NCBI RefSeq assembly: GCF_023684385.1
Contig: NZ_JAGSOJ010000001.1
Span: 806,001 to 870,000, forward strand
Reading direction: 5' to 3'
From: Oceanirhabdus seepicola
Lineage (GTDB): Bacteria > Bacillota > Clostridia > Clostridiales > Clostridiaceae
Length of the DNA stretch: 64,000 nucleotides
A program made the position numbers and the translations under genes. The notes beneath the pieces were generated by a model. The model had not been told where the DNA came from and did no database searches. It saw only the letters and a program-made list of their open reading frames with translations. This document shows, in pieces, positions 1 through 64,000 of the stretch (within the stretch, counting starts at the first letter, position 1; every line of letters starts with the position of its first letter).

Positions 1-241
1 CTTTTTGTATCTCATTGTAATAACCAAAATAATATGCTGCTATATCATTCTCATCAAAATAAGTATTAACATCTGCTTTTAAATCACGAACTATTTTCTT
101 GAATTTTGATACAATTTCTTCTTGCTCTAAATCTATATTCATACCTTCGGCTATTACTGTAGATATAATTTGAATAATAAATTCATTAACAAACTCTTTT
201 TTATATGTTGAAAATATGTAGTTGTTTGTTTCTTCAAACAT
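1..241 (-). CDS. Hypothetical protein, N-terminal part only (cut by window edge)
   Basis: An open reading frame on the minus strand begins with MFEETNNYIFSTYKKEF and stays open to base 1, giving about 80 residues. The start at 241 is chosen because AAGGA lies at 255-251, nine bases upstream; two other in-frame ATG codons at 250 and 247 sit too close to that ribosome binding site. The visible part is acidic and helical, with many Glu, Asp and Lys and no membrane segment. I do not recognise the family. The rest of the gene lies outside the window, so length and function cannot be judged. Confidence 0.6.
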   Translation of the reverse strand, partial: MFEETNNYIFSTYKKEFVNEFIIQIISTVIAEGMNIDLEQEEIVSKFKKIVRDLKADVNTYFDENDIAAYYFGYYNEIQK

Positions 242-365
242 TTTCATCATTCCTTACAAATTAAATATTTCTTGTTATATAGTGTAATTATAACATTATA
301 ATACATTATTTTCTATTATTATATATCGTTTATGAACTTGCTACGGTAAAATTTGACAAAGTAAA

Positions 366-404
366 GGTAGTAGATTTTTCCTTCTAAGAAAATAACCTAC
401 TACC
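366..404. other. Hairpin in the 242-505 gap
   Basis: GGTAGTAG at 366-373 pairs with CTACTACC at 397-404, and part of the A/T-rich interior can also pair. There is no clear U-tract on either strand, so I do not call it a terminator. The remaining gap (242-505) is A/T-rich and must contain the promoter of the leftmost gene; I see nothing else in it. Confidence 0.35.
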
Positions 405-505
405 CTCAATTCATATTATCCCCCTATACTTAATAACACCACTAGACTTACCAAACGAAAGATATTGTATATATTGAAATGATAAGAATGATTTATAAAG
501 TAATT

Positions 506-547
506 AAAGCTATGAAAATACACTCATAACAGTATTTTCATAGCTTT
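506..547 (-). terminator. Intrinsic terminator after the HTH/TPR regulator
   Basis: A perfect 16-bp stem is formed by AAAGCTATGAAAATAC (506-521) and GTATTTTCATAGCTTT (532-547) with a 10-base loop. It lies about 70 bases past the stop codon of the minus-strand regulator and is followed by T-rich sequence on both strands, so it may work in both directions. Confidence 0.75.
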
Positions 548-615
548 AAATTTACATTTCTAATCATTTAGATTTTTTTAAAATTTGTTCATTATGCTAA
601 AGATTTCTTTTAATA

Positions 616-1935
616 TTAACTTACTTGACTCTTACAAAAATCAATTATATTCTTTGCTTCCTTTTGATTATTATTTACCATATGGAAGTTTATCAACCTT
701 AAAATAACCTTTGAATCTGATTTTATCATCCTAGTCTGTACTAATGATAAGATATGCTTCTGTACCACTTCTATTGTACACTCTTTTACATATGGTATAT
801 ACTCAATAAGCTTATTAATGTCATAATCAATTATATCCATATTTCTATGTCTCTTTGCAATTTTTAAAGATTTGAGAGTGTATTCATATGCAAGTTGCAT
901 ATTATTTTTTTCTTTTTTATGCTCATATGAATTAGCCATCCATTTATATATTTCTGAAGCAAAATAATTCTTTTCAAACTTTACTTTGTTTTTCCCTATT
1001 TCCTCAACTAACTTATTGAGATATTCATCAAAATCATCCTCTAGCATTGTGCTTACTTCCATTATGTTACTCAAGACAAGCATCTTATTTTTAAAGCATT
1101 CTTCATTATCCTTAATTTCGTCAAGAGTTTCCCTGTATACCCTTAAAGCTTTATTGAGATATCCCTGTTCTCTATAACAGTTACCTTTTATTATTTGTAT
1201 ATTTATTTGAAGATCATAAGAATCTAATTCTTTTTCCCTATATATGAATTCATTTTCGAAGCCATCAATTTCTTTCAATGCCTCATTATATTTCCCTATT
1301 TTTTTTAACATTATAATCTTATTATATATAATTCCCTTTGTTAGCTCATAAGGTATTTCATTAGAAAGATTATTACATTCCCGTATACCATCTTCATATT
1401 TTCCTAATCTACTTAAAAAATGCGTTAATGCCCCCTTCAATTTTCCATAATATTCACTATCTACATTACACATCTTTGCAAATTCATTTGCCATTAAGTA
1501 ATAATTAGCTGCTGAATTAACTTCATGTTTAAGTCCAAAAGCTCTACCTAAATCTCCATAAATATATACCTTCATATAATTAAGTTCATACTTATTTATT
1601 ATTGATATCATCTCACCAAGTAATTCTTCTGCTTCTACCCCAACATCATCGATATACTTAAGAAAATCTTCATAAATTCTCTTTGCCTGATCCTCTTCTG
1701 TTATAAATATCTCATCAATATTTACATCTATCTCTATTTTTCTTTCCTTTATAAATCTCTTCAAGTTATTATGTATAACCTCTGCAGCTTTAGGTGTCAA
1801 AGATGCTTTATCTGTCTCAATCATACTTATTAAATTTCTAGTAATTATATCCCCACTTAAATCTTCTTGTTTAAGATTTAACTTTTTTCTAATATCCCTA
1901 ACCCTTTGCCCTTGAGTAATAATAGTAAAATCCAT
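616..1935 (-). CDS. HTH/TPR regulator, probable RRNPP-type peptide quorum-sensing receptor
   Basis: This 439-residue protein has an XRE-type helix-turn-helix at about residues 8-65 (QGQRVRDIRKKLNLKQEDLS, then the recognition helix), followed by about 370 residues of helical repeats that look like TPR units. That layout is the one known for RRNPP receptors (Rgg, NprR, PlcR, PrgX), which bind a re-imported peptide in the TPR domain and change DNA binding. The start at 1935 is preferred over the upstream in-frame ATG at 1992 because AAGGGG lies just before it and the HTH then begins at the N-terminus. Divergently transcribed 116 bp away is a 54-residue exported peptide gene, which is the usual receptor/pro-peptide arrangement. 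The pairing and the signalling role are inferred from context; the exact subfamily is not determined. Confidence 0.75.
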   Translation of the reverse strand: MDFTIITQGQRVRDIRKKLNLKQEDLSGDIITRNLISMIETDKASLTPKAAEVIHNNLKRFIKERKIEIDVNIDEIFITEEDQAKRIYEDFLKYIDDVGVEAEELLGEMISIINKYELNYMKVYIYGDLGRAFGLKHEVNSAANYYLMANEFAKMCNVDSEYYGKLKGALTHFLSRLGKYEDGIRECNNLSNEIPYELTKGIIYNKIIMLKKIGKYNEALKEIDGFENEFIYREKELDSYDLQINIQIIKGNCYREQGYLNKALRVYRETLDEIKDNEECFKNKMLVLSNIMEVSTMLEDDFDEYLNKLVEEIGKNKVKFEKNYFASEIYKWMANSYEHKKEKNNMQLAYEYTLKSLKIAKRHRNMDIIDYDINKLIEYIPYVKECTIEVVQKHILSLVQTRMIKSDSKVILRLINFHMVNNNQKEAKNIIDFCKSQVS

Positions 1936-1976
1936 TCTTTTTCCCCTTCCCGTTACAATCAATTTCATAATTAAGA

Positions 1977-2024
1977 AAATATTTACTTTCATGTTATCAT
2001 ATGTTATTATAAAAGTAAATATTT
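1977..2024. promoter_or_regulatory. 13-bp inverted-repeat operator over divergent promoters
   Basis: AAATATTTACTTT (1977-1989) and AAAGTAAATATTT (2012-2024) form a perfect inverted repeat with a 22-bp spacer. A rightward promoter is embedded in it: TTTACT (1982-1987), a 17-bp spacer and TATTAT (2005-2010). The left arm covers the -35 box and the right arm lies just past the -10 box. The symmetrical leftward promoter is TTTACT (2019-2014), 17 bp, then the weaker TAACAT (1996-1991). This is the expected place for the regulator to control both its own gene and the peptide gene. Confidence 0.6.
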
Positions 2025-2051
2025 ACTTATTTATTAGGAGGTCAATTTAAA

Positions 2052-2216
2052 ATGAAAAAACTATTTAGCTTTGTACTTTCAATTACTTTACTTGGTAATA
2101 TACTATGTTCCACTGTTACTTTAGCAGAAACTGATTCTAAAGTAGAAAAAACAATACATAAAAAAAATCCTATAATATTATATAGCACTGATCCTGATAC
2201 ACATAATCCTCATTAA
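2052..2216 (+). CDS. Exported 54-residue signal pre-peptide (putative quorum-sensing peptide)
   Basis: A short gene with a strong GGAGG (2037-2041), 10 bases before the ATG. The product starts MKKLFSFVLSITLLGN, a typical Sec signal peptide with a basic N-terminus and a hydrophobic core, and a possible cleavage site after TLA-E (residues 23-26). The remaining mature part, about 29 residues, is hydrophilic and ends in PIILYSTDPDTHNPH. Small size, export signal, short polar tail, divergent position beside an HTH/TPR regulator and a private terminator match pro-peptides of RRNPP systems (PapR, NprX and the clostridial Qsr peptides). The active peptide would be cut from the C-terminal part; which residues form it cannot be told from sequence alone. 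Confidence 0.7.
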   Translation: MKKLFSFVLSITLLGNILCSTVTLAETDSKVEKTIHKKNPIILYSTDPDTHNPH

Positions 2217-2238
2217 CCTCAACCTTTTGAGGTTTTTT
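2215..2238 (+). terminator. Intrinsic terminator of the peptide gene
   Basis: AACCTCAA (2215-2222) and TTGAGGTT (2227-2234) form an 8-bp stem with loop CCTT, followed directly by a T-run. The stem overlaps the stop codon of the peptide gene, so the transcript is monocistronic. Confidence 0.85.
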
Positions 2239-2249
2239 ATTATCTAATA

Positions 2250-2435
2250 TCATTTAATAACTTCTATAATATCATCATCTAAGCATATAACAATACTATT
2301 GGAAATCCCCCCTCTAAGTTTTAACCTTTGATGAAGCCTATATTCCTCACTTTCATTTAATAGAAACTTATAGAACTGATCATCTTCACTAGTATCTGCC
2401 CAAAGACAATCATCATTAACAAGCTCACAAGAAAC
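2250..2435 (-). pseudogene. C-terminal stump of a paralogue of the gene at 12706-13086
   Basis: Read on the minus strand, this stretch encodes about 59 residues starting CELVNDDCLW and ending ICLDDDIIEVIK before a stop. It aligns through its whole length with the last part of the intact hypothetical protein at 12706-13086 (CELVNDNCLW ... ICLDDDIVEELL). The 5' part is missing: similarity stops near 2430, exactly where the 27-bp palindrome and the transposase region begin. It is most simply a gene truncated by a mobile element. A run of six C (2307-2312) also lies inside it. Confidence 0.7.
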
Positions 2436-2490
2436 CCAGGGTAGAATAAATTTCCAAATGGTGATTTATTCTACCCTGGGTTTCTTGTGA
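2425..2490. repeat. 27-bp perfect palindrome at a gene/IS junction
   Basis: Bases 2425-2451 and 2464-2490 are perfect reverse complements (27 of 27), with a 12-base loop. The outer part of the left arm (TCACAAG) still belongs to the broken host gene, so the palindrome copies host bases into the other arm. There is no T-run, so it is not an ordinary terminator. It marks the left junction of the transposase region. Confidence 0.85.
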
Positions 2491-4190
2491 CTGAACTTAT
2501 GAAGGAGATTGCTACACTATTGCTTTATTAGTGTATTTATCCGATAAAGTAAGATTTAGTAGTGAGTACAAAAGTAATGATAACATTGTAATAAATATTA
2601 GAGACTCTATCCTAGTATCTTGTTTTAAAAAAATAGGTGGCAGCTCCAATGGTCCTTTAATTAATTTAGAATCTTTTTCACATACATTTCTATTCTTATA
2701 TGTTACAAAAATCTCTTCATTTGTTAAAGAATGATTATTTGTTGCAATAATATATTTCCCATCTAATTTAGAATCTTCATCAATTAACTTTTGATTAATA
2801 GAATACTTTAATCCAAACTTTCCTTCGCTATTTTTGGTTATTGCAACATCTACATAATTAGCACCTTTAACATTCCTTGACAATTTATTTACCTTTTTTT
2901 CTATGTTATCAAGTTTTTTATATATTGTTTTATTCAACTTTATTTCTAAATCCTTAATTGACTTGATATAGCTTTTTATAAATTTATCTCTTGACTTCTT
3001 ATCTGATAAAGCCTTTGACTCACTGAAAACTACTAGAACATGGTCTTTTACGGTTTTATTTTTATATATAAATTGGTAACAAGTTCGATAAGCCTTATAT
3101 ACTCTATTATCTCTTTTTGTATTTAGTAAAACATATTTAACATCTTCAATTTCTTTTATAAACTCACGTAACTCATTCGTAAGTTTTAATGCACCTAAAT
3201 AACCTACATATTTTCTATTACTATATTCTATTATTATTTTATTACTCAGCATTGCTCTATCTCCAACAATAGTAGCTTTATCTTTTTTAGTTTTAAATTG
3301 AGTTATAGTCTTCGCAACTATTTCCATGTTTTCCTTTACAGTTGATTCATGTGCAGTATTCCCTTTGAATATGGAATAATTTAAAGGAATACCCTCTATG
3401 TTGCAATTAACCCCTAATTCAAACTGGTTTTTATAGAATCTTTTATTTTTGCTATAACCCTGTGTAATTAATTCTGAGTTAGTATATTCACCTTCAAAAT
3501 AGCTTGAAGTTATACTATTAAATAAAGTATCAAATGATAAATTATATTTTTTTGTAGCTGTATTTATAATTTCATTCCATATATCTTCTAAATGAGGATT
3601 AATTACATCAAGAAATTCACTTATCCTATCATCATTCAAAGAATTTTCAAGTATTTCATAAATATCACCTATTGTTGTTTTTTCATCCACCCACTTTGCA
3701 AGATTATACATAGGTTTAGGTGAGATTAATCTATTTAGACATAATATCTCTGCAACTTTACCATTATCTAAATTTTTAAGCTTATTTTCACACCCTTTTT
3801 CCTTCAATATTTTTTTAACTGCTTTTTCTATATTTAACTTATCTATTATAGCTTTCAATAAAACCACATTACTTAGTGGTTTGCTGTTAGCTTGATTAAC
3901 GTTTTTAGTTATTTCATTTTTATATTTAGATTCTGAATTCATATACCACACCTCATATCGAAAATATTTTATTAAATAAACATTATTTTTTAATAACCTT
4001 AAATTATAATTACTCATTTAAAAGTTGTCGTTATAAATTCCTCAGAATTCCTTCCAGGAAAATACATCACTTAAGGACCTATATATCTATAGATATCTCT
4101 TTTAGATAATTAATTTTGACGACATCCGTATTAATTTTATGACATTATAATTCAAAATGCGACATTATAATTATATCTTAATATTCTAAA
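2436..4190 (-). mobile_element. IS1634-type insertion sequence, ends not exactly resolved
   Basis: The region holds one transposase gene and interrupts the hypothetical gene whose stump lies at 2250-2435. The left limit is placed at the palindrome. The right limit is uncertain: 4018-4190 is non-coding and contains two copies of GACATTATAAT (near 4141 and 4170), but I found no sequence there that matches the left end as a terminal inverted repeat. The missing 5' part of the broken gene is not seen to the right, so a deletion or rearrangement probably followed the insertion. Confidence 0.45.
2512..3942 (-). CDS. IS1634-family (IS4-like) DDE transposase
   Basis: The protein has 476 residues from the chosen start; an in-frame ATG at 4017 is possible, but the one at 3942 has AGGTG upstream and opens a more usual N-terminus. 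The DDE catalytic residues can be placed as Asp in LSFDTLF (about residue 138), Asp in IVGDRAMLS (about 228) and Glu in YKNRNVCEKDSK (about 422, in the Y-x2-R-x3-E pattern of the IS4 group). The C-terminus (GPLELPPIFLKQDTRIESL and a hydrophobic helix) is typical of IS1634 transposases. The length is slightly below the usual 520-560 residues. The reading frame is intact, so it could be functional, though intact IS ends were not identified. Confidence 0.85.
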   Translation of the reverse strand: MNSESKYKNEITKNVNQANSKPLSNVVLLKAIIDKLNIEKAVKKILKEKGCENKLKNLDNGKVAEILCLNRLISPKPMYNLAKWVDEKTTIGDIYEILENSLNDDRISEFLDVINPHLEDIWNEIINTATKKYNLSFDTLFNSITSSYFEGEYTNSELITQGYSKNKRFYKNQFELGVNCNIEGIPLNYSIFKGNTAHESTVKENMEIVAKTITQFKTKKDKATIVGDRAMLSNKIIIEYSNRKYVGYLGALKLTNELREFIKEIEDVKYVLLNTKRDNRVYKAYRTCYQFIYKNKTVKDHVLVVFSESKALSDKKSRDKFIKSYIKSIKDLEIKLNKTIYKKLDNIEKKVNKLSRNVKGANYVDVAITKNSEGKFGLKYSINQKLIDEDSKLDGKYIIATNNHSLTNEEIFVTYKNRNVCEKDSKLIKGPLELPPIFLKQDTRIESLIFITMLSLLLYSLLNLTLSDKYTNKAIV

Positions 4191-4305
4191 TGTTGCAATT
4201 TAAAAATATTTTTATTGCATTTCCCCTAACAGATAATAAACATTTTTTTGATTTATACGCTCAGTTTTATAGTTATTTCTCCTACATCAGTATTTCAACA
4301 AATAA

Positions 4306-4343
4306 AAGCCATAAACAAAGTTATTCGACTTGGTTTATGGCTT
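4306..4343 (-). terminator. Terminator hairpin of the decayed Rpn-like copy
   Basis: AAGCCATAAAC (4306-4316) pairs with GTTTATGGCTT (4333-4343). The same position relative to the stop codon is occupied by a related but imperfect hairpin (CCATAA 6223-6228 / TTATGG 6246-6251) behind the intact gene at 6273-7430. The terminator was therefore duplicated together with the gene. Confidence 0.6.
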
Positions 4344-4363
4344 CAATTAAATCAATTTATGTT

Positions 4364-4515
4364 CTATTTATTATTATAATTAATATATCCCTTAGTTTCT
4401 TCTAAACTTTCTATATCTAAAATATTCTCAATAATACCACTCAATTTTTCAAAACTTGATATGCTAATCTTATCCTTATCATATCTCCAATACTTACTGT
4501 TTAAACTGCCGACTT
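4364..4515 (-). pseudogene. Internally deleted copy of the Rpn-like gene at 6273-7430
   Basis: Minus-strand translation gives SKYWRYD followed directly by KDKISISSFEKL and then IIENILDIESLEET to a stop. In the intact gene KYWRYD lies at about residue 200 and the KDKISKASYENL block about 135 residues later. The fragment is thus the C-terminus with a large internal deletion joining the two blocks. Upstream similarity fades within a few codons. It lies between the IS region and the radical-SAM gene and is evidence of tandem duplication and decay of this family. Confidence 0.7.
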
Positions 4516-4529
4516 CAAACAACTATACT

Positions 4530-5399
4530 CTAAAAAAAGCTAAGCTGCTCCACTTTCTCCTTAGCTTCAAAGGTATGCATATACTTAAAAATTTCATTAA
4601 CATTAAATACAATACCATTTTCCTTACAAGTATATTTGAAAATATCCATCAAGGCTTTGTTATTGTCACTAATAATTTCATAGCTATATCCGTACTTTTT
4701 ATGATATTTTTCCTTCAGTCCTGGAAAATGCTTATCTAGCTTAGCATAAAAATATTCTCTGTTTCCGGCTCTTAAGGTTAACCCCATATTAAAGCATAAA
4801 ATCCCATATACCTTAGCTTCAATACAGTAGTCAAGAATGCCTCTTAGGTTTTCTTCTGTGTCATTTATAAAGGGCAAAATAGGATCTAACCAAACCACAG
4901 TAGGTATTTTATTATCTCTCATTACCTTTAATACTTCAAAACGCTCTTTTGTACTACTTACATTAGGTTCGATTATTTTACATGTGCCTTCATCATAAGT
5001 TGTTAGTGTCATCTGTACTACACATTTGGCTTTTTCATTTATACTTTTCAGTAAATCAAGGTCCCTAAGAATACGATTTGATTTAGTCTGAATGCTAAGA
5101 CCAAAACCGTATTTATCTATTATCTCAAGAGCCTTTCTGGTATGCATTAACTGTTCCTCTAGGTGTATATATGGATCACTCATAGCACCAGTACCAATCA
5201 TACATTTTTTTCTTTTTCTCTTAAGTGCTTCTTCCAGTAGTATCAATGCATTGCTTTTAACCTCTATGTCTTCAAAATCATGACTCATATTATAGCACCT
5301 ACTCCTACTGTCACAATAAATACATCCATGTGTGCAACCACGATATATATTCATGCCATTTCTTGGTGATAAAATTCCCTTTACTTCTTTATAGTGCAT
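4530..5399 (-). CDS. SPL-family radical SAM protein
   Basis: A 289-residue protein with the radical-SAM Fe-S motif C22-x3-C26-x2-C29 (CTHGCIYC) close to the N-terminus, after the typical opening SPRNGMNIYRGCTHGC. The first half carries the expected barrel features, including GAMSDPY and the SIQTKSN and VQMTLTT strands. This matches the COG1533/SplB-like group, which resembles spore photoproduct lyase but is broader; members lack a proven common substrate. It lies 50 bp downstream of the pRiA4b-like gene and may be co-transcribed. Nothing points to a particular substrate here. Confidence 0.8.
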   Translation of the reverse strand: MHYKEVKGILSPRNGMNIYRGCTHGCIYCDSRSRCYNMSHDFEDIEVKSNALILLEEALKRKRKKCMIGTGAMSDPYIHLEEQLMHTRKALEIIDKYGFGLSIQTKSNRILRDLDLLKSINEKAKCVVQMTLTTYDEGTCKIIEPNVSSTKERFEVLKVMRDNKIPTVVWLDPILPFINDTEENLRGILDYCIEAKVYGILCFNMGLTLRAGNREYFYAKLDKHFPGLKEKYHKKYGYSYEIISDNNKALMDIFKYTCKENGIVFNVNEIFKYMHTFEAKEKVEQLSFF

Positions 5400-5449
5400 G
5401 TTAATTTATCCTTTCTGTTTCATCATTACTCTCTTTCAGCTCTCTAGAA

Positions 5450-6133
5450 TCATTCATGCTGATTAATTTTATCCCACTCAGTTTTTTTATACTTTATGTG
5501 TTTTAACATTAAGTTAGTCCACTCTTTATCATATTCTCTATACAGCTGCTCTTCAGCCCATTTTTTTATATTCTTATGGTCTGGATGATTCTCATCATGA
5601 TAAACTTTAAGGAATTCATAATATCCCCCAAGTCCACCTACATCTTCTGGTGGTGCTGTTTCCGCACCATCAATAAGCGTTGGATATCCATAGTAATAAT
5701 CTTCAATAATCTCTTCTAAAGTAATAAGTATTCGCCATTCATCACCATAATCATATCTATAATTAATCTTCCCGTATTTCTCTATGTATTTATCAATTTT
5801 TATACTTTGAGGTTTTCGTATTGTTGTATTAAGATGCTTCGCTATAATTCCAAAAGGGTCATTTTTCTTATCTAGTTTTGCTTTTTTATATTTTGCTTTA
5901 ACTATCTTATTTTCATCGTATGTTTCGCTATCATTTGTTATTTTTAAGTTTTCTTTACTTAAATTAAACTCAAATAAATGATTATAATCTCTTGGGTATC
6001 CACTATAAAAATTAGTTACAGTCTGAATTGTATCATGTAATCTATTAAATGTAGCACCAGCAGGCATGATAACCTCTCTGTAAATTAGTGGATCTGATTC
6101 TATAAATTCAATTTTTATTTTGTAAGATTTCAT
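5450..6133 (-). CDS. Plasmid pRiA4b ORF-3-like protein
   Basis: A 227-residue protein with the features of the pRiA4b ORF-3/IS1096 TnpR-like family: an N-terminal KIEFIESDPLIYREV segment, then AGATFNRLHDTIQ, a central YRYDYGDEWR block, and the late GAETAPPEDVGGLGGY motif followed by a Trp-containing tail. The family is common on plasmids and mobile elements; its biochemical role is not established. An AGGAGGAT ribosome binding site precedes the ATG. The gene stands in a cluster of accessory genes with pseudogenes, which suggests horizontal origin. Confidence 0.85.
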   Translation of the reverse strand: MKSYKIKIEFIESDPLIYREVIMPAGATFNRLHDTIQTVTNFYSGYPRDYNHLFEFNLSKENLKITNDSETYDENKIVKAKYKKAKLDKKNDPFGIIAKHLNTTIRKPQSIKIDKYIEKYGKINYRYDYGDEWRILITLEEIIEDYYYGYPTLIDGAETAPPEDVGGLGGYYEFLKVYHDENHPDHKNIKKWAEEQLYREYDKEWTNLMLKHIKYKKTEWDKINQHE

Positions 6134-6272
6134 AAATTATCCTCCTGCTAATTTTTAAAAACAACTATTATATCTAATACTACTATATATTTTAATCTTA
6201 ATAAGTTCAATCAAAATAAAATCCATAAACGACTTTACTACTTGCTTATGGCTTAATTTATTAATTTATGTT

Positions 6273-7430
6273 CTATTTCTTATTATCACTTATATATCCC
6301 ATGGCTTCTTCTAAACTTTCTATATCTAAAATATTCTCAATAATTATACTCAAATTTTCATAACTAGCTTTACTAATCTTATCTTTAACATATCTATCTA
6401 TCTCACCAAACTTTTTAGTAAGTAATTTTATTACTAGTTCAACATCTTTTAGTCTTGCCTCTTCTTTTTCTTTTTGTATGCCTTTTTTTATCCCTTTTTG
6501 TATTCCTCGCTCCTCTACCTTAGGATCATAAAAACTCTTGACCATATCTTTTACCTCCATCTCTATATTAATGTATTTAGTATATTTATCGTTAAAATAG
6601 CTTATTAAATTCTCTATTATTGTATTCATTGTATCAAAATCATTTAATTCTAATTTACCTTCATCGTATGCCTTACTCATAGCTACCAATGTTTCTCTTG
6701 TCATTCTCAGCATTTGATTATGTATTTTATCCATCTTAATTCTTTTTTCTTCTTGAGATTTTCTACTTCTACTAATTTCTTTCATACTCTTTCTTAACTT
6801 AAAAATTTGAAGTGGATACAATAGATACATATTTTCATTATACAGCATTTCTATATCATATCTCCAATATTTTAGCACTTTACTTTTGTAAATAAACTCA
6901 CCTTGCTTAGGTATCTCCAACTTTAATTTCACTTCATCAGGGATACCTTTACCTTCTTCTAATACTATAAGAAAAGGCTCTGGTAGTCTTATTGTAATTA
7001 TTTCATTTAGTTTTGAAAAATCAGCCTTCTCAACTGCTTTTTCAAAACCATATCTGAAAAGTCTTATAGCCATTTTTTCATCATGTACTGTTTGAAATTC
7101 AATTTCATATTCATAAATATTTTGACCATCCTCAACTTTTACGTACATATCAGCATAATGACTATAGTATACCGTTTTATATTTATGCAAATTTATAAAT
7201 TCTTTGTTTCTATAATTAATTTCAGCATCATAACTTATATTGTCTTTATATATTGCATTTAAAAAATCTATTATCGGTTTCTTGTTATGAATACTAAATA
7301 ATTTTTTCATTATCTTATCCATCTGCAAGTAACTACTAGTATCTTGAAGCTTACCTACAGAATCTTGCCCATATACCTCTTCTGAATCTTCTTTTACTAA
7401 ATTAGAATACTTTGCAATACTATACACCAT
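6273..7430 (-). CDS. Rpn-like PD-(D/E)XK family protein (putative nuclease)
   Basis: A 385-residue protein with an N-terminal PD-(D/E)XK-like core: Asp94 in HYADMYVK, then Glu109 and an E-x-Q pair (Glu111, Gln113) in EYEIEFQT. This spacing is that of Rpn/YhgA-type recombination-promoting nucleases and the related clostridial family annotated as PD-(D/E)XK nuclease family transposase. The middle and C-terminus are charged and helical, with a GIQKGIKKGIQKEKEEA repeat at about residues 308-324, typical of this family. A truncated relative lies at 4364-4515. Rpn proteins are DNA endonucleases that promote RecA-independent recombination; here the activity is inferred only from motifs. Confidence 0.7.
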   Translation of the reverse strand: MVYSIAKYSNLVKEDSEEVYGQDSVGKLQDTSSYLQMDKIMKKLFSIHNKKPIIDFLNAIYKDNISYDAEINYRNKEFINLHKYKTVYYSHYADMYVKVEDGQNIYEYEIEFQTVHDEKMAIRLFRYGFEKAVEKADFSKLNEIITIRLPEPFLIVLEEGKGIPDEVKLKLEIPKQGEFIYKSKVLKYWRYDIEMLYNENMYLLYPLQIFKLRKSMKEISRSRKSQEEKRIKMDKIHNQMLRMTRETLVAMSKAYDEGKLELNDFDTMNTIIENLISYFNDKYTKYINIEMEVKDMVKSFYDPKVEERGIQKGIKKGIQKEKEEARLKDVELVIKLLTKKFGEIDRYVKDKISKASYENLSIIIENILDIESLEEAMGYISDNKK

Positions 7431-7521
7431 ATTAATTTCCTCCGAATGTAATTAATGTGCTATTTATAGTATTGACATATCTCAGTTTTTATAAACATAT
7501 GTTCGGGGTGGATTTTTAAGA

Positions 7522-7550
7522 AAAACCATCAAAATTTTCATGATGGTTTT
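7522..7550. terminator. Bidirectional-type intrinsic terminator
   Basis: AAAACCATCA (7522-7531) pairs with TGATGGTTTT (7541-7550) around a 9-base loop, with T-runs on the outside of both strands. It lies upstream of the Rpn-like gene and probably ends a transcript coming from the right. Confidence 0.75.
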
Positions 7551-7724
7551 TTGATATTGTATTCTTTTTTGCTCACTACTAATATTTTATCATCTAGCTA
7601 TCTTTCCATATTTTCTTTAATCTTTTTCACCTCTTCAATGGATCAGCCTGTTTTCTTTCCTTTCATGTAGTTATATTAATTTCCCAAGTATCTCTTCAAC
7701 ACACCCACAAGCCCAAACAAAAAA

Positions 7725-7753
7725 AAGCCCTCTAGATTTATTCTAAAAGGCTT
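7725..7753 (-). terminator. Terminator downstream of the MqsA-like pseudogene
   Basis: On the minus strand a stem AAGCC/GGCTT with an inner TAGA/TCTA pairing is followed by eight T residues. It ends the minus-strand transcript of the broken MqsA-like gene. Between 7561 and 7720 I see no credible gene, only short stop-interrupted pieces. Confidence 0.6.
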
Positions 7754-7790
7754 ATACTACTATACTGTTAATTGCTTAAACATCTTTTTA

Positions 7791-8067
7791 CTATAAATTT
7801 TTATATCCGTATATTTTTCCTTTAGGCACTTCGAAATAAATAACTAGTCAAAGGAAAGCTTATATTTTGCATCAGACAAGGATTTAGAATACGTGCATAG
7901 CAGGGCTCTGTGCGTGTTCTAAAGACGCAGGATTATGCAAAATAGAAGTTTGAACTGGCTTGTTATTTATTTCGAAGTGCCTTAAGTTCAGTTGTCAAAT
8001 TAGAATCTATTACTTTGTATGAAACATCATCTCTGCAGTATTCGCAAAAGTCATTTTCCCGTTCATT
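7791..8067 (-). pseudogene. MqsA/YgiT-like zinc-finger antitoxin remnant split by a MITE
   Basis: Minus-strand translation from 8067 reads ERENDFCEYCRDDVSYKV, then IDSNLTTELK, where the frame runs into the MITE. After removing the MITE (7825-7981) and one copy of its TTA duplication, the frame continues as GKIYGYKNL before a stop. The CEYCRDDV-xY-x-V block followed by a GxIKGxKYxY-like segment is the N-terminal zinc-finger pattern of the YgiT-type (MqsA-like) antitoxin/HTH family. The second CxxC and the HTH part are missing, and no start codon survives. It is a dead gene. Confidence 0.6.
7825..7981. mobile_element. 157-bp MITE with 20-bp terminal inverted repeats
   Basis: The element begins GGCACTTCGAAATAAATAAC and ends with its perfect complement GTTATTTATTTCGAAGTGCC. 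Flanking TTA trinucleotides on both sides look like a 3-bp target duplication. The interior is itself palindromic (TTAGAATACG near 7881-7890 against TGTTCTAA near 7915-7922), so the whole element can fold into one long hairpin. It has no gene. A 3-bp T-N-A duplication is known for IS5-group elements, so a parental IS of that kind is a reasonable guess. Confidence 0.8.
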
Positions 8068-8110
8068 TCAATTTTTTCTCTGACTTTTACTTAGATTTCC
8101 AAACTTTATG

Positions 8111-8161
8111 GTGTTACCGCCCCCGAAGGTTTTAGTGAAGGAGGCACCCCTAAACTTGCTA
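8111..8161 (-). repeat. 51-bp dispersed repeat, copy 1
   Basis: This stretch matches 15168-15218 without gaps over 51 bp, including the common core GTTTTAGTGAAGGAGG and the end AACTTGCTA. Both copies lie just past the stop of a minus-strand gene. The minus strand can fold (GGTGCC... and the CCTTCGGGGGCGG segment). It resembles the 3' end of a small transposon, perhaps of the IS605/IS607 type, but no transposase accompanies it. Confidence 0.6.
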
Positions 8162-8172
8162 AAGTTTGTTAA

Positions 8173-8781
8173 TTATACTATATACTTCTCGTATACTTCA
8201 CTGTAGTCTCTTATATTATACTTCCTTGATGCCTTTTCTCTATACCCTCTCGCCTGATTAAAAATCCCACTAAAAGCTTGTACAACATCACATTCTACTC
8301 TACCCTTACCTAAACAATTCGTTGCTACATCTATAGATGCTAAATCTATATTCATCTTTTTTTCATTCTCTTGTTGTAGTAAATATATACCATACAGAGC
8401 TTTATATAACTTCTTTAATTCATCAATTTGATTCTTTTTTACATCTATAGAAAAATTCTTTTCACCTATTACAAACTTAATTTCTACATCTAAATCCACA
8501 GTACCCGCAGTTTCAAGTCTTACTTCTTTTACTTTATCATACTTAAATTCATACCTGTTTAAAATTCGTTTCTTGCTTATAGCACTACTTCCATCTAAGT
8601 GTATTAATCCATAGTTTGTAAAACAATACTCATCACTCTTAGACTTAATCAAAAAATATATCTTCTCACCATCTTCACTAAATATATAATCGTCTGAATC
8701 TACTTTTTCATAATCACTAGGTGATATTATCATACCTATATCACTTATACCCAATGCATCCGCTGCTAATTTCCCAAACAT
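8173..8781 (-). CDS. YvbH-like bacterial PH-domain protein
   Basis: A 202-residue soluble protein. Residues 1-120 (MFGKLAADALGISDIG ... RYEFKYDKVKEVRLETAGTV) resemble the bacterial PH domain of Bacillus YvbH, and the final 70 residues (Gln/Glu-rich helix, then FSGIFNQARGYREKASRKYN) match the YvbH-like oligomerisation region. Total length also fits YvbH (about 200). The function of the family is not known. It has its own promoter region on the right and stands alone between the decayed MqsA-like gene and the DUF3427 helicase. Confidence 0.65.
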   Translation of the reverse strand: MFGKLAADALGISDIGMIISPSDYEKVDSDDYIFSEDGEKIYFLIKSKSDEYCFTNYGLIHLDGSSAISKKRILNRYEFKYDKVKEVRLETAGTVDLDVEIKFVIGEKNFSIDVKKNQIDELKKLYKALYGIYLLQQENEKKMNIDLASIDVATNCLGKGRVECDVVQAFSGIFNQARGYREKASRKYNIRDYSEVYEKYIV

Positions 8782-9023
8782 ATTATTGCTCCTTCTAATT
8801 TTTATTTTTAATTATAATAATATACTATAAATTAACAATAATCACAAGTAAACCTCGTAATTCAGTAGCTTCTTGTTATATCATAGTTCTATATCTTTTC
8901 CCTCTTGTTTTTTTATATGGAAATTTCTTGTTTCTCAGACATCAAGGAAATAAACTTGTAACTTGATTTCAGGTATTCAAGATAAAATTTCTCGGTGTTC
9001 CTATACAATTTAATGGCTAAGAA

Positions 9024-9055
9024 AAAAAGCACCCATCCCACAAAGATTAGTGCTT
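9024..9055 (-). terminator. Terminator of the PLD-helicase gene
   Basis: On the minus strand AAGCAC (9055-9050) pairs with GTGCTT (9032-9027) and is followed by a run of T. It lies 30 bp after the helicase stop codon. The rest of 8782-9023 is A/T-rich and presumably holds the promoter of the YvbH-like gene; nothing else is recognisable. Confidence 0.75.
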
Positions 9056-9083
9056 ATTTGTAAATATACCATGATACTCTACC

Positions 9084-12038
9084 CTAAACTATATATCTAT
9101 AAAGATCTTCTCGTACAGGTGTATGCAATCTATATGTGATTTCTACAGCTCTTTTGTTTGTATTCTCCATAATAAATTCTTTAGGCTCACCTACAGTATT
9201 TATTTTCCCAAGATAATAAAACTCCTTTGATACTTTGTCATCCTTATTTTTTCTCACAAATAAACTCATTTCTACATTGTCTTTTTCAGCATTATATGCT
9301 TGCACAACGTCTGGTGAATTTTTTGTTCTTCCTGATTTAGATATGGCTATTATTTGTGCTGGTGATAGGAATCTATCCTCATATTTTATAGTAGAACTGA
9401 TATCTTCTGCTTTATCATAATTAATAAATACTGGGTAAGTCTTGGTTTTTTTATTAAATTTATATCCACCTATATTTGTTGCCACTTCACACTTTTCCCA
9501 CTCTAAAAGTCTGCATACATCCTCATAAGTGTACTTCTTATATAACATAAAATTTGTATCCATGTACCTAATACTATAATCTTTTTCATATCTACTTATA
9601 CCAAAGTCTATAGCCTCTTTTACAACATTTGCAAAATTTTGATTTTGTAGTTTTTCTTTAAATACCTTAGATATTTTATAGTCCTCATTGTCCTGCTCTA
9701 AAAAAATACATTTTTCATAGGTTTTCTTCCCTGTTCCCGAAGGAAACTCATTGGTAAGTACATTTATAATTGAGATAGCTGTACTTTCTTTAAAGTCTAT
9801 ATTATAAATTTCTTTTAAAGATGCCTTTAACCTTGATAATGCGTTAGTCTCATATTCCATAAGCTGCTTTATCATAAGTAATTCATGAATTCTTTTGCCT
9901 GAAGCAAGTTTTTTAGATATAAATTCTATGAATAGTTCTTCTGTATTATCCAAGTGTACACTATACTCTTTTTCATATTTAAGTAAAAATTTATGATAAG
10001 AGCCTAAGCTATTATTTTCAAAAATTCTCAATGGATCTATGGACTCATATGTATCAAAGTCTTTTAGACTTGGTATTTTACCCAGTTTTTCTTTAAGTTT
10101 CTTGTAATTTTCTTTAATGAAACTAACTTGATTAAATTTAACCTTATCAATTGATTCAAAAATACGTTTTTTTGAAATTTTATCAAAATTAATAGTAGAG
10201 CAACCTGGAATTACTCTATTTCCTTCCATAACATACTTTCTAACATTATCTTTGTTATAAGTTCTGTCACCAGAAAGAGCTATAGGAATTAAAAAGTTAC
10301 TATCATAGTTTCCAACAAAATCGATTACAACAATATATTCCTTATCAGTATGCTTTCTAAGTCCTCTTCCTAATTGCTGCACAAATATTATAGCTGACTT
10401 AGTAGCTCTCAACATAATTACTTGATTTACACAGGGTATATCAACACCCTCATTAAAAATGTCAACTGTAAATATATATTCTAAAGAGTTTTCTATTTCT
10501 TCTTGCTCTAATCTTTCTATTGCATTTTCACGTTCTTTTTGATTATTGTCTCCTGTTAATGCAAGGGTTTTATATCCTCTATTATTGAATTTATTTGATA
10601 GTTCCTTAGCCTCTTCTTTATTGCTACAAAATATTAACCCTTTTACTCTGTTTCCACAGTATCCATAGAATTTTGCTTTTTCAATTATATGTTCTACTCT
10701 TTGATCTTGTACTAAGTATTTAAAATCTGTATTTTCATCTAATCCCTTGCCATCAATAGATATATCTTCTATACCAAAATAATGAAATGGACAAAGCAAA
10801 TCTTCTTCTAAAGCTTGCTGCAGTCTTATTTCATAAGCAATGTTATAATCAAACATTTCAAAGATATTAAAATCATCATTTCTTTCTGGTGTAGCTGTCA
10901 TTCCTAATAAAAATTTAGGTTTAAAGTGACTCACTATCTTTTGATAACTCACTGCCCCCGCCTTATGCACTTCATCTATTATAATGTAATCGAACTCTGT
11001 ATTTTCAAAACTAGATAGAATTTCATCTTTACATAAAGTTTGCACAGTAGAAAATATAAACTCTTTATCTACTTCTTTATAATTACCTGAAAGAATCCCC
11101 ATAGTTTTCGTATCACCAAAAACATTTCTGTAGCTTTCTAAAGCTTGTTTTGCAATTTGCTCTCTATGTACAATAAACAAAGCCTTTTGTGGATTAACAT
11201 TTCTCAAATCAAATGCTGATAGGTATGTCTTCCCTGTACCCGTTGCCGAAATTAATAATGCTTTTGCTTCTCCCTTTTCCCTTATGTTATCTAGGGATTT
11301 GATAGCAGATACTTGCATTTTATTTGGTCTTAATTTGTACTGAACAATTGATGGTACTTTGCTCTTTCTTGTGTATTCTCTTTGCTGGAAATATATTTTT
11401 TCATAAGTTTCTATCCATTCTATAGTTAACTCATTGGCTTCTTGCCACATTAACTGAAAATCATCTATTACCTCTTCTGTTAATGCTCCTTCTTCTAAAG
11501 AAGATACTTTTATATTCCATTCCTTATTTTTTGTTAATGCTGTTTGTGTGAGATTTGAACTTCCAACAATAATTTTATAACAATCACTATGCTGAAAAAT
11601 ATACCCCTTTGTATGAAAGCTTTCTTTATCATATAATTTAATTTCAAGATTTGAAAATTCCAACAATCGCTTCAATGCTTTTGGCTCACTAAAATTAAGA
11701 TAATCCGTAGTTAAAATTTGTCCTTTTACGCCTTTATCCTCTAAATCCTTTAATGTCTGTAACAAAGGAGTTATGCCGCTACTTGTAATAAATGCAACAG
11801 ATATCATAAAGCCCCTACAACTTTCAAGCTCTGAAATAATATTGCTTAGAATCTTATTTCCTTGTTTATAATCATTTACTAATAGTTTAGGCATTAAGGC
11901 TAAATTACCCTCAATAGAATTATCAATTATCCCTTTCTCAGCGGACTTTAATAACTCTTCTTTTATACTAATGTTATTTTTTTCTATTGTCTTAATTTCT
12001 AAACTTGATACACCTTCAAGTTTATTTTTAGTAATCAT
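9084..12038 (-). CDS. PLD-nuclease/DEAD helicase fusion with DUF3427
   Basis: A 984-residue three-part protein. Residues about 60-200 form a phospholipase-D-like nuclease domain with H142-x-K144 (FHTKGYIF) and the downstream GSSN motif. Residues about 235-600 are a superfamily 2 helicase: motif I SATGTGKT (264-271), motif II DEVH (355-358), motif III TATP (381-384) and motif VI QQLGRGLRK. The C-terminal 350 residues match DUF3427. Proteins of this build are known from defence islands and are thought to process foreign DNA; the exact activity is unproven. The gene follows a Nudix hydrolase on the same strand with a 124-bp gap, a pairing I recall as recurrent. A remnant of a related helicase lies at 50031-50279. 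Confidence 0.85.
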   Translation of the reverse strand: MITKNKLEGVSSLEIKTIEKNNISIKEELLKSAEKGIIDNSIEGNLALMPKLLVNDYKQGNKILSNIISELESCRGFMISVAFITSSGITPLLQTLKDLEDKGVKGQILTTDYLNFSEPKALKRLLEFSNLEIKLYDKESFHTKGYIFQHSDCYKIIVGSSNLTQTALTKNKEWNIKVSSLEEGALTEEVIDDFQLMWQEANELTIEWIETYEKIYFQQREYTRKSKVPSIVQYKLRPNKMQVSAIKSLDNIREKGEAKALLISATGTGKTYLSAFDLRNVNPQKALFIVHREQIAKQALESYRNVFGDTKTMGILSGNYKEVDKEFIFSTVQTLCKDEILSSFENTEFDYIIIDEVHKAGAVSYQKIVSHFKPKFLLGMTATPERNDDFNIFEMFDYNIAYEIRLQQALEEDLLCPFHYFGIEDISIDGKGLDENTDFKYLVQDQRVEHIIEKAKFYGYCGNRVKGLIFCSNKEEAKELSNKFNNRGYKTLALTGDNNQKERENAIERLEQEEIENSLEYIFTVDIFNEGVDIPCVNQVIMLRATKSAIIFVQQLGRGLRKHTDKEYIVVIDFVGNYDSNFLIPIALSGDRTYNKDNVRKYVMEGNRVIPGCSTINFDKISKKRIFESIDKVKFNQVSFIKENYKKLKEKLGKIPSLKDFDTYESIDPLRIFENNSLGSYHKFLLKYEKEYSVHLDNTEELFIEFISKKLASGKRIHELLMIKQLMEYETNALSRLKASLKEIYNIDFKESTAISIINVLTNEFPSGTGKKTYEKCIFLEQDNEDYKISKVFKEKLQNQNFANVVKEAIDFGISRYEKDYSIRYMDTNFMLYKKYTYEDVCRLLEWEKCEVATNIGGYKFNKKTKTYPVFINYDKAEDISSTIKYEDRFLSPAQIIAISKSGRTKNSPDVVQAYNAEKDNVEMSLFVRKNKDDKVSKEFYYLGKINTVGEPKEFIMENTNKRAVEITYRLHTPVREDLYRYIV

Positions 12039-12079
12039 TCATTAATCACCTACAATTATTTAAGAATTATATCGATTCC

Positions 12080-12155
12080 AGTTTAACTAAATTTATACAT
12101 ACTCAAAACTCATAGAAACACTGCGATTTTGAGCATGTATAAATAAAGTTTAACT
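12080..12155. repeat. Long imperfect inverted repeat between Nudix and helicase genes
   Basis: Two 29-base arms (12080-12108 and 12127-12155) are near-complementary, with only a few mismatches, around an 18-base loop. The shared words are AGTT-AACT, ATTTATACAT and CTCAAAA. It may attenuate read-through from the Nudix gene into the helicase gene, or be a MITE-like relic. There is no strong U-run beside it. Confidence 0.65.
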
Positions 12156-12162
12156 ATGAATT

Positions 12163-12564
12163 CTATATATTTATCTCTTTCATTAATTCTTCTACTGCTG
12201 GGACATCAGCTGGCGCCCAATTCAATGAGCTTAGATAATCTCTTTTTAACCAAATTAAGGCCCCATGTTCATTAGCTACTGGCGTTCCTTCTATTATTTT
12301 GCATTTAATCGTTATTAAATTTACTATAAATTTATCATATTCATGTGTGTAATCGTTAAAAACCTCAAAAGCTTCTACTCTGCAGCTTAATTCTTCATTT
12401 ATTTCTCTTTTTATTGCTTCTTGTAGATTTTCTCCTTCTTCTACCTTTCCTCCTGGGAATTCCCATAGATTTGGCATTGGCATTTGTAATGATCTTAGAG
12501 CGCATAGTATCTCATTATTAGTATTTTCTATTATTGCACCTACTACTTTTATTTTTTTCTTCAT
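12163..12564 (-). CDS. MutT-like Nudix hydrolase
   Basis: A 133-residue single-domain protein with a complete Nudix box, GGKVEEGENLQEAIKREINE with EL following (residues 38-59), matching Gx5Ex7REUxEExGU except for Ser instead of the final Gly. The N-terminus KVVGAIIENTNNEILCALRS and the WEFPGGK approach to the box are those of (deoxy)nucleoside triphosphate pyrophosphohydrolases such as MutT and CTP pyrophosphohydrolase. It would hydrolyse modified or damaged NTPs. It is the first gene of a probable two-gene unit with the PLD-helicase, which suggests a role in defence or DNA repair rather than general housekeeping; that link is inferred. Confidence 0.85.
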   Translation of the reverse strand: MKKKIKVVGAIIENTNNEILCALRSLQMPMPNLWEFPGGKVEEGENLQEAIKREINEELSCRVEAFEVFNDYTHEYDKFIVNLITIKCKIIEGTPVANEHGALIWLKRDYLSSLNWAPADVPAVEELMKEINI

Positions 12565-12705
12565 ATCGTACCACCTCCTGATTATTTTATCAGATTATTG
12601 GATAATAACCTAGATTATAAGGTAGTTTTGTTTATTTTTTTGTGGATTAGTTAGTTTTTGTTTGCTTATAGCTCTATATTGGGATTTTTTCAGCCATATT
12701 AGAAA

Positions 12706-13086
12706 TTAATCTTGTGGAAGTAATTCTTCTACAATATCATCATCTAAACATATTGCAATACTATTAGAGATAAACCAACCTCCAACTTTTAATCTCTGAT
12801 GTAGCTTCTCTTCTGCACTTTCCTTTAATAGGAATTGATAGAACTCGTCATCTTCATTACAATCTTCCCAAAGACAATTATCATTTACAAGCTCGCAGGA
12901 TAATTCATAGTAGTTATTTGTATCTAAATAATAATTACACCATTTTTCTTTCTTAATAATTTCTTCAACTAAGTTTAAATCATTATTAGCTATCTTCATC
13001 AATGCTTTATAAATAATAATACTATCTTCTTTATCTGATCCAATTCTTTCTTCAATCTCAATTAATATTTGACTTGTGTTGTTCAT
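12706..13086 (-). CDS. Hypothetical acidic protein
   Basis: A 126-residue protein, strongly acidic, with an N-terminal helical part (SQILIEIEERIGSDKEDS) and a C-terminal LHQRLKVGGWFISNSIAI segment followed by DDDIVEELLPQD. No motif, signal peptide or membrane segment is seen. A C-terminal fragment of a paralogue lies at 2250-2435. Clusters of small acidic proteins that exist as repeated and decaying copies are typical of immunity genes for polymorphic toxins, but this is only a guess. Directly upstream is a frameshifted small gene. Confidence 0.6.
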   Translation of the reverse strand: MNNTSQILIEIEERIGSDKEDSIIIYKALMKIANNDLNLVEEIIKKEKWCNYYLDTNNYYELSCELVNDNCLWEDCNEDDEFYQFLLKESAEEKLHQRLKVGGWFISNSIAICLDDDIVEELLPQD

Positions 13087-13115
13087 GAGTTTATTCCTCT
13101 CTAACCATTTATAAC

Positions 13116-13387
13116 TTAATCATTTGTTTTTGATATGTAATCCTTAATACTCTGTTCATTATAAGTTTCTTTGTAATTATCCCATAGTCTATAAGAAAAT
13201 ATATTATCACAGTTGGTTTCTTTTAGATATTCTATTTCTTCTAAAAGATTTTTAAAAGCTTCAAATGAATTCTCTCCTGCTGCAATCCCTATTACTTGGA
13301 GTTTTTAATATCTGGTTCTATGGATTCTGAATTAGGTTGATAAGTGTAGCCTTCTTGGGTTAGAAAAATATAATGATTTATTTTCAT
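13116..13387 (-). pseudogene. Frameshifted small hypothetical gene (about 90 residues)
   Basis: From an ATG at 13387, preceded by AGAGG, the frame reads MKINHYIFLTQEGYTYQPNS and stops after EPDIKNSK. Shifting the frame by one base restores a long continuation, VIGIAAGENSFEAFKNLLEE up to SIKDYISKTND. The two parts join near 13303. The N-terminus followed by an AGENSFEAF-type segment looks like a small accessory protein family, but I cannot name it. A single indel disrupts it, so a sequencing error should be considered. Confidence 0.6.
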
Positions 13388-13417
13388 GTATAATATTTCC
13401 TCTCGTCTAGTTTTTTA

Positions 13418-13524
13418 TTAGATCGAGATCGTAACATAATCCTTTAATTTAATCATATCAAATTCCTCTACTTTGATTGCTTCTTCAATAATCTCTATCT
13501 TATCTTTACTAACACGAATATCTA
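13418..13524 (-). pseudogene. Short coding remnant
   Basis: Minus-strand translation gives KIDIRVSKDKIEIIEEAIKV then EEFDMIKLKDYVTISI before a stop. The frame is closed upstream by a TAA that overlaps the end of the 479-residue gene, and no start codon is seen. The composition looks coding, so it is probably the tail of a lost gene, possibly a C-terminal extension of the neighbour removed by a frameshift. Confidence 0.3.
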
Positions 13525-14961
13525 TTTTTTATAGCTCATTTCATCAACCACCCAATTAATCCCAGCACAAGTCTCTACATATGCTATGTTAGCATTATAC
13601 TTCTCCTCTAGCTCTTCTAATTCTCTTTCTCTATCTTCTTCAGCCTCATGTTCATCTGAGACCTCAAAAAACCTTTCGGTTCCAATACTATATTTTGCAA
13701 TCTTTCCTTCTGAAATTACTTTTATTATTTTGTCATACTTATTTTCAATATTTTCTCTTTTCTCTTCCATATTGAAATAATACTTAACCCAATGCTCCCC
13801 TATCATAAATTTATAAATTTCTCTTGCATCATTGTTAAAATAGTTAATTATTTGGTTTTTAAATATTTTACGCCTATATTCTACCTCTCTAACACATACA
13901 TCGTATGCAATTGATGTATCACCACTATAACTATCACTTCCAAGATTAAAACTTTGTGATTTTTTATCATAAAATTCACACTCTGGTGTATTTCCTTCAA
14001 TTAACCTCTCATTTAACTCTTCATAAATTTCGTCCATTAGATACGTACCAATATATTTTTCCCCTTCATCTATACTATATATTTGATCTATTAACTCACT
14101 CTCATCATAGTATGCATGATCTATCACATATTTAAATTCAAAGCACAGATCATACATTGCAATTAGCCATAATAAAATATCCCCATATTCATAATTATCA
14201 TGATCTGTTTTAGTAATTTTGTCAGATATTACAACACCTTGATGCATAAATATATTCCACGCATCTTCTGCCCAATTGATTTCAAAAGAATAATTATAGA
14301 ATATTTTTTCTGCTATTTCTTTTACATCAACCCAATTATATTTGTTATATTCAAATTCATTATCATTACATTTATTTTTTTCTAGTAGCTCTTCTATATT
14401 AACTACCTCTTTTTCGATTTTTGTTGCAATATTGTACTCATCATCACAATTATAATCATATAGTTCATCTATAGCTTCTATTATGTAGTTTTTAAACTCC
14501 TCTGGTAAAACTAACTCTGATTTATACTCAATACCTAAATAATATTCTGATTGATAAAGAAATAATATATTTACAATGTCTTGTTGTAATAGAATACTTA
14601 ATTCATAAACTGATCTCCTTTCAGTTAATGAATAAACAAATGGCATTGTAAATACACAGTAACCACTTCCTATAAAAAGTACATTTATTGTTAAAATATC
14701 ATCGATAATTTTATATTCAAAGTTTATCTCATCTGTACCCTCAAAAATAAATGCATATTGACTATTGATTACATATAATTCATCATCAATACTACCATCT
14801 TTTGAATTTACTAATGAATGATGTGAAAGCACCTCGATATTTGAATACTCCTCATGATATCTATTATACTTTTCTAGTTCTGAAATAACTTTTGGTTTCT
14901 CCAACATTGGCGGCTCAGTCACTAATAAATTGAGACTTTCTGCATATTCAATAAACCTCAT
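13522..14961 (-). CDS. Hypothetical protein, 479 residues
   Basis: A large acidic soluble protein rich in Glu, Asp, Tyr and Ile. It has no signal peptide, membrane helix or recognised catalytic motif. A short central repeat of aromatic residues (EDAWNIFMHQGVVISDK, then ILLWLIAMYDLCFEFKY) suggests a folded alpha/beta domain. The last 60 residues form a charged helix (EHEAEEDRERELEELEEKYN). The ribosome binding site is a run of nine G, listed separately. It is the first gene of a leftward cluster of small, partly broken genes. I do not recognise the family. Confidence 0.6.
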   Translation of the reverse strand: MRFIEYAESLNLLVTEPPMLEKPKVISELEKYNRYHEEYSNIEVLSHHSLVNSKDGSIDDELYVINSQYAFIFEGTDEINFEYKIIDDILTINVLFIGSGYCVFTMPFVYSLTERRSVYELSILLQQDIVNILFLYQSEYYLGIEYKSELVLPEEFKNYIIEAIDELYDYNCDDEYNIATKIEKEVVNIEELLEKNKCNDNEFEYNKYNWVDVKEIAEKIFYNYSFEINWAEDAWNIFMHQGVVISDKITKTDHDNYEYGDILLWLIAMYDLCFEFKYVIDHAYYDESELIDQIYSIDEGEKYIGTYLMDEIYEELNERLIEGNTPECEFYDKKSQSFNLGSDSYSGDTSIAYDVCVREVEYRRKIFKNQIINYFNNDAREIYKFMIGEHWVKYYFNMEEKRENIENKYDKIIKVISEGKIAKYSIGTERFFEVSDEHEAEEDRERELEELEEKYNANIAYVETCAGINWVVDEMSYKK

Positions 14962-14967
14962 ATCTAT

Positions 14968-14976
14968 CCCCCCCCC
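14968..14976 (-). promoter_or_regulatory. Poly-G(9) ribosome binding site
   Basis: On the minus strand nine consecutive G residues end six bases before the ATG at 14961 and are the only possible Shine-Dalgarno sequence. A homopolymer at this position can change length by slippage and so alter translation. Confidence 0.6.
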
Positions 14977-14999
14977 ACAATAACCATATCATATATATT

Positions 15000-15167
15000 T
15001 CTTTACTAATATTAGTAATACCTTTAAACTTTTGAAAATAGATTAAAAAGCAAATCCGAAGTAATACCCAGACTTTAATCATTAAACATTTCTCAATTTT
15101 TCATATACTTCTTTTAACATTAGATCATCACTGCAGTTATATAGCAGAACAATTTGTGTTCACAAAT
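15000..15167 (-). other. Gap with a short coding relic
   Basis: Minus-strand bases 15162-15082 read LLYNCSDDLMLKEVYEKLRN plus V before a stop, without a start codon. CAATTTGTG/CACAAATTG (15150-15167) forms a palindrome next to the 51-bp repeat. Otherwise the gap between 14962 and 15168 holds only the promoter region of the 479-residue gene. Confidence 0.3.
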
Positions 15168-15218
15168 TAGTAACCACTCCCGTGGGTTTTAGTGAAGGAG
15201 GTACTCCTGAACTTGCTA
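15168..15218 (-). repeat. 51-bp dispersed repeat, copy 2
   Basis: Ungapped match to 8111-8161, with about four in five bases identical, including a completely conserved 16-base core. In this copy the minus strand forms a neat ACCCAC-GGGA-GTGGT hairpin; the changes in the other copy are partly compensatory, which favours an RNA or DNA fold over a coding role. Confidence 0.6.
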
Positions 15219-15540
15219 TGAATTCACCATCGCTTTAAAATCATCACCACCATTAATATAATTGAACATATCAAGAAGCACCTTAAGGGTATCTGCCATA
15301 TTTCCATGAATCCTAGATAACTCTTCTGTTTTATGCAAAAATCCATTGCTTCATCTCTTGATAGGATATTATTAACGTCACTATATATACAATAGAATAC
15401 AATCTCATCCCTAGCCCTATATGTAAAATGAATATTCTCTTCCATAAGAATTGTTTTTATATCAATAAGCTTATTAATTATTTCCTCAGCAATGGTTCTG
15501 TGTTCTATACATCTTTAAGGGCATTGAATTCGCTCTTCAT
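15216..15540 (-). pseudogene. Hypothetical gene with two frameshifts
   Basis: Three minus-strand frames join into one protein-like sequence: MKSEFNALKDV from 15540, then IEHRTIAEEIINKLIDIKTI continuing through MEENIHFTYRARDEIVFYCI to about 15340, then KTEELSRIHGNMADTLKVLL and DMFNYINGGDDFKAMVNS to a stop at 15216. The intact form would be about 105 residues. An open frame exists for the middle part alone, but its C-terminus is nonsense produced by the second shift. Family unknown. The stop codon touches repeat copy 2. Confidence 0.6.
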
Positions 15541-15725
15541 AAATGTGTTTAATATATTTCTACTATCAATAGGATTAAGCTGAAATCAAAGTTATAGTTT
15601 ATATTAACTTTTTAAATAATAATGTTCTTATCTTCTTTACTTTTATTATTCCCCTATAAGTGTTAAAATTAAATCAAACACACATTCGCCGCATAAAATT
15701 CAGAATTAAAGAAATGCTATTCTTA

Positions 15726-15774
15726 TAAACCTAAGTTTAATTATTTGACTATTTAATAAACCTAAGTTTATAAT
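15726..15774 (+). promoter_or_regulatory. dnd operon promoter with two identical operators
   Basis: TAAACCTAAGTTTA occurs twice (15726-15739 and 15757-15770), each a near-perfect palindrome, with starts 31 bp apart, i.e. three helical turns. A promoter TTGACT (15745-15750), 18 bp, TATAAT (15769-15774) lies between and over them, so the second site blocks the -10 region and the first lies upstream of the -35 box. They are the natural binding sites for the XRE protein encoded next. Confidence 0.7.
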
Positions 15775-15841
15775 ACTAAAAAAAGTAATATTGTCAACAA
15801 TTCTTAATAGTAGACTTCTATAGCTTGTACATACATACTGT

Positions 15842-15862
15842 GGTATAATTTAAAGTTGGAGG
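15842..15862 (+). promoter_or_regulatory. Extended -10 promoter and RBS of the XRE gene
   Basis: TGGTATAAT (15841-15849) is a perfect extended -10 element. It lies only about 20 bases before the ATG at 15872, with GGAGG at 15858-15862. A transcript from here would have a very short leader starting almost at the ribosome binding site. It could give operator-independent basal expression. Confidence 0.5.
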
Positions 15863-15871
15863 ATTGTTGAT

Positions 15872-16189
15872 ATGTGTAATTCTCTGGGAAAGAGAATCAA
15901 AAATTTAAGAGAAGATAGATTAAACAATGATAGTAAACTCAAGTGGTCTCTTGATGCACTTGCTAAAAGAATTAATGTTTCTAGCCAATCGCTTAGTAAA
16001 ATAGAAACTGGTAAGACAATTAACCCAAATATGGCTATTATAAAAAGCCTTGCTATAGAATTTGGTGTTTCGGCAGATTATCTAATATTTGGCCATAATA
16101 CTAAAACTAAAATTATAGTGGAAATCAATGGTGATCCTAGATATTTAAAAAACATTAATACTATTATTGAAATCACGTCAGATGATTAA
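15872..16189 (+). CDS. XRE-family repressor of the dnd operon
   Basis: A 105-residue protein with a classical XRE helix-turn-helix at residues 5-65 (LGKRIKNLREDRL, SLDALAKRINVSSQSLSKIE, then GVSADYLIFG). The rest is a short beta-like tail. It is the first gene of the + strand operon, 27 bp before dndC, and directly follows two identical palindromic operators over a promoter. In other Dnd loci the role of transcriptional repressor is played by DndB; no dndB is present here, so this protein is the likely replacement. That function is inferred from position and fold. Confidence 0.75.
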   Translation: MCNSLGKRIKNLREDRLNNDSKLKWSLDALAKRINVSSQSLSKIETGKTINPNMAIIKSLAIEFGVSADYLIFGHNTKTKIIVEINGDPRYLKNINTIIEITSDD

Positions 16190-16216
16190 TCTTCTCAATA
16201 CAAGTGAGGGATTGCA

Positions 16217-17821
16217 ATGACAACAAACGAAAAATTTAATATAGATGATGTTATAAAAGAAATTGAACGTGTATACCTTCATGATGATAGAGAATGGATT
16301 ATTGGATATAGTGGAGGTAAGGATAGTACAGTGGTTGTTCAGCTTGTATTCAAAATGCTTCTTAATTTACCTGCTGAAAAACGACATAAAAAAGTTCACA
16401 TTGTTTCTTCAGATACTTTAATCGAAAACCCAATGATTATTGACTATCTTAAAAACGCTTCTGAGTTAATTGGAAAATCAGCTCATGAACAAAATATACC
16501 ATTATATACTCATATGGTTCATCCTAGATATGATAATTCATTCTGGGCAAACATTATTGGAAAGGGGCTGCCTACCCCTACATCTATAAGATTCAGATGG
16601 TGTACAGAAAAACTAAAAATCCAACCTTCTAATCAGTTTATACAAGATAAAGTAGCTCAAAATGGTGAAGTTATTGTTCTATTAGGTGTAAGGAAATCTG
16701 AAAGTATAGCAAGAAGAAACCGTATCAATAAACGTGAAATTGATGGTTACTTACTAACACCTCATGCCACGTTAACTAACACTTATGTTTATAATCCTAT
16801 TGTGGATCTAGTGACTGATGATGTTTGGAGTGTTTTACTTTCAAACAACGGAGTAACCCCTTGGGGTGGAAATAATAATGAGCTTTTTGCACTTTATATG
16901 GGAGCTGAAAGTGGAGAATGTCCATTTACTATCACTAAAGATAGTGAAGGAAAAATTGAAACACCTTCATGTGGTAACTCAAGATTTGGCTGCTGGATCT
17001 GTACCGTTGTTAACGAAGATAAATCTCTAACAGGATTTATAGATAATGGTGAAGATTGGCTGGCTCCTTTATTAGATTTTAGAACGTGGATATTAAAGAT
17101 TAGAAATAATCATGAATATAGACAACAATATAGACGTGATGGAAATCATTATTATAAGAAAGCTTATTTAAAAAACCTACCAGTTAATGAAGAAGGTATT
17201 ATAGATGAAACTAGAATTAAACAAGGTGATAATGGTAAAGAGTTTATCATCTTAAATAATAAAGATATTGATATTCGCGAATTGACTAATAAAGACAAAT
17301 TATATTTAGAATTACTTCCTTTATCAGAAAGCAATAACCATCAAATAGATATGAGTAAAGTTCTTGAAGATGAAAAGGGTCCTTATATAAATGTACTTGG
17401 CTATGGTCCTTTCAACTTTAAAGCTAGAAAGACGATTTTAAAGGAATTATTAGAGATTCAACGTGATATGGATTATGAACTTATCACTATGGAAGAGTTA
17501 AAGGCTATTGATAAGATTTGGGATGATGAGGCAGATTTAAGTAAACGATCTTTAGTAGACATATATAATGAAGTTTTTGGTGAAAAACTCCCTTGGGATG
17601 AATATAAAAAACCAATGTTTGATAATATTGCTATGAGTACAATTTATAATGCTTGTGATAACGCTAATATTTCTAGAAACCTAATAAATAAGCTCCTCAT
17701 AGAGACTGAAAAAAATAAACATCAATCAAACAAAAGCAAATTAAGACACTCCATTGAGAAGACATTTAATCAAAAATATCTGCATAAAGAAGTGATTGAG
17801 GGGATAGAAAATGATAATTAA
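16217..17821 (+). CDS. dndC: DndC, PAPS-reductase-like Fe-S sulfurtransferase of DNA phosphorothioation
   Basis: A 534-residue protein of normal length for DndC. The ATP-pyrophosphatase P-loop YSGGKDSTVV lies at residues 31-40, and the family's conserved Cys residues that bind a 4Fe-4S cluster are C235 (GECPFT), C252, C259 and C262 (CGNSRFGCWIC). DndC uses ATP and sulfur from DndA to build phosphorothioate linkages in the DNA backbone together with DndD and DndE. The start has an adequate GTGAGGG upstream. The 3' end overlaps dndD by 11 bp, indicating coupled translation. The match to the family is strong. Confidence 0.95.
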   Translation: MTTNEKFNIDDVIKEIERVYLHDDREWIIGYSGGKDSTVVVQLVFKMLLNLPAEKRHKKVHIVSSDTLIENPMIIDYLKNASELIGKSAHEQNIPLYTHMVHPRYDNSFWANIIGKGLPTPTSIRFRWCTEKLKIQPSNQFIQDKVAQNGEVIVLLGVRKSESIARRNRINKREIDGYLLTPHATLTNTYVYNPIVDLVTDDVWSVLLSNNGVTPWGGNNNELFALYMGAESGECPFTITKDSEGKIETPSCGNSRFGCWICTVVNEDKSLTGFIDNGEDWLAPLLDFRTWILKIRNNHEYRQQYRRDGNHYYKKAYLKNLPVNEEGIIDETRIKQGDNGKEFIILNNKDIDIRELTNKDKLYLELLPLSESNNHQIDMSKVLEDEKGPYINVLGYGPFNFKARKTILKELLEIQRDMDYELITMEELKAIDKIWDDEADLSKRSLVDIYNEVFGEKLPWDEYKKPMFDNIAMSTIYNACDNANISRNLINKLLIETEKNKHQSNKSKLRHSIEKTFNQKYLHKEVIEGIENDN

Positions 17822-19985
17822 TAAACTAACATTAAAAAACTTCAGGTCGTATGAAGAAGAATACACTTTTGACTTTACCCCTAATGGTGATAAAAATGTA
17901 ATCTTGATTGGTGGAGAAAACGGCGCTGGTAAATCAACTATTTTTGAAGCTATTAAATTATGTTTCTATGGTCCAACTACCTATGGCTATCAAGGTTTTA
18001 ATTCTAATTATATCTCACGTATCAAAGCTAATATTAATAATAATGCTTTTAAACATCCAAAGGTAGAGTCTTTTATTGAACTTCAAATTGAAATGCCTGA
18101 AGGTAATACAATAAATAATTACAACATTAAAAGATTGTGGTCTTATGAAAAGAAGAAAATTAACGAAGAATATTCAGTATATAAAAATGGTACTTTATTA
18201 GCTAATGAAGAATTAAGTTATTTTGAAAACTATTTCAAATCAATTCTTCCTCCTATGCTCTTTGACTTTTTCTTCTTTGATGGTGAAGAATTATCTGACT
18301 TTTTCATCGGAAGAGGTGCTAAAACACACCTGAAAGAAGCCTTATTGAAATTATGTAATTATGATACAATCGATCTTCTTAGAAAACAAATACTTCAATT
18401 TCAACGTAGTAAATTACGCTCTAACACTGAAACATCAGACTTAGAAAAAAAATATTCTGAACAATTAGATGGATTACGTGCTATTGAACTTAAAATAGAA
18501 GATGAAGAAAAGAAAATCTTTGAACTTAAAGAAAAACTTGTGGATTTATCTGAAGAGAGACATTCTCTAGATATTCAATTCAGAAAAGAAGGTGGAATGT
18601 TAGAAACTGAACGTAGTAAGATTACTTCACAAATAAATAAACTTGAGGAATCTCGTACTATTACAAATCAAGAAATCAAAGATTTTAGTAATGATACACT
18701 ACCATTCTTAATCTTATCTGATAAACTTGTTGATCTTAGAGATCAAATAGAAAAAGAGGATAAATTCAATTTATATAACAATGTACGAAACAGACTTGAT
18801 TCAAATGTAATTAAAGATTATTTATCTGAAAATGATATTCTTAAATCTGGTAAAAATGCTGATGAAATTGCAGTGGATATTCTATCAACTATTACATCTA
18901 ATATGTTTGGAGAAGAATCCCAATATAACACATTTAAAGAATTGCATAAATTATCCTCTGACCAAAGTGCAGATGTATTATCATTAACCAACAATATCAT
19001 TTACAAAAAAAATGAACTAAAAAAAGAAAATAAAGATAAATATAATGATATAAACAATTTTTCTATTAAGATTGAGAAACTAAAAAAGAAACTAACATCA
19101 TCTGCTGATAATCACCTTGTAGAAACATACATTAAATCTCTTAAGAAAATTACAAATGAAATATCAGTATGTGATTATGAACAACAAAAATGTGAACTAA
19201 CCATTGAATCACTCTTAGAAGCAAAACAGAAAGCGGCTTATCATCTAGTAAGAGCTAAAAATGAGTATACAGCAGCTCTTCAATCAGATAATAATCTTCA
19301 GCTATCTGATGATGTATCTGATTTACTGGAAAGTGTTATAGTTGAATTAACATCCAACAAACTTAAAGAGATTGAAAATAATTATATGGAAATCTTCAGT
19401 AAGCTAATAAGAAAAAGTAAATATGTTGAAAATGTGATTATTGATTCTGATTTCAATATTACATTATATATAAATAGACTTTATAATACTTTAGAAATTG
19501 CAAATAAATATAATACTATTGGTTATGATGAAATGGATAGAAAGTTTGGAGATAAATTTATAGAGGGTCTATCTGATTACTATAACGCTCATACTAAGAA
19601 AGAGCTATCAAATAAATTATCTAATATTAAACAATCTGAGTTAATTAATCTTAATACTAAAGTAAATGTTGATGAATTTTCTAAAGGAGAAAAACAAATT
19701 TATATTCTATGCTTGATATGGGCTTTAATTAAAGCTTCTGATGTTAAAGTTCCTTTTATAATTGATACACCATATGCTCGTATAGATGAAAGTCATAGAA
19801 ACAGTATTACAACTGAGTTCTTACCTAAGGTAAGTAACCAAGTTATCATTCTATCTACTAACAAGGAAATCGATAAAGAATCTTATGATCTTATCCATAA
19901 ACATGTAGCTAATGAATACTTGCTTCAATATATGGATGTTGAAAGAAAAACTAAAGTTAGTAATAGATACTTTTTTGAGGTGTAG
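17811..19985 (+). CDS. dndD: DndD, SMC/Rad50-like ATPase of DNA phosphorothioation
   Basis: A 724-residue protein with Walker A GENGAGKST at residues 35-43, a long central coiled coil (about 200-480), an ABC-type signature FSKGEKQ and a Walker B/D-loop FIIDTPYARID near residue 649. This is the layout of SMC/Rad50-type DndD, which is thought to supply ATPase and possibly nicking or structural activity for sulfur insertion. The FEAIKLCFYGPTTYG segment following Walker A is typical of DndD. It overlaps dndC and ends two bases before dndE, so all belong to one message. Confidence 0.95.
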   Translation: MIINKLTLKNFRSYEEEYTFDFTPNGDKNVILIGGENGAGKSTIFEAIKLCFYGPTTYGYQGFNSNYISRIKANINNNAFKHPKVESFIELQIEMPEGNTINNYNIKRLWSYEKKKINEEYSVYKNGTLLANEELSYFENYFKSILPPMLFDFFFFDGEELSDFFIGRGAKTHLKEALLKLCNYDTIDLLRKQILQFQRSKLRSNTETSDLEKKYSEQLDGLRAIELKIEDEEKKIFELKEKLVDLSEERHSLDIQFRKEGGMLETERSKITSQINKLEESRTITNQEIKDFSNDTLPFLILSDKLVDLRDQIEKEDKFNLYNNVRNRLDSNVIKDYLSENDILKSGKNADEIAVDILSTITSNMFGEESQYNTFKELHKLSSDQSADVLSLTNNIIYKKNELKKENKDKYNDINNFSIKIEKLKKKLTSSADNHLVETYIKSLKKITNEISVCDYEQQKCELTIESLLEAKQKAAYHLVRAKNEYTAALQSDNNLQLSDDVSDLLESVIVELTSNKLKEIENNYMEIFSKLIRKSKYVENVIIDSDFNITLYINRLYNTLEIANKYNTIGYDEMDRKFGDKFIEGLSDYYNAHTKKELSNKLSNIKQSELINLNTKVNVDEFSKGEKQIYILCLIWALIKASDVKVPFIIDTPYARIDESHRNSITTEFLPKVSNQVIILSTNKEIDKESYDLIHKHVANEYLLQYMDVERKTKVSNRYFFEV

Positions 19986-19987
19986 CC

Positions 19988-20377
19988 ATGGGATTTAGAT
20001 TAAAAACATCAAAACAGACTAAAGATATATTTGAAGAGTTAGGTGCAAGCATAAATTTAAAACCTTTTGCATTAAGCAAGCTTGCAATTGCTCTATCTAT
20101 TCAAAGTGAAGAAGATATAAAAGATTATAAAAGTGATGTGAATGGATTGGAATTACAACGTTCAACTATAACTGGACAATATGATACAATCTATAGATGC
20201 TTGTTGGAACAAAATGCTAATAAACATTTAACAGATGATGAATACTTTCCTGAGTATACAAAAAAACATATTGATAGAGGGGCTAAACTTCTAATTGATA
20301 AATTTAAGTATTCTTCTGGAAAGAACCTAGAGGGTCTAATAAAATCTTTATTAAAAGAAGGAAATGGTGATCTATGA
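19988..20377 (+). CDS. dndE: DndE, small DNA-binding subunit of the phosphorothioation complex
   Basis: A 129-residue protein beginning MGFRLKTSKQTKDIFEELG, the normal opening of DndE. It is helical, with basic stretches. DndE binds nicked or duplex DNA and links the Dnd complex to DNA. A GAGGTG ribosome binding site is inside the end of dndD. Its stop overlaps the dndA start (ATGA), so the two genes are translationally coupled. Confidence 0.9.
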   Translation: MGFRLKTSKQTKDIFEELGASINLKPFALSKLAIALSIQSEEDIKDYKSDVNGLELQRSTITGQYDTIYRCLLEQNANKHLTDDEYFPEYTKKHIDRGAKLLIDKFKYSSGKNLEGLIKSLLKEGNGDL

Positions 20378-21546
20378 TTTATTTAGATAATAGCTCAACA
20401 ACTAAAATTGATCCAGAAGTACTAGAAGCAATGTTGCCATACTTACAAGATGAGTATGGCAATCCTTCTAGTAGCCATTATACTCTTGCTAAAAATGCTA
20501 AAAGGGCTGTTGAAGAAGCACGAGAGAAGTTAGCAAGTCTTATAAATGCCAAATCAGAAGAAATAATCTTTACAGCAGGAGCTTCTGAAAGCAATAACTT
20601 TGTAATAAAGGGAGTTTCTGATTATAAGAAAATGTACGAAAAGTCAGGTAATCATATTATTACTTCAAAAGTAGAACATAAGTCAGTTTTGCAAGTATGC
20701 AGATTCTTAAACGGCGAAATCTATATGAATAATGAAAAGAAACGACTGGGTAAAATAATTACACCTCAAGTTGATAGAGGTTATGAGGTGGATTTTCTTG
20801 ATGTGAATGAGTATGGACAGGTTACCCTTGATACATTGGAATCTACCATTAAAGATAATACCTCTTTAATATCTTTAATATGGGGAAATAACGAGATCGG
20901 ATCATTAAATGATATAGCTACACTCTCAAAGTTAGCAAAACAACGTAATATAACTTTTCATTCTGATGCAACACAAGTTCTTGGAAAGTTAACTATTGAT
21001 GTTGATAAAATATCAGCCGATTACTTAAGTTTCTCTGCTCATAAATTATATGGTCCTAAAGGAGTCGGCGCTGTTTATATGAGGAAACCCAAAAGAACTC
21101 CTGTTGATATCACTTCATTAATTCATGGTGGATATCAAGAAAACTTCTATAGAGCCGGTACACATGCAGTTCATAATATAGTTGGTTTCGGAAAAGCTGC
21201 CGAAATAGCTAAAAGAGATTTAGCTAAAAATATTGAAAAGTTAGAAAAACTTGAACTTCAAGCAAAAGAAATGATAAAAGCTAAATATCCTAATGTTGAA
21301 TTCTTAGGTGACCCAAATAATCATATTCCAGGTCTTATCGGTATGATTATTCCCGGAATAGTTAATGAAATGTTTATAAAAGAGCGTTGTGAGGACTTGG
21401 CTATTTCTGCTGGATCAGCTTGTGGAATTGGAGAACCTTCTTATGTTATTAATGAGATTGGTTATGGTAATGTTAGTAGTAGTTTTGTTAGATTAAGTTT
21501 GTGTAAACATAACAATATGAATGATATTCATATATTATTAAAATAA
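20374..21546 (+). CDS. dndA: DndA, cysteine desulfurase
   Basis: A 390-residue NifS/IscS-type aminotransferase-fold enzyme. The PLP-binding Lys224 lies in SFSAHKLYGPKG and the catalytic Cys350 in SAGSACGIGEPS; His in VEHKSV and GTHAVHN are also conserved. DndA takes sulfur from L-cysteine and passes it to DndC. The placement as the last gene of the dnd operon instead of the first is a known variant in which a dedicated desulfurase is retained. A convergent terminator follows 33 bp downstream. Confidence 0.95.
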   Translation: MIYLDNSSTTKIDPEVLEAMLPYLQDEYGNPSSSHYTLAKNAKRAVEEAREKLASLINAKSEEIIFTAGASESNNFVIKGVSDYKKMYEKSGNHIITSKVEHKSVLQVCRFLNGEIYMNNEKKRLGKIITPQVDRGYEVDFLDVNEYGQVTLDTLESTIKDNTSLISLIWGNNEIGSLNDIATLSKLAKQRNITFHSDATQVLGKLTIDVDKISADYLSFSAHKLYGPKGVGAVYMRKPKRTPVDITSLIHGGYQENFYRAGTHAVHNIVGFGKAAEIAKRDLAKNIEKLEKLELQAKEMIKAKYPNVEFLGDPNNHIPGLIGMIIPGIVNEMFIKERCEDLAISAGSACGIGEPSYVINEIGYGNVSSSFVRLSLCKHNNMNDIHILLK

Positions 21547-21579
21547 TAATAGTATATATATTAACAATATCTGAGAAGT

Positions 21580-21608
21580 AAAAGGAGCTGTTCAATACAG
21601 CCCCTTTT
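21580..21608. terminator. Shared terminator between the dnd operon and the dpd-like operon
   Basis: AAAAGGAGCTG (21580-21590) pairs with CAGCCCCTTTT (21598-21608), with one mismatch and a 7-base loop. It serves the convergent ends of both operons. The stem overlaps the stop codon of the minus-strand gene at 21607. Confidence 0.8.
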
Positions 21609-22281
21609 ATTTAAATCCAATAGTCAATTTTTCCACAAATCCATTATCTTTTATCCATGATAATACTTCTGGAGTAAGATCTTCTATAGTTGCTGTTCTA
21701 TTAACAACCATTCTTAAAAACATTTGTACTTCTTCAGTTAATTTTAATTGCTCTATAATATTTTGTCCTTCTTTAATAACTTCCCTAAACTCTAAAATAT
21801 CATTATCCGTTATTGGCCATCTATTTTTCATTCCATTAAGTCTAGTTAATATTTCATTAACTTTTCTTTTATCCTCAAATAAATTTGATAATGAATTTAA
21901 ACTATTTATTATCTCTTTTGTATTTTCATTAGCATAAATAACCCACTCATTTCTTAATTTATTTGATTTACCTTCTATACATGCAACTATATATTTAAAA
22001 TCTTGATCTCTTAATATATGCCCTCTTCGTCTTTTCTTTAATATATCATCAATCTTAGATATTAACTCACTTATATCTTCTTTTGGGAATATGTTGCTAT
22101 CCAACTTATTTAGTCCTATTACAGAATCTCTATAATGTCTAATTAACTCTAAGTTCTTCTTTAGGTATTTATTAGTATATTCATAAGTAGTTATTTCTCG
22201 TTTCATATCGCTTATCTCTTCTTTAGCATTGATAAGCTTACCTGTTTCATTTATCTTTTTAATTAATAGCAATCTATTCAC
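21607..22281 (-). CDS. Hypothetical coiled-coil protein, last gene of the dpd-like operon
   Basis: A 224-residue soluble helical protein. Residues 10-60 (INETGKLINAKEEISDMKRE and on) and 75-100 form coiled coils; there is a basic patch LKKRRRGHILRDQDFKYIV at about 81-99. No catalytic motif is seen. It overlaps the start of the ATPase gene end by 8 bp and must be translated with it, so it is probably a partner subunit of the DpdH-like ATPase. In known dpd clusters the gene after dpdH is dpdI; I cannot confirm that this is the same family. Confidence 0.6.
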   Translation of the reverse strand: MNRLLLIKKINETGKLINAKEEISDMKREITTYEYTNKYLKKNLELIRHYRDSVIGLNKLDSNIFPKEDISELISKIDDILKKRRRGHILRDQDFKYIVACIEGKSNKLRNEWVIYANENTKEIINSLNSLSNLFEDKRKVNEILTRLNGMKNRWPITDNDILEFREVIKEGQNIIEQLKLTEEVQMFLRMVVNRTATIEDLTPEVLSWIKDNGFVEKLTIGFK

Positions 22282-25200
22282 CTCCCTGAAGTTCTTTAAT
22301 AATCTCGTTTAATTCATTGATATATTCATCTTGTTTATCTTCTTCTTTTTTCTTTATGTTAGTTACGTCATCTAACTCTTGTGCTGATTTACTATATTTA
22401 TTATACTTCTCCTCAACATATCGATTCATAGAGCGTACTAATTCATATAGTTCAGATGTATTATTAATATTATTTTTAACTATGTAATCTAATTTTTCAA
22501 GGTTAGATTTATTAATAATATTTTCATTATTACATAATAATTTTAATGCATACTTTCCATCTATACTTTTAGCAACTATCTTATTAAACTCCATACCATA
22601 AGTTTCATTAACACTTTCCATTTTAACTGTTAAAAAATGTATAAAATCACTGAATACCTGTTCTATATTTTGTTTACTACTTTCATCTTCACTAAACTCT
22701 AATAACTTTTTAATTTCTTGATTCCTATCAGATATCTCTTTTATAAGACTATCTATAGATATATTTAAGGTATTTCCTAATAAAGCTTTATATACTTTAT
22801 AGGATTTATGCATATTGCTTGTAGATGCAACTATATCTTTAATATCTATACTATTTAATTGCCATTTACCATTCATATGCTTTTTTATAACCTTAAGTAC
22901 TTCGCTAGCATCTATAAAAAACTTATCTGTTATTTGTGGATTAACTGTTCCTAAAATACAGTTGTGATATCTTATACACATTTCATGATTATTATTTATA
23001 TCACTTTCACCTTTCATTATGACTTCACTAATTTTACCTAGTTTTTCTATATTACGTCTATTTAATCTATCTTGTGTTCTAAATATTTTACTATATATAA
23101 TTGATAACTTATCTTCTATGGATATATTTGCATTTATAACATTCATCATAAAATCATTATATATAGCTAATTCAAAACTACTTATATTGATTTCTGAAGA
23201 TATGTCTTGTTTATTTATAAACTCACTTAATTTATCTCTATTTTTCATAACCCAATTTGTTACGTTTATAAGGTATCCTGGTGCCTCTTCAAATCCCCAA
23301 GATTTTTTACCTAAATTTCTCCAAGCACATATAGCTTGTAATAAATAGTAGTTTTCTTCAGTTCTATTTAATACATACCCCTCTGTTATTTTTACATTTT
23401 GTCCTTCTATATGAAGATTACCTAATACAAAGGTTGATTCTATGACTAACCTTGATATGTCTTCCATATCCCAATCTATAGTAGTTTTTATTAATCTACA
23501 TATATCTTCTCTATAAGTCTTATGATCTATTAAAACATCTTTGTCATAAAACCAATTTTTTAAAGTCTCCAATGCCTTATTATATTTTTCTCTGTTTTCA
23601 TCTCTCTTCTTTGGCATTTCCGTATTTGGTATAGGCATCTGTTCTTTATCTAATTTTGTATAACTTAAATTTTCTTTAACCCTATTATCTAAATTATTTT
23701 TAAGAGTTCTCTCTACTTTTTTAGTATCTTCTTTCTCTGTCTTTTTTACTATTGGTTTATTTGCAGGTGCTTTACTACTATCTATTGGAACCCCTTTTAT
23801 GAAAGGAAGTCTAAAGAACTCATATGCTTCCTTTTCAACACCTGATAAAAATTCTTTTCCATTTCCATTGTTTGAGTATGCAGTACCATTTCCCCATACT
23901 CTCATAAAACAACTTAAACGTTCAAACTCTTCTCCCTCAACTTCTTTATGAAGTATCTGTTCATGTAATGGCATATTCCAAATTGGAACCTTAAATGCAC
24001 CTTTAAATACCTTATCAGAATAAGGAAAATTATCACCATCATTTATATAATCATGAATTATTTTCTTTATTATTTCTTTTAGTAACATTCTAGGGGTTTT
24101 GTCTTCTAATGTTTTATATAATGATATTAATGCATGATCATTAAAAGGAAATAATGTAAAAGTTCTATTATCTATTCTATAGTTACTCCATTCATGCTCC
24201 ATATACCTATTAGCTATAGGAATCTCACTATCACTAGCCCCATTTTCAACCCATATCTCTAATTTTTTTCTATCTATATATATTGCATTTAGGTATCTAG
24301 CTGCTATATCTAAAATATCTTCATCTTTTGAGAAAATTGATTCCTCATCAATTTTAACTCTTCCAGTTATTCTAGACTTTATATTACTTGGGAAATGAGA
24401 CTTATAGTATGCTTCTGTAACCCCAACTACAGATAATATTCTACAAAGGCCATCATCATTGCCATGCTCTGTTATTAAAGTCTCTACTAATGCTTTATCT
24501 ATTCCTGTGAAAGAAGTTAAGTCTTCTATAAATAAGGTTAGATTTTTCCCTTGTGACTTAAGCTTTCTTCTAATATTTAAAAATATCTCAGAAAAATCCT
24601 GTGAATTTAACTTTATACAGCTTTGAATTACTGTATCTAATTTTGAATTCAAATAAGCTATAGCATTTAATTTAAATTTCTCATTTTCTATTAATCTTTC
24701 ATGACACTTTATAGTATGCTTTGCTGCATTTTCACTTATTTCTCTATCTAAATTGCTTCCAAACTCACAGTCAAAATCCATTTCATTAAATGTTATATCT
24801 ATTTCTTTTACTTCATTTACATTTTCATTTTTAAGCTTACTCTTAATCCTTTCAATAGGTCCATTTTCAATGAAAAGTAATTGTTCTTGCACATTCGGAT
24901 CTTGTATAAATGATGCCAGCAACTTTCTCTCTCGAGACTTTAATATACAATCTTCATCTTCTTCACTTAATATTTCTGTAGCAAAGGCTAGGTTTATCAT
25001 ATAGCTAAGCTTTTCACTACTTAAGTTGCTATTAGCTTCTAAAAGCTTTTTAATCTCTATTTCATTTAATAAACTTCTTACATCCTTATGCTCAACTATT
25101 TGTTTTATTGCACCTTGTAAAGTATTTTTTGATCTCTCAATCATTATAGATATTTCACTATTACTATCTATTTCACTCTCATATATATATTTCATCCATT

Positions 25201-25453
25201 TTATAAAGTGCGATTTTCCTGATCCACTCTTTCCTTCTACAACAAGAAAAGTATGCTTATCTCTATTGTCTAATATAAACTTATTAAAAAAGTCCTTTTC
25301 ATTGTACTCGCTTATTATATCGTAGTTCTCACCACTATTAGTATACTTTAACTTTTTAAAAGGCAAGTGTGTAGCTAGGAATTCTACTTTAGGTGCAATT
25401 GTAGCATCAGTTATAATTACTTCATTTAGCCTTTTTAATATACTTTTATCCAA
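22274..25453 (-). CDS. dpdH: DpdH-like P-loop ATPase
   Basis: A protein of about 1,060 residues. A P-loop GKSGSGKSHFIKW lies near residues 77-89 and a Walker B-like strand LTLFIEDLTSF about 240 residues later, followed by an AAA-type sensor region (LCRILSVVGVTEAYY). A disordered Lys/Glu-rich linker at about 570-640 separates it from a helical C-terminal half. Length, P-loop and position directly after a DpdG-like gene agree with DpdH of the Dpd systems. Start: GTG at 25462 is possible, but AAGGAG is too close to it; TTG at 25453, right after the stop of the upstream gene, has ten-base spacing and is preferred. Role inferred: motor or sensor of a DNA-restriction complex. Confidence 0.55.
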   Translation of the reverse strand: MDKSILKRLNEVIITDATIAPKVEFLATHLPFKKLKYTNSGENYDIISEYNEKDFFNKFILDNRDKHTFLVVEGKSGSGKSHFIKWMKYIYESEIDSNSEISIMIERSKNTLQGAIKQIVEHKDVRSLLNEIEIKKLLEANSNLSSEKLSYMINLAFATEILSEEDEDCILKSRERKLLASFIQDPNVQEQLLFIENGPIERIKSKLKNENVNEVKEIDITFNEMDFDCEFGSNLDREISENAAKHTIKCHERLIENEKFKLNAIAYLNSKLDTVIQSCIKLNSQDFSEIFLNIRRKLKSQGKNLTLFIEDLTSFTGIDKALVETLITEHGNDDGLCRILSVVGVTEAYYKSHFPSNIKSRITGRVKIDEESIFSKDEDILDIAARYLNAIYIDRKKLEIWVENGASDSEIPIANRYMEHEWSNYRIDNRTFTLFPFNDHALISLYKTLEDKTPRMLLKEIIKKIIHDYINDGDNFPYSDKVFKGAFKVPIWNMPLHEQILHKEVEGEEFERLSCFMRVWGNGTAYSNNGNGKEFLSGVEKEAYEFFRLPFIKGVPIDSSKAPANKPIVKKTEKEDTKKVERTLKNNLDNRVKENLSYTKLDKEQMPIPNTEMPKKRDENREKYNKALETLKNWFYDKDVLIDHKTYREDICRLIKTTIDWDMEDISRLVIESTFVLGNLHIEGQNVKITEGYVLNRTEENYYLLQAICAWRNLGKKSWGFEEAPGYLINVTNWVMKNRDKLSEFINKQDISSEINISSFELAIYNDFMMNVINANISIEDKLSIIYSKIFRTQDRLNRRNIEKLGKISEVIMKGESDINNNHEMCIRYHNCILGTVNPQITDKFFIDASEVLKVIKKHMNGKWQLNSIDIKDIVASTSNMHKSYKVYKALLGNTLNISIDSLIKEISDRNQEIKKLLEFSEDESSKQNIEQVFSDFIHFLTVKMESVNETYGMEFNKIVAKSIDGKYALKLLCNNENIINKSNLEKLDYIVKNNINNTSELYELVRSMNRYVEEKYNKYSKSAQELDDVTNIKKKEEDKQDEYINELNEIIKELQGGE

Positions 25454-25454
25454 A

Positions 25455-26240
25455 TTACTCACTCTCCTTTATGATTATTTCTGAAATACACTCAGGTATA
25501 TCATGTAATTCCATTCTATATAAGTCCCAAACTTCTGTAGCATCTTGAGTAAGGCTTAACTTTATTACTCCCATATCATGTAGTGTTCTTAATGCAAAGG
25601 ACATAGTAAATGATATATTATGACCATTTATATTTTCTTTTAATTCTGGACATTTCATCAAGCACCAATTTATAAAATCACTTACTCTTATTTCTTTTCC
25701 TCTTTTTATATTCACATCACATTCTATAGCATCTTTTATTCTTAAATATGGATTAGGTATAAATTGTGATTCATGCATATACCCTATTCCTATAAATGTT
25801 GCCCAAAATCTCCAAGCTAGTCCAAATTCTTTATTTAACTCTTTAAATTTATTCTGATTAGATATTACATCGTCCATTGTTGAGTATACTAATAGTTCAT
25901 TTCCTTTATATAAATACCAAGAAGTAAAATCAAAAAATAGATTACTATCATTTCCTTCAAAAACTCTACTTGCAAAATACTTTCTGAATTCATTTCCACT
26001 TCTTAGATGCTTTTTATCAAAATTCAATTCAAATATTTCTTGATTAACAACAACAAGCCTAGTATCTTGAATATATTTTAAAACTTTTTTTATCTCATCT
26101 TGCTTACCATTACATAATCCTGGAGGTTGAATAATATTCATTATATTTTTTTCAGTAAATCTACCTTGAGCTATAAACTTTAAGGTTGAATATACTCTTT
26201 TAGGGGTTATTTCTTTTCTTATCTTTTCATCTAAAAGCAT
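25455..26240 (-). CDS. dpdG: DpdG-like protein
   Basis: A 261-residue soluble protein without known catalytic motifs. It looks like two winged-helix-type halves (KRVYSTLKFIAQGRFTEKNI at the start, and a late FALRTLHDMGVIKLSL segment), with a Trp/Phe-rich centre (FFDFTSWYLYKG, LAWRFWATFIGIGY). It lies between a RecQ-like helicase and a P-loop ATPase, the same slot as dpdG in dpdE-F-G-H. The identification rests on that order and on size more than on a diagnostic motif, so the symbol is tentative. Its stop codon overlaps or abuts the next start. Confidence 0.5.
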   Translation of the reverse strand: MLLDEKIRKEITPKRVYSTLKFIAQGRFTEKNIMNIIQPPGLCNGKQDEIKKVLKYIQDTRLVVVNQEIFELNFDKKHLRSGNEFRKYFASRVFEGNDSNLFFDFTSWYLYKGNELLVYSTMDDVISNQNKFKELNKEFGLAWRFWATFIGIGYMHESQFIPNPYLRIKDAIECDVNIKRGKEIRVSDFINWCLMKCPELKENINGHNISFTMSFALRTLHDMGVIKLSLTQDATEVWDLYRMELHDIPECISEIIIKESE

Positions 26241-26257
26241 ATCTTTAATCTTCCTTT

Positions 26258-28747
26258 CTAAATACTCTCAGTATAAGTATTTACACATTCTATTAGTCTT
26301 TTATTCTCACTACTTATAACCATATCTTCTTTCGATATATGAACTACTTTATTTATATATCCTTTATTTCTTCTATTATTTAATTTAATATATAATTTAT
26401 TATTAACACTATCCTTATCACAATATATAACAGCTATATTTCCTACTATATTTTGTTCATTATCACAATCTAGAAAATCATCATAGGTATATACATTGAA
26501 GTATCTATATATACTAATTCCTTTTTTGATTACTTCTTTGAATTTATCTGTACTATAATTAGGGATAATAATAGCGGATACTTCTTTATCTTCAATTATA
26601 TCAAATATAGATTTTATCCCCTCTTCATTTAATATATCTTCCGAATACTGGTACATATATTCATTAAACTGATCAAAAAAACTTTCACCATATAAAGACT
26701 TATTTAGTAACTCAGTTCCTTTTACAATTTCAATATATCCATCATATTTTATAGGCTTATTATTCTTATTATGCCTACATCCTGGGCACCCACAACAACT
26801 TCTTTCAGAATACTCATATACCTTTTTAAAGTATCTTGACCAACATTGGTTCTTTTCTCTTAATAAACTATTTATGTTAGAAATCTCAATGTTTACTGAT
26901 TCTCTTTCTTTATTCCTTATAGGTTCTAAATAGTCTATAAGTTTTTGTTCTTCATTTAAAATATCATCTATGATTTCTATTAAAATATGTCTTTTTTTTC
27001 TATCATCTTGCTTAACTTCTAAAATATCAAGAAGTCTATGTCTGTATAAAAACAATATTACATACTCATTCCAACTTTCATTTAACTTACCTGTAATAGT
27101 ATCTTTTTCTCTCAAATATTCTGGTGTTATATCACTAGATACCCAAAATTTATTCCCATCAACTCTTTGTAGGTATCCATTTTTTATCTCTTGCCATCTA
27201 CTTACTATCTTTTCTACAGATAATACTTTACTTCTAGTTAGATAAGTTATAATATTCTTATCTTCATTTGGTGATGTAAATGATATACTTATTGCCCCAC
27301 ACTTATCTCTGCCACATCTTCCAACTTCTTGATAAAATCTATCTATATTCTCTGGAACATAGCAATGTACAACTGCTCGTACTTCCTTTTTATCTACTCC
27401 CATACCAAATGCTGATGTAGCCACAATTATATCTATTTCATCTAGCTCCCATCTTTTCAATATTTTTATCCTATTATCATTAGATGTTTCACTAGTAAAG
27501 GTTTCAATAGAATAATATTGTTTATCTACTATTCTTCCCTCTATTTCATTTGCATCTTTTATAGTTGGAACATATATTATGAAGGGCTTAGGTATATACG
27601 GTATCATTTCCATTAATCTATCCAACCTCTGATTATATCCGTTACTATTAACGATATAATACTCTATTTCTTCTCTTAATTTATCTGCTCTTATTTCTAT
27701 GAAATTATTATCCTCAGAGAATAAAAACTTCAAAACATTAGTAGTTCTATCACTTAATGTGGCTGATAACATTACTGTTTTTAATTTATTTTTAGTAACT
27801 TCCATTAACTTTTTTCTAAACACGGCTAATAATTGAAATTCCGTTCTAAAAAACTCTCCCCAGTCCGTAATTATATGAGCTTCATCTATGACTAATCTAT
27901 TTATCTTACCTTTCTGTGCCGCCTTCATAACAACCTCATTAAAAGAACTGTTTAAGAGTGCTTCAGGAGATATAAATAATAAAGGTAATTCACCTCTCTC
28001 TATCTCTCCAAAAATTTCTTTACGTTTACTAAAATCAATTCCTGAATAATAAGCCTGCGGTCTATACTTCTTATTTTCATAAAATTTATTTGAACTCTTA
28101 CTCTGATCCATAGCCAGTGCAACTGTAGGAACAACAACAATTGTTGTTCCCTTTTTATCATAATAAGCTGGCATTTGGAAAGTTAAACTCTTACCTGCTC
28201 CTGTTGGCATACATCCTAAAATAGTTGTACCCTCAATTTGATTCATTATTGCTCTTACAATTAATTTTTGAGCTTTACAACTATAATTTATATAGCCTGT
28301 CATATCGAATAAATACGGATCTCCTATGGTATCTTCATCACTGTTATAATAGTTATAATCAAATACATTATAAAAATTTGAATTTTTTTCAAACCAACCA
28401 GGTAAATTTTTCGTGGCATTTAACTCTACACCATTAGAAGATTCATTTAACTCCATACCTAATTCTTGAATATCTGTATTTTTTATATATTCTAATAGAC
28501 CTTCCCCTATAATAAAGCTACTTTTTAATGTTAATATTACATCTCTTAAATTTACAAGTAGATCTTTTATGCCTTTTCTACTTGATTGATATTCATAATA
28601 GGCTCTGCAAAATCTTTTGATGCATTTATACTTAGATAACTCTGTTTCATCTTGTAATAATTCATTTGCAGATTTAATTGATAACCTATAACTTATGTCC
28701 CCATTTAAAATATCCTGAACTAAATTTAAATACTTTTTCTTATTCAT
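26258..28747 (-). CDS. dpdF: DpdF-like RecQ-family helicase
   Basis: An 829-residue superfamily 2 helicase. Motif I GCMPTGAGKSLTFQ begins at 178; motif II is DEAH in RLVIDEAHIITDWGEFFR (typical RecQ DEAH plus aromatic loop); later blocks are ATSAFGMGVDKKEVRAVVH and motif VI QEVGRCGRDKCG. A Cys cluster CCGCPGCRHNKN at about 675 resembles a RecQ zinc-binding site. The N-terminal 150 residues are an extra helical domain not found in housekeeping RecQ. Its placement after an SNF2 protein and before a DpdG-like gene matches DpdF. It should unwind DNA 3' to 5'; its role in restriction is inferred. Confidence 0.6.
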   Translation of the reverse strand: MNKKKYLNLVQDILNGDISYRLSIKSANELLQDETELSKYKCIKRFCRAYYEYQSSRKGIKDLLVNLRDVILTLKSSFIIGEGLLEYIKNTDIQELGMELNESSNGVELNATKNLPGWFEKNSNFYNVFDYNYYNSDEDTIGDPYLFDMTGYINYSCKAQKLIVRAIMNQIEGTTILGCMPTGAGKSLTFQMPAYYDKKGTTIVVVPTVALAMDQSKSSNKFYENKKYRPQAYYSGIDFSKRKEIFGEIERGELPLLFISPEALLNSSFNEVVMKAAQKGKINRLVIDEAHIITDWGEFFRTEFQLLAVFRKKLMEVTKNKLKTVMLSATLSDRTTNVLKFLFSEDNNFIEIRADKLREEIEYYIVNSNGYNQRLDRLMEMIPYIPKPFIIYVPTIKDANEIEGRIVDKQYYSIETFTSETSNDNRIKILKRWELDEIDIIVATSAFGMGVDKKEVRAVVHCYVPENIDRFYQEVGRCGRDKCGAISISFTSPNEDKNIITYLTRSKVLSVEKIVSRWQEIKNGYLQRVDGNKFWVSSDITPEYLREKDTITGKLNESWNEYVILFLYRHRLLDILEVKQDDRKKRHILIEIIDDILNEEQKLIDYLEPIRNKERESVNIEISNINSLLREKNQCWSRYFKKVYEYSERSCCGCPGCRHNKNNKPIKYDGYIEIVKGTELLNKSLYGESFFDQFNEYMYQYSEDILNEEGIKSIFDIIEDKEVSAIIIPNYSTDKFKEVIKKGISIYRYFNVYTYDDFLDCDNEQNIVGNIAVIYCDKDSVNNKLYIKLNNRRNKGYINKVVHISKEDMVISSENKRLIECVNTYTESI

Positions 28748-28751
28748 AACA

Positions 28752-31700
28752 TTACCTTTCTGACCATAAATATAATACTGAGTCTAACTCTAACTTAGCG
28801 GTTTTTATCCCCTCTTCTACACTTTTTAGTACCTTTTCAAGCTTTTCTTGCTTATCTATTTCTATCTTATTATTTTCAAAATAAATATTTGAAGCTATTT
28901 TTCCATTTAATACTTTTTCAAAATCCTTCCTTACTTTATTTATATCTAATGATCTAATAACTTTCTTTTTTGCTTCATTGGCAGCTTTATCAAAGCTTTC
29001 TTTCACAATAGATCTCCATTCAGCTTTTGGGTATTTTCTCATAAAATACTCTAAATTACTCATATCAAGTTCTTTTGATGTTCTTACTAGTTCTGTTTCT
29101 CCATGCCTTTTTCCTATATGGATATGATTAGATAATCTCATATCCTTTATTATATTTTCATCTATATCATCATTTCCTGTTACCTTTACAATTGTAGTTA
29201 TTTGTTCTAATGGCAAGTATCCTTGAGATTTATTTGCCTCTAATATATTTATATCCTTATCTAAAATAGCATCCATATTGAATTTAACATTCCACTTGAA
29301 TACAAATCCAGTCCATTGTATATCATTACTCTCTAACTTTACAGCACAACATCTACCTCTATACCCTTCTTGAGAATTTCTCATGATGGAATCAAATATA
29401 GTTTCACCTGGTGCAAAGAAAATTAATTCCTCATTTTTTACTGCTGTTTCTCTAGAAAAGGTTCCTCTAAATACTCCTGCATTTTTTTTGTTTCTTTTTA
29501 TAATTTCTCTTGTATCTGGCAACATAAATAAAGTATTTTTTAGAGATTTTATACCTACATTTTGAGGCTTGTACAAAATTATATCATTATTATTTGCATT
29601 TTCATAATCTGCATGGAACCCACTAGCAACAGCCCAGTTTTTCATAGTTCTTCCCATTAACTCACCATTACTGCTATCAAACTTTTCTATAAGCTTGTTA
29701 ATTTTTTCTTCTGTCGCTCTATCTAAGTTTCTTGCTAAATCAAAATGTCTTTCCTTATTCACTAATTTTTTCATGTTCGCAGAGTTTAATTTTATATTTT
29801 CTAAAATATCACCTACACTATTATTTATATCTTTACTTAAAGCATTTGTTATTTGATTTTGTATATCCTCTAATGCTATTTCCATGCCACTTAGGGACTC
29901 TCTAAATATATTTAACCCTTCATCCCATAAATTAAATAAATCACTCTCAACGTTATCATTGGATAACATAACTATTGACTCAACTTCATTATCTTTGTTT
30001 CTACCTATCCTATCTAATCTACCAATTCTTTGTTCAAGGGTTATAGGTGAAAATGGTATATCAACATGAATTATTTTATCTGCGATCTGGAAGTTACGTC
30101 CTTCCCCTCCTAGCTCATCACATACCATAAACCTACATTCTTTTTTACTTTGAAATTTAAATACATTTTTCTCTAAATCAGCCTCATCCATATTAGAATA
30201 GAAACCTGCCACAGCATCTTTCCCATATTTTTCTTCTAGTAAAGATTTTGTTTTCTCTACAGTTGATGTCCAAGACGAAAATATAACATACTTTGTATTA
30301 TCATACTCTTCTTCAATATAGTCTAACATCTTAATAAGTCTTCCATTTATTAAGTCTGGATCATTATACAATTCTTCTAATTTATTGAATTCATCTTCAG
30401 CCGCTCTACACCAAAATCTCAATGCTCTTTGAACTTCCATTAAGCTCTCTGTCTCTTTTGTTGAAGGCAGCACCTTATTTATTGCATTAACAGTATTTTG
30501 TTGTAGATTTCTAAAACTAGAATACTTATTTTCTTCTATAAGACTTATCCTATATGAGATTACATCCTTTAGAGCCCATGGACTACTGAACATAGATGAT
30601 AATAATATCTTTACATATTCTGCCACATTATATCCTATATTATTTTTTTGAATAACATCTATATAATTAAGTAAAACTTCATATGTATCTCTTTCATAAT
30701 AATTTAGCTCACTACCAGACATATCATAATCTATTATAGTGCAAGCTCTTTCTGCTAATTTATCTTTTATTTCAGCTCTTCTATGTCTAATAATATTGTT
30801 TTCTATTTGATAATTCTCTGATATATACGCTAACACTATCTTTATAATTTCTAACCCGTTATCATCTGAATCTATATCTATTTCCTTAATTAACTTATTA
30901 ACAATAGAGTCATTTAATATTTCAGAAACTTCTTCTAACTCATCTAGGATATCCTCTGCTACTTCTTCATCAAAATCATCTAATTCCCCATACATAGAAC
31001 TTATATGACTTTTGATTTTTTGACTCTTCTTATATATACTGTTAAAGTCTATTTCTGACATGTTTACGTATTTTTTAGGATTCAATAACTTTAATAAACT
31101 TAAAAACTCTTCTTTTCTTTCCTGTATAGGTGTTGCTGATAGTAACAAAATATTAGTTATCTCTTTACTTATTTCTAATATTATTTTATACTCCGAATCC
31201 ATCTTAACTAATCTATGGGTTTCGTCTACTATGCATAAATCCCATTTCTTCTTTAATATATCTTTAATACTATATTTCCTTATTTCTTCTAAGGGTAATA
31301 ATAAAATCTCTTCTTTTTCTAAGTCTATTGGATTTTCAATGATTTTAGCTTCTATCCAAAATTTTAAATCCAATTCATTTTGCCATTGTCTACATAATGA
31401 ATTAGGAGCTATTATCAAAGTTCTAAACTTATGCTTCTTTTTCTTTAATCCGTTCATTATTACACAAGCTTCTATAGTTTTACCTAAACCAACTTCATCA
31501 GCTAGCATAAACCTACATGGTTCTTCGCAAATAGCCCTTATTATAGTATCTATTTGATGAGTCATAAGATATGCCCTTGCTCCTATTAGAGTATTGAATC
31601 CATGAGCAAAGTTATTTATTATATGCATAGACTCACTAGGTAAACTTCTCTTCTCATACCAAAATGAATTGTGAAATTCATAGTCTAACATTTGTATAAC

Positions 31701-32099
31701 TGGAGATATTTCTCCTCTTGTAAAATGAGCAAGTATATCTTCTTCTGAGTACATACCTATATTTCCATTCTCTAACTCCACATAGTATGTATATAATCCA
31801 TCTTCTCTTCCTTTTTTAGATACTATCCTTCCACCATTGAAGTCACTTAATACAATCTTACTATTCTCCATTATTGAACATCTTCTTATTTCTTTTATTA
31901 AATATTCTTTTTTCGAATGAACATGGCTATAAATAATTTCTGTACTAATATCACCTTCTATATTATGAAACTCTACTGTAACCATATTAAAATCATTATC
32001 TACGCTATCTATTTGCCCTGTTGCAAACATTCTTGGATATCTGTCATCTTCATAATCGATTGGACATCTTACATACATACCTTTTTTATATTTGCTCAT
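28752..32099 (-). CDS. dpdE: DpdE-like SNF2 helicase/translocase
   Basis: An approximately 1,115-residue Snf2-type translocase. An N-terminal beta-barrel-like part (MYVRCPIDYEDDRYPR, then ATGQIDSVDND) precedes motif I FMLADEVGLGKTIEA, motif II DETH, motif III LLLSATP, motif V ICDELGGEGRNFQ and motif VI QRIGRLDRIGR. This RapA-like build with GRLDRIGR is characteristic of defence-island SNF2 proteins such as DpdE and DISARM DrmD. The start at 32099 (GGGAG upstream) is preferred over 32129. The gene lies 50 bp after the preceding stop and five before dpdF. It would translocate on duplex DNA without strand separation. Confidence 0.6.
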   Translation of the reverse strand: MSKYKKGMYVRCPIDYEDDRYPRMFATGQIDSVDNDFNMVTVEFHNIEGDISTEIIYSHVHSKKEYLIKEIRRCSIMENSKIVLSDFNGGRIVSKKGREDGLYTYYVELENGNIGMYSEEDILAHFTRGEISPVIQMLDYEFHNSFWYEKRSLPSESMHIINNFAHGFNTLIGARAYLMTHQIDTIIRAICEEPCRFMLADEVGLGKTIEACVIMNGLKKKKHKFRTLIIAPNSLCRQWQNELDLKFWIEAKIIENPIDLEKEEILLLPLEEIRKYSIKDILKKKWDLCIVDETHRLVKMDSEYKIILEISKEITNILLLSATPIQERKEEFLSLLKLLNPKKYVNMSEIDFNSIYKKSQKIKSHISSMYGELDDFDEEVAEDILDELEEVSEILNDSIVNKLIKEIDIDSDDNGLEIIKIVLAYISENYQIENNIIRHRRAEIKDKLAERACTIIDYDMSGSELNYYERDTYEVLLNYIDVIQKNNIGYNVAEYVKILLSSMFSSPWALKDVISYRISLIEENKYSSFRNLQQNTVNAINKVLPSTKETESLMEVQRALRFWCRAAEDEFNKLEELYNDPDLINGRLIKMLDYIEEEYDNTKYVIFSSWTSTVEKTKSLLEEKYGKDAVAGFYSNMDEADLEKNVFKFQSKKECRFMVCDELGGEGRNFQIADKIIHVDIPFSPITLEQRIGRLDRIGRNKDNEVESIVMLSNDNVESDLFNLWDEGLNIFRESLSGMEIALEDIQNQITNALSKDINNSVGDILENIKLNSANMKKLVNKERHFDLARNLDRATEEKINKLIEKFDSSNGELMGRTMKNWAVASGFHADYENANNNDIILYKPQNVGIKSLKNTLFMLPDTREIIKRNKKNAGVFRGTFSRETAVKNEELIFFAPGETIFDSIMRNSQEGYRGRCCAVKLESNDIQWTGFVFKWNVKFNMDAILDKDINILEANKSQGYLPLEQITTIVKVTGNDDIDENIIKDMRLSNHIHIGKRHGETELVRTSKELDMSNLEYFMRKYPKAEWRSIVKESFDKAANEAKKKVIRSLDINKVRKDFEKVLNGKIASNIYFENNKIEIDKQEKLEKVLKSVEEGIKTAKLELDSVLYLWSER

Positions 32100-32149
32100 A
32101 TACTCCCACTCCCTATTAATCATAAGCATTATTATCTTATGTCATTTAT

Positions 32150-33292
32150 CTATTGGACTATCTCAAAGTAAACATTGATATTATTTTCAACATTTATTAT
32201 GTCAAATTTCATTATTCCTTCTTGATCCATGTATATTTTAATTTGTATAACATCTCCTGTATAAAAACACGGATTGTACAATTTAAAAATATGATTTTTA
32301 AGCACTTCTTCACCGTATTTACCTTTTTGGGTTTCTATAAATTCTACATCTATACTCAGCTTTAAAGAAAACTTAATCCTAAACTCATATACTCTAGGAT
32401 TATTTTCTAAATATACATTTCCATAGTCAATAATCTTAGCTTTAATATCTTCATATACAAAATAGACATTATTAAATACATATTTATCTTTAACTTTAGG
32501 ATTTATATTTAATATTTTTATACCTTTCTCATCTTGTATAGTATTAGTTTTTATACTCACAATATCATTATACAACTTAATCACTGAGATTTTTTCTTTT
32601 ATGTAAGAGTATTTGCGTGAAAATATATTCCTTATGTACTGTATCTTAAAAGTTTCTCCAAATAACAATACTTTATCAATTAAATTACTATTAATTTTTT
32701 CAAATCTATCTATGTTTTCCTCTATATAATCTTCTACATTATTTTGTTTAAATATCAAGTCATCGTAATCCGATTTGCTTATGTCTATTTTTTCACTTAT
32801 ATTATCTAAGCAAATATCGCAGTATATATTATCTTTTTCTATTAATTCTTTTCTTATACTTTCTGATTTATTTAGTATATATTTAATATTTTTTTTTACA
32901 TCATCATTTGTTTCATCTTTAATCCTTATATTATAAATACTTTTTAAATCACTCTTATGTAAACACATTAGCAGCTTATTTAATTGCTCTCTGTTGTCAT
33001 ATTTGTCATTTAAATATTTAAGAATACAATTCGCTAATATTACATCTAATACTATACCTGAAATACTACTATCCTGTACCTTTAATTCCTCTCTTATTAA
33101 AATATTATCTAAGCTATCTGGTATTATATTAAATAAAGTTAAACTAAAATTTTCTTTATCATACTCTACTATCAGTATGTTTTCTTCTTCATATGTCCTT
33201 AATTTATTTTCATACTTATTTTGAAGATAGCTAATTATTCCACTATATTTTCTATTTACATCATCTTTACCAATTGTTAATTTATCATTCAT
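32150..33292 (-). CDS. Hypothetical protein of the dpd-like operon (380 residues)
   Basis: A soluble protein with a helical N-terminal half and a beta-rich C-terminal half (residues about 240-380, with many alternating Ile/Tyr/Lys). A single CxxC pair occurs in YCDICLDNI at about residue 158; with no partner Cys pair nearby, it is not a classical zinc finger. I do not recognise the family. It sits in the operon between the AddB-like gene plus a 216-residue unknown and the SNF2 gene, 21 bp before the latter's transcript region. It may be an adaptor specific to this operon. Confidence 0.55.
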   Translation of the reverse strand: MNDKLTIGKDDVNRKYSGIISYLQNKYENKLRTYEEENILIVEYDKENFSLTLFNIIPDSLDNILIREELKVQDSSISGIVLDVILANCILKYLNDKYDNREQLNKLLMCLHKSDLKSIYNIRIKDETNDDVKKNIKYILNKSESIRKELIEKDNIYCDICLDNISEKIDISKSDYDDLIFKQNNVEDYIEENIDRFEKINSNLIDKVLLFGETFKIQYIRNIFSRKYSYIKEKISVIKLYNDIVSIKTNTIQDEKGIKILNINPKVKDKYVFNNVYFVYEDIKAKIIDYGNVYLENNPRVYEFRIKFSLKLSIDVEFIETQKGKYGEEVLKNHIFKLYNPCFYTGDVIQIKIYMDQEGIMKFDIINVENNINVYFEIVQ

Positions 33293-33307
33293 TAATCTTA
33301 TTCCTTT

Positions 33308-33958
33308 CTAAAAATAATGAATTCCTGCTATCCAATAGTTATCTCCCCTATAACTTATTTTCCTACTATAATAATTTTTTTGATTTTTATTGTCTATAAA
33401 TCTATACATTATCAAATAAATTTCTTTATTTATAAATAACTCCTCATACTGTTCTTTGCTTTTCTTTTCTATATCTTTCCCATATATATAATTCCAATAT
33501 TTTATCCATCTATAATCCTTAATCTTTATATTCTTTTCTTCATCCGATCCATCATATACTGTAACTTTACTTCTAAATAAATCACGTTCATCAAATAAAT
33601 TCCGTATATCATATATAGACTTTACCTTTGTAATACAGTAATTTATATTTTGATTTCTTTTAAATACAGATAATTTAATTAAATCTCTATCTAAAATTTC
33701 TTTAAGTTGTCTTTTGTTATAGTTTTCTAATAAAATCATGTCTCCATTTATCTCAAATAAGTTATCTTTTGCTATAACTTGTTCTGCTTGAGTAACAGCG
33801 CCTATATCCCATACAATGTGTTTATTTATATCCTTAAAATTCTCTTCATCTATATCTATACTTATGATTTTATTCTGCTCTATCCAATAAGCAATTATTT
33901 TATATTTATTATTCTTTGGACTCATTTCTGACATTGCTAATGTTAGTAATTTAGCCAT
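33308..33958 (-). CDS. Hypothetical protein of the dpd-like operon (216 residues)
   Basis: A basic, Tyr- and Lys-rich protein starting MAKLLTLAMSEMSPKNNKYK. It contains KHIVWDIGAVTQAEQVIAKD in the first half and YRWIKYWNYIYGKDIEKK later. No motif is recognised and no membrane segment is seen. A strong GAGGAGG inside the end of the upstream AddB-like gene drives its translation, and the genes overlap by 8 bp. The tight coupling suggests it acts with the AddB-like protein. Confidence 0.55.
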   Translation of the reverse strand: MAKLLTLAMSEMSPKNNKYKIIAYWIEQNKIISIDIDEENFKDINKHIVWDIGAVTQAEQVIAKDNLFEINGDMILLENYNKRQLKEILDRDLIKLSVFKRNQNINYCITKVKSIYDIRNLFDERDLFRSKVTVYDGSDEEKNIKIKDYRWIKYWNYIYGKDIEKKSKEQYEELFINKEIYLIMYRFIDNKNQKNYYSRKISYRGDNYWIAGIHYF

Positions 33959-36740
33959 GTATATCCTCCTCTAAAAATACCCTTGCACATTCTTCTCTAT
34001 AACTACAGTACATACACCTATCTTTATCTATTTCATATACACTATCATCATTTATTTTTATGAAATTTATAAGTTCTTGCTTATCTATATTGAATTGCTT
34101 ATCATTGACTCCGTAACGATATCTTTCAAACCACCCTGAACCTCCTGCTATTTTTGCATGAATATACTTTTCTCTAATCGCTCTATACACCTCGTCATTA
34201 GTATTTATAGCTCTATTTTTAACCCACCCATTTAAAATGGAAATTATGCCATTTTGTATATCAATAAAGTCGGATTCCTTCCAAAAAGGGAACATCAACT
34301 TAAATACTTTTATAAAATCTTTAACATGTTCTTCAATACTCTTTTTTAACCCCCCCTTACTATTTAGTTCTCTTATCTTAAATGCAACAACTAACTTTAT
34401 ATAATAACTTGCATGGAACTCACTATTAAACTGTTGATTATCATCTAAAATATACTCATATAAGTATCTAAAAGGACAGAACAAAAATGAATTCAAAATT
34501 TCTTCATCTATACAACTTGTATCTAATAACTTCTGGGCAATGTCCTCTTCAATTGAGTTAATACTATTATCTTGAGATGTTACTGAATACTTTGACTTAC
34601 TTACTCCTAGCATACCTAATATGAAATATGGTTGATTTTTTTCATCATTATTTTCTTCTATATAACTAATGTTCAATCTTTTATCTAAAAAATAAGTTCC
34701 ATAGAACAACATGTATTTGAGAAAATTTCCATACTCTCTTTTACTATTAATAACTATTTCTATGGTTTTATTATTCTTATTAAATGTTGTTTCTTTTAAA
34801 GGCCATGGTAAAATATCATTACAAACCGTTGTAAAGTTATTATCAGACAACTCTGCATAGTGATAGTATGCAGCTCCTTTCCCCCAAGATTCTTTTCCCG
34901 TGTCATCTGCTAATAATACACCACCATCTATCTGCTCAAAATCCCTTACAATCCAATTAGCAGAATCATCATTTTGACTGGATTGTAAATAAAAATGTAA
35001 TGTTTCCTTTATACTATCTATAGAAGATACTTGTTCTATACTAGTTCCTTTTAATTTTGTATATATCTGATTTACAAGGTTTACTTCTTCTTCTGTTGAA
35101 TATTTCACTCCTTCTGTACGCTTCTTTATCATTTCAATTAAATTTGAATAATGTTCACCTACATTAACATCATTTTCTTCAAATAATGTTTCAGTTATTG
35201 ATTTTAAATCCGAAATTATGGTCTTAAAATAATTTGCCTCTTCTATGCTTATACCATAAAAAGAAAATCTTCCAAAGGGTTTATACTTCTCCTCTTTTTC
35301 AATTCTTTCTAAATATTTAATTTGAACATCTATCCTATCTAAATATTCGTCTAAAGTCTTCAAATCACTAAAATATAACTTTACCTTCTCATATATCTCT
35401 AATGGGGTTAAATAACCTTTTTCATCCCATAAATTCACAGTTAAGCATTCTCTTAAGCTGGTTTCATTAACTATTATCTTATTTTCTTTCTTATCCCACA
35501 TATTGTACAACCCTAATATAAATTGTCCTATTGGGTAAGAAAGAAAATGTTTCTCACCAAATTGCTCAGGAAAATATACTTTCAATAAATTATTGGCCTT
35601 TTCTCCACTTACTGCATAAAACTGTTCATTCATATTGGCTAATATATTAGAAGGCCCCTTCCCATCGTTATTTAACTTTTTTGCTGCCTCATCATACTTC
35701 TTTGCTACATAATTAGTAAAACTAGTTATGTTATCAAATACTGTTATTTCTATATCTAATTCAGACAAATTAAAAAAATTACCTTCTATTACTTCACCAA
35801 TGTTTTTTCCTAAGTTATTATATATATAGCCTGTGTCATATTCATATACTTCTCTATCTTCTTTACACCACTCATAAACCTTATCCCATGTTTTATACAC
35901 CTGTTTATACTTTGGTAAATAATTAAACATAAAAACTACTTCTATATCTAATTTATTTAAATCTCTTATTAACCTATAGATTAAAGGTGTAAACTGATGA
36001 ACTCCATGTAAAACTACTTTGCTACAATCAATAGCGCTTAGATTTGTATCTTGGATTAAATTCTTATAGTGCAATATTCTATCCAATAATACTTTATCGT
36101 TATCTCTTTTAATTCCAAATGCCTTGTTCTTTTTCATTGAAACATTTTGACTTAATTTCTTCAACTTTTGATCAGCTTTGCTTTTAATTTCATTTATATT
36201 ATTATCACATTTATCGATACCTAACTCTTTTTTTATATCATCTAACAGTATATTCATTAATGATGTTTTAATATTTTCTACATCTTTTTCATTTAATCTA
36301 CTGAGCTTATTCCATCTATTATTACTCTTCAATTTTTCATAAATATCTAGTACTTTTTTCTCTTCATTAGATAAATTTTCTAAATTAATATCCTCATCTT
36401 TAATCTCACTTTCAAATAAAAACTTAAGAGACGCATAAATATCTTTTCTATTAAAATCAAAAGTTTTTTTCATTTTATCATCTTCTAATGATCTAATTAT
36501 ATTGGTCATATCAATATACTGTTCTATATCATTTTGACTATCATCTTTCCACTCTTTATAAAATTGTTTTAGGAATCTATCAGCAGTACATAGAACATTA
36601 AATTCAGTTCTGCCATACTTATGTGATAAACCTTGTACTAATGTTTGAGATATACACAAATGCGGATATTTTTTTATTTCGTCCCAATAATCCATTTTAT
36701 CTATACATCTCGGATCAGGATATGTCAAAATTCTATTCAT
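33951..36740 (-). CDS. AddB-like protein with C-terminal Fe-S nuclease-type fold
   Basis: A 929-residue protein. The C-terminus carries the iron-sulfur staple pattern of AddB/Cas4-type PD-(D/E)XK domains: one Cys in LFCPFRYLYEY (C755), then C909, C912 and C918 in CMYCSYREEC. The stretch VVLHGVHQFTPLIYRLIRDL followed by VVFMFNYLP (about 240-275) resembles the degenerate UvrD-like first domain of AddB. I see no clean Walker A, as in other AddB proteins, and no obvious E-x-K between the Cys groups, so nuclease activity is uncertain. It lies two bases after the UvrD/AddA-like gene, the same pairing as addB-addA, and the two probably form a helicase-nuclease complex. Confidence 0.6.
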   Translation of the reverse strand: MNRILTYPDPRCIDKMDYWDEIKKYPHLCISQTLVQGLSHKYGRTEFNVLCTADRFLKQFYKEWKDDSQNDIEQYIDMTNIIRSLEDDKMKKTFDFNRKDIYASLKFLFESEIKDEDINLENLSNEEKKVLDIYEKLKSNNRWNKLSRLNEKDVENIKTSLMNILLDDIKKELGIDKCDNNINEIKSKADQKLKKLSQNVSMKKNKAFGIKRDNDKVLLDRILHYKNLIQDTNLSAIDCSKVVLHGVHQFTPLIYRLIRDLNKLDIEVVFMFNYLPKYKQVYKTWDKVYEWCKEDREVYEYDTGYIYNNLGKNIGEVIEGNFFNLSELDIEITVFDNITSFTNYVAKKYDEAAKKLNNDGKGPSNILANMNEQFYAVSGEKANNLLKVYFPEQFGEKHFLSYPIGQFILGLYNMWDKKENKIIVNETSLRECLTVNLWDEKGYLTPLEIYEKVKLYFSDLKTLDEYLDRIDVQIKYLERIEKEEKYKPFGRFSFYGISIEEANYFKTIISDLKSITETLFEENDVNVGEHYSNLIEMIKKRTEGVKYSTEEEVNLVNQIYTKLKGTSIEQVSSIDSIKETLHFYLQSSQNDDSANWIVRDFEQIDGGVLLADDTGKESWGKGAAYYHYAELSDNNFTTVCNDILPWPLKETTFNKNNKTIEIVINSKREYGNFLKYMLFYGTYFLDKRLNISYIEENNDEKNQPYFILGMLGVSKSKYSVTSQDNSINSIEEDIAQKLLDTSCIDEEILNSFLFCPFRYLYEYILDDNQQFNSEFHASYYIKLVVAFKIRELNSKGGLKKSIEEHVKDFIKVFKLMFPFWKESDFIDIQNGIISILNGWVKNRAINTNDEVYRAIREKYIHAKIAGGSGWFERYRYGVNDKQFNIDKQELINFIKINDDSVYEIDKDRCMYCSYREECARVFLEEDIHG

Positions 36741-36742
36741 TT

Positions 36743-39700
36743 CTAACGTTCTCCCCCTATTAGCTTTTGCCAGCTTTTATTTTTCTTAGTGTTACTAATA
36801 TCGTTAAAATATATAAACTTTCTAATAGACCTTGTCATTGCAACATATAGTATTCTACATTCTTCATTCATTTTATATATATTTTCTGTCCTACTGTTAT
36901 CTTTATAAATATCATTACGTATAGAAAGCTCACTTTCATTATTAGATTGAAATTCTATTTTATAACCTATTCTATTATCACATACAATTACTTCTACTCT
37001 TTCAGATTTTTTTCTCTCATTATTATCTTCTTGAATATTCCCTTTAAACTCTTTGCTTTCTATATTTTTATAACATATAGGCATTATTACAACATCATAT
37101 TCTAATCCCTTAGACTTGTGAACTGTGGTACATATTACATCATTTGATACTTCTTCTATATTTAAGCTTTCTCTACTTTCAGCATTTACCTTTGTAACTA
37201 TCATAATTTTTAAAAATTCTTCTAACTTATTTAAGGTTAAATAATCATCATTAAAACTATTGATTATAATCTCAATAAGAACTTCTAAATTTCTTTTATA
37301 GTAATTTTGCATATTAATCTTAGTATTTTGATCTAGAGCACTAATGCTATATATCTCCCATGGAAGGCATTGATTTATTAGCTCCCTTATTACCTTCATT
37401 ATTGGTTGAAGTCTAAGATTTTTTAAGTGTTCTTCCCATTTTTCTATTGGACAATTTTTCAAGAAATATTTATATAACTTTTCTTTATCTCTAGCTAACG
37501 AATATATATCATGTTTTGGCATAGACTTACTAGTATAACATGTATCATATATTCCAAATAAATATTTAGAGTCTTGATTATGCTTTAAAGCTAAAACCAA
37601 CTTATATAAATCAATAGTAGGTTTTATTTGATATAAATCCCCTTGTCCTTCTACTCCTAGTGGTTTTTTATTTCTATCAAATATACCTTTTATTTTTTCA
37701 ATATCATTATTTGTTCTAACTAATAATGCTATCTTTTCATCTTTCTTTAATATTTTTCTTTCTCTTTCAACACATTCTATTAGTTCATCTTCCCACTGCT
37801 TTTCATTTTCAAAATCAATTTTCTCAAAGTCTTTATCCTCACTTGAATTTATATTTACCGTACCTATTAATTTATCTTCATTTGTATATGTTAAAGTCCT
37901 ATTCAGACTCATTTTGTAAAATATAGGATCAAATTTATCTAATAAATCCTTATCTGTTCTATAGTTTTTTCTAAGTCTCTCCTTATTCCACTTATCTGAA
38001 TCATCCTTCATTAAATGATTAAAAGCCTGATCTTCAGCACCCCTAAATCTATAAATACATTGCTTTATATCTCCTACTGTAAAAAATTTGAAACCAAACA
38101 ATTTTTGAAATTTTTTCATTAAATCTATTTGCATATTATCTGTATCTTGAAACTCATCTACAAATAAGTAATCTAATTCATAACTAGATTTTTCTATCTT
38201 ATCTTCCTTTACCAATTCATTTATCTTTATTATCATATTACTTAATCTTAGTGTACTTCTTTCATTGTTAAGTTCTATCAATTTTTCTTGAGCTTCTTTA
38301 ACAACTTTAACTATTAGACTATGTATATCTTTATCTGTATCATAAATCTGATTTCCAAAATCATATCCATCTCTAAGATCAATATTCTTTTGTTCTATTT
38401 TATCTAATAATTTACCTAATAATTTTTTTAGTTCATACATAGGTATACTTAATTTATCATCTATTACACTTCTACCTATTTCATCTATATACTTATTTAA
38501 AATTTCATTGATAATTTTATCTTTCTCATGCTTTCCTTGTTTAATGCTTATTTCTTTTCCTAATCCTAAATATGAAGAATACTTAGATATAATCTTCTTA
38601 CATAAGGAATGTATTGTACATATTTTCATCTGTTCTATAGTTTCTATTATGCTAAAATTATATCTATCTCCTATTAATATGAAATAATTTTTAAAATGTT
38701 TCTTAAGTCTTTTTTTCATATTATCTGCAGCTTCATTTGTAAATGTTATTAAGATTATTTTTTCTCTTAATTCATCTATAGTATATTTGTGTTTGTATAT
38801 TAGGTAGCTTATTCTTCCTACCATAGAAAATGTTTTTCCGCTTCCTGCTCCTGCTCTAACACAAACATCTTTTTTAATTGGAGTATGCTCTACAATGTAC
38901 TGATCTAAATTGAAACCACCACTATTATGAGCCCTTTCAAGATATTTTTTTTCCTCTTCACTAAATAAACCATCTAATATTTCAAACTCTTCTTCTATAT
39001 TATCCAATATGTATATAAAACTAAGATTAAAAATCCGCTCTTCATATAGCCCTTTAGATTCATTAAATATATTAAAATCATCATACTTTTGTAAGTACCC
39101 TGTTTTTTTATGTGTCATCATCTTTAAATGTTGAAGGACATTGTAATTGTTAGATATTATATATACTTTTGTCCCTTTTTTCCATATATCAATTATATCT
39201 GCAAATATACATTTTAGCTCATCAACATTTTTTTCATCTTTAATATACTTAACTATTGAATATACTCTTTTATCACTAATAGAGGCTACTCTACATTGAT
39301 CATTTTTATTTTGGGCAGGTTTTAGTAATTCCTCTATATTTTCAATTGATTTTGTTGTACTCATTTGCATACTATTCATTATCATCTCGTCACTTTCATA
39401 TAATCTTCTTATATTCTGAACTAAATTATCATCTAGCTCATCAGCTCTAACATTATTCTTCATAAACTCAAAAGCTTTATTTAGCTTATTCAATAATGTC
39501 TCTTTATTTAATAAGTCATCTTGCAAAATAGTAAGTTCCTCTTTAGATATAATATCTAATCTTTTCTCTTTATACTGCTTTAAAGATATAAATGGATAAC
39601 ATACTATTCCTAATACCAATGGATTCCTATTAAATTTCTCTTTTAATAAATTAACCATATTAAATTTATAACTGTTAGCTTGTTTAAATGGAGAGCCCCA

Positions 39701-39964
39701 TTCTTTCACATTATTTAAATTATCTCTGTACTTAATAGTTTCATTATCTTCTACACTTACTATTTGTACACTTTCCCAACCTTTAACTTCTATAATAAAT
39801 ATAGCTTTATTCTTTTCTAGTACACAAAAGTCAAATTCAGTTCCAGTTACTGTATAGTTATAATATGTAATATAGTTGTCTTCTAAAAAGTTAGATAATT
39901 TGTTGTATACTTCTTTTTCAGCTTTATTTTCTATTTTAGGATTTTTAGGATAAATTATTGACAT
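36743..39964 (-). CDS. NERD-domain UvrD/AddA-like helicase
   Basis: A 1,073-residue protein. Residues 1-125 form a NERD nuclease-related domain with the PD-(D/E)XK signature D45 ... E59-x-K61 (EFDFCVLEKNKAIFIIEVKG). The rest is a superfamily 1 helicase: motif I RAGAGSGKTFSMVG (371 onward), motif II FVDEFQDTD, motif III FTVGDIKQCIYRFRG, motif IV region RKNYRTD, motif V VHKSKGLEYDVVIMP and motif VI ILYVAMTRS. It is the first gene of the nine-gene operon. Only a weak ribosome binding site is seen before the ATG. With the AddB-like neighbour it should form a helicase-nuclease for DNA end processing; that it serves defence is inferred from context. Confidence 0.75.
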   Translation of the reverse strand: MSIIYPKNPKIENKAEKEVYNKLSNFLEDNYITYYNYTVTGTEFDFCVLEKNKAIFIIEVKGWESVQIVSVEDNETIKYRDNLNNVKEWGSPFKQANSYKFNMVNLLKEKFNRNPLVLGIVCYPFISLKQYKEKRLDIISKEELTILQDDLLNKETLLNKLNKAFEFMKNNVRADELDDNLVQNIRRLYESDEMIMNSMQMSTTKSIENIEELLKPAQNKNDQCRVASISDKRVYSIVKYIKDEKNVDELKCIFADIIDIWKKGTKVYIISNNYNVLQHLKMMTHKKTGYLQKYDDFNIFNESKGLYEERIFNLSFIYILDNIEEEFEILDGLFSEEEKKYLERAHNSGGFNLDQYIVEHTPIKKDVCVRAGAGSGKTFSMVGRISYLIYKHKYTIDELREKIILITFTNEAADNMKKRLKKHFKNYFILIGDRYNFSIIETIEQMKICTIHSLCKKIISKYSSYLGLGKEISIKQGKHEKDKIINEILNKYIDEIGRSVIDDKLSIPMYELKKLLGKLLDKIEQKNIDLRDGYDFGNQIYDTDKDIHSLIVKVVKEAQEKLIELNNERSTLRLSNMIIKINELVKEDKIEKSSYELDYLFVDEFQDTDNMQIDLMKKFQKLFGFKFFTVGDIKQCIYRFRGAEDQAFNHLMKDDSDKWNKERLRKNYRTDKDLLDKFDPIFYKMSLNRTLTYTNEDKLIGTVNINSSEDKDFEKIDFENEKQWEDELIECVERERKILKKDEKIALLVRTNNDIEKIKGIFDRNKKPLGVEGQGDLYQIKPTIDLYKLVLALKHNQDSKYLFGIYDTCYTSKSMPKHDIYSLARDKEKLYKYFLKNCPIEKWEEHLKNLRLQPIMKVIRELINQCLPWEIYSISALDQNTKINMQNYYKRNLEVLIEIIINSFNDDYLTLNKLEEFLKIMIVTKVNAESRESLNIEEVSNDVICTTVHKSKGLEYDVVIMPICYKNIESKEFKGNIQEDNNERKKSERVEVIVCDNRIGYKIEFQSNNESELSIRNDIYKDNSRTENIYKMNEECRILYVAMTRSIRKFIYFNDISNTKKNKSWQKLIGGER

Positions 39965-40037
39965 AATATCACTACTTTCTTTTGACGTAATTTTACAATT
40001 TATATTATTACCATTTAATTTAAAATTAATATCCTTA

Positions 40038-40066
40038 TATAAAATTCACCATATTTGTATTGTTAA
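40038..40066 (-). promoter_or_regulatory. Candidate promoter of the nine-gene dpd-like operon
   Basis: On the minus strand TTAACA (40066-40061), a 17-bp spacer and TTTATA (40043-40038) lie 74 bp upstream of the first ATG. The rest of the 39965-40200 gap is A/T-rich. An operon this long must start here because a terminator precedes it, but the exact boxes are uncertain. Confidence 0.35.
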
Positions 40067-40205
40067 ATTAACATTTGTCGTACTTTTTTTAAGATTAATT
40101 CTAGTATCAATAAATAAATTCAACTAAAATAATCTATACTTTACTTAATTGAAAAATTATACTTACTGATAAACATATAAAACTATATAAAAAATAAAAT
40201 TTTTA

Positions 40206-40245
40206 ATAAGCCTGGTAAATAATTAAATATTTTTACCAGGCTTAT
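40206..40245 (-). terminator. Terminator after dptH
   Basis: A perfect 14-bp stem, ATAAGCCTGGTAAA (40206-40219) with TTTACCAGGCTTAT (40232-40245), followed on the minus strand by a T-rich tail. It lies 14 bp after the dptH stop and separates the dpt operon from the dpd-like operon. Confidence 0.8.
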
Positions 40246-40258
40246 CCAAATCATTTCA

Positions 40259-43200
40259 TTACTTCATCAATTCCCAAAACGCCTTATCTTTAACATAAAT
40301 CGGTTTATCTTCATTTCCAAACTTAACCAAACTGTGGTGTTTCTCAAGTGATTTAATCTTATTATAAATTACCTCTTCTTCTTGCTTAGCCTTGGTATTA
40401 AATATGAACCTTACATCTTTATTACTCAAATCAGCAACATTATGAACAATCCAACTAAGAATATAACTAGCATATTCATTATCTCCTGTAGAGAAATGAC
40501 TTAAAAGTTGCGTAGAAAGAATAGTTCCAACCCCAAACATTCTTCCCTCTTTTAATATCTTTCTTAAACTATCAAAATTCTTTCTTAAGAAGTTATCAGC
40601 TTCATCAACTAAAATTAAATTAGTAAGCTGTCTATACTGACCTTCTGTTTTACTTTCCCCTATTACTAGCATTTGAGTATAAAATATATCTAATGTAATA
40701 GCTACAACTAGGTTCTGTATTCCTTCATCATAACCTGATAAATTAATTACAGTAACTCCATCTATACATTCAAACAATGACATAGTATTGGTAGGGTCTG
40801 GTTCAAATATCTCAAATTCACTTAAATTCTTAAGTGCAGCATATAAACTATCTTCTTGTACTTTTTCTCTATCCATATATATTCTACATACATCATCCAG
40901 TGTTGGAGGAGTTTTATCCCATGTAGGAACTTTAGCTTTATGAATTCCTCTTCTCTCATATGCTTCCATTATTACATCTCTTAATAATGTTTGCTGTTTA
41001 ACTCCTAAATTAAATGCATTAGCTATAGTTTCCTTAAGAGTATTAGCCGTATGAAGTGGGAGTAAAGGTTTAATCTTCTTCCCTTTAACAAGAGCTAATG
41101 GATTAAATGGTAAATGGAAAATATCATATACCTTGGCATCTGTAGCATTTACAAATTGATCGTCAATATAGTCACCCTTATAATCAAATATTAATAACCC
41201 TAATTTTTTACCATCTACATTATATATATCATTTTTATGCAATTGATAAATTAGTGATTTTGTAAATTGAGTTTTACCAGTACCCATTGTACCAATTATT
41301 CCAGTATTAGTATGGAATGTTTTACTTGTATCTGTTGGATACCAATTTATTTCTCTATCATGCTTCACATCATGGCCAAATAATACTTTCATAGGTTCTT
41401 TCGGCTCATCTACTTCCGAAATAGCTGCTTCGTCTTTTTTTACTTTAGTTGTAGTACCACCTTGATAACCAGTTTTATCTTCACTTATATTTGTAGTAGG
41501 TTTTTCTTCATTTCCTTCTACAGAACCTGTTTCATCTTCTTTATTTAATCTCTTATACTTGCTGAATAATAAATTCTCTACTTTAAAATCACTTTGATTC
41601 TCTACGAATTTTTCCTTTAATGATTCTAACTCTGAAGCAATGTTTCTATACCCAGCATCTTCTGAGAAAGTTATTTCTAATATCTCATTGCCTTTATTAA
41701 ACTCTTCCTCATTGTATGCCTCTTCTAATTCAGCTTGGTTAATTTCAATCAATTGAGCTTCATCATCAAAAGCTATTCCCTGCTTAAAAGACATAATTGA
41801 TCCACGTCCAATGTATTGATCAAGCTCAGTACTTATTGTATAATCATCATTTAATAATTTAGTTCTTACCTCTGAATCAATTATCATATCCCAATTTTGC
41901 TCAGGCCATAACTCATATAGCTTAAGCTTTTCTGCACTTACTACAGCAAGTTGCATCATGAAATTTCTATACATTTTCTTGCTGAATCTTCTGTTCTCTT
42001 CTTCATCTTGTAAATCAATTAAATGCTTCTCTAAATAATTTCTTGTCTTGTAAGCTTGCTTTTTAGCTTTTTTAATTACATTAGGTCTATTCTCACCAAT
42101 CTTAACTTCTACTGGATAATAATGAACATTTATATCATCATCTATTTTTTCAATACCTATAAGAAGTAAATCATCTGAATATTGACCTTCACCCTTTAAG
42201 TTTGATACTGAGAACAATCCTTCTACACTGCTTAAGCCAGCTCCTTTTGATACTCTTAATATTTCCTCAAGAGATATAGGTAGCCATACAATGTCTTTAT
42301 GATAAAAATATGATAAACTCAACTTAATTGCTGAAATTATACTTAATTTTTCTCTTGGAAATTGACCATTGCTTGATATTAATCTTAATAACCAATCACC
42401 ATTAACTGCATTAAAACAATTTATAACGTTTACAGAAGTTTTATCATTTACCTCAATATTTTTTTCTTGAAGAAATTCATCTATTATTACTTGATACTGC
42501 TTTGATTTTCTAGTTACTGTTATTGCATCATATCCACTTGAAGATGTATATTGATCACTATAATGTATTATCAATAAGTCTCTAGACGTATTGCTATTCT
42601 TAAAGAAGTTCAAATCAACTTTTGGATCAATGAATGTAACCCAATGTGTTGAATCGTAAATTTTTTCAAGCTTATCTCTACTTTCATCAGAAATTGCTGT
42701 TGTTCTGCACTCCTCTTCACTAAATGGTGAATCCGTCTGTGCAACCTTTACTAAAGCATTCATTTTGTTGACCAATTTCAGCAGTATATTACTTTCACCT
42801 TTTTTCATATATCTATTACCAAACCCAGTCCTATATGAGTTACCTAAGAACTTAGATGGTACTCCTGAAATTAATCCATCTAATGATATCCCTGTTATAA
42901 TATCATTCATATTACTATCTTTCTCTTCAACACTTTGCTCCATCTCATAGAAAGTTACATGACTATATTCATACTTCTCATCTTCAATATCTTTCTTATA
43001 AAAATGTATCTTCTGTATACATATATTTAAAATATCTTCTTTTGTGTAATCTTTACTTAAAGCTCTATTACTTAAATCAATCTTTAAATTATGTTCAATT
43101 TCTTCTGAAGTACTATAATATGATAATTCTTCGAATACATTGCTTATTTCATTACTATAAATATTAACATCTATAGGTAATAAGTTATCCGGTTTAGTCT

Positions 43201-45526
43201 TCTTCAATTTATCAATATAGTAATTTATTATACCTTGAAGAATTTCTCTACAATCACCTGTATTAATTAAGTTAATTTTTACAGCTGCTTCAGATGTCAA
43301 ATTAAATAAATAATTAAAATGATATATAAATTCATCTATTTTTTCTTTTACCAATTTAGAAACAAATTCTCTAGATCCTTTATATCTTAAGATATCATTC
43401 TTAATATAGTATTTCCATTCTAGTGAATGTTGTTGTTCTATTGGTTTATATAGCTTTTTATCCTCTCCACATATATATGGTAAAAGATAAATTGAATCAA
43501 GCTTTTTTGCTAGTTGTTCATTTATTTTTTCATTTTCAATTGTTTCAGTTAATCTGATTTGATACATAACATTAATTGGATTCAAAGGATAAAATAACAT
43601 TTCCTTATCTCCATCTTCTCTTTTTATAACACCAACTCTTAAGAGGTTTTTATGATGTTTTTTTGCATACTCCCCTTCTTTTAGTTCATTAGCAGCGCCC
43701 AGAAAAGCCTCTACATAGTTTTTGCTTAAAACAATTAATTCTTCATTATAATATGCTAAACTTGGTATCAAATTATTAACTCTATAATATTCAAGCAATT
43801 GAAAATATGCAGTTTTAAAATTATTATTTATTTCAATATCTTCTCCTATTAACTCCCCATCTCTTTCAATGAAACTACAGTAATCACTATTTATAATGAT
43901 CTGCTCTCTTTCAAGGTTTTCTCTAAATTCATCTCTAGTAAAATAAACTCTTGTACCTTGAATAAGTTTACCATTATCATATTTAAAACTTTCCTTTTCT
44001 TCCCTCTTCTTTGTCCAGACATTAAACCCAGTAATAACTGTAGCTCTATTTCCTTCATCCTTTATAGCAAGAGGAATTCCTAAATCTAATATATTTAAAT
44101 TAAATTTAATTAAATCTGTATTTTCATCCTGTTCTACTTCATTTATAACTCTTATTTTACTATCTAAAGAGTCTATAATAATCTCACTCTGATTTTCACT
44201 TATAATCTTGTTTTCTATAAAGTCCTTTTCTAAATTGAATTCAAATTCTCTTCTCTCAGTATTTAGCATTAAATATTTCTCTTTTGGTTTCACAACTAAA
44301 TTATAATTAGTTTTTATCACTGAATTATCAAATACTGATCTATCAATATCCAATACAAGAATCTTAAATTCAAATGTTACCTTATCCTTATATTTAATAG
44401 AATTAAAGCTAACATTTCCTGGTACATGATCAATTTCAACTATCAGTTTTTTACCACTAGCTTTAGCTGTAGCTTCCTGATTTTTAGCTAGCGTTATAAA
44501 TCTTTGACTTACTCTGTCATCAAACTTTAATTCTAAACTTATTTTTTGTTCTCTATCTTTATTAAATATAATTATATTTTTCTTTCTTTTTTTAGCTGCA
44601 GTATTCCCTTCTTCTTTTTCCCAGAAGTTTTCTGCATCCAAACTAATCAATTTACTCTCTACATACTCTATTTTTTTATCTTTTTTCTTACTTTCAATAG
44701 ATTGCTTGATTTCTTTATATTCAACTTCTTCCCATTCAACCTTTTTTAACTTTTCAACACCATTTTCATCTAAAAACTTTTCTAGTAAAGTATCTATATC
44801 TCCACCATATTTGTGTATATTATCTACTCTTGCATAGTTATCTGCATTATCTTCTAACCTATTAAAGGCTTCTTTTTTATTGTTTATTTCATCAAGCTTA
44901 CTATCATAAAAGATTCCAAAGTTTTTAAATTCATCTTTGTTAATATCCCCTTTGTTTATTACAGTCAATAAATCCGAATACTGTAATACCGAAGTACTAT
45001 CCTCTGAAATTTGCTCACTTCTCTTTTTTAAATCAAACTCAATTATATATTTATCACCAATTGATAAATCACTATTTTCGATTTTTTCTTTAATATCTTC
45101 TGTAATGGAACTAGTATGGAATGGCATTCCCTCTTTATTGAAGCTTCTTGCCCCCCCAACTATACTATCTAATGTAGTATTATGAATAAATAATATTGCA
45201 GTATTTTTAAATAAATCGCTATTTGTTCCTCCAACTTCATTACGAAGTCTCGTTAAATAATCTGGCTTAATATTATTTATAGTAGCTGAGATAATAACCT
45301 TAATTCCATTAACAACTATACTATATGTTACATATTCACTTGCATTTTCAGCTGCTTTATATTTAAATTCTTGTGCTTCAGAAACTTTTTTAAGTTCCTC
45401 ATATAAAACTTTTACTTCATCTTCCTTTTCAAATTGAATCTCAAATTTATCTCCATTTTTAACTTCTACATCATTGAAATACTTAACAACTTTTTTGGCT
45501 AAATAATTATAAAACTGATTTAACAT
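40259..45526 (-). CDS. dptH: DptH, HerA/FtsK-type ATPase of phosphorothioate-dependent restriction
   Basis: A protein of about 1,755 residues, in the size range of DptH/DndH. The long N-terminal part is helical; the last 350 residues are a HerA/FtsK-like motor with Walker A IIGTMGTGKTQFTK, a LLIFDYKGDY strand, Walker B LILVDEADNFL and a GTILSTQLLSHF sensor segment. A Glu/Lys-rich disordered linker precedes the motor. DptFGH restrict DNA that lacks phosphorothioation. The upstream in-frame starts GTG 45547 and ATG 45535 are possible; ATG 45526 is preferred because it begins MLNQFYNYLAKK. The gene overlaps dptG. Confidence 0.9.
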   Translation of the reverse strand: MLNQFYNYLAKKVVKYFNDVEVKNGDKFEIQFEKEDEVKVLYEELKKVSEAQEFKYKAAENASEYVTYSIVVNGIKVIISATINNIKPDYLTRLRNEVGGTNSDLFKNTAILFIHNTTLDSIVGGARSFNKEGMPFHTSSITEDIKEKIENSDLSIGDKYIIEFDLKKRSEQISEDSTSVLQYSDLLTVINKGDINKDEFKNFGIFYDSKLDEINNKKEAFNRLEDNADNYARVDNIHKYGGDIDTLLEKFLDENGVEKLKKVEWEEVEYKEIKQSIESKKKDKKIEYVESKLISLDAENFWEKEEGNTAAKKRKKNIIIFNKDREQKISLELKFDDRVSQRFITLAKNQEATAKASGKKLIVEIDHVPGNVSFNSIKYKDKVTFEFKILVLDIDRSVFDNSVIKTNYNLVVKPKEKYLMLNTERREFEFNLEKDFIENKIISENQSEIIIDSLDSKIRVINEVEQDENTDLIKFNLNILDLGIPLAIKDEGNRATVITGFNVWTKKREEKESFKYDNGKLIQGTRVYFTRDEFRENLEREQIIINSDYCSFIERDGELIGEDIEINNNFKTAYFQLLEYYRVNNLIPSLAYYNEELIVLSKNYVEAFLGAANELKEGEYAKKHHKNLLRVGVIKREDGDKEMLFYPLNPINVMYQIRLTETIENEKINEQLAKKLDSIYLLPYICGEDKKLYKPIEQQHSLEWKYYIKNDILRYKGSREFVSKLVKEKIDEFIYHFNYLFNLTSEAAVKINLINTGDCREILQGIINYYIDKLKKTKPDNLLPIDVNIYSNEISNVFEELSYYSTSEEIEHNLKIDLSNRALSKDYTKEDILNICIQKIHFYKKDIEDEKYEYSHVTFYEMEQSVEEKDSNMNDIITGISLDGLISGVPSKFLGNSYRTGFGNRYMKKGESNILLKLVNKMNALVKVAQTDSPFSEEECRTTAISDESRDKLEKIYDSTHWVTFIDPKVDLNFFKNSNTSRDLLIIHYSDQYTSSSGYDAITVTRKSKQYQVIIDEFLQEKNIEVNDKTSVNVINCFNAVNGDWLLRLISSNGQFPREKLSIISAIKLSLSYFYHKDIVWLPISLEEILRVSKGAGLSSVEGLFSVSNLKGEGQYSDDLLLIGIEKIDDDINVHYYPVEVKIGENRPNVIKKAKKQAYKTRNYLEKHLIDLQDEEENRRFSKKMYRNFMMQLAVVSAEKLKLYELWPEQNWDMIIDSEVRTKLLNDDYTISTELDQYIGRGSIMSFKQGIAFDDEAQLIEINQAELEEAYNEEEFNKGNEILEITFSEDAGYRNIASELESLKEKFVENQSDFKVENLLFSKYKRLNKEDETGSVEGNEEKPTTNISEDKTGYQGGTTTKVKKDEAAISEVDEPKEPMKVLFGHDVKHDREINWYPTDTSKTFHTNTGIIGTMGTGKTQFTKSLIYQLHKNDIYNVDGKKLGLLIFDYKGDYIDDQFVNATDAKVYDIFHLPFNPLALVKGKKIKPLLPLHTANTLKETIANAFNLGVKQQTLLRDVIMEAYERRGIHKAKVPTWDKTPPTLDDVCRIYMDREKVQEDSLYAALKNLSEFEIFEPDPTNTMSLFECIDGVTVINLSGYDEGIQNLVVAITLDIFYTQMLVIGESKTEGQYRQLTNLILVDEADNFLRKNFDSLRKILKEGRMFGVGTILSTQLLSHFSTGDNEYASYILSWIVHNVADLSNKDVRFIFNTKAKQEEEVIYNKIKSLEKHHSLVKFGNEDKPIYVKDKAFWELMK

Positions 45527-46925
45527 ATTGTGCATCACCACTATCACTCTTCTTCTCTAATATATTTAACTTCTCGAATAACTGAGATATCTTTGCTTTA
45601 GAGTCTCTATCCAAGAAAACTCCTCTTTTTTCATATTCAATAAATAAATCTTTTAATTTCATCTTTTCATTGTCTTTTAAACTTATCTTTGTTAAAAATA
45701 TGATATATTCTTCTGTAAGATTAAGAGTATATCCTAATCTTCCTCTTTGTCTTAAAAAATTCACTTTACAGAACTCTACAAACCAAGTACAGTAGTCCTT
45801 TTGTCTCTCTTTTCTACCTGAGTTGATAAACTGGTAATTTATTGATTTATATAACTCATAAATTATATTAAGTATGTCATCATCATACTTTCTTTCAAAA
45901 TTCATTCTACTAAAATCAACATCACCAACATAATTCTTATAGTTATCTAACAATTCTTGAAAAGATTTTTTACTTTCTTCATATCCCTCTATCTTCATGT
46001 TATTTACAATATTTTTTATATCTAAATAGCTACAAACTTCCTCCCTATTATTATGATTTATAAGCTCTAAACAATTTGCATGAGAAAATAAAGTTTGTAA
46101 TGAGCCATCTACTAGTTTCCATCCACTCTCATAACTCAATCTTGCCTTACTTGCTTTTTCCCAATCTAAATTAAAATAAACTTCTATAGGCTTTTCTATT
46201 GTCGCATCGAACATTTTATTTAAGTTTAAAGAAAGCTGTATTACATAAAACATATAATAAAACTTCAATAATTTTTCAATATTATTATTGTAAAATGAAG
46301 GTTTCTTTAGCATATACTTTAGGTCATCCATAAATACATCAGATACATACGGAACTAAATTTTCATATGTCACTTTTCTACTTTTACTTTCATTTGAATC
46401 TGGAAGACTCTCTACTATAAGTTTTAGCATTATATTATCTGGAATAGTATCATATGCTTTTTTTATAAGTTCTTCAGTTTCACTATATTCCTTACATAAT
46501 ACATCACATAAAAATTTACCTAATTTTTTATTACTATTCTTAGCTTGAATATAATTCATTACTTTAGGATGAAAGAAGACTAAATTATCTTCCTTATCAA
46601 AAAATAATTCTTTAATTATATTTTTAAAAACACTTTTATCTTTTTCATCAATTTCAATCTTTGCGATAATTTTATCTGTAAATTCATCGTTTATAGCTTC
46701 TTTAATTTCTTTTTTATTAGATATTCCTCTTGAAAATTGTCCTATACAATTTTTAAAATTAATAATTTGATCTTTAAATCTAGCTTTATATTGTGTTGTA
46801 TACGGTAATATGGAAATCTTATTACCTGTATTATGCTGCAAAGAATTTATTTTCTTTGTATTATCTTCAGCTTCTACAAACTTATAACTGTTTCTCACAT
46901 CTTTTAAATCAATTTTATACATCAT
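45507..46925 (-). CDS. dptG: DptG, phosphorothioate-dependent restriction protein
   Basis: A 472-residue helical protein with no catalytic motif, in the fixed position between dptF and dptH. The start MMYKIDLKDVRNSYKFVEAE and the Tyr-rich C-terminal half (SYESGWKLVDGSLQTL; YTLNLTEEYIIFLTK) fit DptG. GGAGAG precedes the ATG. Its stop lies inside the start region of dptH, so the two are translationally coupled. Identification depends on context and general resemblance; with DptF and DptH on both sides it is secure. Confidence 0.85.
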   Translation of the reverse strand: MMYKIDLKDVRNSYKFVEAEDNTKKINSLQHNTGNKISILPYTTQYKARFKDQIINFKNCIGQFSRGISNKKEIKEAINDEFTDKIIAKIEIDEKDKSVFKNIIKELFFDKEDNLVFFHPKVMNYIQAKNSNKKLGKFLCDVLCKEYSETEELIKKAYDTIPDNIMLKLIVESLPDSNESKSRKVTYENLVPYVSDVFMDDLKYMLKKPSFYNNNIEKLLKFYYMFYVIQLSLNLNKMFDATIEKPIEVYFNLDWEKASKARLSYESGWKLVDGSLQTLFSHANCLELINHNNREEVCSYLDIKNIVNNMKIEGYEESKKSFQELLDNYKNYVGDVDFSRMNFERKYDDDILNIIYELYKSINYQFINSGRKERQKDYCTWFVEFCKVNFLRQRGRLGYTLNLTEEYIIFLTKISLKDNEKMKLKDLFIEYEKRGVFLDRDSKAKISQLFEKLNILEKKSDSGDAQYVKSVL

Positions 46926-46928
46926 ATT

Positions 46929-48722
46929 CTATCTCTCCATAAAACAATATTCATTATAGTCATCTAAATATAGCCTATACTTCTTAATTTCACCGGCTAT
47001 CTTCTGCTCAAATAATACCTCTTCCTTCTGGCTACCTAATCTCTGAATTTTTTCAATAAAATCCACGAAATTAATAAAGTTATTCTTATCTTTTCTATTC
47101 GGTCTGTACCCTTTTCTAACTTTACAAAGCAAGTTATATAGCAAATAATCTATATCAACCATTACTTTAGTTTCTTCTGATTTACTTTTCTTGTATTTTA
47201 AAATAAGTCTTGTAATAAACTTAAATAATTCTCGCTCTTCTTTTTCTTCATAATCCGCAATATCCCCAACTATATCCAACTTTTGGTATGTATTGAATTT
47301 ACCTTGATTTTTACCAATAGTCATATTAATTGCATTATCTTCATCATTTTGCCCATTCCACTTATATATAGCATCTTTTACACCTGTTAATAATCCCTTA
47401 AGTTGTCTTTTAGAACCTTTATTCCAATAGTACAGATATCTCATATATTCTGTATAAATTTCATCATCAAATATTTCTTTTCTATCTTTAGCCATAAAAG
47501 AATATAATCTTAAATAAATCTTTATAACATCTTCTTTTACATTTTCCTTATCTATTTTTGTTTTAGTCTTTTCATATAATATTGTTTCATCTTTTAAGGA
47601 AGATAACATATACTGTAAATCAGTAGAATCAAGGTTTTCCTCAAAAATTTTGCTTAAATTAGAAGTGTTGTTTAACTTAATAATTACTGCATCCATTTTC
47701 TCACTTCTATAGTTAACTGGATCTATATTCTCCAATGCTTCAAGAATATTAGAGGTATCCTTATGAGTAAATAATATATTTGCAGTTAAGCTTTTTATAT
47801 ACTCCTTAAAAGGTAACTTTTCAATTTTCTTAATAAGTTTTGAAATAGTTAAATTTTCAAAACAATTATCAACTAAAATATCGTATATAAAGTTAAGTAA
47901 TGCTCTAGTTGAAATAATAACTTTTTCTTTTATCATTACTTCTATTAATTTATCTATAATTCTTTTCTGTACAAATTCATCCCCTATAAAATCATAGTTA
48001 TTTTTTATAGGACATTTATAAGAACAACTACAATTACTACAATTATTACTATATGACATAAAGAACGGATTTTCATCATCTTTATTAGCTATTTTACCAA
48101 TTATATCTTTAATATATTGAGATGTAGGTCCTTCTTCCATTAAAGAGTACATATGATAATCACTGAAGTTAATATATTGAAAATAACTATTCTGTTCAAA
48201 TTTACTTTCCTCAATATTATCATGTAGTATTTTCTTTTTAGTTATATATTCTTTAAGTTTAGTAAATCTGTGTCCAAATTCAGAATCAATAAAATTTGTA
48301 AGGGTACCTAAATTAATTGCTAATATTAATTTTTCCTTATGTCCTTCATATAATTTATCATCTGAATAAACATCTAAAACTTCATTCAGTGTTTCAATAG
48401 ATGTTTTCTCAGGATCTAAACTTTCTGTAGCGTCATTATGAATACTAAAATCACATAAAATTTCTGGATTCTTATTTTTAAAATATGATATTAAGTGCGA
48501 CTTACCATCACCAACACTACCACAAACCAATAATAATTGAGGCTTATCGGAATTATGAGCACTCTTTATTAAATTCCAAAACTCATGCTGTACTGGTCTT
48601 TCGACATGCATGTACTCTTTAAAATTACTAAAAGAATCAATATTCTCAACTGCTTCTTTTGATGATGTTCTAAGTCTCTTTAATGTATTAATTAAACAAT
48701 TTTCATTTTGCAATTCATTCAC
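46929..48722 (-). CDS. dptF: DptF, P-loop ATPase of phosphorothioate-dependent restriction
   Basis: A 597-residue protein with a P-loop GSVGDGKSHLISYF at residues 68-81, the version of Walker A typical for DptF, followed by a DFSIHNDATES strand. A compact Cys cluster CSNCSCSYKC (C228, C231, C233, C237) probably binds zinc or an Fe-S cluster. The start may be GTG 48722 or TTG 48713; TTG has AGGTGA upstream and the GTG abuts the stop of the HNH gene. It is the second gene of the HNH-dptF-dptG-dptH unit. Confidence 0.9.
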   Translation of the reverse strand: MNELQNENCLINTLKRLRTSSKEAVENIDSFSNFKEYMHVERPVQHEFWNLIKSAHNSDKPQLLLVCGSVGDGKSHLISYFKNKNPEILCDFSIHNDATESLDPEKTSIETLNEVLDVYSDDKLYEGHKEKLILAINLGTLTNFIDSEFGHRFTKLKEYITKKKILHDNIEESKFEQNSYFQYINFSDYHMYSLMEEGPTSQYIKDIIGKIANKDDENPFFMSYSNNCSNCSCSYKCPIKNNYDFIGDEFVQKRIIDKLIEVMIKEKVIISTRALLNFIYDILVDNCFENLTISKLIKKIEKLPFKEYIKSLTANILFTHKDTSNILEALENIDPVNYRSEKMDAVIIKLNNTSNLSKIFEENLDSTDLQYMLSSLKDETILYEKTKTKIDKENVKEDVIKIYLRLYSFMAKDRKEIFDDEIYTEYMRYLYYWNKGSKRQLKGLLTGVKDAIYKWNGQNDEDNAINMTIGKNQGKFNTYQKLDIVGDIADYEEKEERELFKFITRLILKYKKSKSEETKVMVDIDYLLYNLLCKVRKGYRPNRKDKNNFINFVDFIEKIQRLGSQKEEVLFEQKIAGEIKKYRLYLDDYNEYCFMER

Positions 48723-49763
48723 CTACTTTTTTATTAAATCAACTTCTATCTCTATACCTTTAGCTTTCACAAAATTCCATAAATCAAATCCACAAAATTC
48801 TGCTGAGGTATAATAATTTCGAAAATTCTTTTCACTATACAAACTAAAATCTTTATTAACTAAATAATTATCTATTTTTTTTAGATTATTATCTCTATAA
48901 ATAATTTTATCCAAGTAATATTCATCTGCTAATCTATTATTTTTTGATAAGTTGCAGTTGGGACATGAAGCTACCAAATTCCACAATCTATCATTCTTTA
49001 TAAAAGACCATGGAATGAAGTGATCTATATGAACCTTTTCATAACTAAGTTTATTTCCACAATAAAAACAACTTGTCTCACATCTATTAAACTGAAAAAA
49101 GAAAAAATCCTTATATATTCTTAAACTGCTTCTCTTAGATGCATCATGTAGTTTTTCGGCAATTCCATAACAATTATCTTTTTTATTAACTTTTTCTAAA
49201 AAGTCAATCCAACATAAATTATTTATCTTTAATAGGGTAATTGAGTGTTTATATAAAAAGCTTAATACAGAAGGATTAAATTTTAAGTAATTTTCTCTTA
49301 AAGAAAAAGTATATAACTCTCCCCCCGAATCTCCATATAACGCACCTACCACATATTTTTTCCCTTCTTTAAAAACTTCTTTTTCCATCTTATCCTTTAT
49401 ATTAATCGGAATTTTATCATAATTAGCAGTACTTATCTCAGGATAATCGTCAATGTATTTGTCAAATATTTTTCCTATACTAGATCTTCCGCCTTTAATC
49501 ATCTTAGTACATTGAGTTAACTCATGCTTAACAATAAGATTCCAATATATTCTGCTAAATCTAATAAATATATCTGAAATCTTAATTTCTCCATTTAAAT
49601 TAACATCATATGAGCTTTCTAATAAAGCCTTTAGAAATCCAAACTTATATGAAGTAGCATTTGTAGTTTTATTAGATAAGATATAATTAAATATTTTCCA
49701 AATATCATCATCACATAAGTCACATCTAGAATACATTCCTGATTTTAATTTCCATCCTTCCAT
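48723..49763 (-). CDS. HNH endonuclease linked to dptFGH
   Basis: A protein of about 346 residues with a C-terminal HNH nuclease: CFYCG (zinc Cys pair), VHIDHFIPWSF (catalytic His/Asp-His), LWNLVASCPNCNLSKNNR (central Asn, second Cys pair and final Asn/Lys). The N-terminal 230 residues are helical, with another CDLC pair near residues 14-17, and may recognise DNA or the Dpt complex. ATG 49763 is preferred, with GAGGG just upstream; GTG 49775 is the alternative. It is the first gene of the dpt operon and ends directly at the dptF start. DptFGH lack an obvious nuclease of this type, so it is a good candidate for the cutting subunit. Confidence 0.8.
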   Translation of the reverse strand: MEGWKLKSGMYSRCDLCDDDIWKIFNYILSNKTTNATSYKFGFLKALLESSYDVNLNGEIKISDIFIRFSRIYWNLIVKHELTQCTKMIKGGRSSIGKIFDKYIDDYPEISTANYDKIPINIKDKMEKEVFKEGKKYVVGALYGDSGGELYTFSLRENYLKFNPSVLSFLYKHSITLLKINNLCWIDFLEKVNKKDNCYGIAEKLHDASKRSSLRIYKDFFFFQFNRCETSCFYCGNKLSYEKVHIDHFIPWSFIKNDRLWNLVASCPNCNLSKNNRLADEYYLDKIIYRDNNLKKIDNYLVNKDFSLYSEKNFRNYYTSAEFCGFDLWNFVKAKGIEIEVDLIKK

Positions 49764-49775
49764 TTGGTCCCTCAC

Positions 49776-50030
49776 AATTATATTTAATCACTACCATCAC
49801 CATAACCGTTGTAAATTATATTTCCTATTATCCAATCAACTTCAACCAAAACTCTATATATATAGTTTATTCTACACTATTATCTGATAACTTTCATCAC
49901 TTCCGACAAAACCGGATAAAAACTGACAAAATGTTTGATACGTTCAAATTAAACGTAAATTTAAGTCCCTTATTTTAAAAAAGAACCTACTTGCTACCTG
50001 GCACGTTCAGTTCAAATTTTATCTTAACTA
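49776..50030 (-). promoter_or_regulatory. Upstream region of the HNH-dpt operon
   Basis: Non-coding. On the minus strand TTGAAG ... TATAAT with 19-bp spacing (about 49855-49825) and TTGTCG ... GATAAT with 19 bp (about 49900-49870) are possible promoters. Two GACAAAA words lie near 49900-49930. The TAAACCTAAGTTTA operators of the dnd operon are not repeated here, so the two operons are not obviously under the same repressor. Confidence 0.3.
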
Positions 50031-50279
50031 TTAAAATATTCTTGCAGTGGAACTACCATAGATACCATAATATCTGAAAGGACATAACCATCCTTTGTTT
50101 ATCCCCTCTCTAAGCCCAACCTCATATACCACATTATAATCACACAATGCATATACATCTTTATTATCCAATCTATCTGGTGTAGCAGTTAATCCCAGCA
50201 TGAACTTAGGATTGAAGTAGTCTATGATATTCTTATAATTATTTGCTACAGCATGATGAAATTCATCAGCCTGTGTCAA
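50031..50279 (-). pseudogene. Fragment of a second DUF3427-type helicase
   Basis: The 82 residues contain DEFHHAVANNYKNIIDYFNP, then FMLGLTATPDRLD and YALCDYNVVYEVGLREGINK followed by LCPFRYYGI. This covers motifs II and III of the helicase in PLD-DUF3427 proteins and aligns with residues about 355-430 of the protein at 9084-12038, but is clearly divergent, so it came from a different copy. Motif II reads DEFH instead of DEVH. Both flanks are lost. It is a dead remnant inside the defence island border. Confidence 0.75.
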
Positions 50280-50308
50280 GATAAAACTAAAAAATTTTCT
50301 AATTCATT

Positions 50309-50366
50309 AAAATAAATATAGTTCAACAAACATCAAAACTAATGTTAGCTGAGCTATATTTATTTT
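50309..50366. repeat. 13-bp inverted repeat downstream of the hydrolase gene
   Basis: AAAATAAATATAG (50309-50321) and CTATATTTATTTT (50354-50366) are perfectly complementary with a 32-base loop. It lies between the helicase fragment and the hydrolase gene and may act as a weak terminator for the latter. The remaining 50280-50526 gap shows nothing else. Confidence 0.5.
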
Positions 50367-50526
50367 AGATTGTGTTAGAGATAATGTTTGATATAATATA
50401 TAAAATTAAGGAATAAGAGTTCCTTAGATTCGTTATTTATAAATATTCAACAACTATATTTTCTCTTTCATAATGCACAGTACTCTTTTTGTTGTGACTT
50501 AATTAATTAACTATACATCTAGCATT

Positions 50527-51459
50527 TCAATTGCATTGTGATACAACCCATTCAATTATCTTTTGAAACCTTTCTTTGTTCAATGCATGTCCACCCTCAT
50601 ATCTTTTGTGTGTAAGAGCATTCTTTGCTCCTATTTTTTCAAATAACTCTATTACCTTATTATAAATAATATCGGCGTCTTTAGAATATTTATCTTCTGT
50701 TGCAGATACTAGTAATAATTTCCTTGGAGCAAAACATTTAACTAAATCTTCTATTTCATATTTCTGGTTAAATCCAGGAATTACAGAAGCCATTTCTATC
50801 CCTGTTCCATTCAACATTCTGTTTTTATAACTACATGCAGCACCACTTGAACATGCAAATTTTATCCTGCAATCCAAAGCTCCTTGGAATAACACTGTGT
50901 TCCCACCATAAGAATGCCCTAGTACACCTACATTATCTTTATCTACCAATGAACAACTTCTTAATAATGAAATCCCTATCGATGCATCTTCTAAAACCTT
51001 TTTCTGTAAAGTCTCACCCTTTAACAATCTATAGCACATTTCATTATAATGTTGTAACCAATCCATTTCCTCATTTGGTACAACACCAGAATTGAGATAA
51101 TTTATCCTTCTATCTTCAAAACAAATGGAATCGGGTGCTAAAACTATAATACCTTCATTTGCAAGTGCTGGTCCAAATGCTTGATAAGTGTCACCAACAA
51201 TTCCACATACTTCACTCTTGCCATAAAATCTTTCACTATTGTGTTGGTGATGTACAAGAACTGCTGGGAATGGACCTAATCCTTTTGGCACTAACATGAA
51301 CGCTTTTATGATATCCCCTTCATACCCGTGGTAACTAATGAGCATTTGTGTGTAATTATCCTTATCTTCTTCCGATATTATTTTATATTCAATATCAACA
51401 TCATTACTAACATTTACTTTTAAAAATTCTCTAATACCTTTACGTAAACTACTATTCAT
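50527..51459 (-). CDS. Alpha/beta hydrolase, dienelactone-hydrolase/acetyl-xylan-esterase type
   Basis: A 310-residue enzyme with the nucleophile elbow GVLGHSYGGNT (Ser183), acid Asp256 in SATEDKYSKD and His291 in EGGHALN. The FPAVLVHHQHNSERFYGK segment forms the oxyanion-hole strand. No signal peptide is present, so it acts in the cytoplasm, on an unknown ester or lactone. A strong AAGGAGAG precedes the ATG. It is a single-gene unit between the defence island and the integrative-element remains and may be ordinary metabolic cargo. Confidence 0.8.
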   Translation of the reverse strand: MNSSLRKGIREFLKVNVSNDVDIEYKIISEEDKDNYTQMLISYHGYEGDIIKAFMLVPKGLGPFPAVLVHHQHNSERFYGKSEVCGIVGDTYQAFGPALANEGIIVLAPDSICFEDRRINYLNSGVVPNEEMDWLQHYNEMCYRLLKGETLQKKVLEDASIGISLLRSCSLVDKDNVGVLGHSYGGNTVLFQGALDCRIKFACSSGAACSYKNRMLNGTGIEMASVIPGFNQKYEIEDLVKCFAPRKLLLVSATEDKYSKDADIIYNKVIELFEKIGAKNALTHKRYEGGHALNKERFQKIIEWVVSQCN

Positions 51460-51641
51460 CGCTCTCTCCTTTAAATAGTTTTAGATTTCATCTCACTATA
51501 TTTTTTTCTTAAAGATTACTTATATTTGCTTCATCATACAAATATTTTATGCATCAATTATCATTTCTATATTATACATTATTTTCCTATATTTAATCAA
51601 AAGTATTTACGAAATCCTGGGCTTCTAACTAACTATCAACC

Positions 51642-51795
51642 TTATTTTATTTTGACCGTATTATAATATCTTTCATTATGTAAATGATATATTTCCCCGT
51701 TTTCATCAGTACAACCTAATTATCATTATTCAATGTAAGATAAGATTCATTTTCAATATACTTTTCGATATTCTTTGCAAACAATTTGGGTATAA
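51642..51795 (-). pseudogene. Truncated gene fragment at the edge of the recombinase element
   Basis: Minus-strand translation reads LFAKNIEKYIENESYLTLNN (plus DN) up to a stop, and directly after it GCTDENGEIYHLHNERYYNT with VKIK in another frame to a stop at 51642. Together they look like a small, damaged protein tail. The upstream end coincides with the terminator of the recombinase operon at 51798, so the gene may have been cut there by insertion of the element. The rest of 51460-51641 appears empty. Confidence 0.35.
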
Positions 51796-51797
51796 AT

Positions 51798-51835
51798 AAA
51801 GCCGAGTGATTCCTTCCACGGAACCACTCGGCTTT
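51798..51835 (-). terminator. Terminator of the three-recombinase operon
   Basis: AAAGCCGAGTG (51798-51808) pairs with CACTCGGCTTT (51825-51835), with an inner TTCC/GGAA extension and T-rich flanks. It is a strong hairpin 14 bp after the last recombinase stop. Confidence 0.85.
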
Positions 51836-51848
51836 ATCTTAATATAAT

Positions 51849-53474
51849 TTACATTTCATCACTACCCTGCATTACCTCAACTACTCTACTATAATCATCT
51901 CTAAAATTCCAAACAATCTCAATCTCATTTTCACTATAAACATATATTGAATCAACAAGTTCATTTACTAACTCTCTGCTTAATTCTTTGATTTCGTGTT
52001 TATTTTTAAAGTGTTCAACAAATTGATTTTCCGATTCTTTATTTTTTAGTTTTTGAAGTTCATACTCTGTTTCCACTTTACTAATCTGGAAGGTTGTTTC
52101 TTCAATTTCTCCATTGTATTTCTCTTTCTGTTTTAGGTAGTCATCTTTGGTTATATTGCCATCTAAATATTTCTCATACTCCTCTATTTTCAAAGCATTT
52201 AGCCTTTCAATATATTGCTGAGCCTTTCTTATGGATTGAAGTAATTCAAGAATTTCATTCTCAGATTTTTGTTTTATTTGTAGAATAAGTTCTTCTGACT
52301 TATTCGCTATTTGAGCTTGCTTTCGTATGGTTTCTAATAGTATTTCTATAATTAATTGCTCTTTAATTCTTCCCTTAAAGCAGGAACAGTTTTCATCATA
52401 ATAATTACTCCTACATAGATAATAAATAACCTTGGTATGAGATCGTTGGAGGCTTTTCTTACATATACCACACTTAACTTTCCCATAAATAACTCTGGTA
52501 GTATCAAATATTCGTTCTTTGCGTTTTTTTACTTGACCAATAATCTTTTGTGTTTGTATATAAAGGTCTTCACTTATAATAGCTTCATGGGTATTGGGAA
52601 CCACAATCCATTCCTCTCTTGGTACTGCCCTTGTGCTTCTACTATTTACATTAGGGATTTCTCTTTTATGATTAACTGTTTTGCCAGTATATGTTTCATC
52701 TCTGAGAATTTTTAAAATCGCCATAGAATTCCAAAGCAAATTTCCTTTTGCTTTTCTCCACTTCTTATTATCATGATTATTTTGAAAATGTCTTGCAGGT
52801 GACGGAACACCTTCCCCATTAAGCATTTTTGCAATTGTACTGATATTATTTCCTTGAACAACTAATTTATAAATTCGCTTAACTATAACAGCAGCTTCCT
52901 TATCAACTACAATTGTATTTTTCTTATTTTTGGATTTAAGATATCCATAAGGAGCAAATGAACCAATATACTCTCCTTTTTTCATCTTGGCTCTTTTAGC
53001 TATCTTTACTTTCTGGGATAAGTCTTTACTGTAGAGATCATAGATTAGGTTCTTCAATCCGATATCCAAACCTGCAGTCATCCCTTTATCTCTTGCACTG
53101 TCATATCCATCATTTACTGATATAAAGCGAACTCCTAAAAAAGGAAATACTTGCTCTAAGTAATCGCCAAGCTCCAAATAACTTCTACCTAACCTTGAAA
53201 AATCTTTTACCACAATACAGTCAATTTCTCTCTGTCTTACTTTACTTAAAAGACTTTGAACTGCTGGGCGGTGAAAATTCGTACCACTGTATCCATCATC
53301 ACAGAACTCCAAAATATTGCAATCAGCTAAATCCTCATGGTGACTTATAAAATCCATCAATAAATCTCGTTGATTACTTACACTGTTACTTTCAAACTTT
53401 GTATCGTTTGTTGAAATGTCAGTATCTTCATTAGAAAGCCTGATGTACATAGCAACTATTCTATTCTTGCTCAT
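51849..53474 (-). CDS. Large serine recombinase 1
   Basis: A 541-residue site-specific recombinase. Catalytic Ser14 lies in AMYIRLSNED; resolvase-domain motifs SVSNQRDLL, GYSGTNFHRP and KDFSRLGRSYLELG follow. The recombinase domain (FAPYGYLKS ... GEGVPSPARHF) is next, and a zinc ribbon with CGICKK and later Cys lies at about 335-375, followed by a coiled coil. This is the full TnpX/TndX-type architecture. It overlaps the preceding recombinase by 14 bp, so all three are one operon. Such enzymes integrate and excise mobile elements between attP and attB. Confidence 0.9.
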   Translation of the reverse strand: MSKNRIVAMYIRLSNEDTDISTNDTKFESNSVSNQRDLLMDFISHHEDLADCNILEFCDDGYSGTNFHRPAVQSLLSKVRQREIDCIVVKDFSRLGRSYLELGDYLEQVFPFLGVRFISVNDGYDSARDKGMTAGLDIGLKNLIYDLYSKDLSQKVKIAKRAKMKKGEYIGSFAPYGYLKSKNKKNTIVVDKEAAVIVKRIYKLVVQGNNISTIAKMLNGEGVPSPARHFQNNHDNKKWRKAKGNLLWNSMAILKILRDETYTGKTVNHKREIPNVNSRSTRAVPREEWIVVPNTHEAIISEDLYIQTQKIIGQVKKRKERIFDTTRVIYGKVKCGICKKSLQRSHTKVIYYLCRSNYYDENCSCFKGRIKEQLIIEILLETIRKQAQIANKSEELILQIKQKSENEILELLQSIRKAQQYIERLNALKIEEYEKYLDGNITKDDYLKQKEKYNGEIEETTFQISKVETEYELQKLKNKESENQFVEHFKNKHEIKELSRELVNELVDSIYVYSENEIEIVWNFRDDYSRVVEVMQGSDEM

Positions 53475-55173
53475 TAGATTTTACCTCTGTTTCTAAAGTA
53501 CTAATATAATTAAGTAATTCCTCATATTCATCCCTAAACTTAAAATTAACCTTAATACTTCTGTCAGAATACAATTCAACGGTTTCTATGAGTGATGTTA
53601 CAATTTCTTTTGTTAATACTTTTTCATCTTCGAAAACTCTAAAGGCAGTTATCCACTTATTTTCATGGGTATAAATTTCATCATACTTCTTTTTTTGAAG
53701 CTGTAATTCATCTAACCTATCTTTTAATGTATCTTTATCTTTTTCATATTTATTTTTAGCATATAAATACTCTTGTTCTGTAAGAAGCTGGTCAAGATAA
53801 TCATCATAAAGAGAACTACTTAAACAAATACATCTTTCAATCTGTGATTTCACTTTTTTAATTTCATTTGCAAGATTATCTTTTTCCTCCTGAAATCTTA
53901 TACTAGAATTTGCTTTACTTATAATATTGTCTATAGATGTAACTATATTTATCATGCTGCCAATAGAAGTATATACTGCATCAATCATATCTTTTTCTGA
54001 TATATATTTTTTTGTACATTTATATCCACCATTATCATGGTAAGTAGAGCACAGATAATAATATGAAACTTTAGTATTTTTAATCTGTCTTTTGTATATA
54101 AGCTTATTCTTGCAATCTCCACAAACAGCTATATTCTTAAAAATATTCTCTTTTTTTTCTAAGTGCTTATTTTTTTCAAGCCTTTTACAAAACTCTTCAT
54201 TAACTTTCATTCTCTTATTATGAACAATATCAAAAGTTTCTTGGTCTATTATGGGTTCATGGTCATTTTCAATAATTGTCCATTCACTCCTTGGCACTCT
54301 TGATTTTCTCTTTCCTTCATAAAGAGAAGCCTGTATTTTCCCATAAATCTTATGTCCTAAGTACACTTCATTTTCTGTAATTGTTTTAATTGCCTGGCGC
54401 TGCCAAATACTATTATTGTAACGGTCATTTTTCCATACACCTTTTAAATACTTGTATTTGCTTGGGGATGCTATTTCCATATCATTTAATCTCCTAGCGA
54501 TTACTGTATCACTAAGACCTTCTACTTTCCATTTGTATATTTGATTAATAACTACAGCTGCTTCTTCATCAACTCCAAGCTTATAGCTACCATCCTCTGG
54601 TTTACTGTATCCATAAGGTACATGAGCACCTATAAATTCGCCCTTTGACTGTCTTTCTCTAAAGGTAGATATGATTTTCTTAGATATATCCTTTGTATAA
54701 ACATCATTTAAAAGATTCTTTAAAGAAATAATCAAACCATCATTTATATTCTCAGTATTAAAACTGTCATAATTATCATTGATGGAAATAAAACGAACCC
54801 CAAGAAAAGGAAAAATTTTCTCAAGATAGTTTCCTGTTTCAATATAATCTCTACCAAAGCGTGAAAGATCTTTCACTACTATACAATTTACTTTCCCAGC
54901 TCTAACATCATTCATCAATCGATTAAATTCAGGACGGTCAAAATTAGTTCCCTTTTGCCCATTATCTGTATATATTGAGCAAATCTCTAAATATGGTCTC
55001 TCTTCAACAAATTGTTTCAGTAAGTATGTCTGATTTCCTATGGAATCGCTGTCTTTTCTATCACGTACATCCTCAATAGAAAGTCTTACATATAGTGCTG
55101 TTTTAAATATTTTCTTTTTAGATATTCTTTCTTTTTTAGCTACAACAGCCTGTCTTTTACTTTTTCTTGCCAT
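53461..55173 (-). CDS. Large serine recombinase 2
   Basis: A 570-residue paralogue with an extra basic N-terminal extension (MARKSKRQAVVAKKERISKK). Catalytic Ser32 is in ALYVRLSIED, followed by QKGTNFDRPEFN, VKDLSRFGRDYIETG and a zinc-binding part beginning VCGDCKNK. A long coiled coil precedes the C-terminus. TAAGGAGG precedes the start. The gene lies two bases after recombinase 3 and overlaps recombinase 1. All catalytic motifs are intact. Confidence 0.9.
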   Translation of the reverse strand: MARKSKRQAVVAKKERISKKKIFKTALYVRLSIEDVRDRKDSDSIGNQTYLLKQFVEERPYLEICSIYTDNGQKGTNFDRPEFNRLMNDVRAGKVNCIVVKDLSRFGRDYIETGNYLEKIFPFLGVRFISINDNYDSFNTENINDGLIISLKNLLNDVYTKDISKKIISTFRERQSKGEFIGAHVPYGYSKPEDGSYKLGVDEEAAVVINQIYKWKVEGLSDTVIARRLNDMEIASPSKYKYLKGVWKNDRYNNSIWQRQAIKTITENEVYLGHKIYGKIQASLYEGKRKSRVPRSEWTIIENDHEPIIDQETFDIVHNKRMKVNEEFCKRLEKNKHLEKKENIFKNIAVCGDCKNKLIYKRQIKNTKVSYYYLCSTYHDNGGYKCTKKYISEKDMIDAVYTSIGSMINIVTSIDNIISKANSSIRFQEEKDNLANEIKKVKSQIERCICLSSSLYDDYLDQLLTEQEYLYAKNKYEKDKDTLKDRLDELQLQKKKYDEIYTHENKWITAFRVFEDEKVLTKEIVTSLIETVELYSDRSIKVNFKFRDEYEELLNYISTLETEVKSNEQE

Positions 55174-55175
55174 AA

Positions 55176-56843
55176 TTAAATTACCTCCTTAAATGCAACA
55201 TTTGCATCAAAGGATTCTGATTTTTTTGCACTTTCTATAAAGCGAATAGCACTTTCATATTCTGTTTGATGTCTAAAATGTATATCTATTTTTCCATTCT
55301 CATATACATAAATTTTCTCAAATAATGAAACAACTACTTTTCTAGTAAGCTTTTCAATATTTTGATACTGCTTAAAATGCTCAATCCATAAATTACTTGC
55401 AGCCTTATTGCTTATAATATCCTCTATCTCTTGTTTACGATTTAATATAAGCTTTTCTGCCTTTTGAATTTTAGCATTGTATCTTTTCACATGATCTTGA
55501 TATTCTTCTTTAGTAATTTCTTTATCTACAAAATGTTCATATGATATCAGTTTATATCTTTGAAACTTTTCTAATTCTCCTTGTGCTTTAACAATTTGAA
55601 CATCTAGTTTTAATATTTCTTCTTGCTTATAAGGTAAATTATCTATATAAGTAAGAACATGTTCAATATCAATAATACTATGTATATGAACATTTAAGGC
55701 TGCTAAAATAGCTTCTTTAAATACCTTTTCACTTATATTGTGGGTAGTACAACTATTTTTATCATTTCTATTAGTTGAACAGGTATAGTAGTAATATTTT
55801 TTACCCTTAGCAGGAACTGTCTTACGGATCATGTTCTCTTTACAATCACCACATGCAATAATTCCTGAAAAAAGATACACTGTTTTCTTTTTAGGGGCAA
55901 TACGAGTGTCATGAAGCAATAATCCATTTACTGTTGTAAACAGTTCTTTTGATATAATTGGCTCGTGTGAATTTTCTACTCTTACCCATTCTTCTTTAGG
56001 TCGTTCAACTCTTGTTTTTATTTTATAGTTTGGAGTAGTTCTTTTTCCTTGCTCTAATACTCCTATATATAACTCATTGGTTAAGATACGCCTAATCGCA
56101 ACGGCAGACCATAGTGCCTGCTGTTTTACTTTGAAGGCAGTTTTGTATCTTTTTCCTAGAGAACGTTTATATTCCATTGGGGATAAAATTCCGATATCAT
56201 TTAATCTATTAGCAATTCCTTGCTGACTCATTCCTTCGAGTTTCCACTTAAAAATATCACGTATAATAGAAGCTGCATATTCATCTATCTCAAGTTTATT
56301 CTTATTATTCTCAGATTTCTTATAGCCGTAAGCGGCAAAAGAGCCAATAAAATCTCCCTTTTTACGCTTGACTTCAAGTTGACTCCTGATTTTAATTGAA
56401 GAATCTCTGCAATATGAATCATTTATTAAATTTTTAAAGGGAATCATTATGTTATCAGTTAGATTTGAACCTTCTTCACTATCATAATTATCATTGATAG
56501 CTATGAAACGCACACCAAGAAAAGGAAATATCTTTTCAATATATTTTCCTGACTCAATATAGTTTCTTCCAAAACGTGAAAGGTCTTTTACAACAACACA
56601 GTTTATCTTGCCTGCCTTAATATCCTCCATCATTTCTAAAAAAGCAGGACGATTAAAGTCAACACCACTATATCCATCATCTACTTTTATAGAAGAAATA
56701 TTGATGTCAGACTTTGCTTTTAAGTATTCTTGAATAAGTTCTTTTTGATTTGAAATGCTGTTACTTTCTTCCTTATCTCCATCATCTCTTGAAAGTCTAA
56801 CGTAGATAGCAGCATTATAATTTTTTTCATTTAAAATATCCAT
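55176..56843 (-). CDS. Large serine recombinase 3 (first of the operon)
   Basis: A 555-residue recombinase with catalytic Ser18 in AIYVRLSRDD, the GYSGVDFNRPAF and VKDLSRFGRNYIESG blocks, a recombinase domain with FAAYGYKKS, and a zinc ribbon starting ACGDCKEN. TTAGGAGG lies before the ATG. It is the first gene of the three-gene operon and follows a DUF6870-like small gene. Three consecutive, diverged large serine recombinases are reported in some Firmicute integrative elements (Tn1806-like), where all three may be needed for movement. Confidence 0.9.
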   Translation of the reverse strand: MDILNEKNYNAAIYVRLSRDDGDKEESNSISNQKELIQEYLKAKSDINISSIKVDDGYSGVDFNRPAFLEMMEDIKAGKINCVVVKDLSRFGRNYIESGKYIEKIFPFLGVRFIAINDNYDSEEGSNLTDNIMIPFKNLINDSYCRDSSIKIRSQLEVKRKKGDFIGSFAAYGYKKSENNKNKLEIDEYAASIIRDIFKWKLEGMSQQGIANRLNDIGILSPMEYKRSLGKRYKTAFKVKQQALWSAVAIRRILTNELYIGVLEQGKRTTPNYKIKTRVERPKEEWVRVENSHEPIISKELFTTVNGLLLHDTRIAPKKKTVYLFSGIIACGDCKENMIRKTVPAKGKKYYYYTCSTNRNDKNSCTTHNISEKVFKEAILAALNVHIHSIIDIEHVLTYIDNLPYKQEEILKLDVQIVKAQGELEKFQRYKLISYEHFVDKEITKEEYQDHVKRYNAKIQKAEKLILNRKQEIEDIISNKAASNLWIEHFKQYQNIEKLTRKVVVSLFEKIYVYENGKIDIHFRHQTEYESAIRFIESAKKSESFDANVAFKEVI

Positions 56844-56993
56844 TTGTAAAGCCTCCTAATTGTTTAAAGTATTAGCAAAACTTTAAACACATTAGGCTTC
56901 ACTGATTCTAGTCCAATAAAAGCTTAGCATGAAATCAACTACGAGTCCAGTTAGAATTGCTGCTTATCTGTTAAGTTTTGCCTTCTATTTTTT

Positions 56994-57245
56994 CTATAAA
57001 CTTTTGAAATATTTTTCTAATCTTTCTTCTAAAGTTGCTGTTGTATCTGCAAAACTAATTTTAATAACAATATTGCCACATCTAAAACAATAAGGATTTT
57101 TAACTTGTCTTATAAAATCTTTTTTTCTTTCCTCTACTGATAAATCTGTATTAACTTTTACCGTTTTTATATCAACTAAAGTAGCTGGATCTACTTTGCG
57201 TATATCTATATTTTTCATTTCTTCTATATCAGATGCTCTAATCAT
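56994..57245 (-). CDS. DUF6870-like small protein of integrative elements
   Basis: An 83-residue protein from the ATG at 57245, which has AAGGAG upstream; a longer in-frame version to 57302 lacks a ribosome binding site. The sequence contains VDPATLVDIKTVKVNTDL and NPYCFRCGNIVIKISFADT and ends LEERLEKYFKSL. This pattern (an Ile/Val-rich strand, a CFRCG knuckle and a final LEERLEKYL-type helix) is that of a small protein found beside serine recombinases in clostridial mobile elements. Its role is unknown. It lies 150 bp upstream of recombinase 3; that gap may carry the attachment site or promoter. Confidence 0.75.
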   Translation of the reverse strand: MIRASDIEEMKNIDIRKVDPATLVDIKTVKVNTDLSVEERKKDFIRQVKNPYCFRCGNIVIKISFADTTATLEERLEKYFKSL

Positions 57246-57298
57246 AAAATCGCTCCTTTCAAAAAAATTAAAGCAACTATTTTTATAACTGCTCAATA

Positions 57299-57427
57299 TC
57301 ATGATAAAAAATATTCTTCTTTTTTAACTTTCTTATTTATTTCATCTAAGATGGTCATGATACTGTGCTTTCGTTGCTTGCCATTTGTAGTAGCAAAGGT
57401 AGTTTTCCTGCTATACAATATATTCAG
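57299..57427 (-). pseudogene. Small coding relic upstream of the DUF6870-like gene
   Basis: Minus-strand translation gives YSRKTTFATTNGKQRKHSIM followed by TILDEINKKVKKEEYFLS to a stop. No convincing start is seen, and an in-frame stop lies about 10 codons upstream. Composition suggests the tail of a small mobile-element protein. Family not recognised. Confidence 0.3.
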
Positions 57428-57459
57428 TTTTCAAAGATCAAGAAAAGGTCATAAAAAAT

Positions 57460-57493
57460 CCCCTTCACTTCTTAAGCCGAAAAAGTGAAGGGG
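57460..57493. terminator. Strong intrinsic terminator
   Basis: CCCCTTCACTT (57460-57470) pairs with AAGTGAAGGGG (57483-57493), and flanking AAAAAATC and GGATTTTT can extend the stem. It isolates the recombinase unit from the decayed region on its right. Confidence 0.8.
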
Positions 57494-57794
57494 TGTCCGG
57501 ATTTTTGTTATTATTAAAATGATATCTGCATTTTTTCTAATTAATTTATTCTAATCTATTAGTTTAATATTCTCTATACTTTATATTTAATCTATATAAT
57601 ACTTACCTTCCAATAACCTATAAAAATTAAACTGTATAATTCAAGGAGAGTACAAAATGTCACTCCCCCCATGACATCTATATATTAGCTTTTTTATCTT
57701 ATCAAATAAATATTACCATTCCCCTATTATCAGTAAGCATATGAATAATTTTTTCTTTTTCTAATACATTACCTTCTCTTTATTAAGATTTTCA

Positions 57795-57880
57795 TAAAGG
57801 GGCGTGGGGATTCCCACTCTTCAAACACTATTGGCTATACCAATAGGAAGCTTGCCCTCACCAAAGCCAAAGGCTTTCTT
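57795..57880 (-). other. Structured remnant, candidate oriT-like or IS200/IS605-end sequence
   Basis: GTGGG-GATT-CCCAC (57804-57817) and CTATTGG-CTATA-CCAATAG (57828-57846) are adjacent perfect hairpins, followed by GCTTGCCCTCAC (57850-57861) and by an AAAGCC/GGCTTT hairpin (57866-57879). The same 12-mer occurs at 61131-61142. Hairpins beside a conserved GC-rich word are what one sees at oriT nick regions and also at the ends of IS605-type elements. I cannot decide between these. Confidence 0.35.
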
Positions 57881-57957
57881 CTTGGTCTTATGGGTATTGA
57901 AAATAAAGTTTCTCAAAATTAACAAGCTCACATCAGGAATACTTATCTAATCTTTTT

Positions 57958-58290
57958 TTCATTCTTTTATAAGATTGCATATTCTTAAATATTTTGATAC
58001 AGACCTACCTGAAAGATTATAAGTTTTCCCTTTTTCATCTGCACTTATCAACTTTCCGCCAACTTGGCGTGAAGTTTCATCACCCTTGATTTCATTAGCT
58101 TTTAGCAGACTTTCTATCTCTTTTAAATTTCTGTTCTTTTACTTTGAGAAGTTAGTGCCTTATCATGCTGTTTAATGCAGTAATCTTTCTGAATAAAGCA
58201 TATCACTAAAAGAACGCTGCATAAGATTGGTTTTAGTTAAAATAAGCATTGCTTCTTCATCTTCAAGGTTTTCCTTAATAACTAAAGGTT
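57958..58290 (-). pseudogene. Decayed ParB-like gene
   Basis: Frame pieces on the minus strand read LVIKENLEDEEAMLILTKTN, LMQRSFSDMLYSERL, then after frameshifts NRNLKEIESLLKANEIKGDE and TSRQVGGKL, and finally GKTYNLSGRSVSKYLRICNL plus IKE with a stop at 57958. TNL-x-QRSFSDML, followed by a TSRQVG ... LS-x-x-x-VxKYLRL segment, is typical of the ParB/Spo0J-like proteins carried by clostridial conjugative elements. At least two frameshifts and missing ends make it non-functional. Confidence 0.65.
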
Positions 58291-59126
58291 GCTAGGCTCT
58301 ACTAATCAAAACTTATCCAACAAACTTTCTTGTGCTAATTATTCTGAAAAAGAGCTACAGCAAATTGCTGAAGCTTTGTTATAACTATACGTTATTGGAT
58401 TATATTAATTCTTTAATTCTTTAGTTTTTTAATTTCTATTGTAGACATAATTAACCTTATTACATAACTATACAATTATCTGAAATTAAAATTTTTACCT
58501 TTTAATTGTTTTCTTTAAAACAACATCCCATCGTAATATTATACAAATTTTCGAGTACGCCTCCTTAATTCCCAATAATGTTACAATATATTAATATTTT
58601 TCATAAACATATAAAAATCAACAACAATTTCAAAGTATACAATTTACTAAATACAAAAGACCATGAAGTCTCAATCCATAGCTTTCTTCATAATCTTTCT
58701 CTATTTTATATTAAATTTAAAATAACATATCCCCTTACACCCTATCAAATACCAACTCTTACCTTAACACCATTAATTTGCTCTTTATTCTTAAAATCAT
58801 CACTATTTGTGTTAAAGTTAAAAAAGCTGGTAAAGTGCATGAATTCAAGGATTATTAGGTATCTTTGCGTTGTATTCCTACTACTGTCTCCATATGGGTA
58901 GTGTAGTCTTTAAAGATACTAACTATAAACGTTTTAAAATCAGTGATTCGGGTGGTTGTGTTTTGTTTTTTATCCTTTATGTAAAATTCATTAATATACG
59001 GTAATATAGTAATTCGTAATAAGTAGCTTCAAGGTTCTCTTAATTAATATTTGTAGTTTATTAGTATATAAGGTTATTACTTACGGCATATAGATCTTTT
59101 ATTGTGAATTAGGTACTATTAGAGAT
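58291..59126. other. Decayed region without a supported gene
   Basis: On the + strand a short piece LSNKLSCANYSEKELQQIAE (plus ALL) ends at 58382; it looks coding but has no start. The rest is A/T-rich. One 107-codon open frame (58578-58901) is composed mostly of Ile, Leu, Phe and Tyr without a ribosome binding site and is probably chance. I see no RNA gene or repeat here. Confidence 0.4.
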
Positions 59127-59579
59127 TTATTCTTTAATGGCTTTTATTTTTGATAGAACATATGTATTATACTTTTCAAAAAATTCAATAATTATTCGCT
59201 GCTCCTCTTTAGAAAAAGATTTTAAGAAATCTTTTTCATCTTCTTCCAATTTCTTGTGTCTGGTTTCATGTTTATCAAAGATTCTCTTACCTGAGTCTGT
59301 AAGTTTGAAATAGACTTCTTTTCTATTCCCCTCAATATTGTACTTAACAATATATTTTTTCCGTAATAGTTTTGTACTTATTTTTGTGATGCCTCCTTTG
59401 GTGATATTCATATCGAGTGCAATATTTGTAACATTAGGTTTATTACTGTTCTCTATTTTATCTAAACAATGAACTTCAGTGAGTGTCAAATTCTCATACG
59501 TTTCCTTGCTAAATTTCTCATAAAACTGCTCAGAGTTATGTAAAAAAGTCTGTTTTAAATCAAATAAGTAATTCTCCAT
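59127..59579 (-). CDS. MarR-family transcriptional regulator
   Basis: A 150-residue winged-helix protein. The start at 59579 is chosen because AGGAGG lies just upstream; an open frame extends to 59621 without one. The DNA-binding core runs LTLTEVHCLDKIENSNKPNV, then IALDMNITKGGITKISTKLL and the wing NIEGNRKEVYFKLTDSGKRI (residues about 30-110); the termini form the dimer helices. It is divergent from the cyclase-family hydrolase gene, with a double palindromic operator between them, and so is probably its local repressor. Confidence 0.85.
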   Translation of the reverse strand: MENYLFDLKQTFLHNSEQFYEKFSKETYENLTLTEVHCLDKIENSNKPNVTNIALDMNITKGGITKISTKLLRKKYIVKYNIEGNRKEVYFKLTDSGKRIFDKHETRHKKLEEDEKDFLKSFSKEEQRIIIEFFEKYNTYVLSKIKAIKE

Positions 59580-59804
59580 TATAACCTCCTGCATTTTAAA
59601 GTTTTTTCGTTGCCATATCAAAATACGTGTGAAAACTTCTGTTCATGTGTTAAAGTTTCACTATTCTAAAAATACTATATCAGAAATCCTACTGTTTGCC
59701 AAAAGTTTCATAGAAAGAATTATAAAAAACTCGTACCGTCACCAAATGTTCAAAAAACAACAAATATAACATATGAAAAACTAGAATTCGATTGAGTTTT
59801 TAAA

Positions 59805-59856
59805 ATATTGTTTACAAGGAAACAATATTATGATATTATTTCCTTGTAAACAATAT
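59805..59856. promoter_or_regulatory. Double MarR operator over the hydrolase promoter
   Basis: ATATTGTTTACAAGGAAA (59805-59822) and its complement at 59839-59856 form a perfect 18-bp inverted repeat with a 16-bp spacer. The left half is itself palindromic (ATTGTTT ... AAACAAT, 59807-59826). A rightward promoter TTTACA (59811-59816), 17 bp, TATTAT (59834-59839) lies within it, so repressor binding would block RNA polymerase. The mirror-image leftward promoter TTTACA, 17 bp, TATTGT may drive marR. The remaining gap to either gene is A/T-rich without other features. Confidence 0.75.
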
Positions 59857-60003
59857 CAGCTATGCTTATAAGTCGATTATATTTTATATCATTTTGTTTA
59901 TAGATATGAAATTAAATTAAACAAAACCAATAAGAATGATTACTTAAATATGATTAAGGGGACTTTAAGCTATTGAAAAATAAACCTAAATGGAGGAGAT
60001 TAG

Positions 60004-60567
60004 ATGTTATTAGATTTAACGCTTCCTATTAATATTAAAACAAAAGAGAAAGCAGAAAAAAATGAAAAGATAGTGGCGTATGGACACTTAGGAACTCATT
60101 TCGATATTATGGATAAGGAATTTCCACTAGAATATGTAGAAAGAGATGCCATTGCTTTTAATGTATCAGCGATAACGGATCGTGAAATCGAAGCAGATGA
60201 TATCAATATGGAGTTAGTTAATGAAGGTATGTTTGTTGGATTCTATTCTAATTTTATTGAAAAATATGATTATGGGACTAAAGAATACTTTGCTAAGCAT
60301 CCTGAATTGTCAAAATCTTTGATTGCTAAATTGCTTGAAAAGAAGGTCTCAGTAATTGGAATTGATTTCGCGGGTGTAAGACGTGATGTTGAACATACTG
60401 AAACCGATCAATATTGTGCTAATCATGGTGTTTTTATTGTTGAAAACCTATGTAATATGAAAAAACTTCTCGGAGTTGAAAAGTCAATTCAATTTAAGGC
60501 AAATACTTATCCACTCAATTATAAAGGTCTTACTGGAATTCCGTGTCGAGTTGTTGCGAAAGTATAA
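60004..60567 (+). CDS. Cyclase-family (kynurenine-formamidase-like) hydrolase
   Basis: A 187-residue metal-dependent hydrolase with the family's metal motif H28-x-G-T-H32-x-D34 (GHLGTHFD) and a second conserved block VIGIDFAGVRRDVEH at about 118-132, plus NHGVFIVENL. Members hydrolyse amide or ester bonds (arylformamidase is the best-known case). GGAGGAG precedes the ATG. It is a single gene behind a MarR operator and a strong terminator, a typical inducible detoxification or degradation unit. The substrate is unknown. Confidence 0.8.
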   Translation: MLLDLTLPINIKTKEKAEKNEKIVAYGHLGTHFDIMDKEFPLEYVERDAIAFNVSAITDREIEADDINMELVNEGMFVGFYSNFIEKYDYGTKEYFAKHPELSKSLIAKLLEKKVSVIGIDFAGVRRDVEHTETDQYCANHGVFIVENLCNMKKLLGVEKSIQFKANTYPLNYKGLTGIPCRVVAKV

Positions 60568-60593
60568 AAGTATTTTAATTTAGATAATGAATA

Positions 60594-60637
60594 AAGACAC
60601 TACCCTCTTTTGTAATACAAATAGAGGTTAGTGTCTT
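60594..60637 (+). terminator. Terminator of the hydrolase gene
   Basis: AAGACACTA (60594-60602) pairs with TAGTGTCTT (60629-60637), with an inner CCTCT/AGAGG. It lies about 25 bp after the stop codon. Confidence 0.85.
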
Positions 60638-60650
60638 ATAAAAAATAAAA

Positions 60651-60773
60651 TATTATAGAAAAAAAATTACTAAAGCTAGAAAAGAATACTTACGACACTT
60701 AGATTCTTTTGAAAAAGAAATATTAAAAGAAATGATGAATACAGCAGACAAGACATTAAAACTACCGGTATAA
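60651..60773 (+). pseudogene. Short C-terminal coding relic
   Basis: The + strand reads TKARKEYLRHLDSFEKEILK followed by EMMNTADKTLKLPV to a stop. No start codon or ribosome binding site precedes it, since the frame runs into the terminator. It is probably the tail of a gene lost during rearrangement of the mobile region. Family not recognised. Confidence 0.35.
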
Positions 60774-60839
60774 CTCTATTAACCACTCATTCTTTACTTA
60801 GTCGGTTGGTTGGTTTTAGTTATTGGTTCTTGTTATATG

Positions 60840-61142
60840 GTTCTTCTTTATAGGACAGCTGTGTCATATGGTTTATGTCATCCCTGTCCGCTGGTTTTGG
60901 TCAGACGTCTCCGACATATCCTGGGGCTTGGTCAGACGTGTTATGCTATTTGACCACGCATGTCCTAGTGTTTCTCCTTCTCAATCTCCTTAACTGCGGT
61001 CAGATATGTCCAAATCGTCCTTCTTGGTTAGTGTTTGACAATCTACCGTGTGTTAAGGGCTTAAGGTGTTTACCCAATCCATTTCTCATACTATTCTATG
61101 TCGGACTAAAAGCGCGTTTGTGACGGTTTCGCTTGCCCTCAC
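60840..61142. other. GC-richer non-coding stretch, possible transfer-origin remnant
   Basis: Base composition changes abruptly: this 300-bp stretch has far more G and C than its surroundings. GGTCAGACGT occurs twice (60899-60908 and 60930-60939), with a variant GGTCAGATATGTC at 60999-61011. It ends in GCTTGCCCTCAC (61131-61142), which is also present at 57850. An 82-codon open frame in it (60875-61123) has no ribosome binding site and unlikely composition, so I do not call a gene. Confidence 0.35.
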
Positions 61143-61148
61143 TTACTA

Positions 61149-61186
61149 TAGCAAGTAAATAATGCAAATACATTATTTACTTGCTA
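61149..61186 (+). terminator. 16-bp perfect hairpin with T-run
   Basis: TAGCAAGTAAATAATG (61149-61164) and CATTATTTACTTGCTA (61171-61186) are perfectly complementary with a 6-base loop; CATTTTTT follows on the + strand. It can act as a rightward terminator. Its position seven bases after the GCTTGCCCTCAC word also fits an oriT-type inverted repeat. Confidence 0.6.
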
Positions 61187-61272
61187 CATTTTTTGCACCT
61201 CTGATGTGCTTGTGGGGAGCTTATCTAAAACTGCATTACACGCTATAAAGCGTGAAATGTAGTTTATATTTA

Positions 61273-62265
61273 CTATTTAGCTTGTTTAGTTTTTATATAT
61301 GAAATATTATCATTCTGTGGTTTTTCTATAGAAAGAGCTTCTAAAGTATCTTCATTAAGAATAATATCTAATTCATTTGATATTTCTATTGGCATTTTTG
61401 AAATATCTTCCCCTTGCAATACTTTAACAGCCATTTCTCCTGTTTTATATCCTAATCTATAATAATTAATTCCCTGAGTAGCTAGTGCTCCTAATTCTAC
61501 AGAACCACTTTCTGATGCGATTACTGGAATTTTATTTCCTATTGTTTTCTCTACAATAATTGGCATAGAAGATACAACTAGTTGATCTGTAGGCACATAT
61601 AATACATCTATTTTATTTACTAAGCTCGTAACTGCATTATTAACTTCATTAGTGCTGCTAACCCCTACTTCAACAACTGAATAACCATATTTTTTACATT
61701 GATCTTTTAATTCATCTACTTGAACCTGAGAATTTACTTCACTTGTGTTATACAATACCCCTATATTTTTAGCCTCTGGTACAAGAAGTTTAATTAAGTC
61801 CAATTGTTTATTAACCGGTATATAATCAGAAGTTCCTGATACATTTGTATTTGGTTTTTCTAAAGCTTCTGCCAATCCAGCGGAAACAGGATCTGTTATT
61901 GCACTAATCAATATTGGTATTTCCTTAGTTGCATTGTAAGCTCCTTGAGCTGAAGGAGTAGAAATTGCAAAAATTAAATCCTTTTTCTGAGATACGAAAT
62001 TTTTAGCAATCATTTGTGCTGTAGGTAAATCTCCCTGAGCATTTTGGAAATCTATTTCTATCTTTTCCCCATCTTTATATCCATTATCCTCAAGAGCTTT
62101 AATAAATCCATCTCTATTTTCATCTAATGCACTGTATTCTACAATTTGTGTTACACCAATTTTAATTTTCTTCTCCCCTTCATCCTTCTTAGCACATCCT
62201 GATAAAAGAACTGCTCCTAAAAGAATCCCCGCTGTAATGTTTTTTAATAATTTTGTTCTATTCAT
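61273..62265 (-). CDS. ABC transporter substrate-binding lipoprotein (TrpX type)
   Basis: A 330-residue lipoprotein: a signal peptide ends in lipobox LLSGC (Cys24), after which the sequence AKKDEGEKKIKIGVTQIVEY begins the periplasmic-type binding fold. IGVTQIVEYSALDENRDGFI, AQMIAKNFVSQKKDLIFAIS and LAEALEKPNTNVSGTSDYIP identify the ABC_sub_bind family (COG2984), which includes the streptococcal TrpX and the clostridial tyrosine-binding lipoprotein. It probably captures an aromatic amino acid outside the membrane and feeds the permease and ATPase encoded upstream in the same operon. The actual ligand is not determined. GGGAGG precedes the ATG. Confidence 0.85.
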   Translation of the reverse strand: MNRTKLLKNITAGILLGAVLLSGCAKKDEGEKKIKIGVTQIVEYSALDENRDGFIKALEDNGYKDGEKIEIDFQNAQGDLPTAQMIAKNFVSQKKDLIFAISTPSAQGAYNATKEIPILISAITDPVSAGLAEALEKPNTNVSGTSDYIPVNKQLDLIKLLVPEAKNIGVLYNTSEVNSQVQVDELKDQCKKYGYSVVEVGVSSTNEVNNAVTSLVNKIDVLYVPTDQLVVSSMPIIVEKTIGNKIPVIASESGSVELGALATQGINYYRLGYKTGEMAVKVLQGEDISKMPIEISNELDIILNEDTLEALSIEKPQNDNISYIKTKQAK

Positions 62266-62327
62266 AATTATTCCTCCCTGTTAATTCTTGATTTTAAATT
62301 TTCTTTTTAAAGTTTTACCATTAATAA

Positions 62328-63083
62328 CTAAACAGCATATTCAAATTTTTCTAATATATTTTCAATGGTCAACTGCTTTTTTTCTTCTTCATTTAAGTCC
62401 AATATGATTCTTCCTTTATGGAGCATTATCAATCGACTTCCATATTTGAGTGCATGACTTAAATTATGAGTAACCATTAATGTTGTAATATTTTTTTCCT
62501 TTACAATTTTTTCTGTCAAATCCATAATTTCGTCAGATGTTTTTGGGTCTAAGGCTGCTGTATGCTCGTCCAAGAGCAGCACTTTAGGATTAGCGACAGA
62601 TGCCATAATAAGCGAAAGCGCTTGTCTTTGTCCCCCAGATAGATATTTTACTTTAACATCTAAAAATTTTTTTAAATCCAAAGATATATCCTTTAACAAG
62701 TCTTCTAATGATTCTTTTTTATGACGAAGACATTTTTTAAAATTTATTAACTTTCCTTTATTCAATGCTAGAGATAAATTCTCTCTAACCGTCATAGATG
62801 GACAAGTTCCTAAAGATGGATTCTGAAAGACTCTACTTATTATTGACGTTCTTTTATGTTCTGGTAAAGAGGTTAAATTTATATCTTCTAAATTAATTTC
62901 ACCAGAGCTTTCTTTTAAAAGTCCTGAAATAATATTTAACAAAGTGGATTTTCCTGTACCATTACTCCCAATAATACAGATAAACTGACCTTTCTGTACT
63001 TCTAAACAAAGATTATTAAATAATATATTGTCCTCCCCATAGTGATTTGGAAAACTTTTAGATAATTCTTTAATTTTCAGCAT
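62328..63083 (-). CDS. ABC transporter ATP-binding protein (TrpZ type)
   Basis: A 251-residue ATPase with Walker A GSNGTGKST (39-47), Q-loop in RVFQNPSLGTCPSM, signature LSGGQRQALS, Walker B VLLLDEHTAALD and the H-loop VTHNLSHAL. The Q-loop text and DEHTAALDPKT are characteristic of the ATPase of COG2984-type importers (COG1101). It energises uptake with the neighbouring permease, whose gene it overlaps by 14 bp. It is the second gene of the operon. Confidence 0.9.
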   Translation of the reverse strand: MLKIKELSKSFPNHYGEDNILFNNLCLEVQKGQFICIIGSNGTGKSTLLNIISGLLKESSGEINLEDINLTSLPEHKRTSIISRVFQNPSLGTCPSMTVRENLSLALNKGKLINFKKCLRHKKESLEDLLKDISLDLKKFLDVKVKYLSGGQRQALSLIMASVANPKVLLLDEHTAALDPKTSDEIMDLTEKIVKEKNITTLMVTHNLSHALKYGSRLIMLHKGRIILDLNEEEKKQLTIENILEKFEYAV

Positions 63084-63948
63084 ATGCCCTTCTCCTTCCT
63101 ATACATATTTTTTCTTTTATTGATATATTTACATTGCCTAAAGTTAAAAATACTATGATGACAAAAGAAGTAATTAATTTTAAATCAGTTGCACTTAAAC
63201 CTGCATTGATGGCTAAAAATACAACACATTGATAAATTATAGTTCCCGCAAGAATTATGCTCGTCTCTTTCAAAATACATAATTTTCTTAACATTGATTT
63301 TCCAATAATAATAGAAGCAATACCCAGGACTAAAGTTCCAGTACCCATAGATACATCTGAAAAGCCTTGATATTGAGCCATAATACCTCCTGATAAGCTA
63401 ACTAATCCATTGGCTATCATAAGACCTATAATCTTTATCTTACCTATTTCTATACCAAGAGATTGAACCATTTGAGAATTATCTCCTACAGCTTTGATAG
63501 TATATCCTAACCCTGTTTGTAAAAATACATCCAGTAAAACCTTTAATGTTATTGCAATTACTAAACAGAATATCAGCGGTGAAAAACCTATTTTAAATAA
63601 ATGATTTTCATTAAATAGCGGAATATTTGCTCTTCCCATGATTCTTAAATTTACAGAATATAAAATTCCCATTACTAAAATCCCTGAAAGTAAATTTGAT
63701 ATTTTTAATTTAACATGCAATATTCCAGTTAATAATCCAGCTAATAATCCTCCTATTACAGCAAATATACATCCCAGAACAGGTGAAAATCCACTCTTTA
63801 AAGTTACTGCAATAATTGCTCCTCCAAGTGCAAAACTCCCGTCTGCAGATAAATCAGGAAAATCTAAAATTGAATAGCTTATATACACCCCCAATACCAT
63901 AATTCCTAAAATTAAACTTTGTGTTACAACACCAGTTAGTGCCTCCAT
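63070..63948 (-). CDS. ABC transporter permease (TrpY type)
   Basis: A 292-residue polytopic membrane protein with about eight hydrophobic segments (for example VVTQSLILGIMVLGVYISYS and GCIFAVIGGLLAGLLTGILH). The motif GYTIKAVGDNSQMVQSLGIE near residue 150 is the cytoplasmic coupling loop typical of branched-chain-type (BPD_transp_2, COG4120) permeases, and the SYSILDFPDLSADGSFALGG opening fits the same group. It is the first visible gene of the operon, with GGAGAG before the ATG. Confidence 0.9.
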   Translation of the reverse strand: MEALTGVVTQSLILGIMVLGVYISYSILDFPDLSADGSFALGGAIIAVTLKSGFSPVLGCIFAVIGGLLAGLLTGILHVKLKISNLLSGILVMGILYSVNLRIMGRANIPLFNENHLFKIGFSPLIFCLVIAITLKVLLDVFLQTGLGYTIKAVGDNSQMVQSLGIEIGKIKIIGLMIANGLVSLSGGIMAQYQGFSDVSMGTGTLVLGIASIIIGKSMLRKLCILKETSIILAGTIIYQCVVFLAINAGLSATDLKLITSFVIIVFLTLGNVNISIKEKICIGRRRAYAEN

Positions 63949-64000
63949 ACTAATTCTCTCCTTTCAAAATAAAAAAAATAAAAGCCCCATGGATTCCCAT
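63949..64000 (-). promoter_or_regulatory. Leader of the ABC operon, probable 3' half of an attenuator (cut by edge)
   Basis: On the minus strand ATGGGAATCCATGGGGCTTT is followed by a run of T (63984-63967), then the ribosome binding site. A GC-rich half-stem followed by a U-tract right before the first gene looks like the end of a transcription attenuator such as a T-box terminator. The other half is outside the window, so this is only an inference. Confidence 0.35.

What the first reader, a model, noticed from the sequence alone, without database searches (positions are those of the whole stretch)
15726..49775. Composite phosphorothioation island: Dnd modification with two restriction-type modules, one of them Dpd-like
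The sequence shows dndC-D-E-A on one strand and, converging on it, HNH-dptF-dptG-dptH and a separate nine-gene operon whose last part has the order SNF2, RecQ-like, DpdG-like, DpdH-like. Dpd genes are known from 7-deazaguanine DNA modification, but no DpdA, QueC/D/E or preQ0 gene is here. The Dpd-type effector genes may have been recruited to a phosphorothioation system or may form an independent defence unit beside it. I am not aware of a description of this three-part layout.
Basis: partly seen in the sequence, partly recalled or inferred. Interest (0 to 1): 0.9.

Follow-up and report, generated by a model that had tools for sequence, protein, structure and literature searches.

The report
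Sulfur-marking island with borrowed attack genes
This stretch of a bacterial chromosome carries genes for putting sulfur into the DNA backbone next to two predicted attack modules, one of which is built from Dpd-type genes known from a different DNA mark plus a predicted AddAB-like helicase-nuclease pair; the same set recurs in several other bacteria, so whole attack machines have likely been swapped between DNA-marking systems.

Summary
The + strand carries dndC-D-E-A. Converging on it are HNH-dptF-dptG-dptH and a nine-gene operon: NERD-UvrD, a 929-aa protein, two small unknowns, then homologues of DpdE, F, G, H and also DpdI. DpdE, F and H match by HMM; G and I clearly only by profile-profile comparison. 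All score below NCBI's equivalog cut-offs. The 929-aa protein has a predicted AddB/RecC-like fold. DpdA is not found in this genome.

The layout is not a one-off. Nine further loci with the 929-aa family were found. Eight of the ten genomes have DndC over cut-off; none has DpdA. Seven have dnd on the same contig, and five have all three modules. Background DndC is 4 of 391 and 18 of 348 genomes. On the stretches read, eight DpdH loci of the other kind carry DpdJ and mostly DpdA, and no Dnd or Dpt.

So the Dpd core exists in two builds: with DpdA and DpdJ (K, D in some), or with Dnd and a NERD-UvrD/AddB-like pair. I found no description in print. Best reading: PT-guided restriction with an AddAB-like shredder as the likely effector. 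That function is inferred; nothing was tested at the bench.

The parts
15872..16189 (+). HTH (Cro/CI-type) gene just upstream of dndC, where relatives have dndB
   Evidence: PF01381 41.9 bits; DndB model PDLC02658 finds nothing in the own genome; the gene before dndC is DndB in three relatives tested with PADLOC
16217..17821 (+). DndC, sulfurtransferase
   Evidence: TIGR03183 456 bits over cut-off
17811..19985 (+). DndD, ABC-type ATPase with Walker A
   Evidence: TIGR03185 370 bits over cut-off; Walker A
19988..20377 (+). DndE
   Evidence: PF08870 83 bits over cut-off; TIGR03184 below cut-off
20374..21546 (+). DndA, cysteine desulfurase (below the DndA equivalog cut-off, best PADLOC match DndA)
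21607..22281 (-). DpdI homologue
   Evidence: hhalign 96.7% against a canonical DpdI set; position after DpdH
22274..25462 (-). DpdH homologue, P-loop ATPase
   Evidence: NF041065 282 bits, near full length; Walker A at residue 77
25455..26240 (-). DpdG homologue
   Evidence: hhalign 98.9%, E 1e-17
26258..28747 (-). DpdF homologue, RecQ-like helicase
   Evidence: NF041063 536 bits
28752..32129 (-). DpdE homologue, SNF2/RapA-like ATPase
   Evidence: NF041062 380 bits; RapA the closest solved relative
32150..33292 (-). U380: operon gene of unknown function; C-terminal ~110 residues tentatively like the Hsp70 substrate-binding sandwich
   Evidence: low-confidence model (pLDDT 45), Foldseek and VIA matches to DnaK/Hsp70, weak HscA HMM hit (E 0.009)
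33308..33958 (-). U216: small operon gene of unknown function; a gene of similar size sits in the same place in 8 loci
   Evidence: no PADLOC, Pfam or NCBIfam match; alignment
33951..36740 (-). X929: predicted AddB/RecC-like subunit, four conserved cysteines, no Walker A, no recognisable nuclease motif
36743..39964 (-). NERD nuclease domain fused to UvrD-type helicase (AddA-like partner), first gene of the unit
   Evidence: PF08378 45 bits, PF00580 156 bits; D and E-x-K residues kept in 9 of 9 readable NERD domains
40259..45547 (-). DptH (DndH)
   Evidence: TIGR03237 710 bits over cut-off
45507..46925 (-). DptG (DndG)
   Evidence: TIGR03236 171 bits over cut-off
46929..48722 (-). DptF (DndF)
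   Evidence: TIGR03238 282 bits over cut-off
48723..49775 (-). HNH endonuclease abutting dptF
   Evidence: PF13395 40 bits, PF01844 39 bits

Best explanation
This locus is a three-module island, found in at least five genomes: genes for sulfur (phosphorothioate, PT) marking of DNA (dndCDEA), the PT-linked restriction genes dptFGH with an HNH gene, and a nine-gene unit in which homologues of DpdE-F-G-H-I follow a NERD-UvrD helicase and a predicted AddB-like protein; the nine-gene unit likely reads the sulfur mark as self and would degrade DNA that lacks it. Shown here: gene content, order, recurrence, linkage to dnd, absence of DpdA, and exclusion between the two builds in the 18 loci compared. 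Inferred: DndCDEA writes PT on host DNA; DpdE (SNF2-type ATPase), DpdF (RecQ-like helicase) and the ATPase DpdH, with the small G and I subunits, scan DNA and make the self/non-self call; NERD-UvrD and X929 form an AddAB/RecBCD-like complex in which UvrD is the motor, the N-terminal NERD domain is the nuclease, and X929 is a structural or scanning subunit that has lost ATP binding and nuclease activity but keeps the cysteine pattern that holds the iron-sulfur cluster in AddB (the AddB pattern is recalled). In canonical Dpd clusters the helicase/nuclease part is DpdJ, with DpdK and DpdD in some. DptFGH would then be a separate second arm.
Confidence: 0.55

Rival explanations
1. The nine-gene unit is an independent, PT-blind defence system that merely sits in the same defence island, using DNA ends or stalled forks as its trigger.
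For: Defence genes cluster (established knowledge); two of ten genomes show no DndC over cut-off; the relative order of the modules differs between Neobacillus and the window; AddAB-like complexes load on DNA ends without any mark (established knowledge).
Against: dnd on the same contig in 7 of 10 and no Dnd on the stretches read beside 8 DpdJ-type DpdH loci; background DndC only about 1-5%; co-directional dpdI-dndC at 93 bp in Tissierellaceae.
Confidence: 0.22
2. The unit acts downstream of DptFGH or on PT-DNA itself: DptFGH or HNH makes the first cut and the NERD-UvrD/X929 complex with DpdE-I finishes the digestion or repairs host breaks.
For: dptFGH is in the same island in 5 loci; AddAB/RecBCD-type enzymes process breaks (established knowledge); the HNH protein of the window has a relative next to X929 in L002 (89.6 bits).
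Against: The Tissierellaceae and Thermosipho contigs show dnd with the pair but no dptFGH on the 19-23 kb held; in Neobacillus dptFGH lies on the far side of dnd.
Confidence: 0.18
3. The unit uses a 7-deazaguanine mark made elsewhere in the genome, like an ordinary Dpd system.
For: Homology of E, F, G, H and I to Dpd proteins.
Against: The DpdA model finds nothing in 10 of 10 genomes; DpdB, J, K and D are also absent from the 10 loci as fetched.
Confidence: 0.03

Closest known systems
Dpd system (7-deazaguanine in DNA), e.g. G685 of the order of Neobacillus (L058/L059) and Paenibacillus sp. 37 pART37 (L048)
   Same: Homologous DpdE-F-G-H-I in the same order; the DpdH tree places them next to the window's group
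   Different: They carry DpdJ, DpdK, DpdD and a DpdA-type transglycosylase (weak, 42 bits, in pART37) and no Dnd; the window has Dnd, NERD-UvrD and X929 instead. pART37 also has a distant UvrD/X929-like pair without NERD
DndABCDE with DndFGH (DptFGH)
   Same: dndC, D, E, A and dptF, G, H all present
   Different: A third unit of nine genes is linked; the main text of the 2024 re-analysis of Dnd neighbourhoods (PMC10853773; abstract, sections 16-17 and word searches seen) holds no mention of Dpd, deazaguanine, AddA, AddB, RecB, RecQ or UvrD; it does list NERD nucleases near dnd
AddAB / RecBCD / AdnAB helicase-nucleases
   Same: UvrD-type motor plus a predicted AddB/RecC-fold subunit with four conserved cysteines
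   Different: The nuclease is an N-terminal NERD domain on the motor; the AddB-like subunit lacks Walker A and a recognisable nuclease motif, and the AddB sequence model does not match it
BRIGADE (PMC12458937) and BREX-related capture (PMC12839542) composites
   Same: Published cases of Dpd-type parts mixed with parts of other defence systems
   Different: BRIGADE keeps a predicted deazaguanine gene set and YprA helicases; the BREX composite has BREX parts and HerA with a TGT in a subset. The passages seen link neither with Dnd: PMC12458937 names Dnd once, as cargo of mobile elements; PMC12839542 does not name DpdE, F or H

Membership tests
Dnd phosphorothioate modification | DndC, DndD, DndE | tested here: met
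   TIGR03183 and TIGR03185 over cut-off; PF08870 over cut-off, TIGR03184 below its cut-off
Dnd phosphorothioate modification | DndA cysteine desulfurase | tested here: inconclusive
   Best PADLOC match DndA 408 bits, NCBI equivalog 366 of 480 needed
Dnd phosphorothioate modification | DndB regulator | tested here: not met
   No match in the own genome; that marking does not need it is recalled
Dnd phosphorothioate modification | PT present in the DNA | not testable with these tools
   Needs mass spectrometry
DndFGH/DptFGH restriction | DptF, DptG, DptH over NCBI cut-offs | tested here: met
Dpd system | DpdA transglycosylase | tested here: not met
   0 of 1 own genome, 0 of 10 genomes with X929, own included
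Dpd system | DpdE-I homologues | tested here: met
   all below NCBI equivalog cut-offs, so a separate subfamily
Dpd system | DpdJ, DpdK, DpdD | tested here: not met
   0 of 10 loci as fetched, some on cut contigs
Dpd system | queC/D/E for preQ0 in the cluster | tested here: inconclusive
   None among the island's genes; the outer parts of the window were scanned only in part
AddAB/RecBCD helicase-nuclease | UvrD-type SF1 motor | tested here: met
   PF00580 156 bits; Walker A and DEFQ
AddAB/RecBCD helicase-nuclease | AddB/RecC fold in the partner | tested here: met
AddAB/RecBCD helicase-nuclease | AddB sequence model | tested here: not met
   TIGR02773 is not among the NCBIfam matches of X929 at E <= 1 nor listed at its place in the genome
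AddAB/RecBCD helicase-nuclease | Nuclease activity | not testable with these tools
   NERD D and E-x-K residues kept in 9 of 9; that these are the catalytic ones is recalled

The most novel reading that the evidence does not exclude
The DpdE-I proteins form a mark-independent self/non-self machine that evolution plugs into different DNA marks: with DpdA it reads 7-deazaguanine and drives DpdJ, with Dnd it reads phosphorothioate and drives a RecBCD-like NERD-UvrD/X929 shredder. This would be a further, so far undescribed PT-dependent restriction type beside DndFGH and the Ssp systems.
Probability: 0.5. Interest if true: 0.88.

Novelty: new variant of a known kind. Interest (0 to 1): 0.74.

Why it matters
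How Dpd effectors recognise self DNA is, as far as I know, open. A natural experiment in which the same gene core is tied to a base mark in some bacteria and to a backbone mark in others narrows where mark recognition can lie: either the core reads both marks, or recognition sits in the parts that are swapped (NERD-UvrD, X929, U216, U380 versus DpdJ and its companions). It also names a candidate PT-guided, AddAB-like nuclease and an uncharacterised protein family (301 proteins at E <= 0.001 among 7,994 scored) for which PADLOC gave only a weak 15.7-bit match to a Cas4 model.

Tried and rejected
Reading as an ordinary Dpd system: rejected, DpdA not found. Reading as a one-off juxtaposition: rejected by the nine relatives and their flanks. 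X929 as the housekeeping AddB: rejected, that gene is elsewhere. Broad sampling gave almost nothing: X929 in 1 of 39 near relatives (the own genome) and 2 of 391 of the class (own genome and one distant, 818-aa relative); DpdH in 1 of 391 of the class (own) and 2 of 348 of the order of Neobacillus. So the survey rests on the pattern-and-profile scan of genome contigs, ten loci in all. Viral contigs: 20 and 97 pattern stretches, none a relative. Plasmids: one distant X929 relative and seven DpdH records. Contig-length coincidence as a linkage proxy: 17 of 120 listed DpdH homologues share the longest-contig length with one of 120 listed X929 homologues (both lists capped), against 0 or 1 for eight shifted lengths; suggestive only. 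U380 by structure: pLDDT 45, so the Hsp70-like matches are a lead; the PDB sequence search with its profile gave nothing better than E 0.22, and that with the X929 profile nothing at E <= 1. Promoter and terminator scans were at or below chance level. One search used a guessed accession that turned out to be DrmMII and is used only for the window's place in the genome. Literature for novelty: searches (20 papers listed each) and passages of six papers (PMC10853773, PMC12839542, PMC12707154, PMC12458937, PMC11888242, PMC12904381); nothing seen links DpdE-H with Dnd, apart from the known DndB-like domain of DpdB (PMC11888242). Subscription papers are mostly not held, so this is not proof of absence. 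Rows dropped: L008 and L009 are not in the DpdH tree and L009 not in the DpdF tree because their contigs do not hold those genes; the four plasmids without DpdE are not in the DpdE tree. The NERD count leaves out L008, whose gene is cut. The queries include proteins of some of the loci scored.
Full report
What is there. The window lies at C1:806001-870000 of a 5.3 Mb low-GC genome. Its + strand has an HTH gene and dndC-D-E-A. Converging on these are two - strand units: HNH-dptF-dptG-dptH, and, 294 bp downstream of dptH, a nine-gene unit that ends 60 bp from the end of dndA. Family searches place dndC, dndD, dptF, dptG and dptH over NCBI cut-offs, dndE over Pfam's, and dndA below the DndA equivalog cut-off. 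In the nine-gene unit, the fifth to ninth genes are homologues of DpdE, F, G, H and I, in the order seen in annotated dpd clusters. E, F and H match with 380, 536 and 282 bits, below the equivalog cut-offs of 500, 550 and 450. G and I are near noise with single HMMs but clear by profile-profile comparison: 98.9% over almost full length and 96.7% over the C-terminal half, with a mismatched control at 0.1%. The first gene joins a NERD nuclease domain to a UvrD helicase.

Recurrence. A profile-based scan of genome contigs gave nine relatives. DndC over cut-off is in 8 of the 10 genomes (window included), DpdA in 0 of 10. The exceptions are two MAGs: G427, with only a PAPS-reductase/ferredoxin protein and an operon contig of 12.4 kb cut at both ends, and G428, where an IS110 transposase follows dpdE and the contig ends soon after. 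dnd is on the same contig in 7 of 10. In an eighth, Clostridiales 43-6, the X929 contig ends in a weak DndA-like fragment (31 bits) and the dndC contig in a DndA fragment (101 bits). Five loci have all three modules: window, Neobacillus, Alkalihalobacillus, Halalkalibacter, Cellulosilyticum. In Neobacillus dptFGH lies beyond dnd, so module order is not fixed. In Tissierellaceae dndC follows dpdI on the same strand after 93 bp. Background rates of DndC over cut-off: 4 of 391 in the class, 18 of 348 in the order of Neobacillus; each count includes one genome of the survey. The ten-genome set is small and its taxa differ from the background sets, so I give no p-value.

Two builds of one core. Seven plasmid records and one genome of the order of Neobacillus hold other DpdH genes. 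In the stretches read around these eight, DpdJ is in 8, DpdA in 7 (398-1567 bits in six, 42 bits in Paenibacillus sp. 37; none in the 37 kb of Nostoc), DpdK and DpdD in 4, and Dnd or Dpt in 0; the four alphaproteobacterial ones lack DpdE. In the ten X929 loci DpdA, B, J, K and D are in 0; DpdE is in 8 and DpdH in 6, the contigs of L008 and L009 being cut and Thermosipho and Clostridiales 43-6 showing no DpdE-I. Trees: DpdH separates the PT-linked rows by one branch (98/97), DpdF does so weakly (77/81), DpdE does not (2 changes). The nearest other rows are the DpdA-linked operons of G685 and Paenibacillus, compatible with one exchange, which DpdE neither confirms nor rules out. The dependence looks one-sided: of 18 and 4 DndC genomes in the two background sets, 1 and 1 have DpdH.

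Mechanism. Most likely DndCDEA marks self, the DpdE-I set inspects DNA, and NERD-UvrD/X929 degrades unmarked DNA, with DptFGH as a parallel arm. Only the anatomy and linkage are shown. Rivals are a PT-blind neighbour system and a clean-up role behind DptFGH; both remain possible because no PT-reading domain was identified and nothing was tested in cells. A published re-analysis holds that DndABCDE and DndFGH are commonly decoupled (PMC10853773, abstract), a caution for any claim from neighbourhood alone.

Known or new. That 2024 re-analysis lists NERD and other nucleases near dnd; its main text does not contain Dpd, deazaguanine, AddA, AddB, RecB, RecQ or UvrD (abstract, sections 16 and 17, word searches). 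Composites of Dpd parts with BREX/HerA (PMC12839542, passages) and with YprA systems (BRIGADE, PMC12458937, passages) are in print. Six searches of the held library listed no paper whose title or abstract start describes a Dnd-linked DpdE-I operon. I rate it a new variant of a known kind.

Noticed in passing
window 51849-56843: Three tandem large serine recombinases just outside the island, suggesting it rides on an integrative element; ends not mapped.
   Followed up: partly
window 9084-12564: PLD-nuclease/SF2 helicase/DUF3427 protein and a NUDIX gene on the other side of the island, possibly another defence gene.
   Followed up: no
L055:15410-20721, L048:31327-36401, L037:7185-11960: Distant UvrD plus X929-like pairs without the NERD domain: on a Geobacillus plasmid without Dnd or Dpd, beside a dpdJ/K/D-type cluster in Paenibacillus, and in genome G003. 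They may be a wider AddAB-like defence family.
   Followed up: partly
window 32150-33292: U380 C-terminus resembles the Hsp70 substrate-binding sandwich in a low-confidence model.
   Followed up: partly
L006:4773-6830 and L009:3625-5691: Related ~685-aa UvrD-type helicases directly upstream of NERD-UvrD (42% identity); by eye the N terminus looks like a RelE-type domain, untested.
   Followed up: no
L002:12682-16097: Next to X929 in Clostridiales 43-6: an HNH gene, a RelA/SpoT-domain protein and a DpdB-like protein (44 bits).
   Followed up: no
L027:19214-L028:1608 and L006:12728-15149: Second DndD-like gene with a small DndE-sized gene beside the main dnd operon in Alkalihalobacillus and Thermosipho.
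   Followed up: no
window 59805-59856: Near-perfect 24-nt inverted repeat (96%) between a MarR-type gene and a divergent cyclase-type gene, possibly an operator.
   Followed up: no
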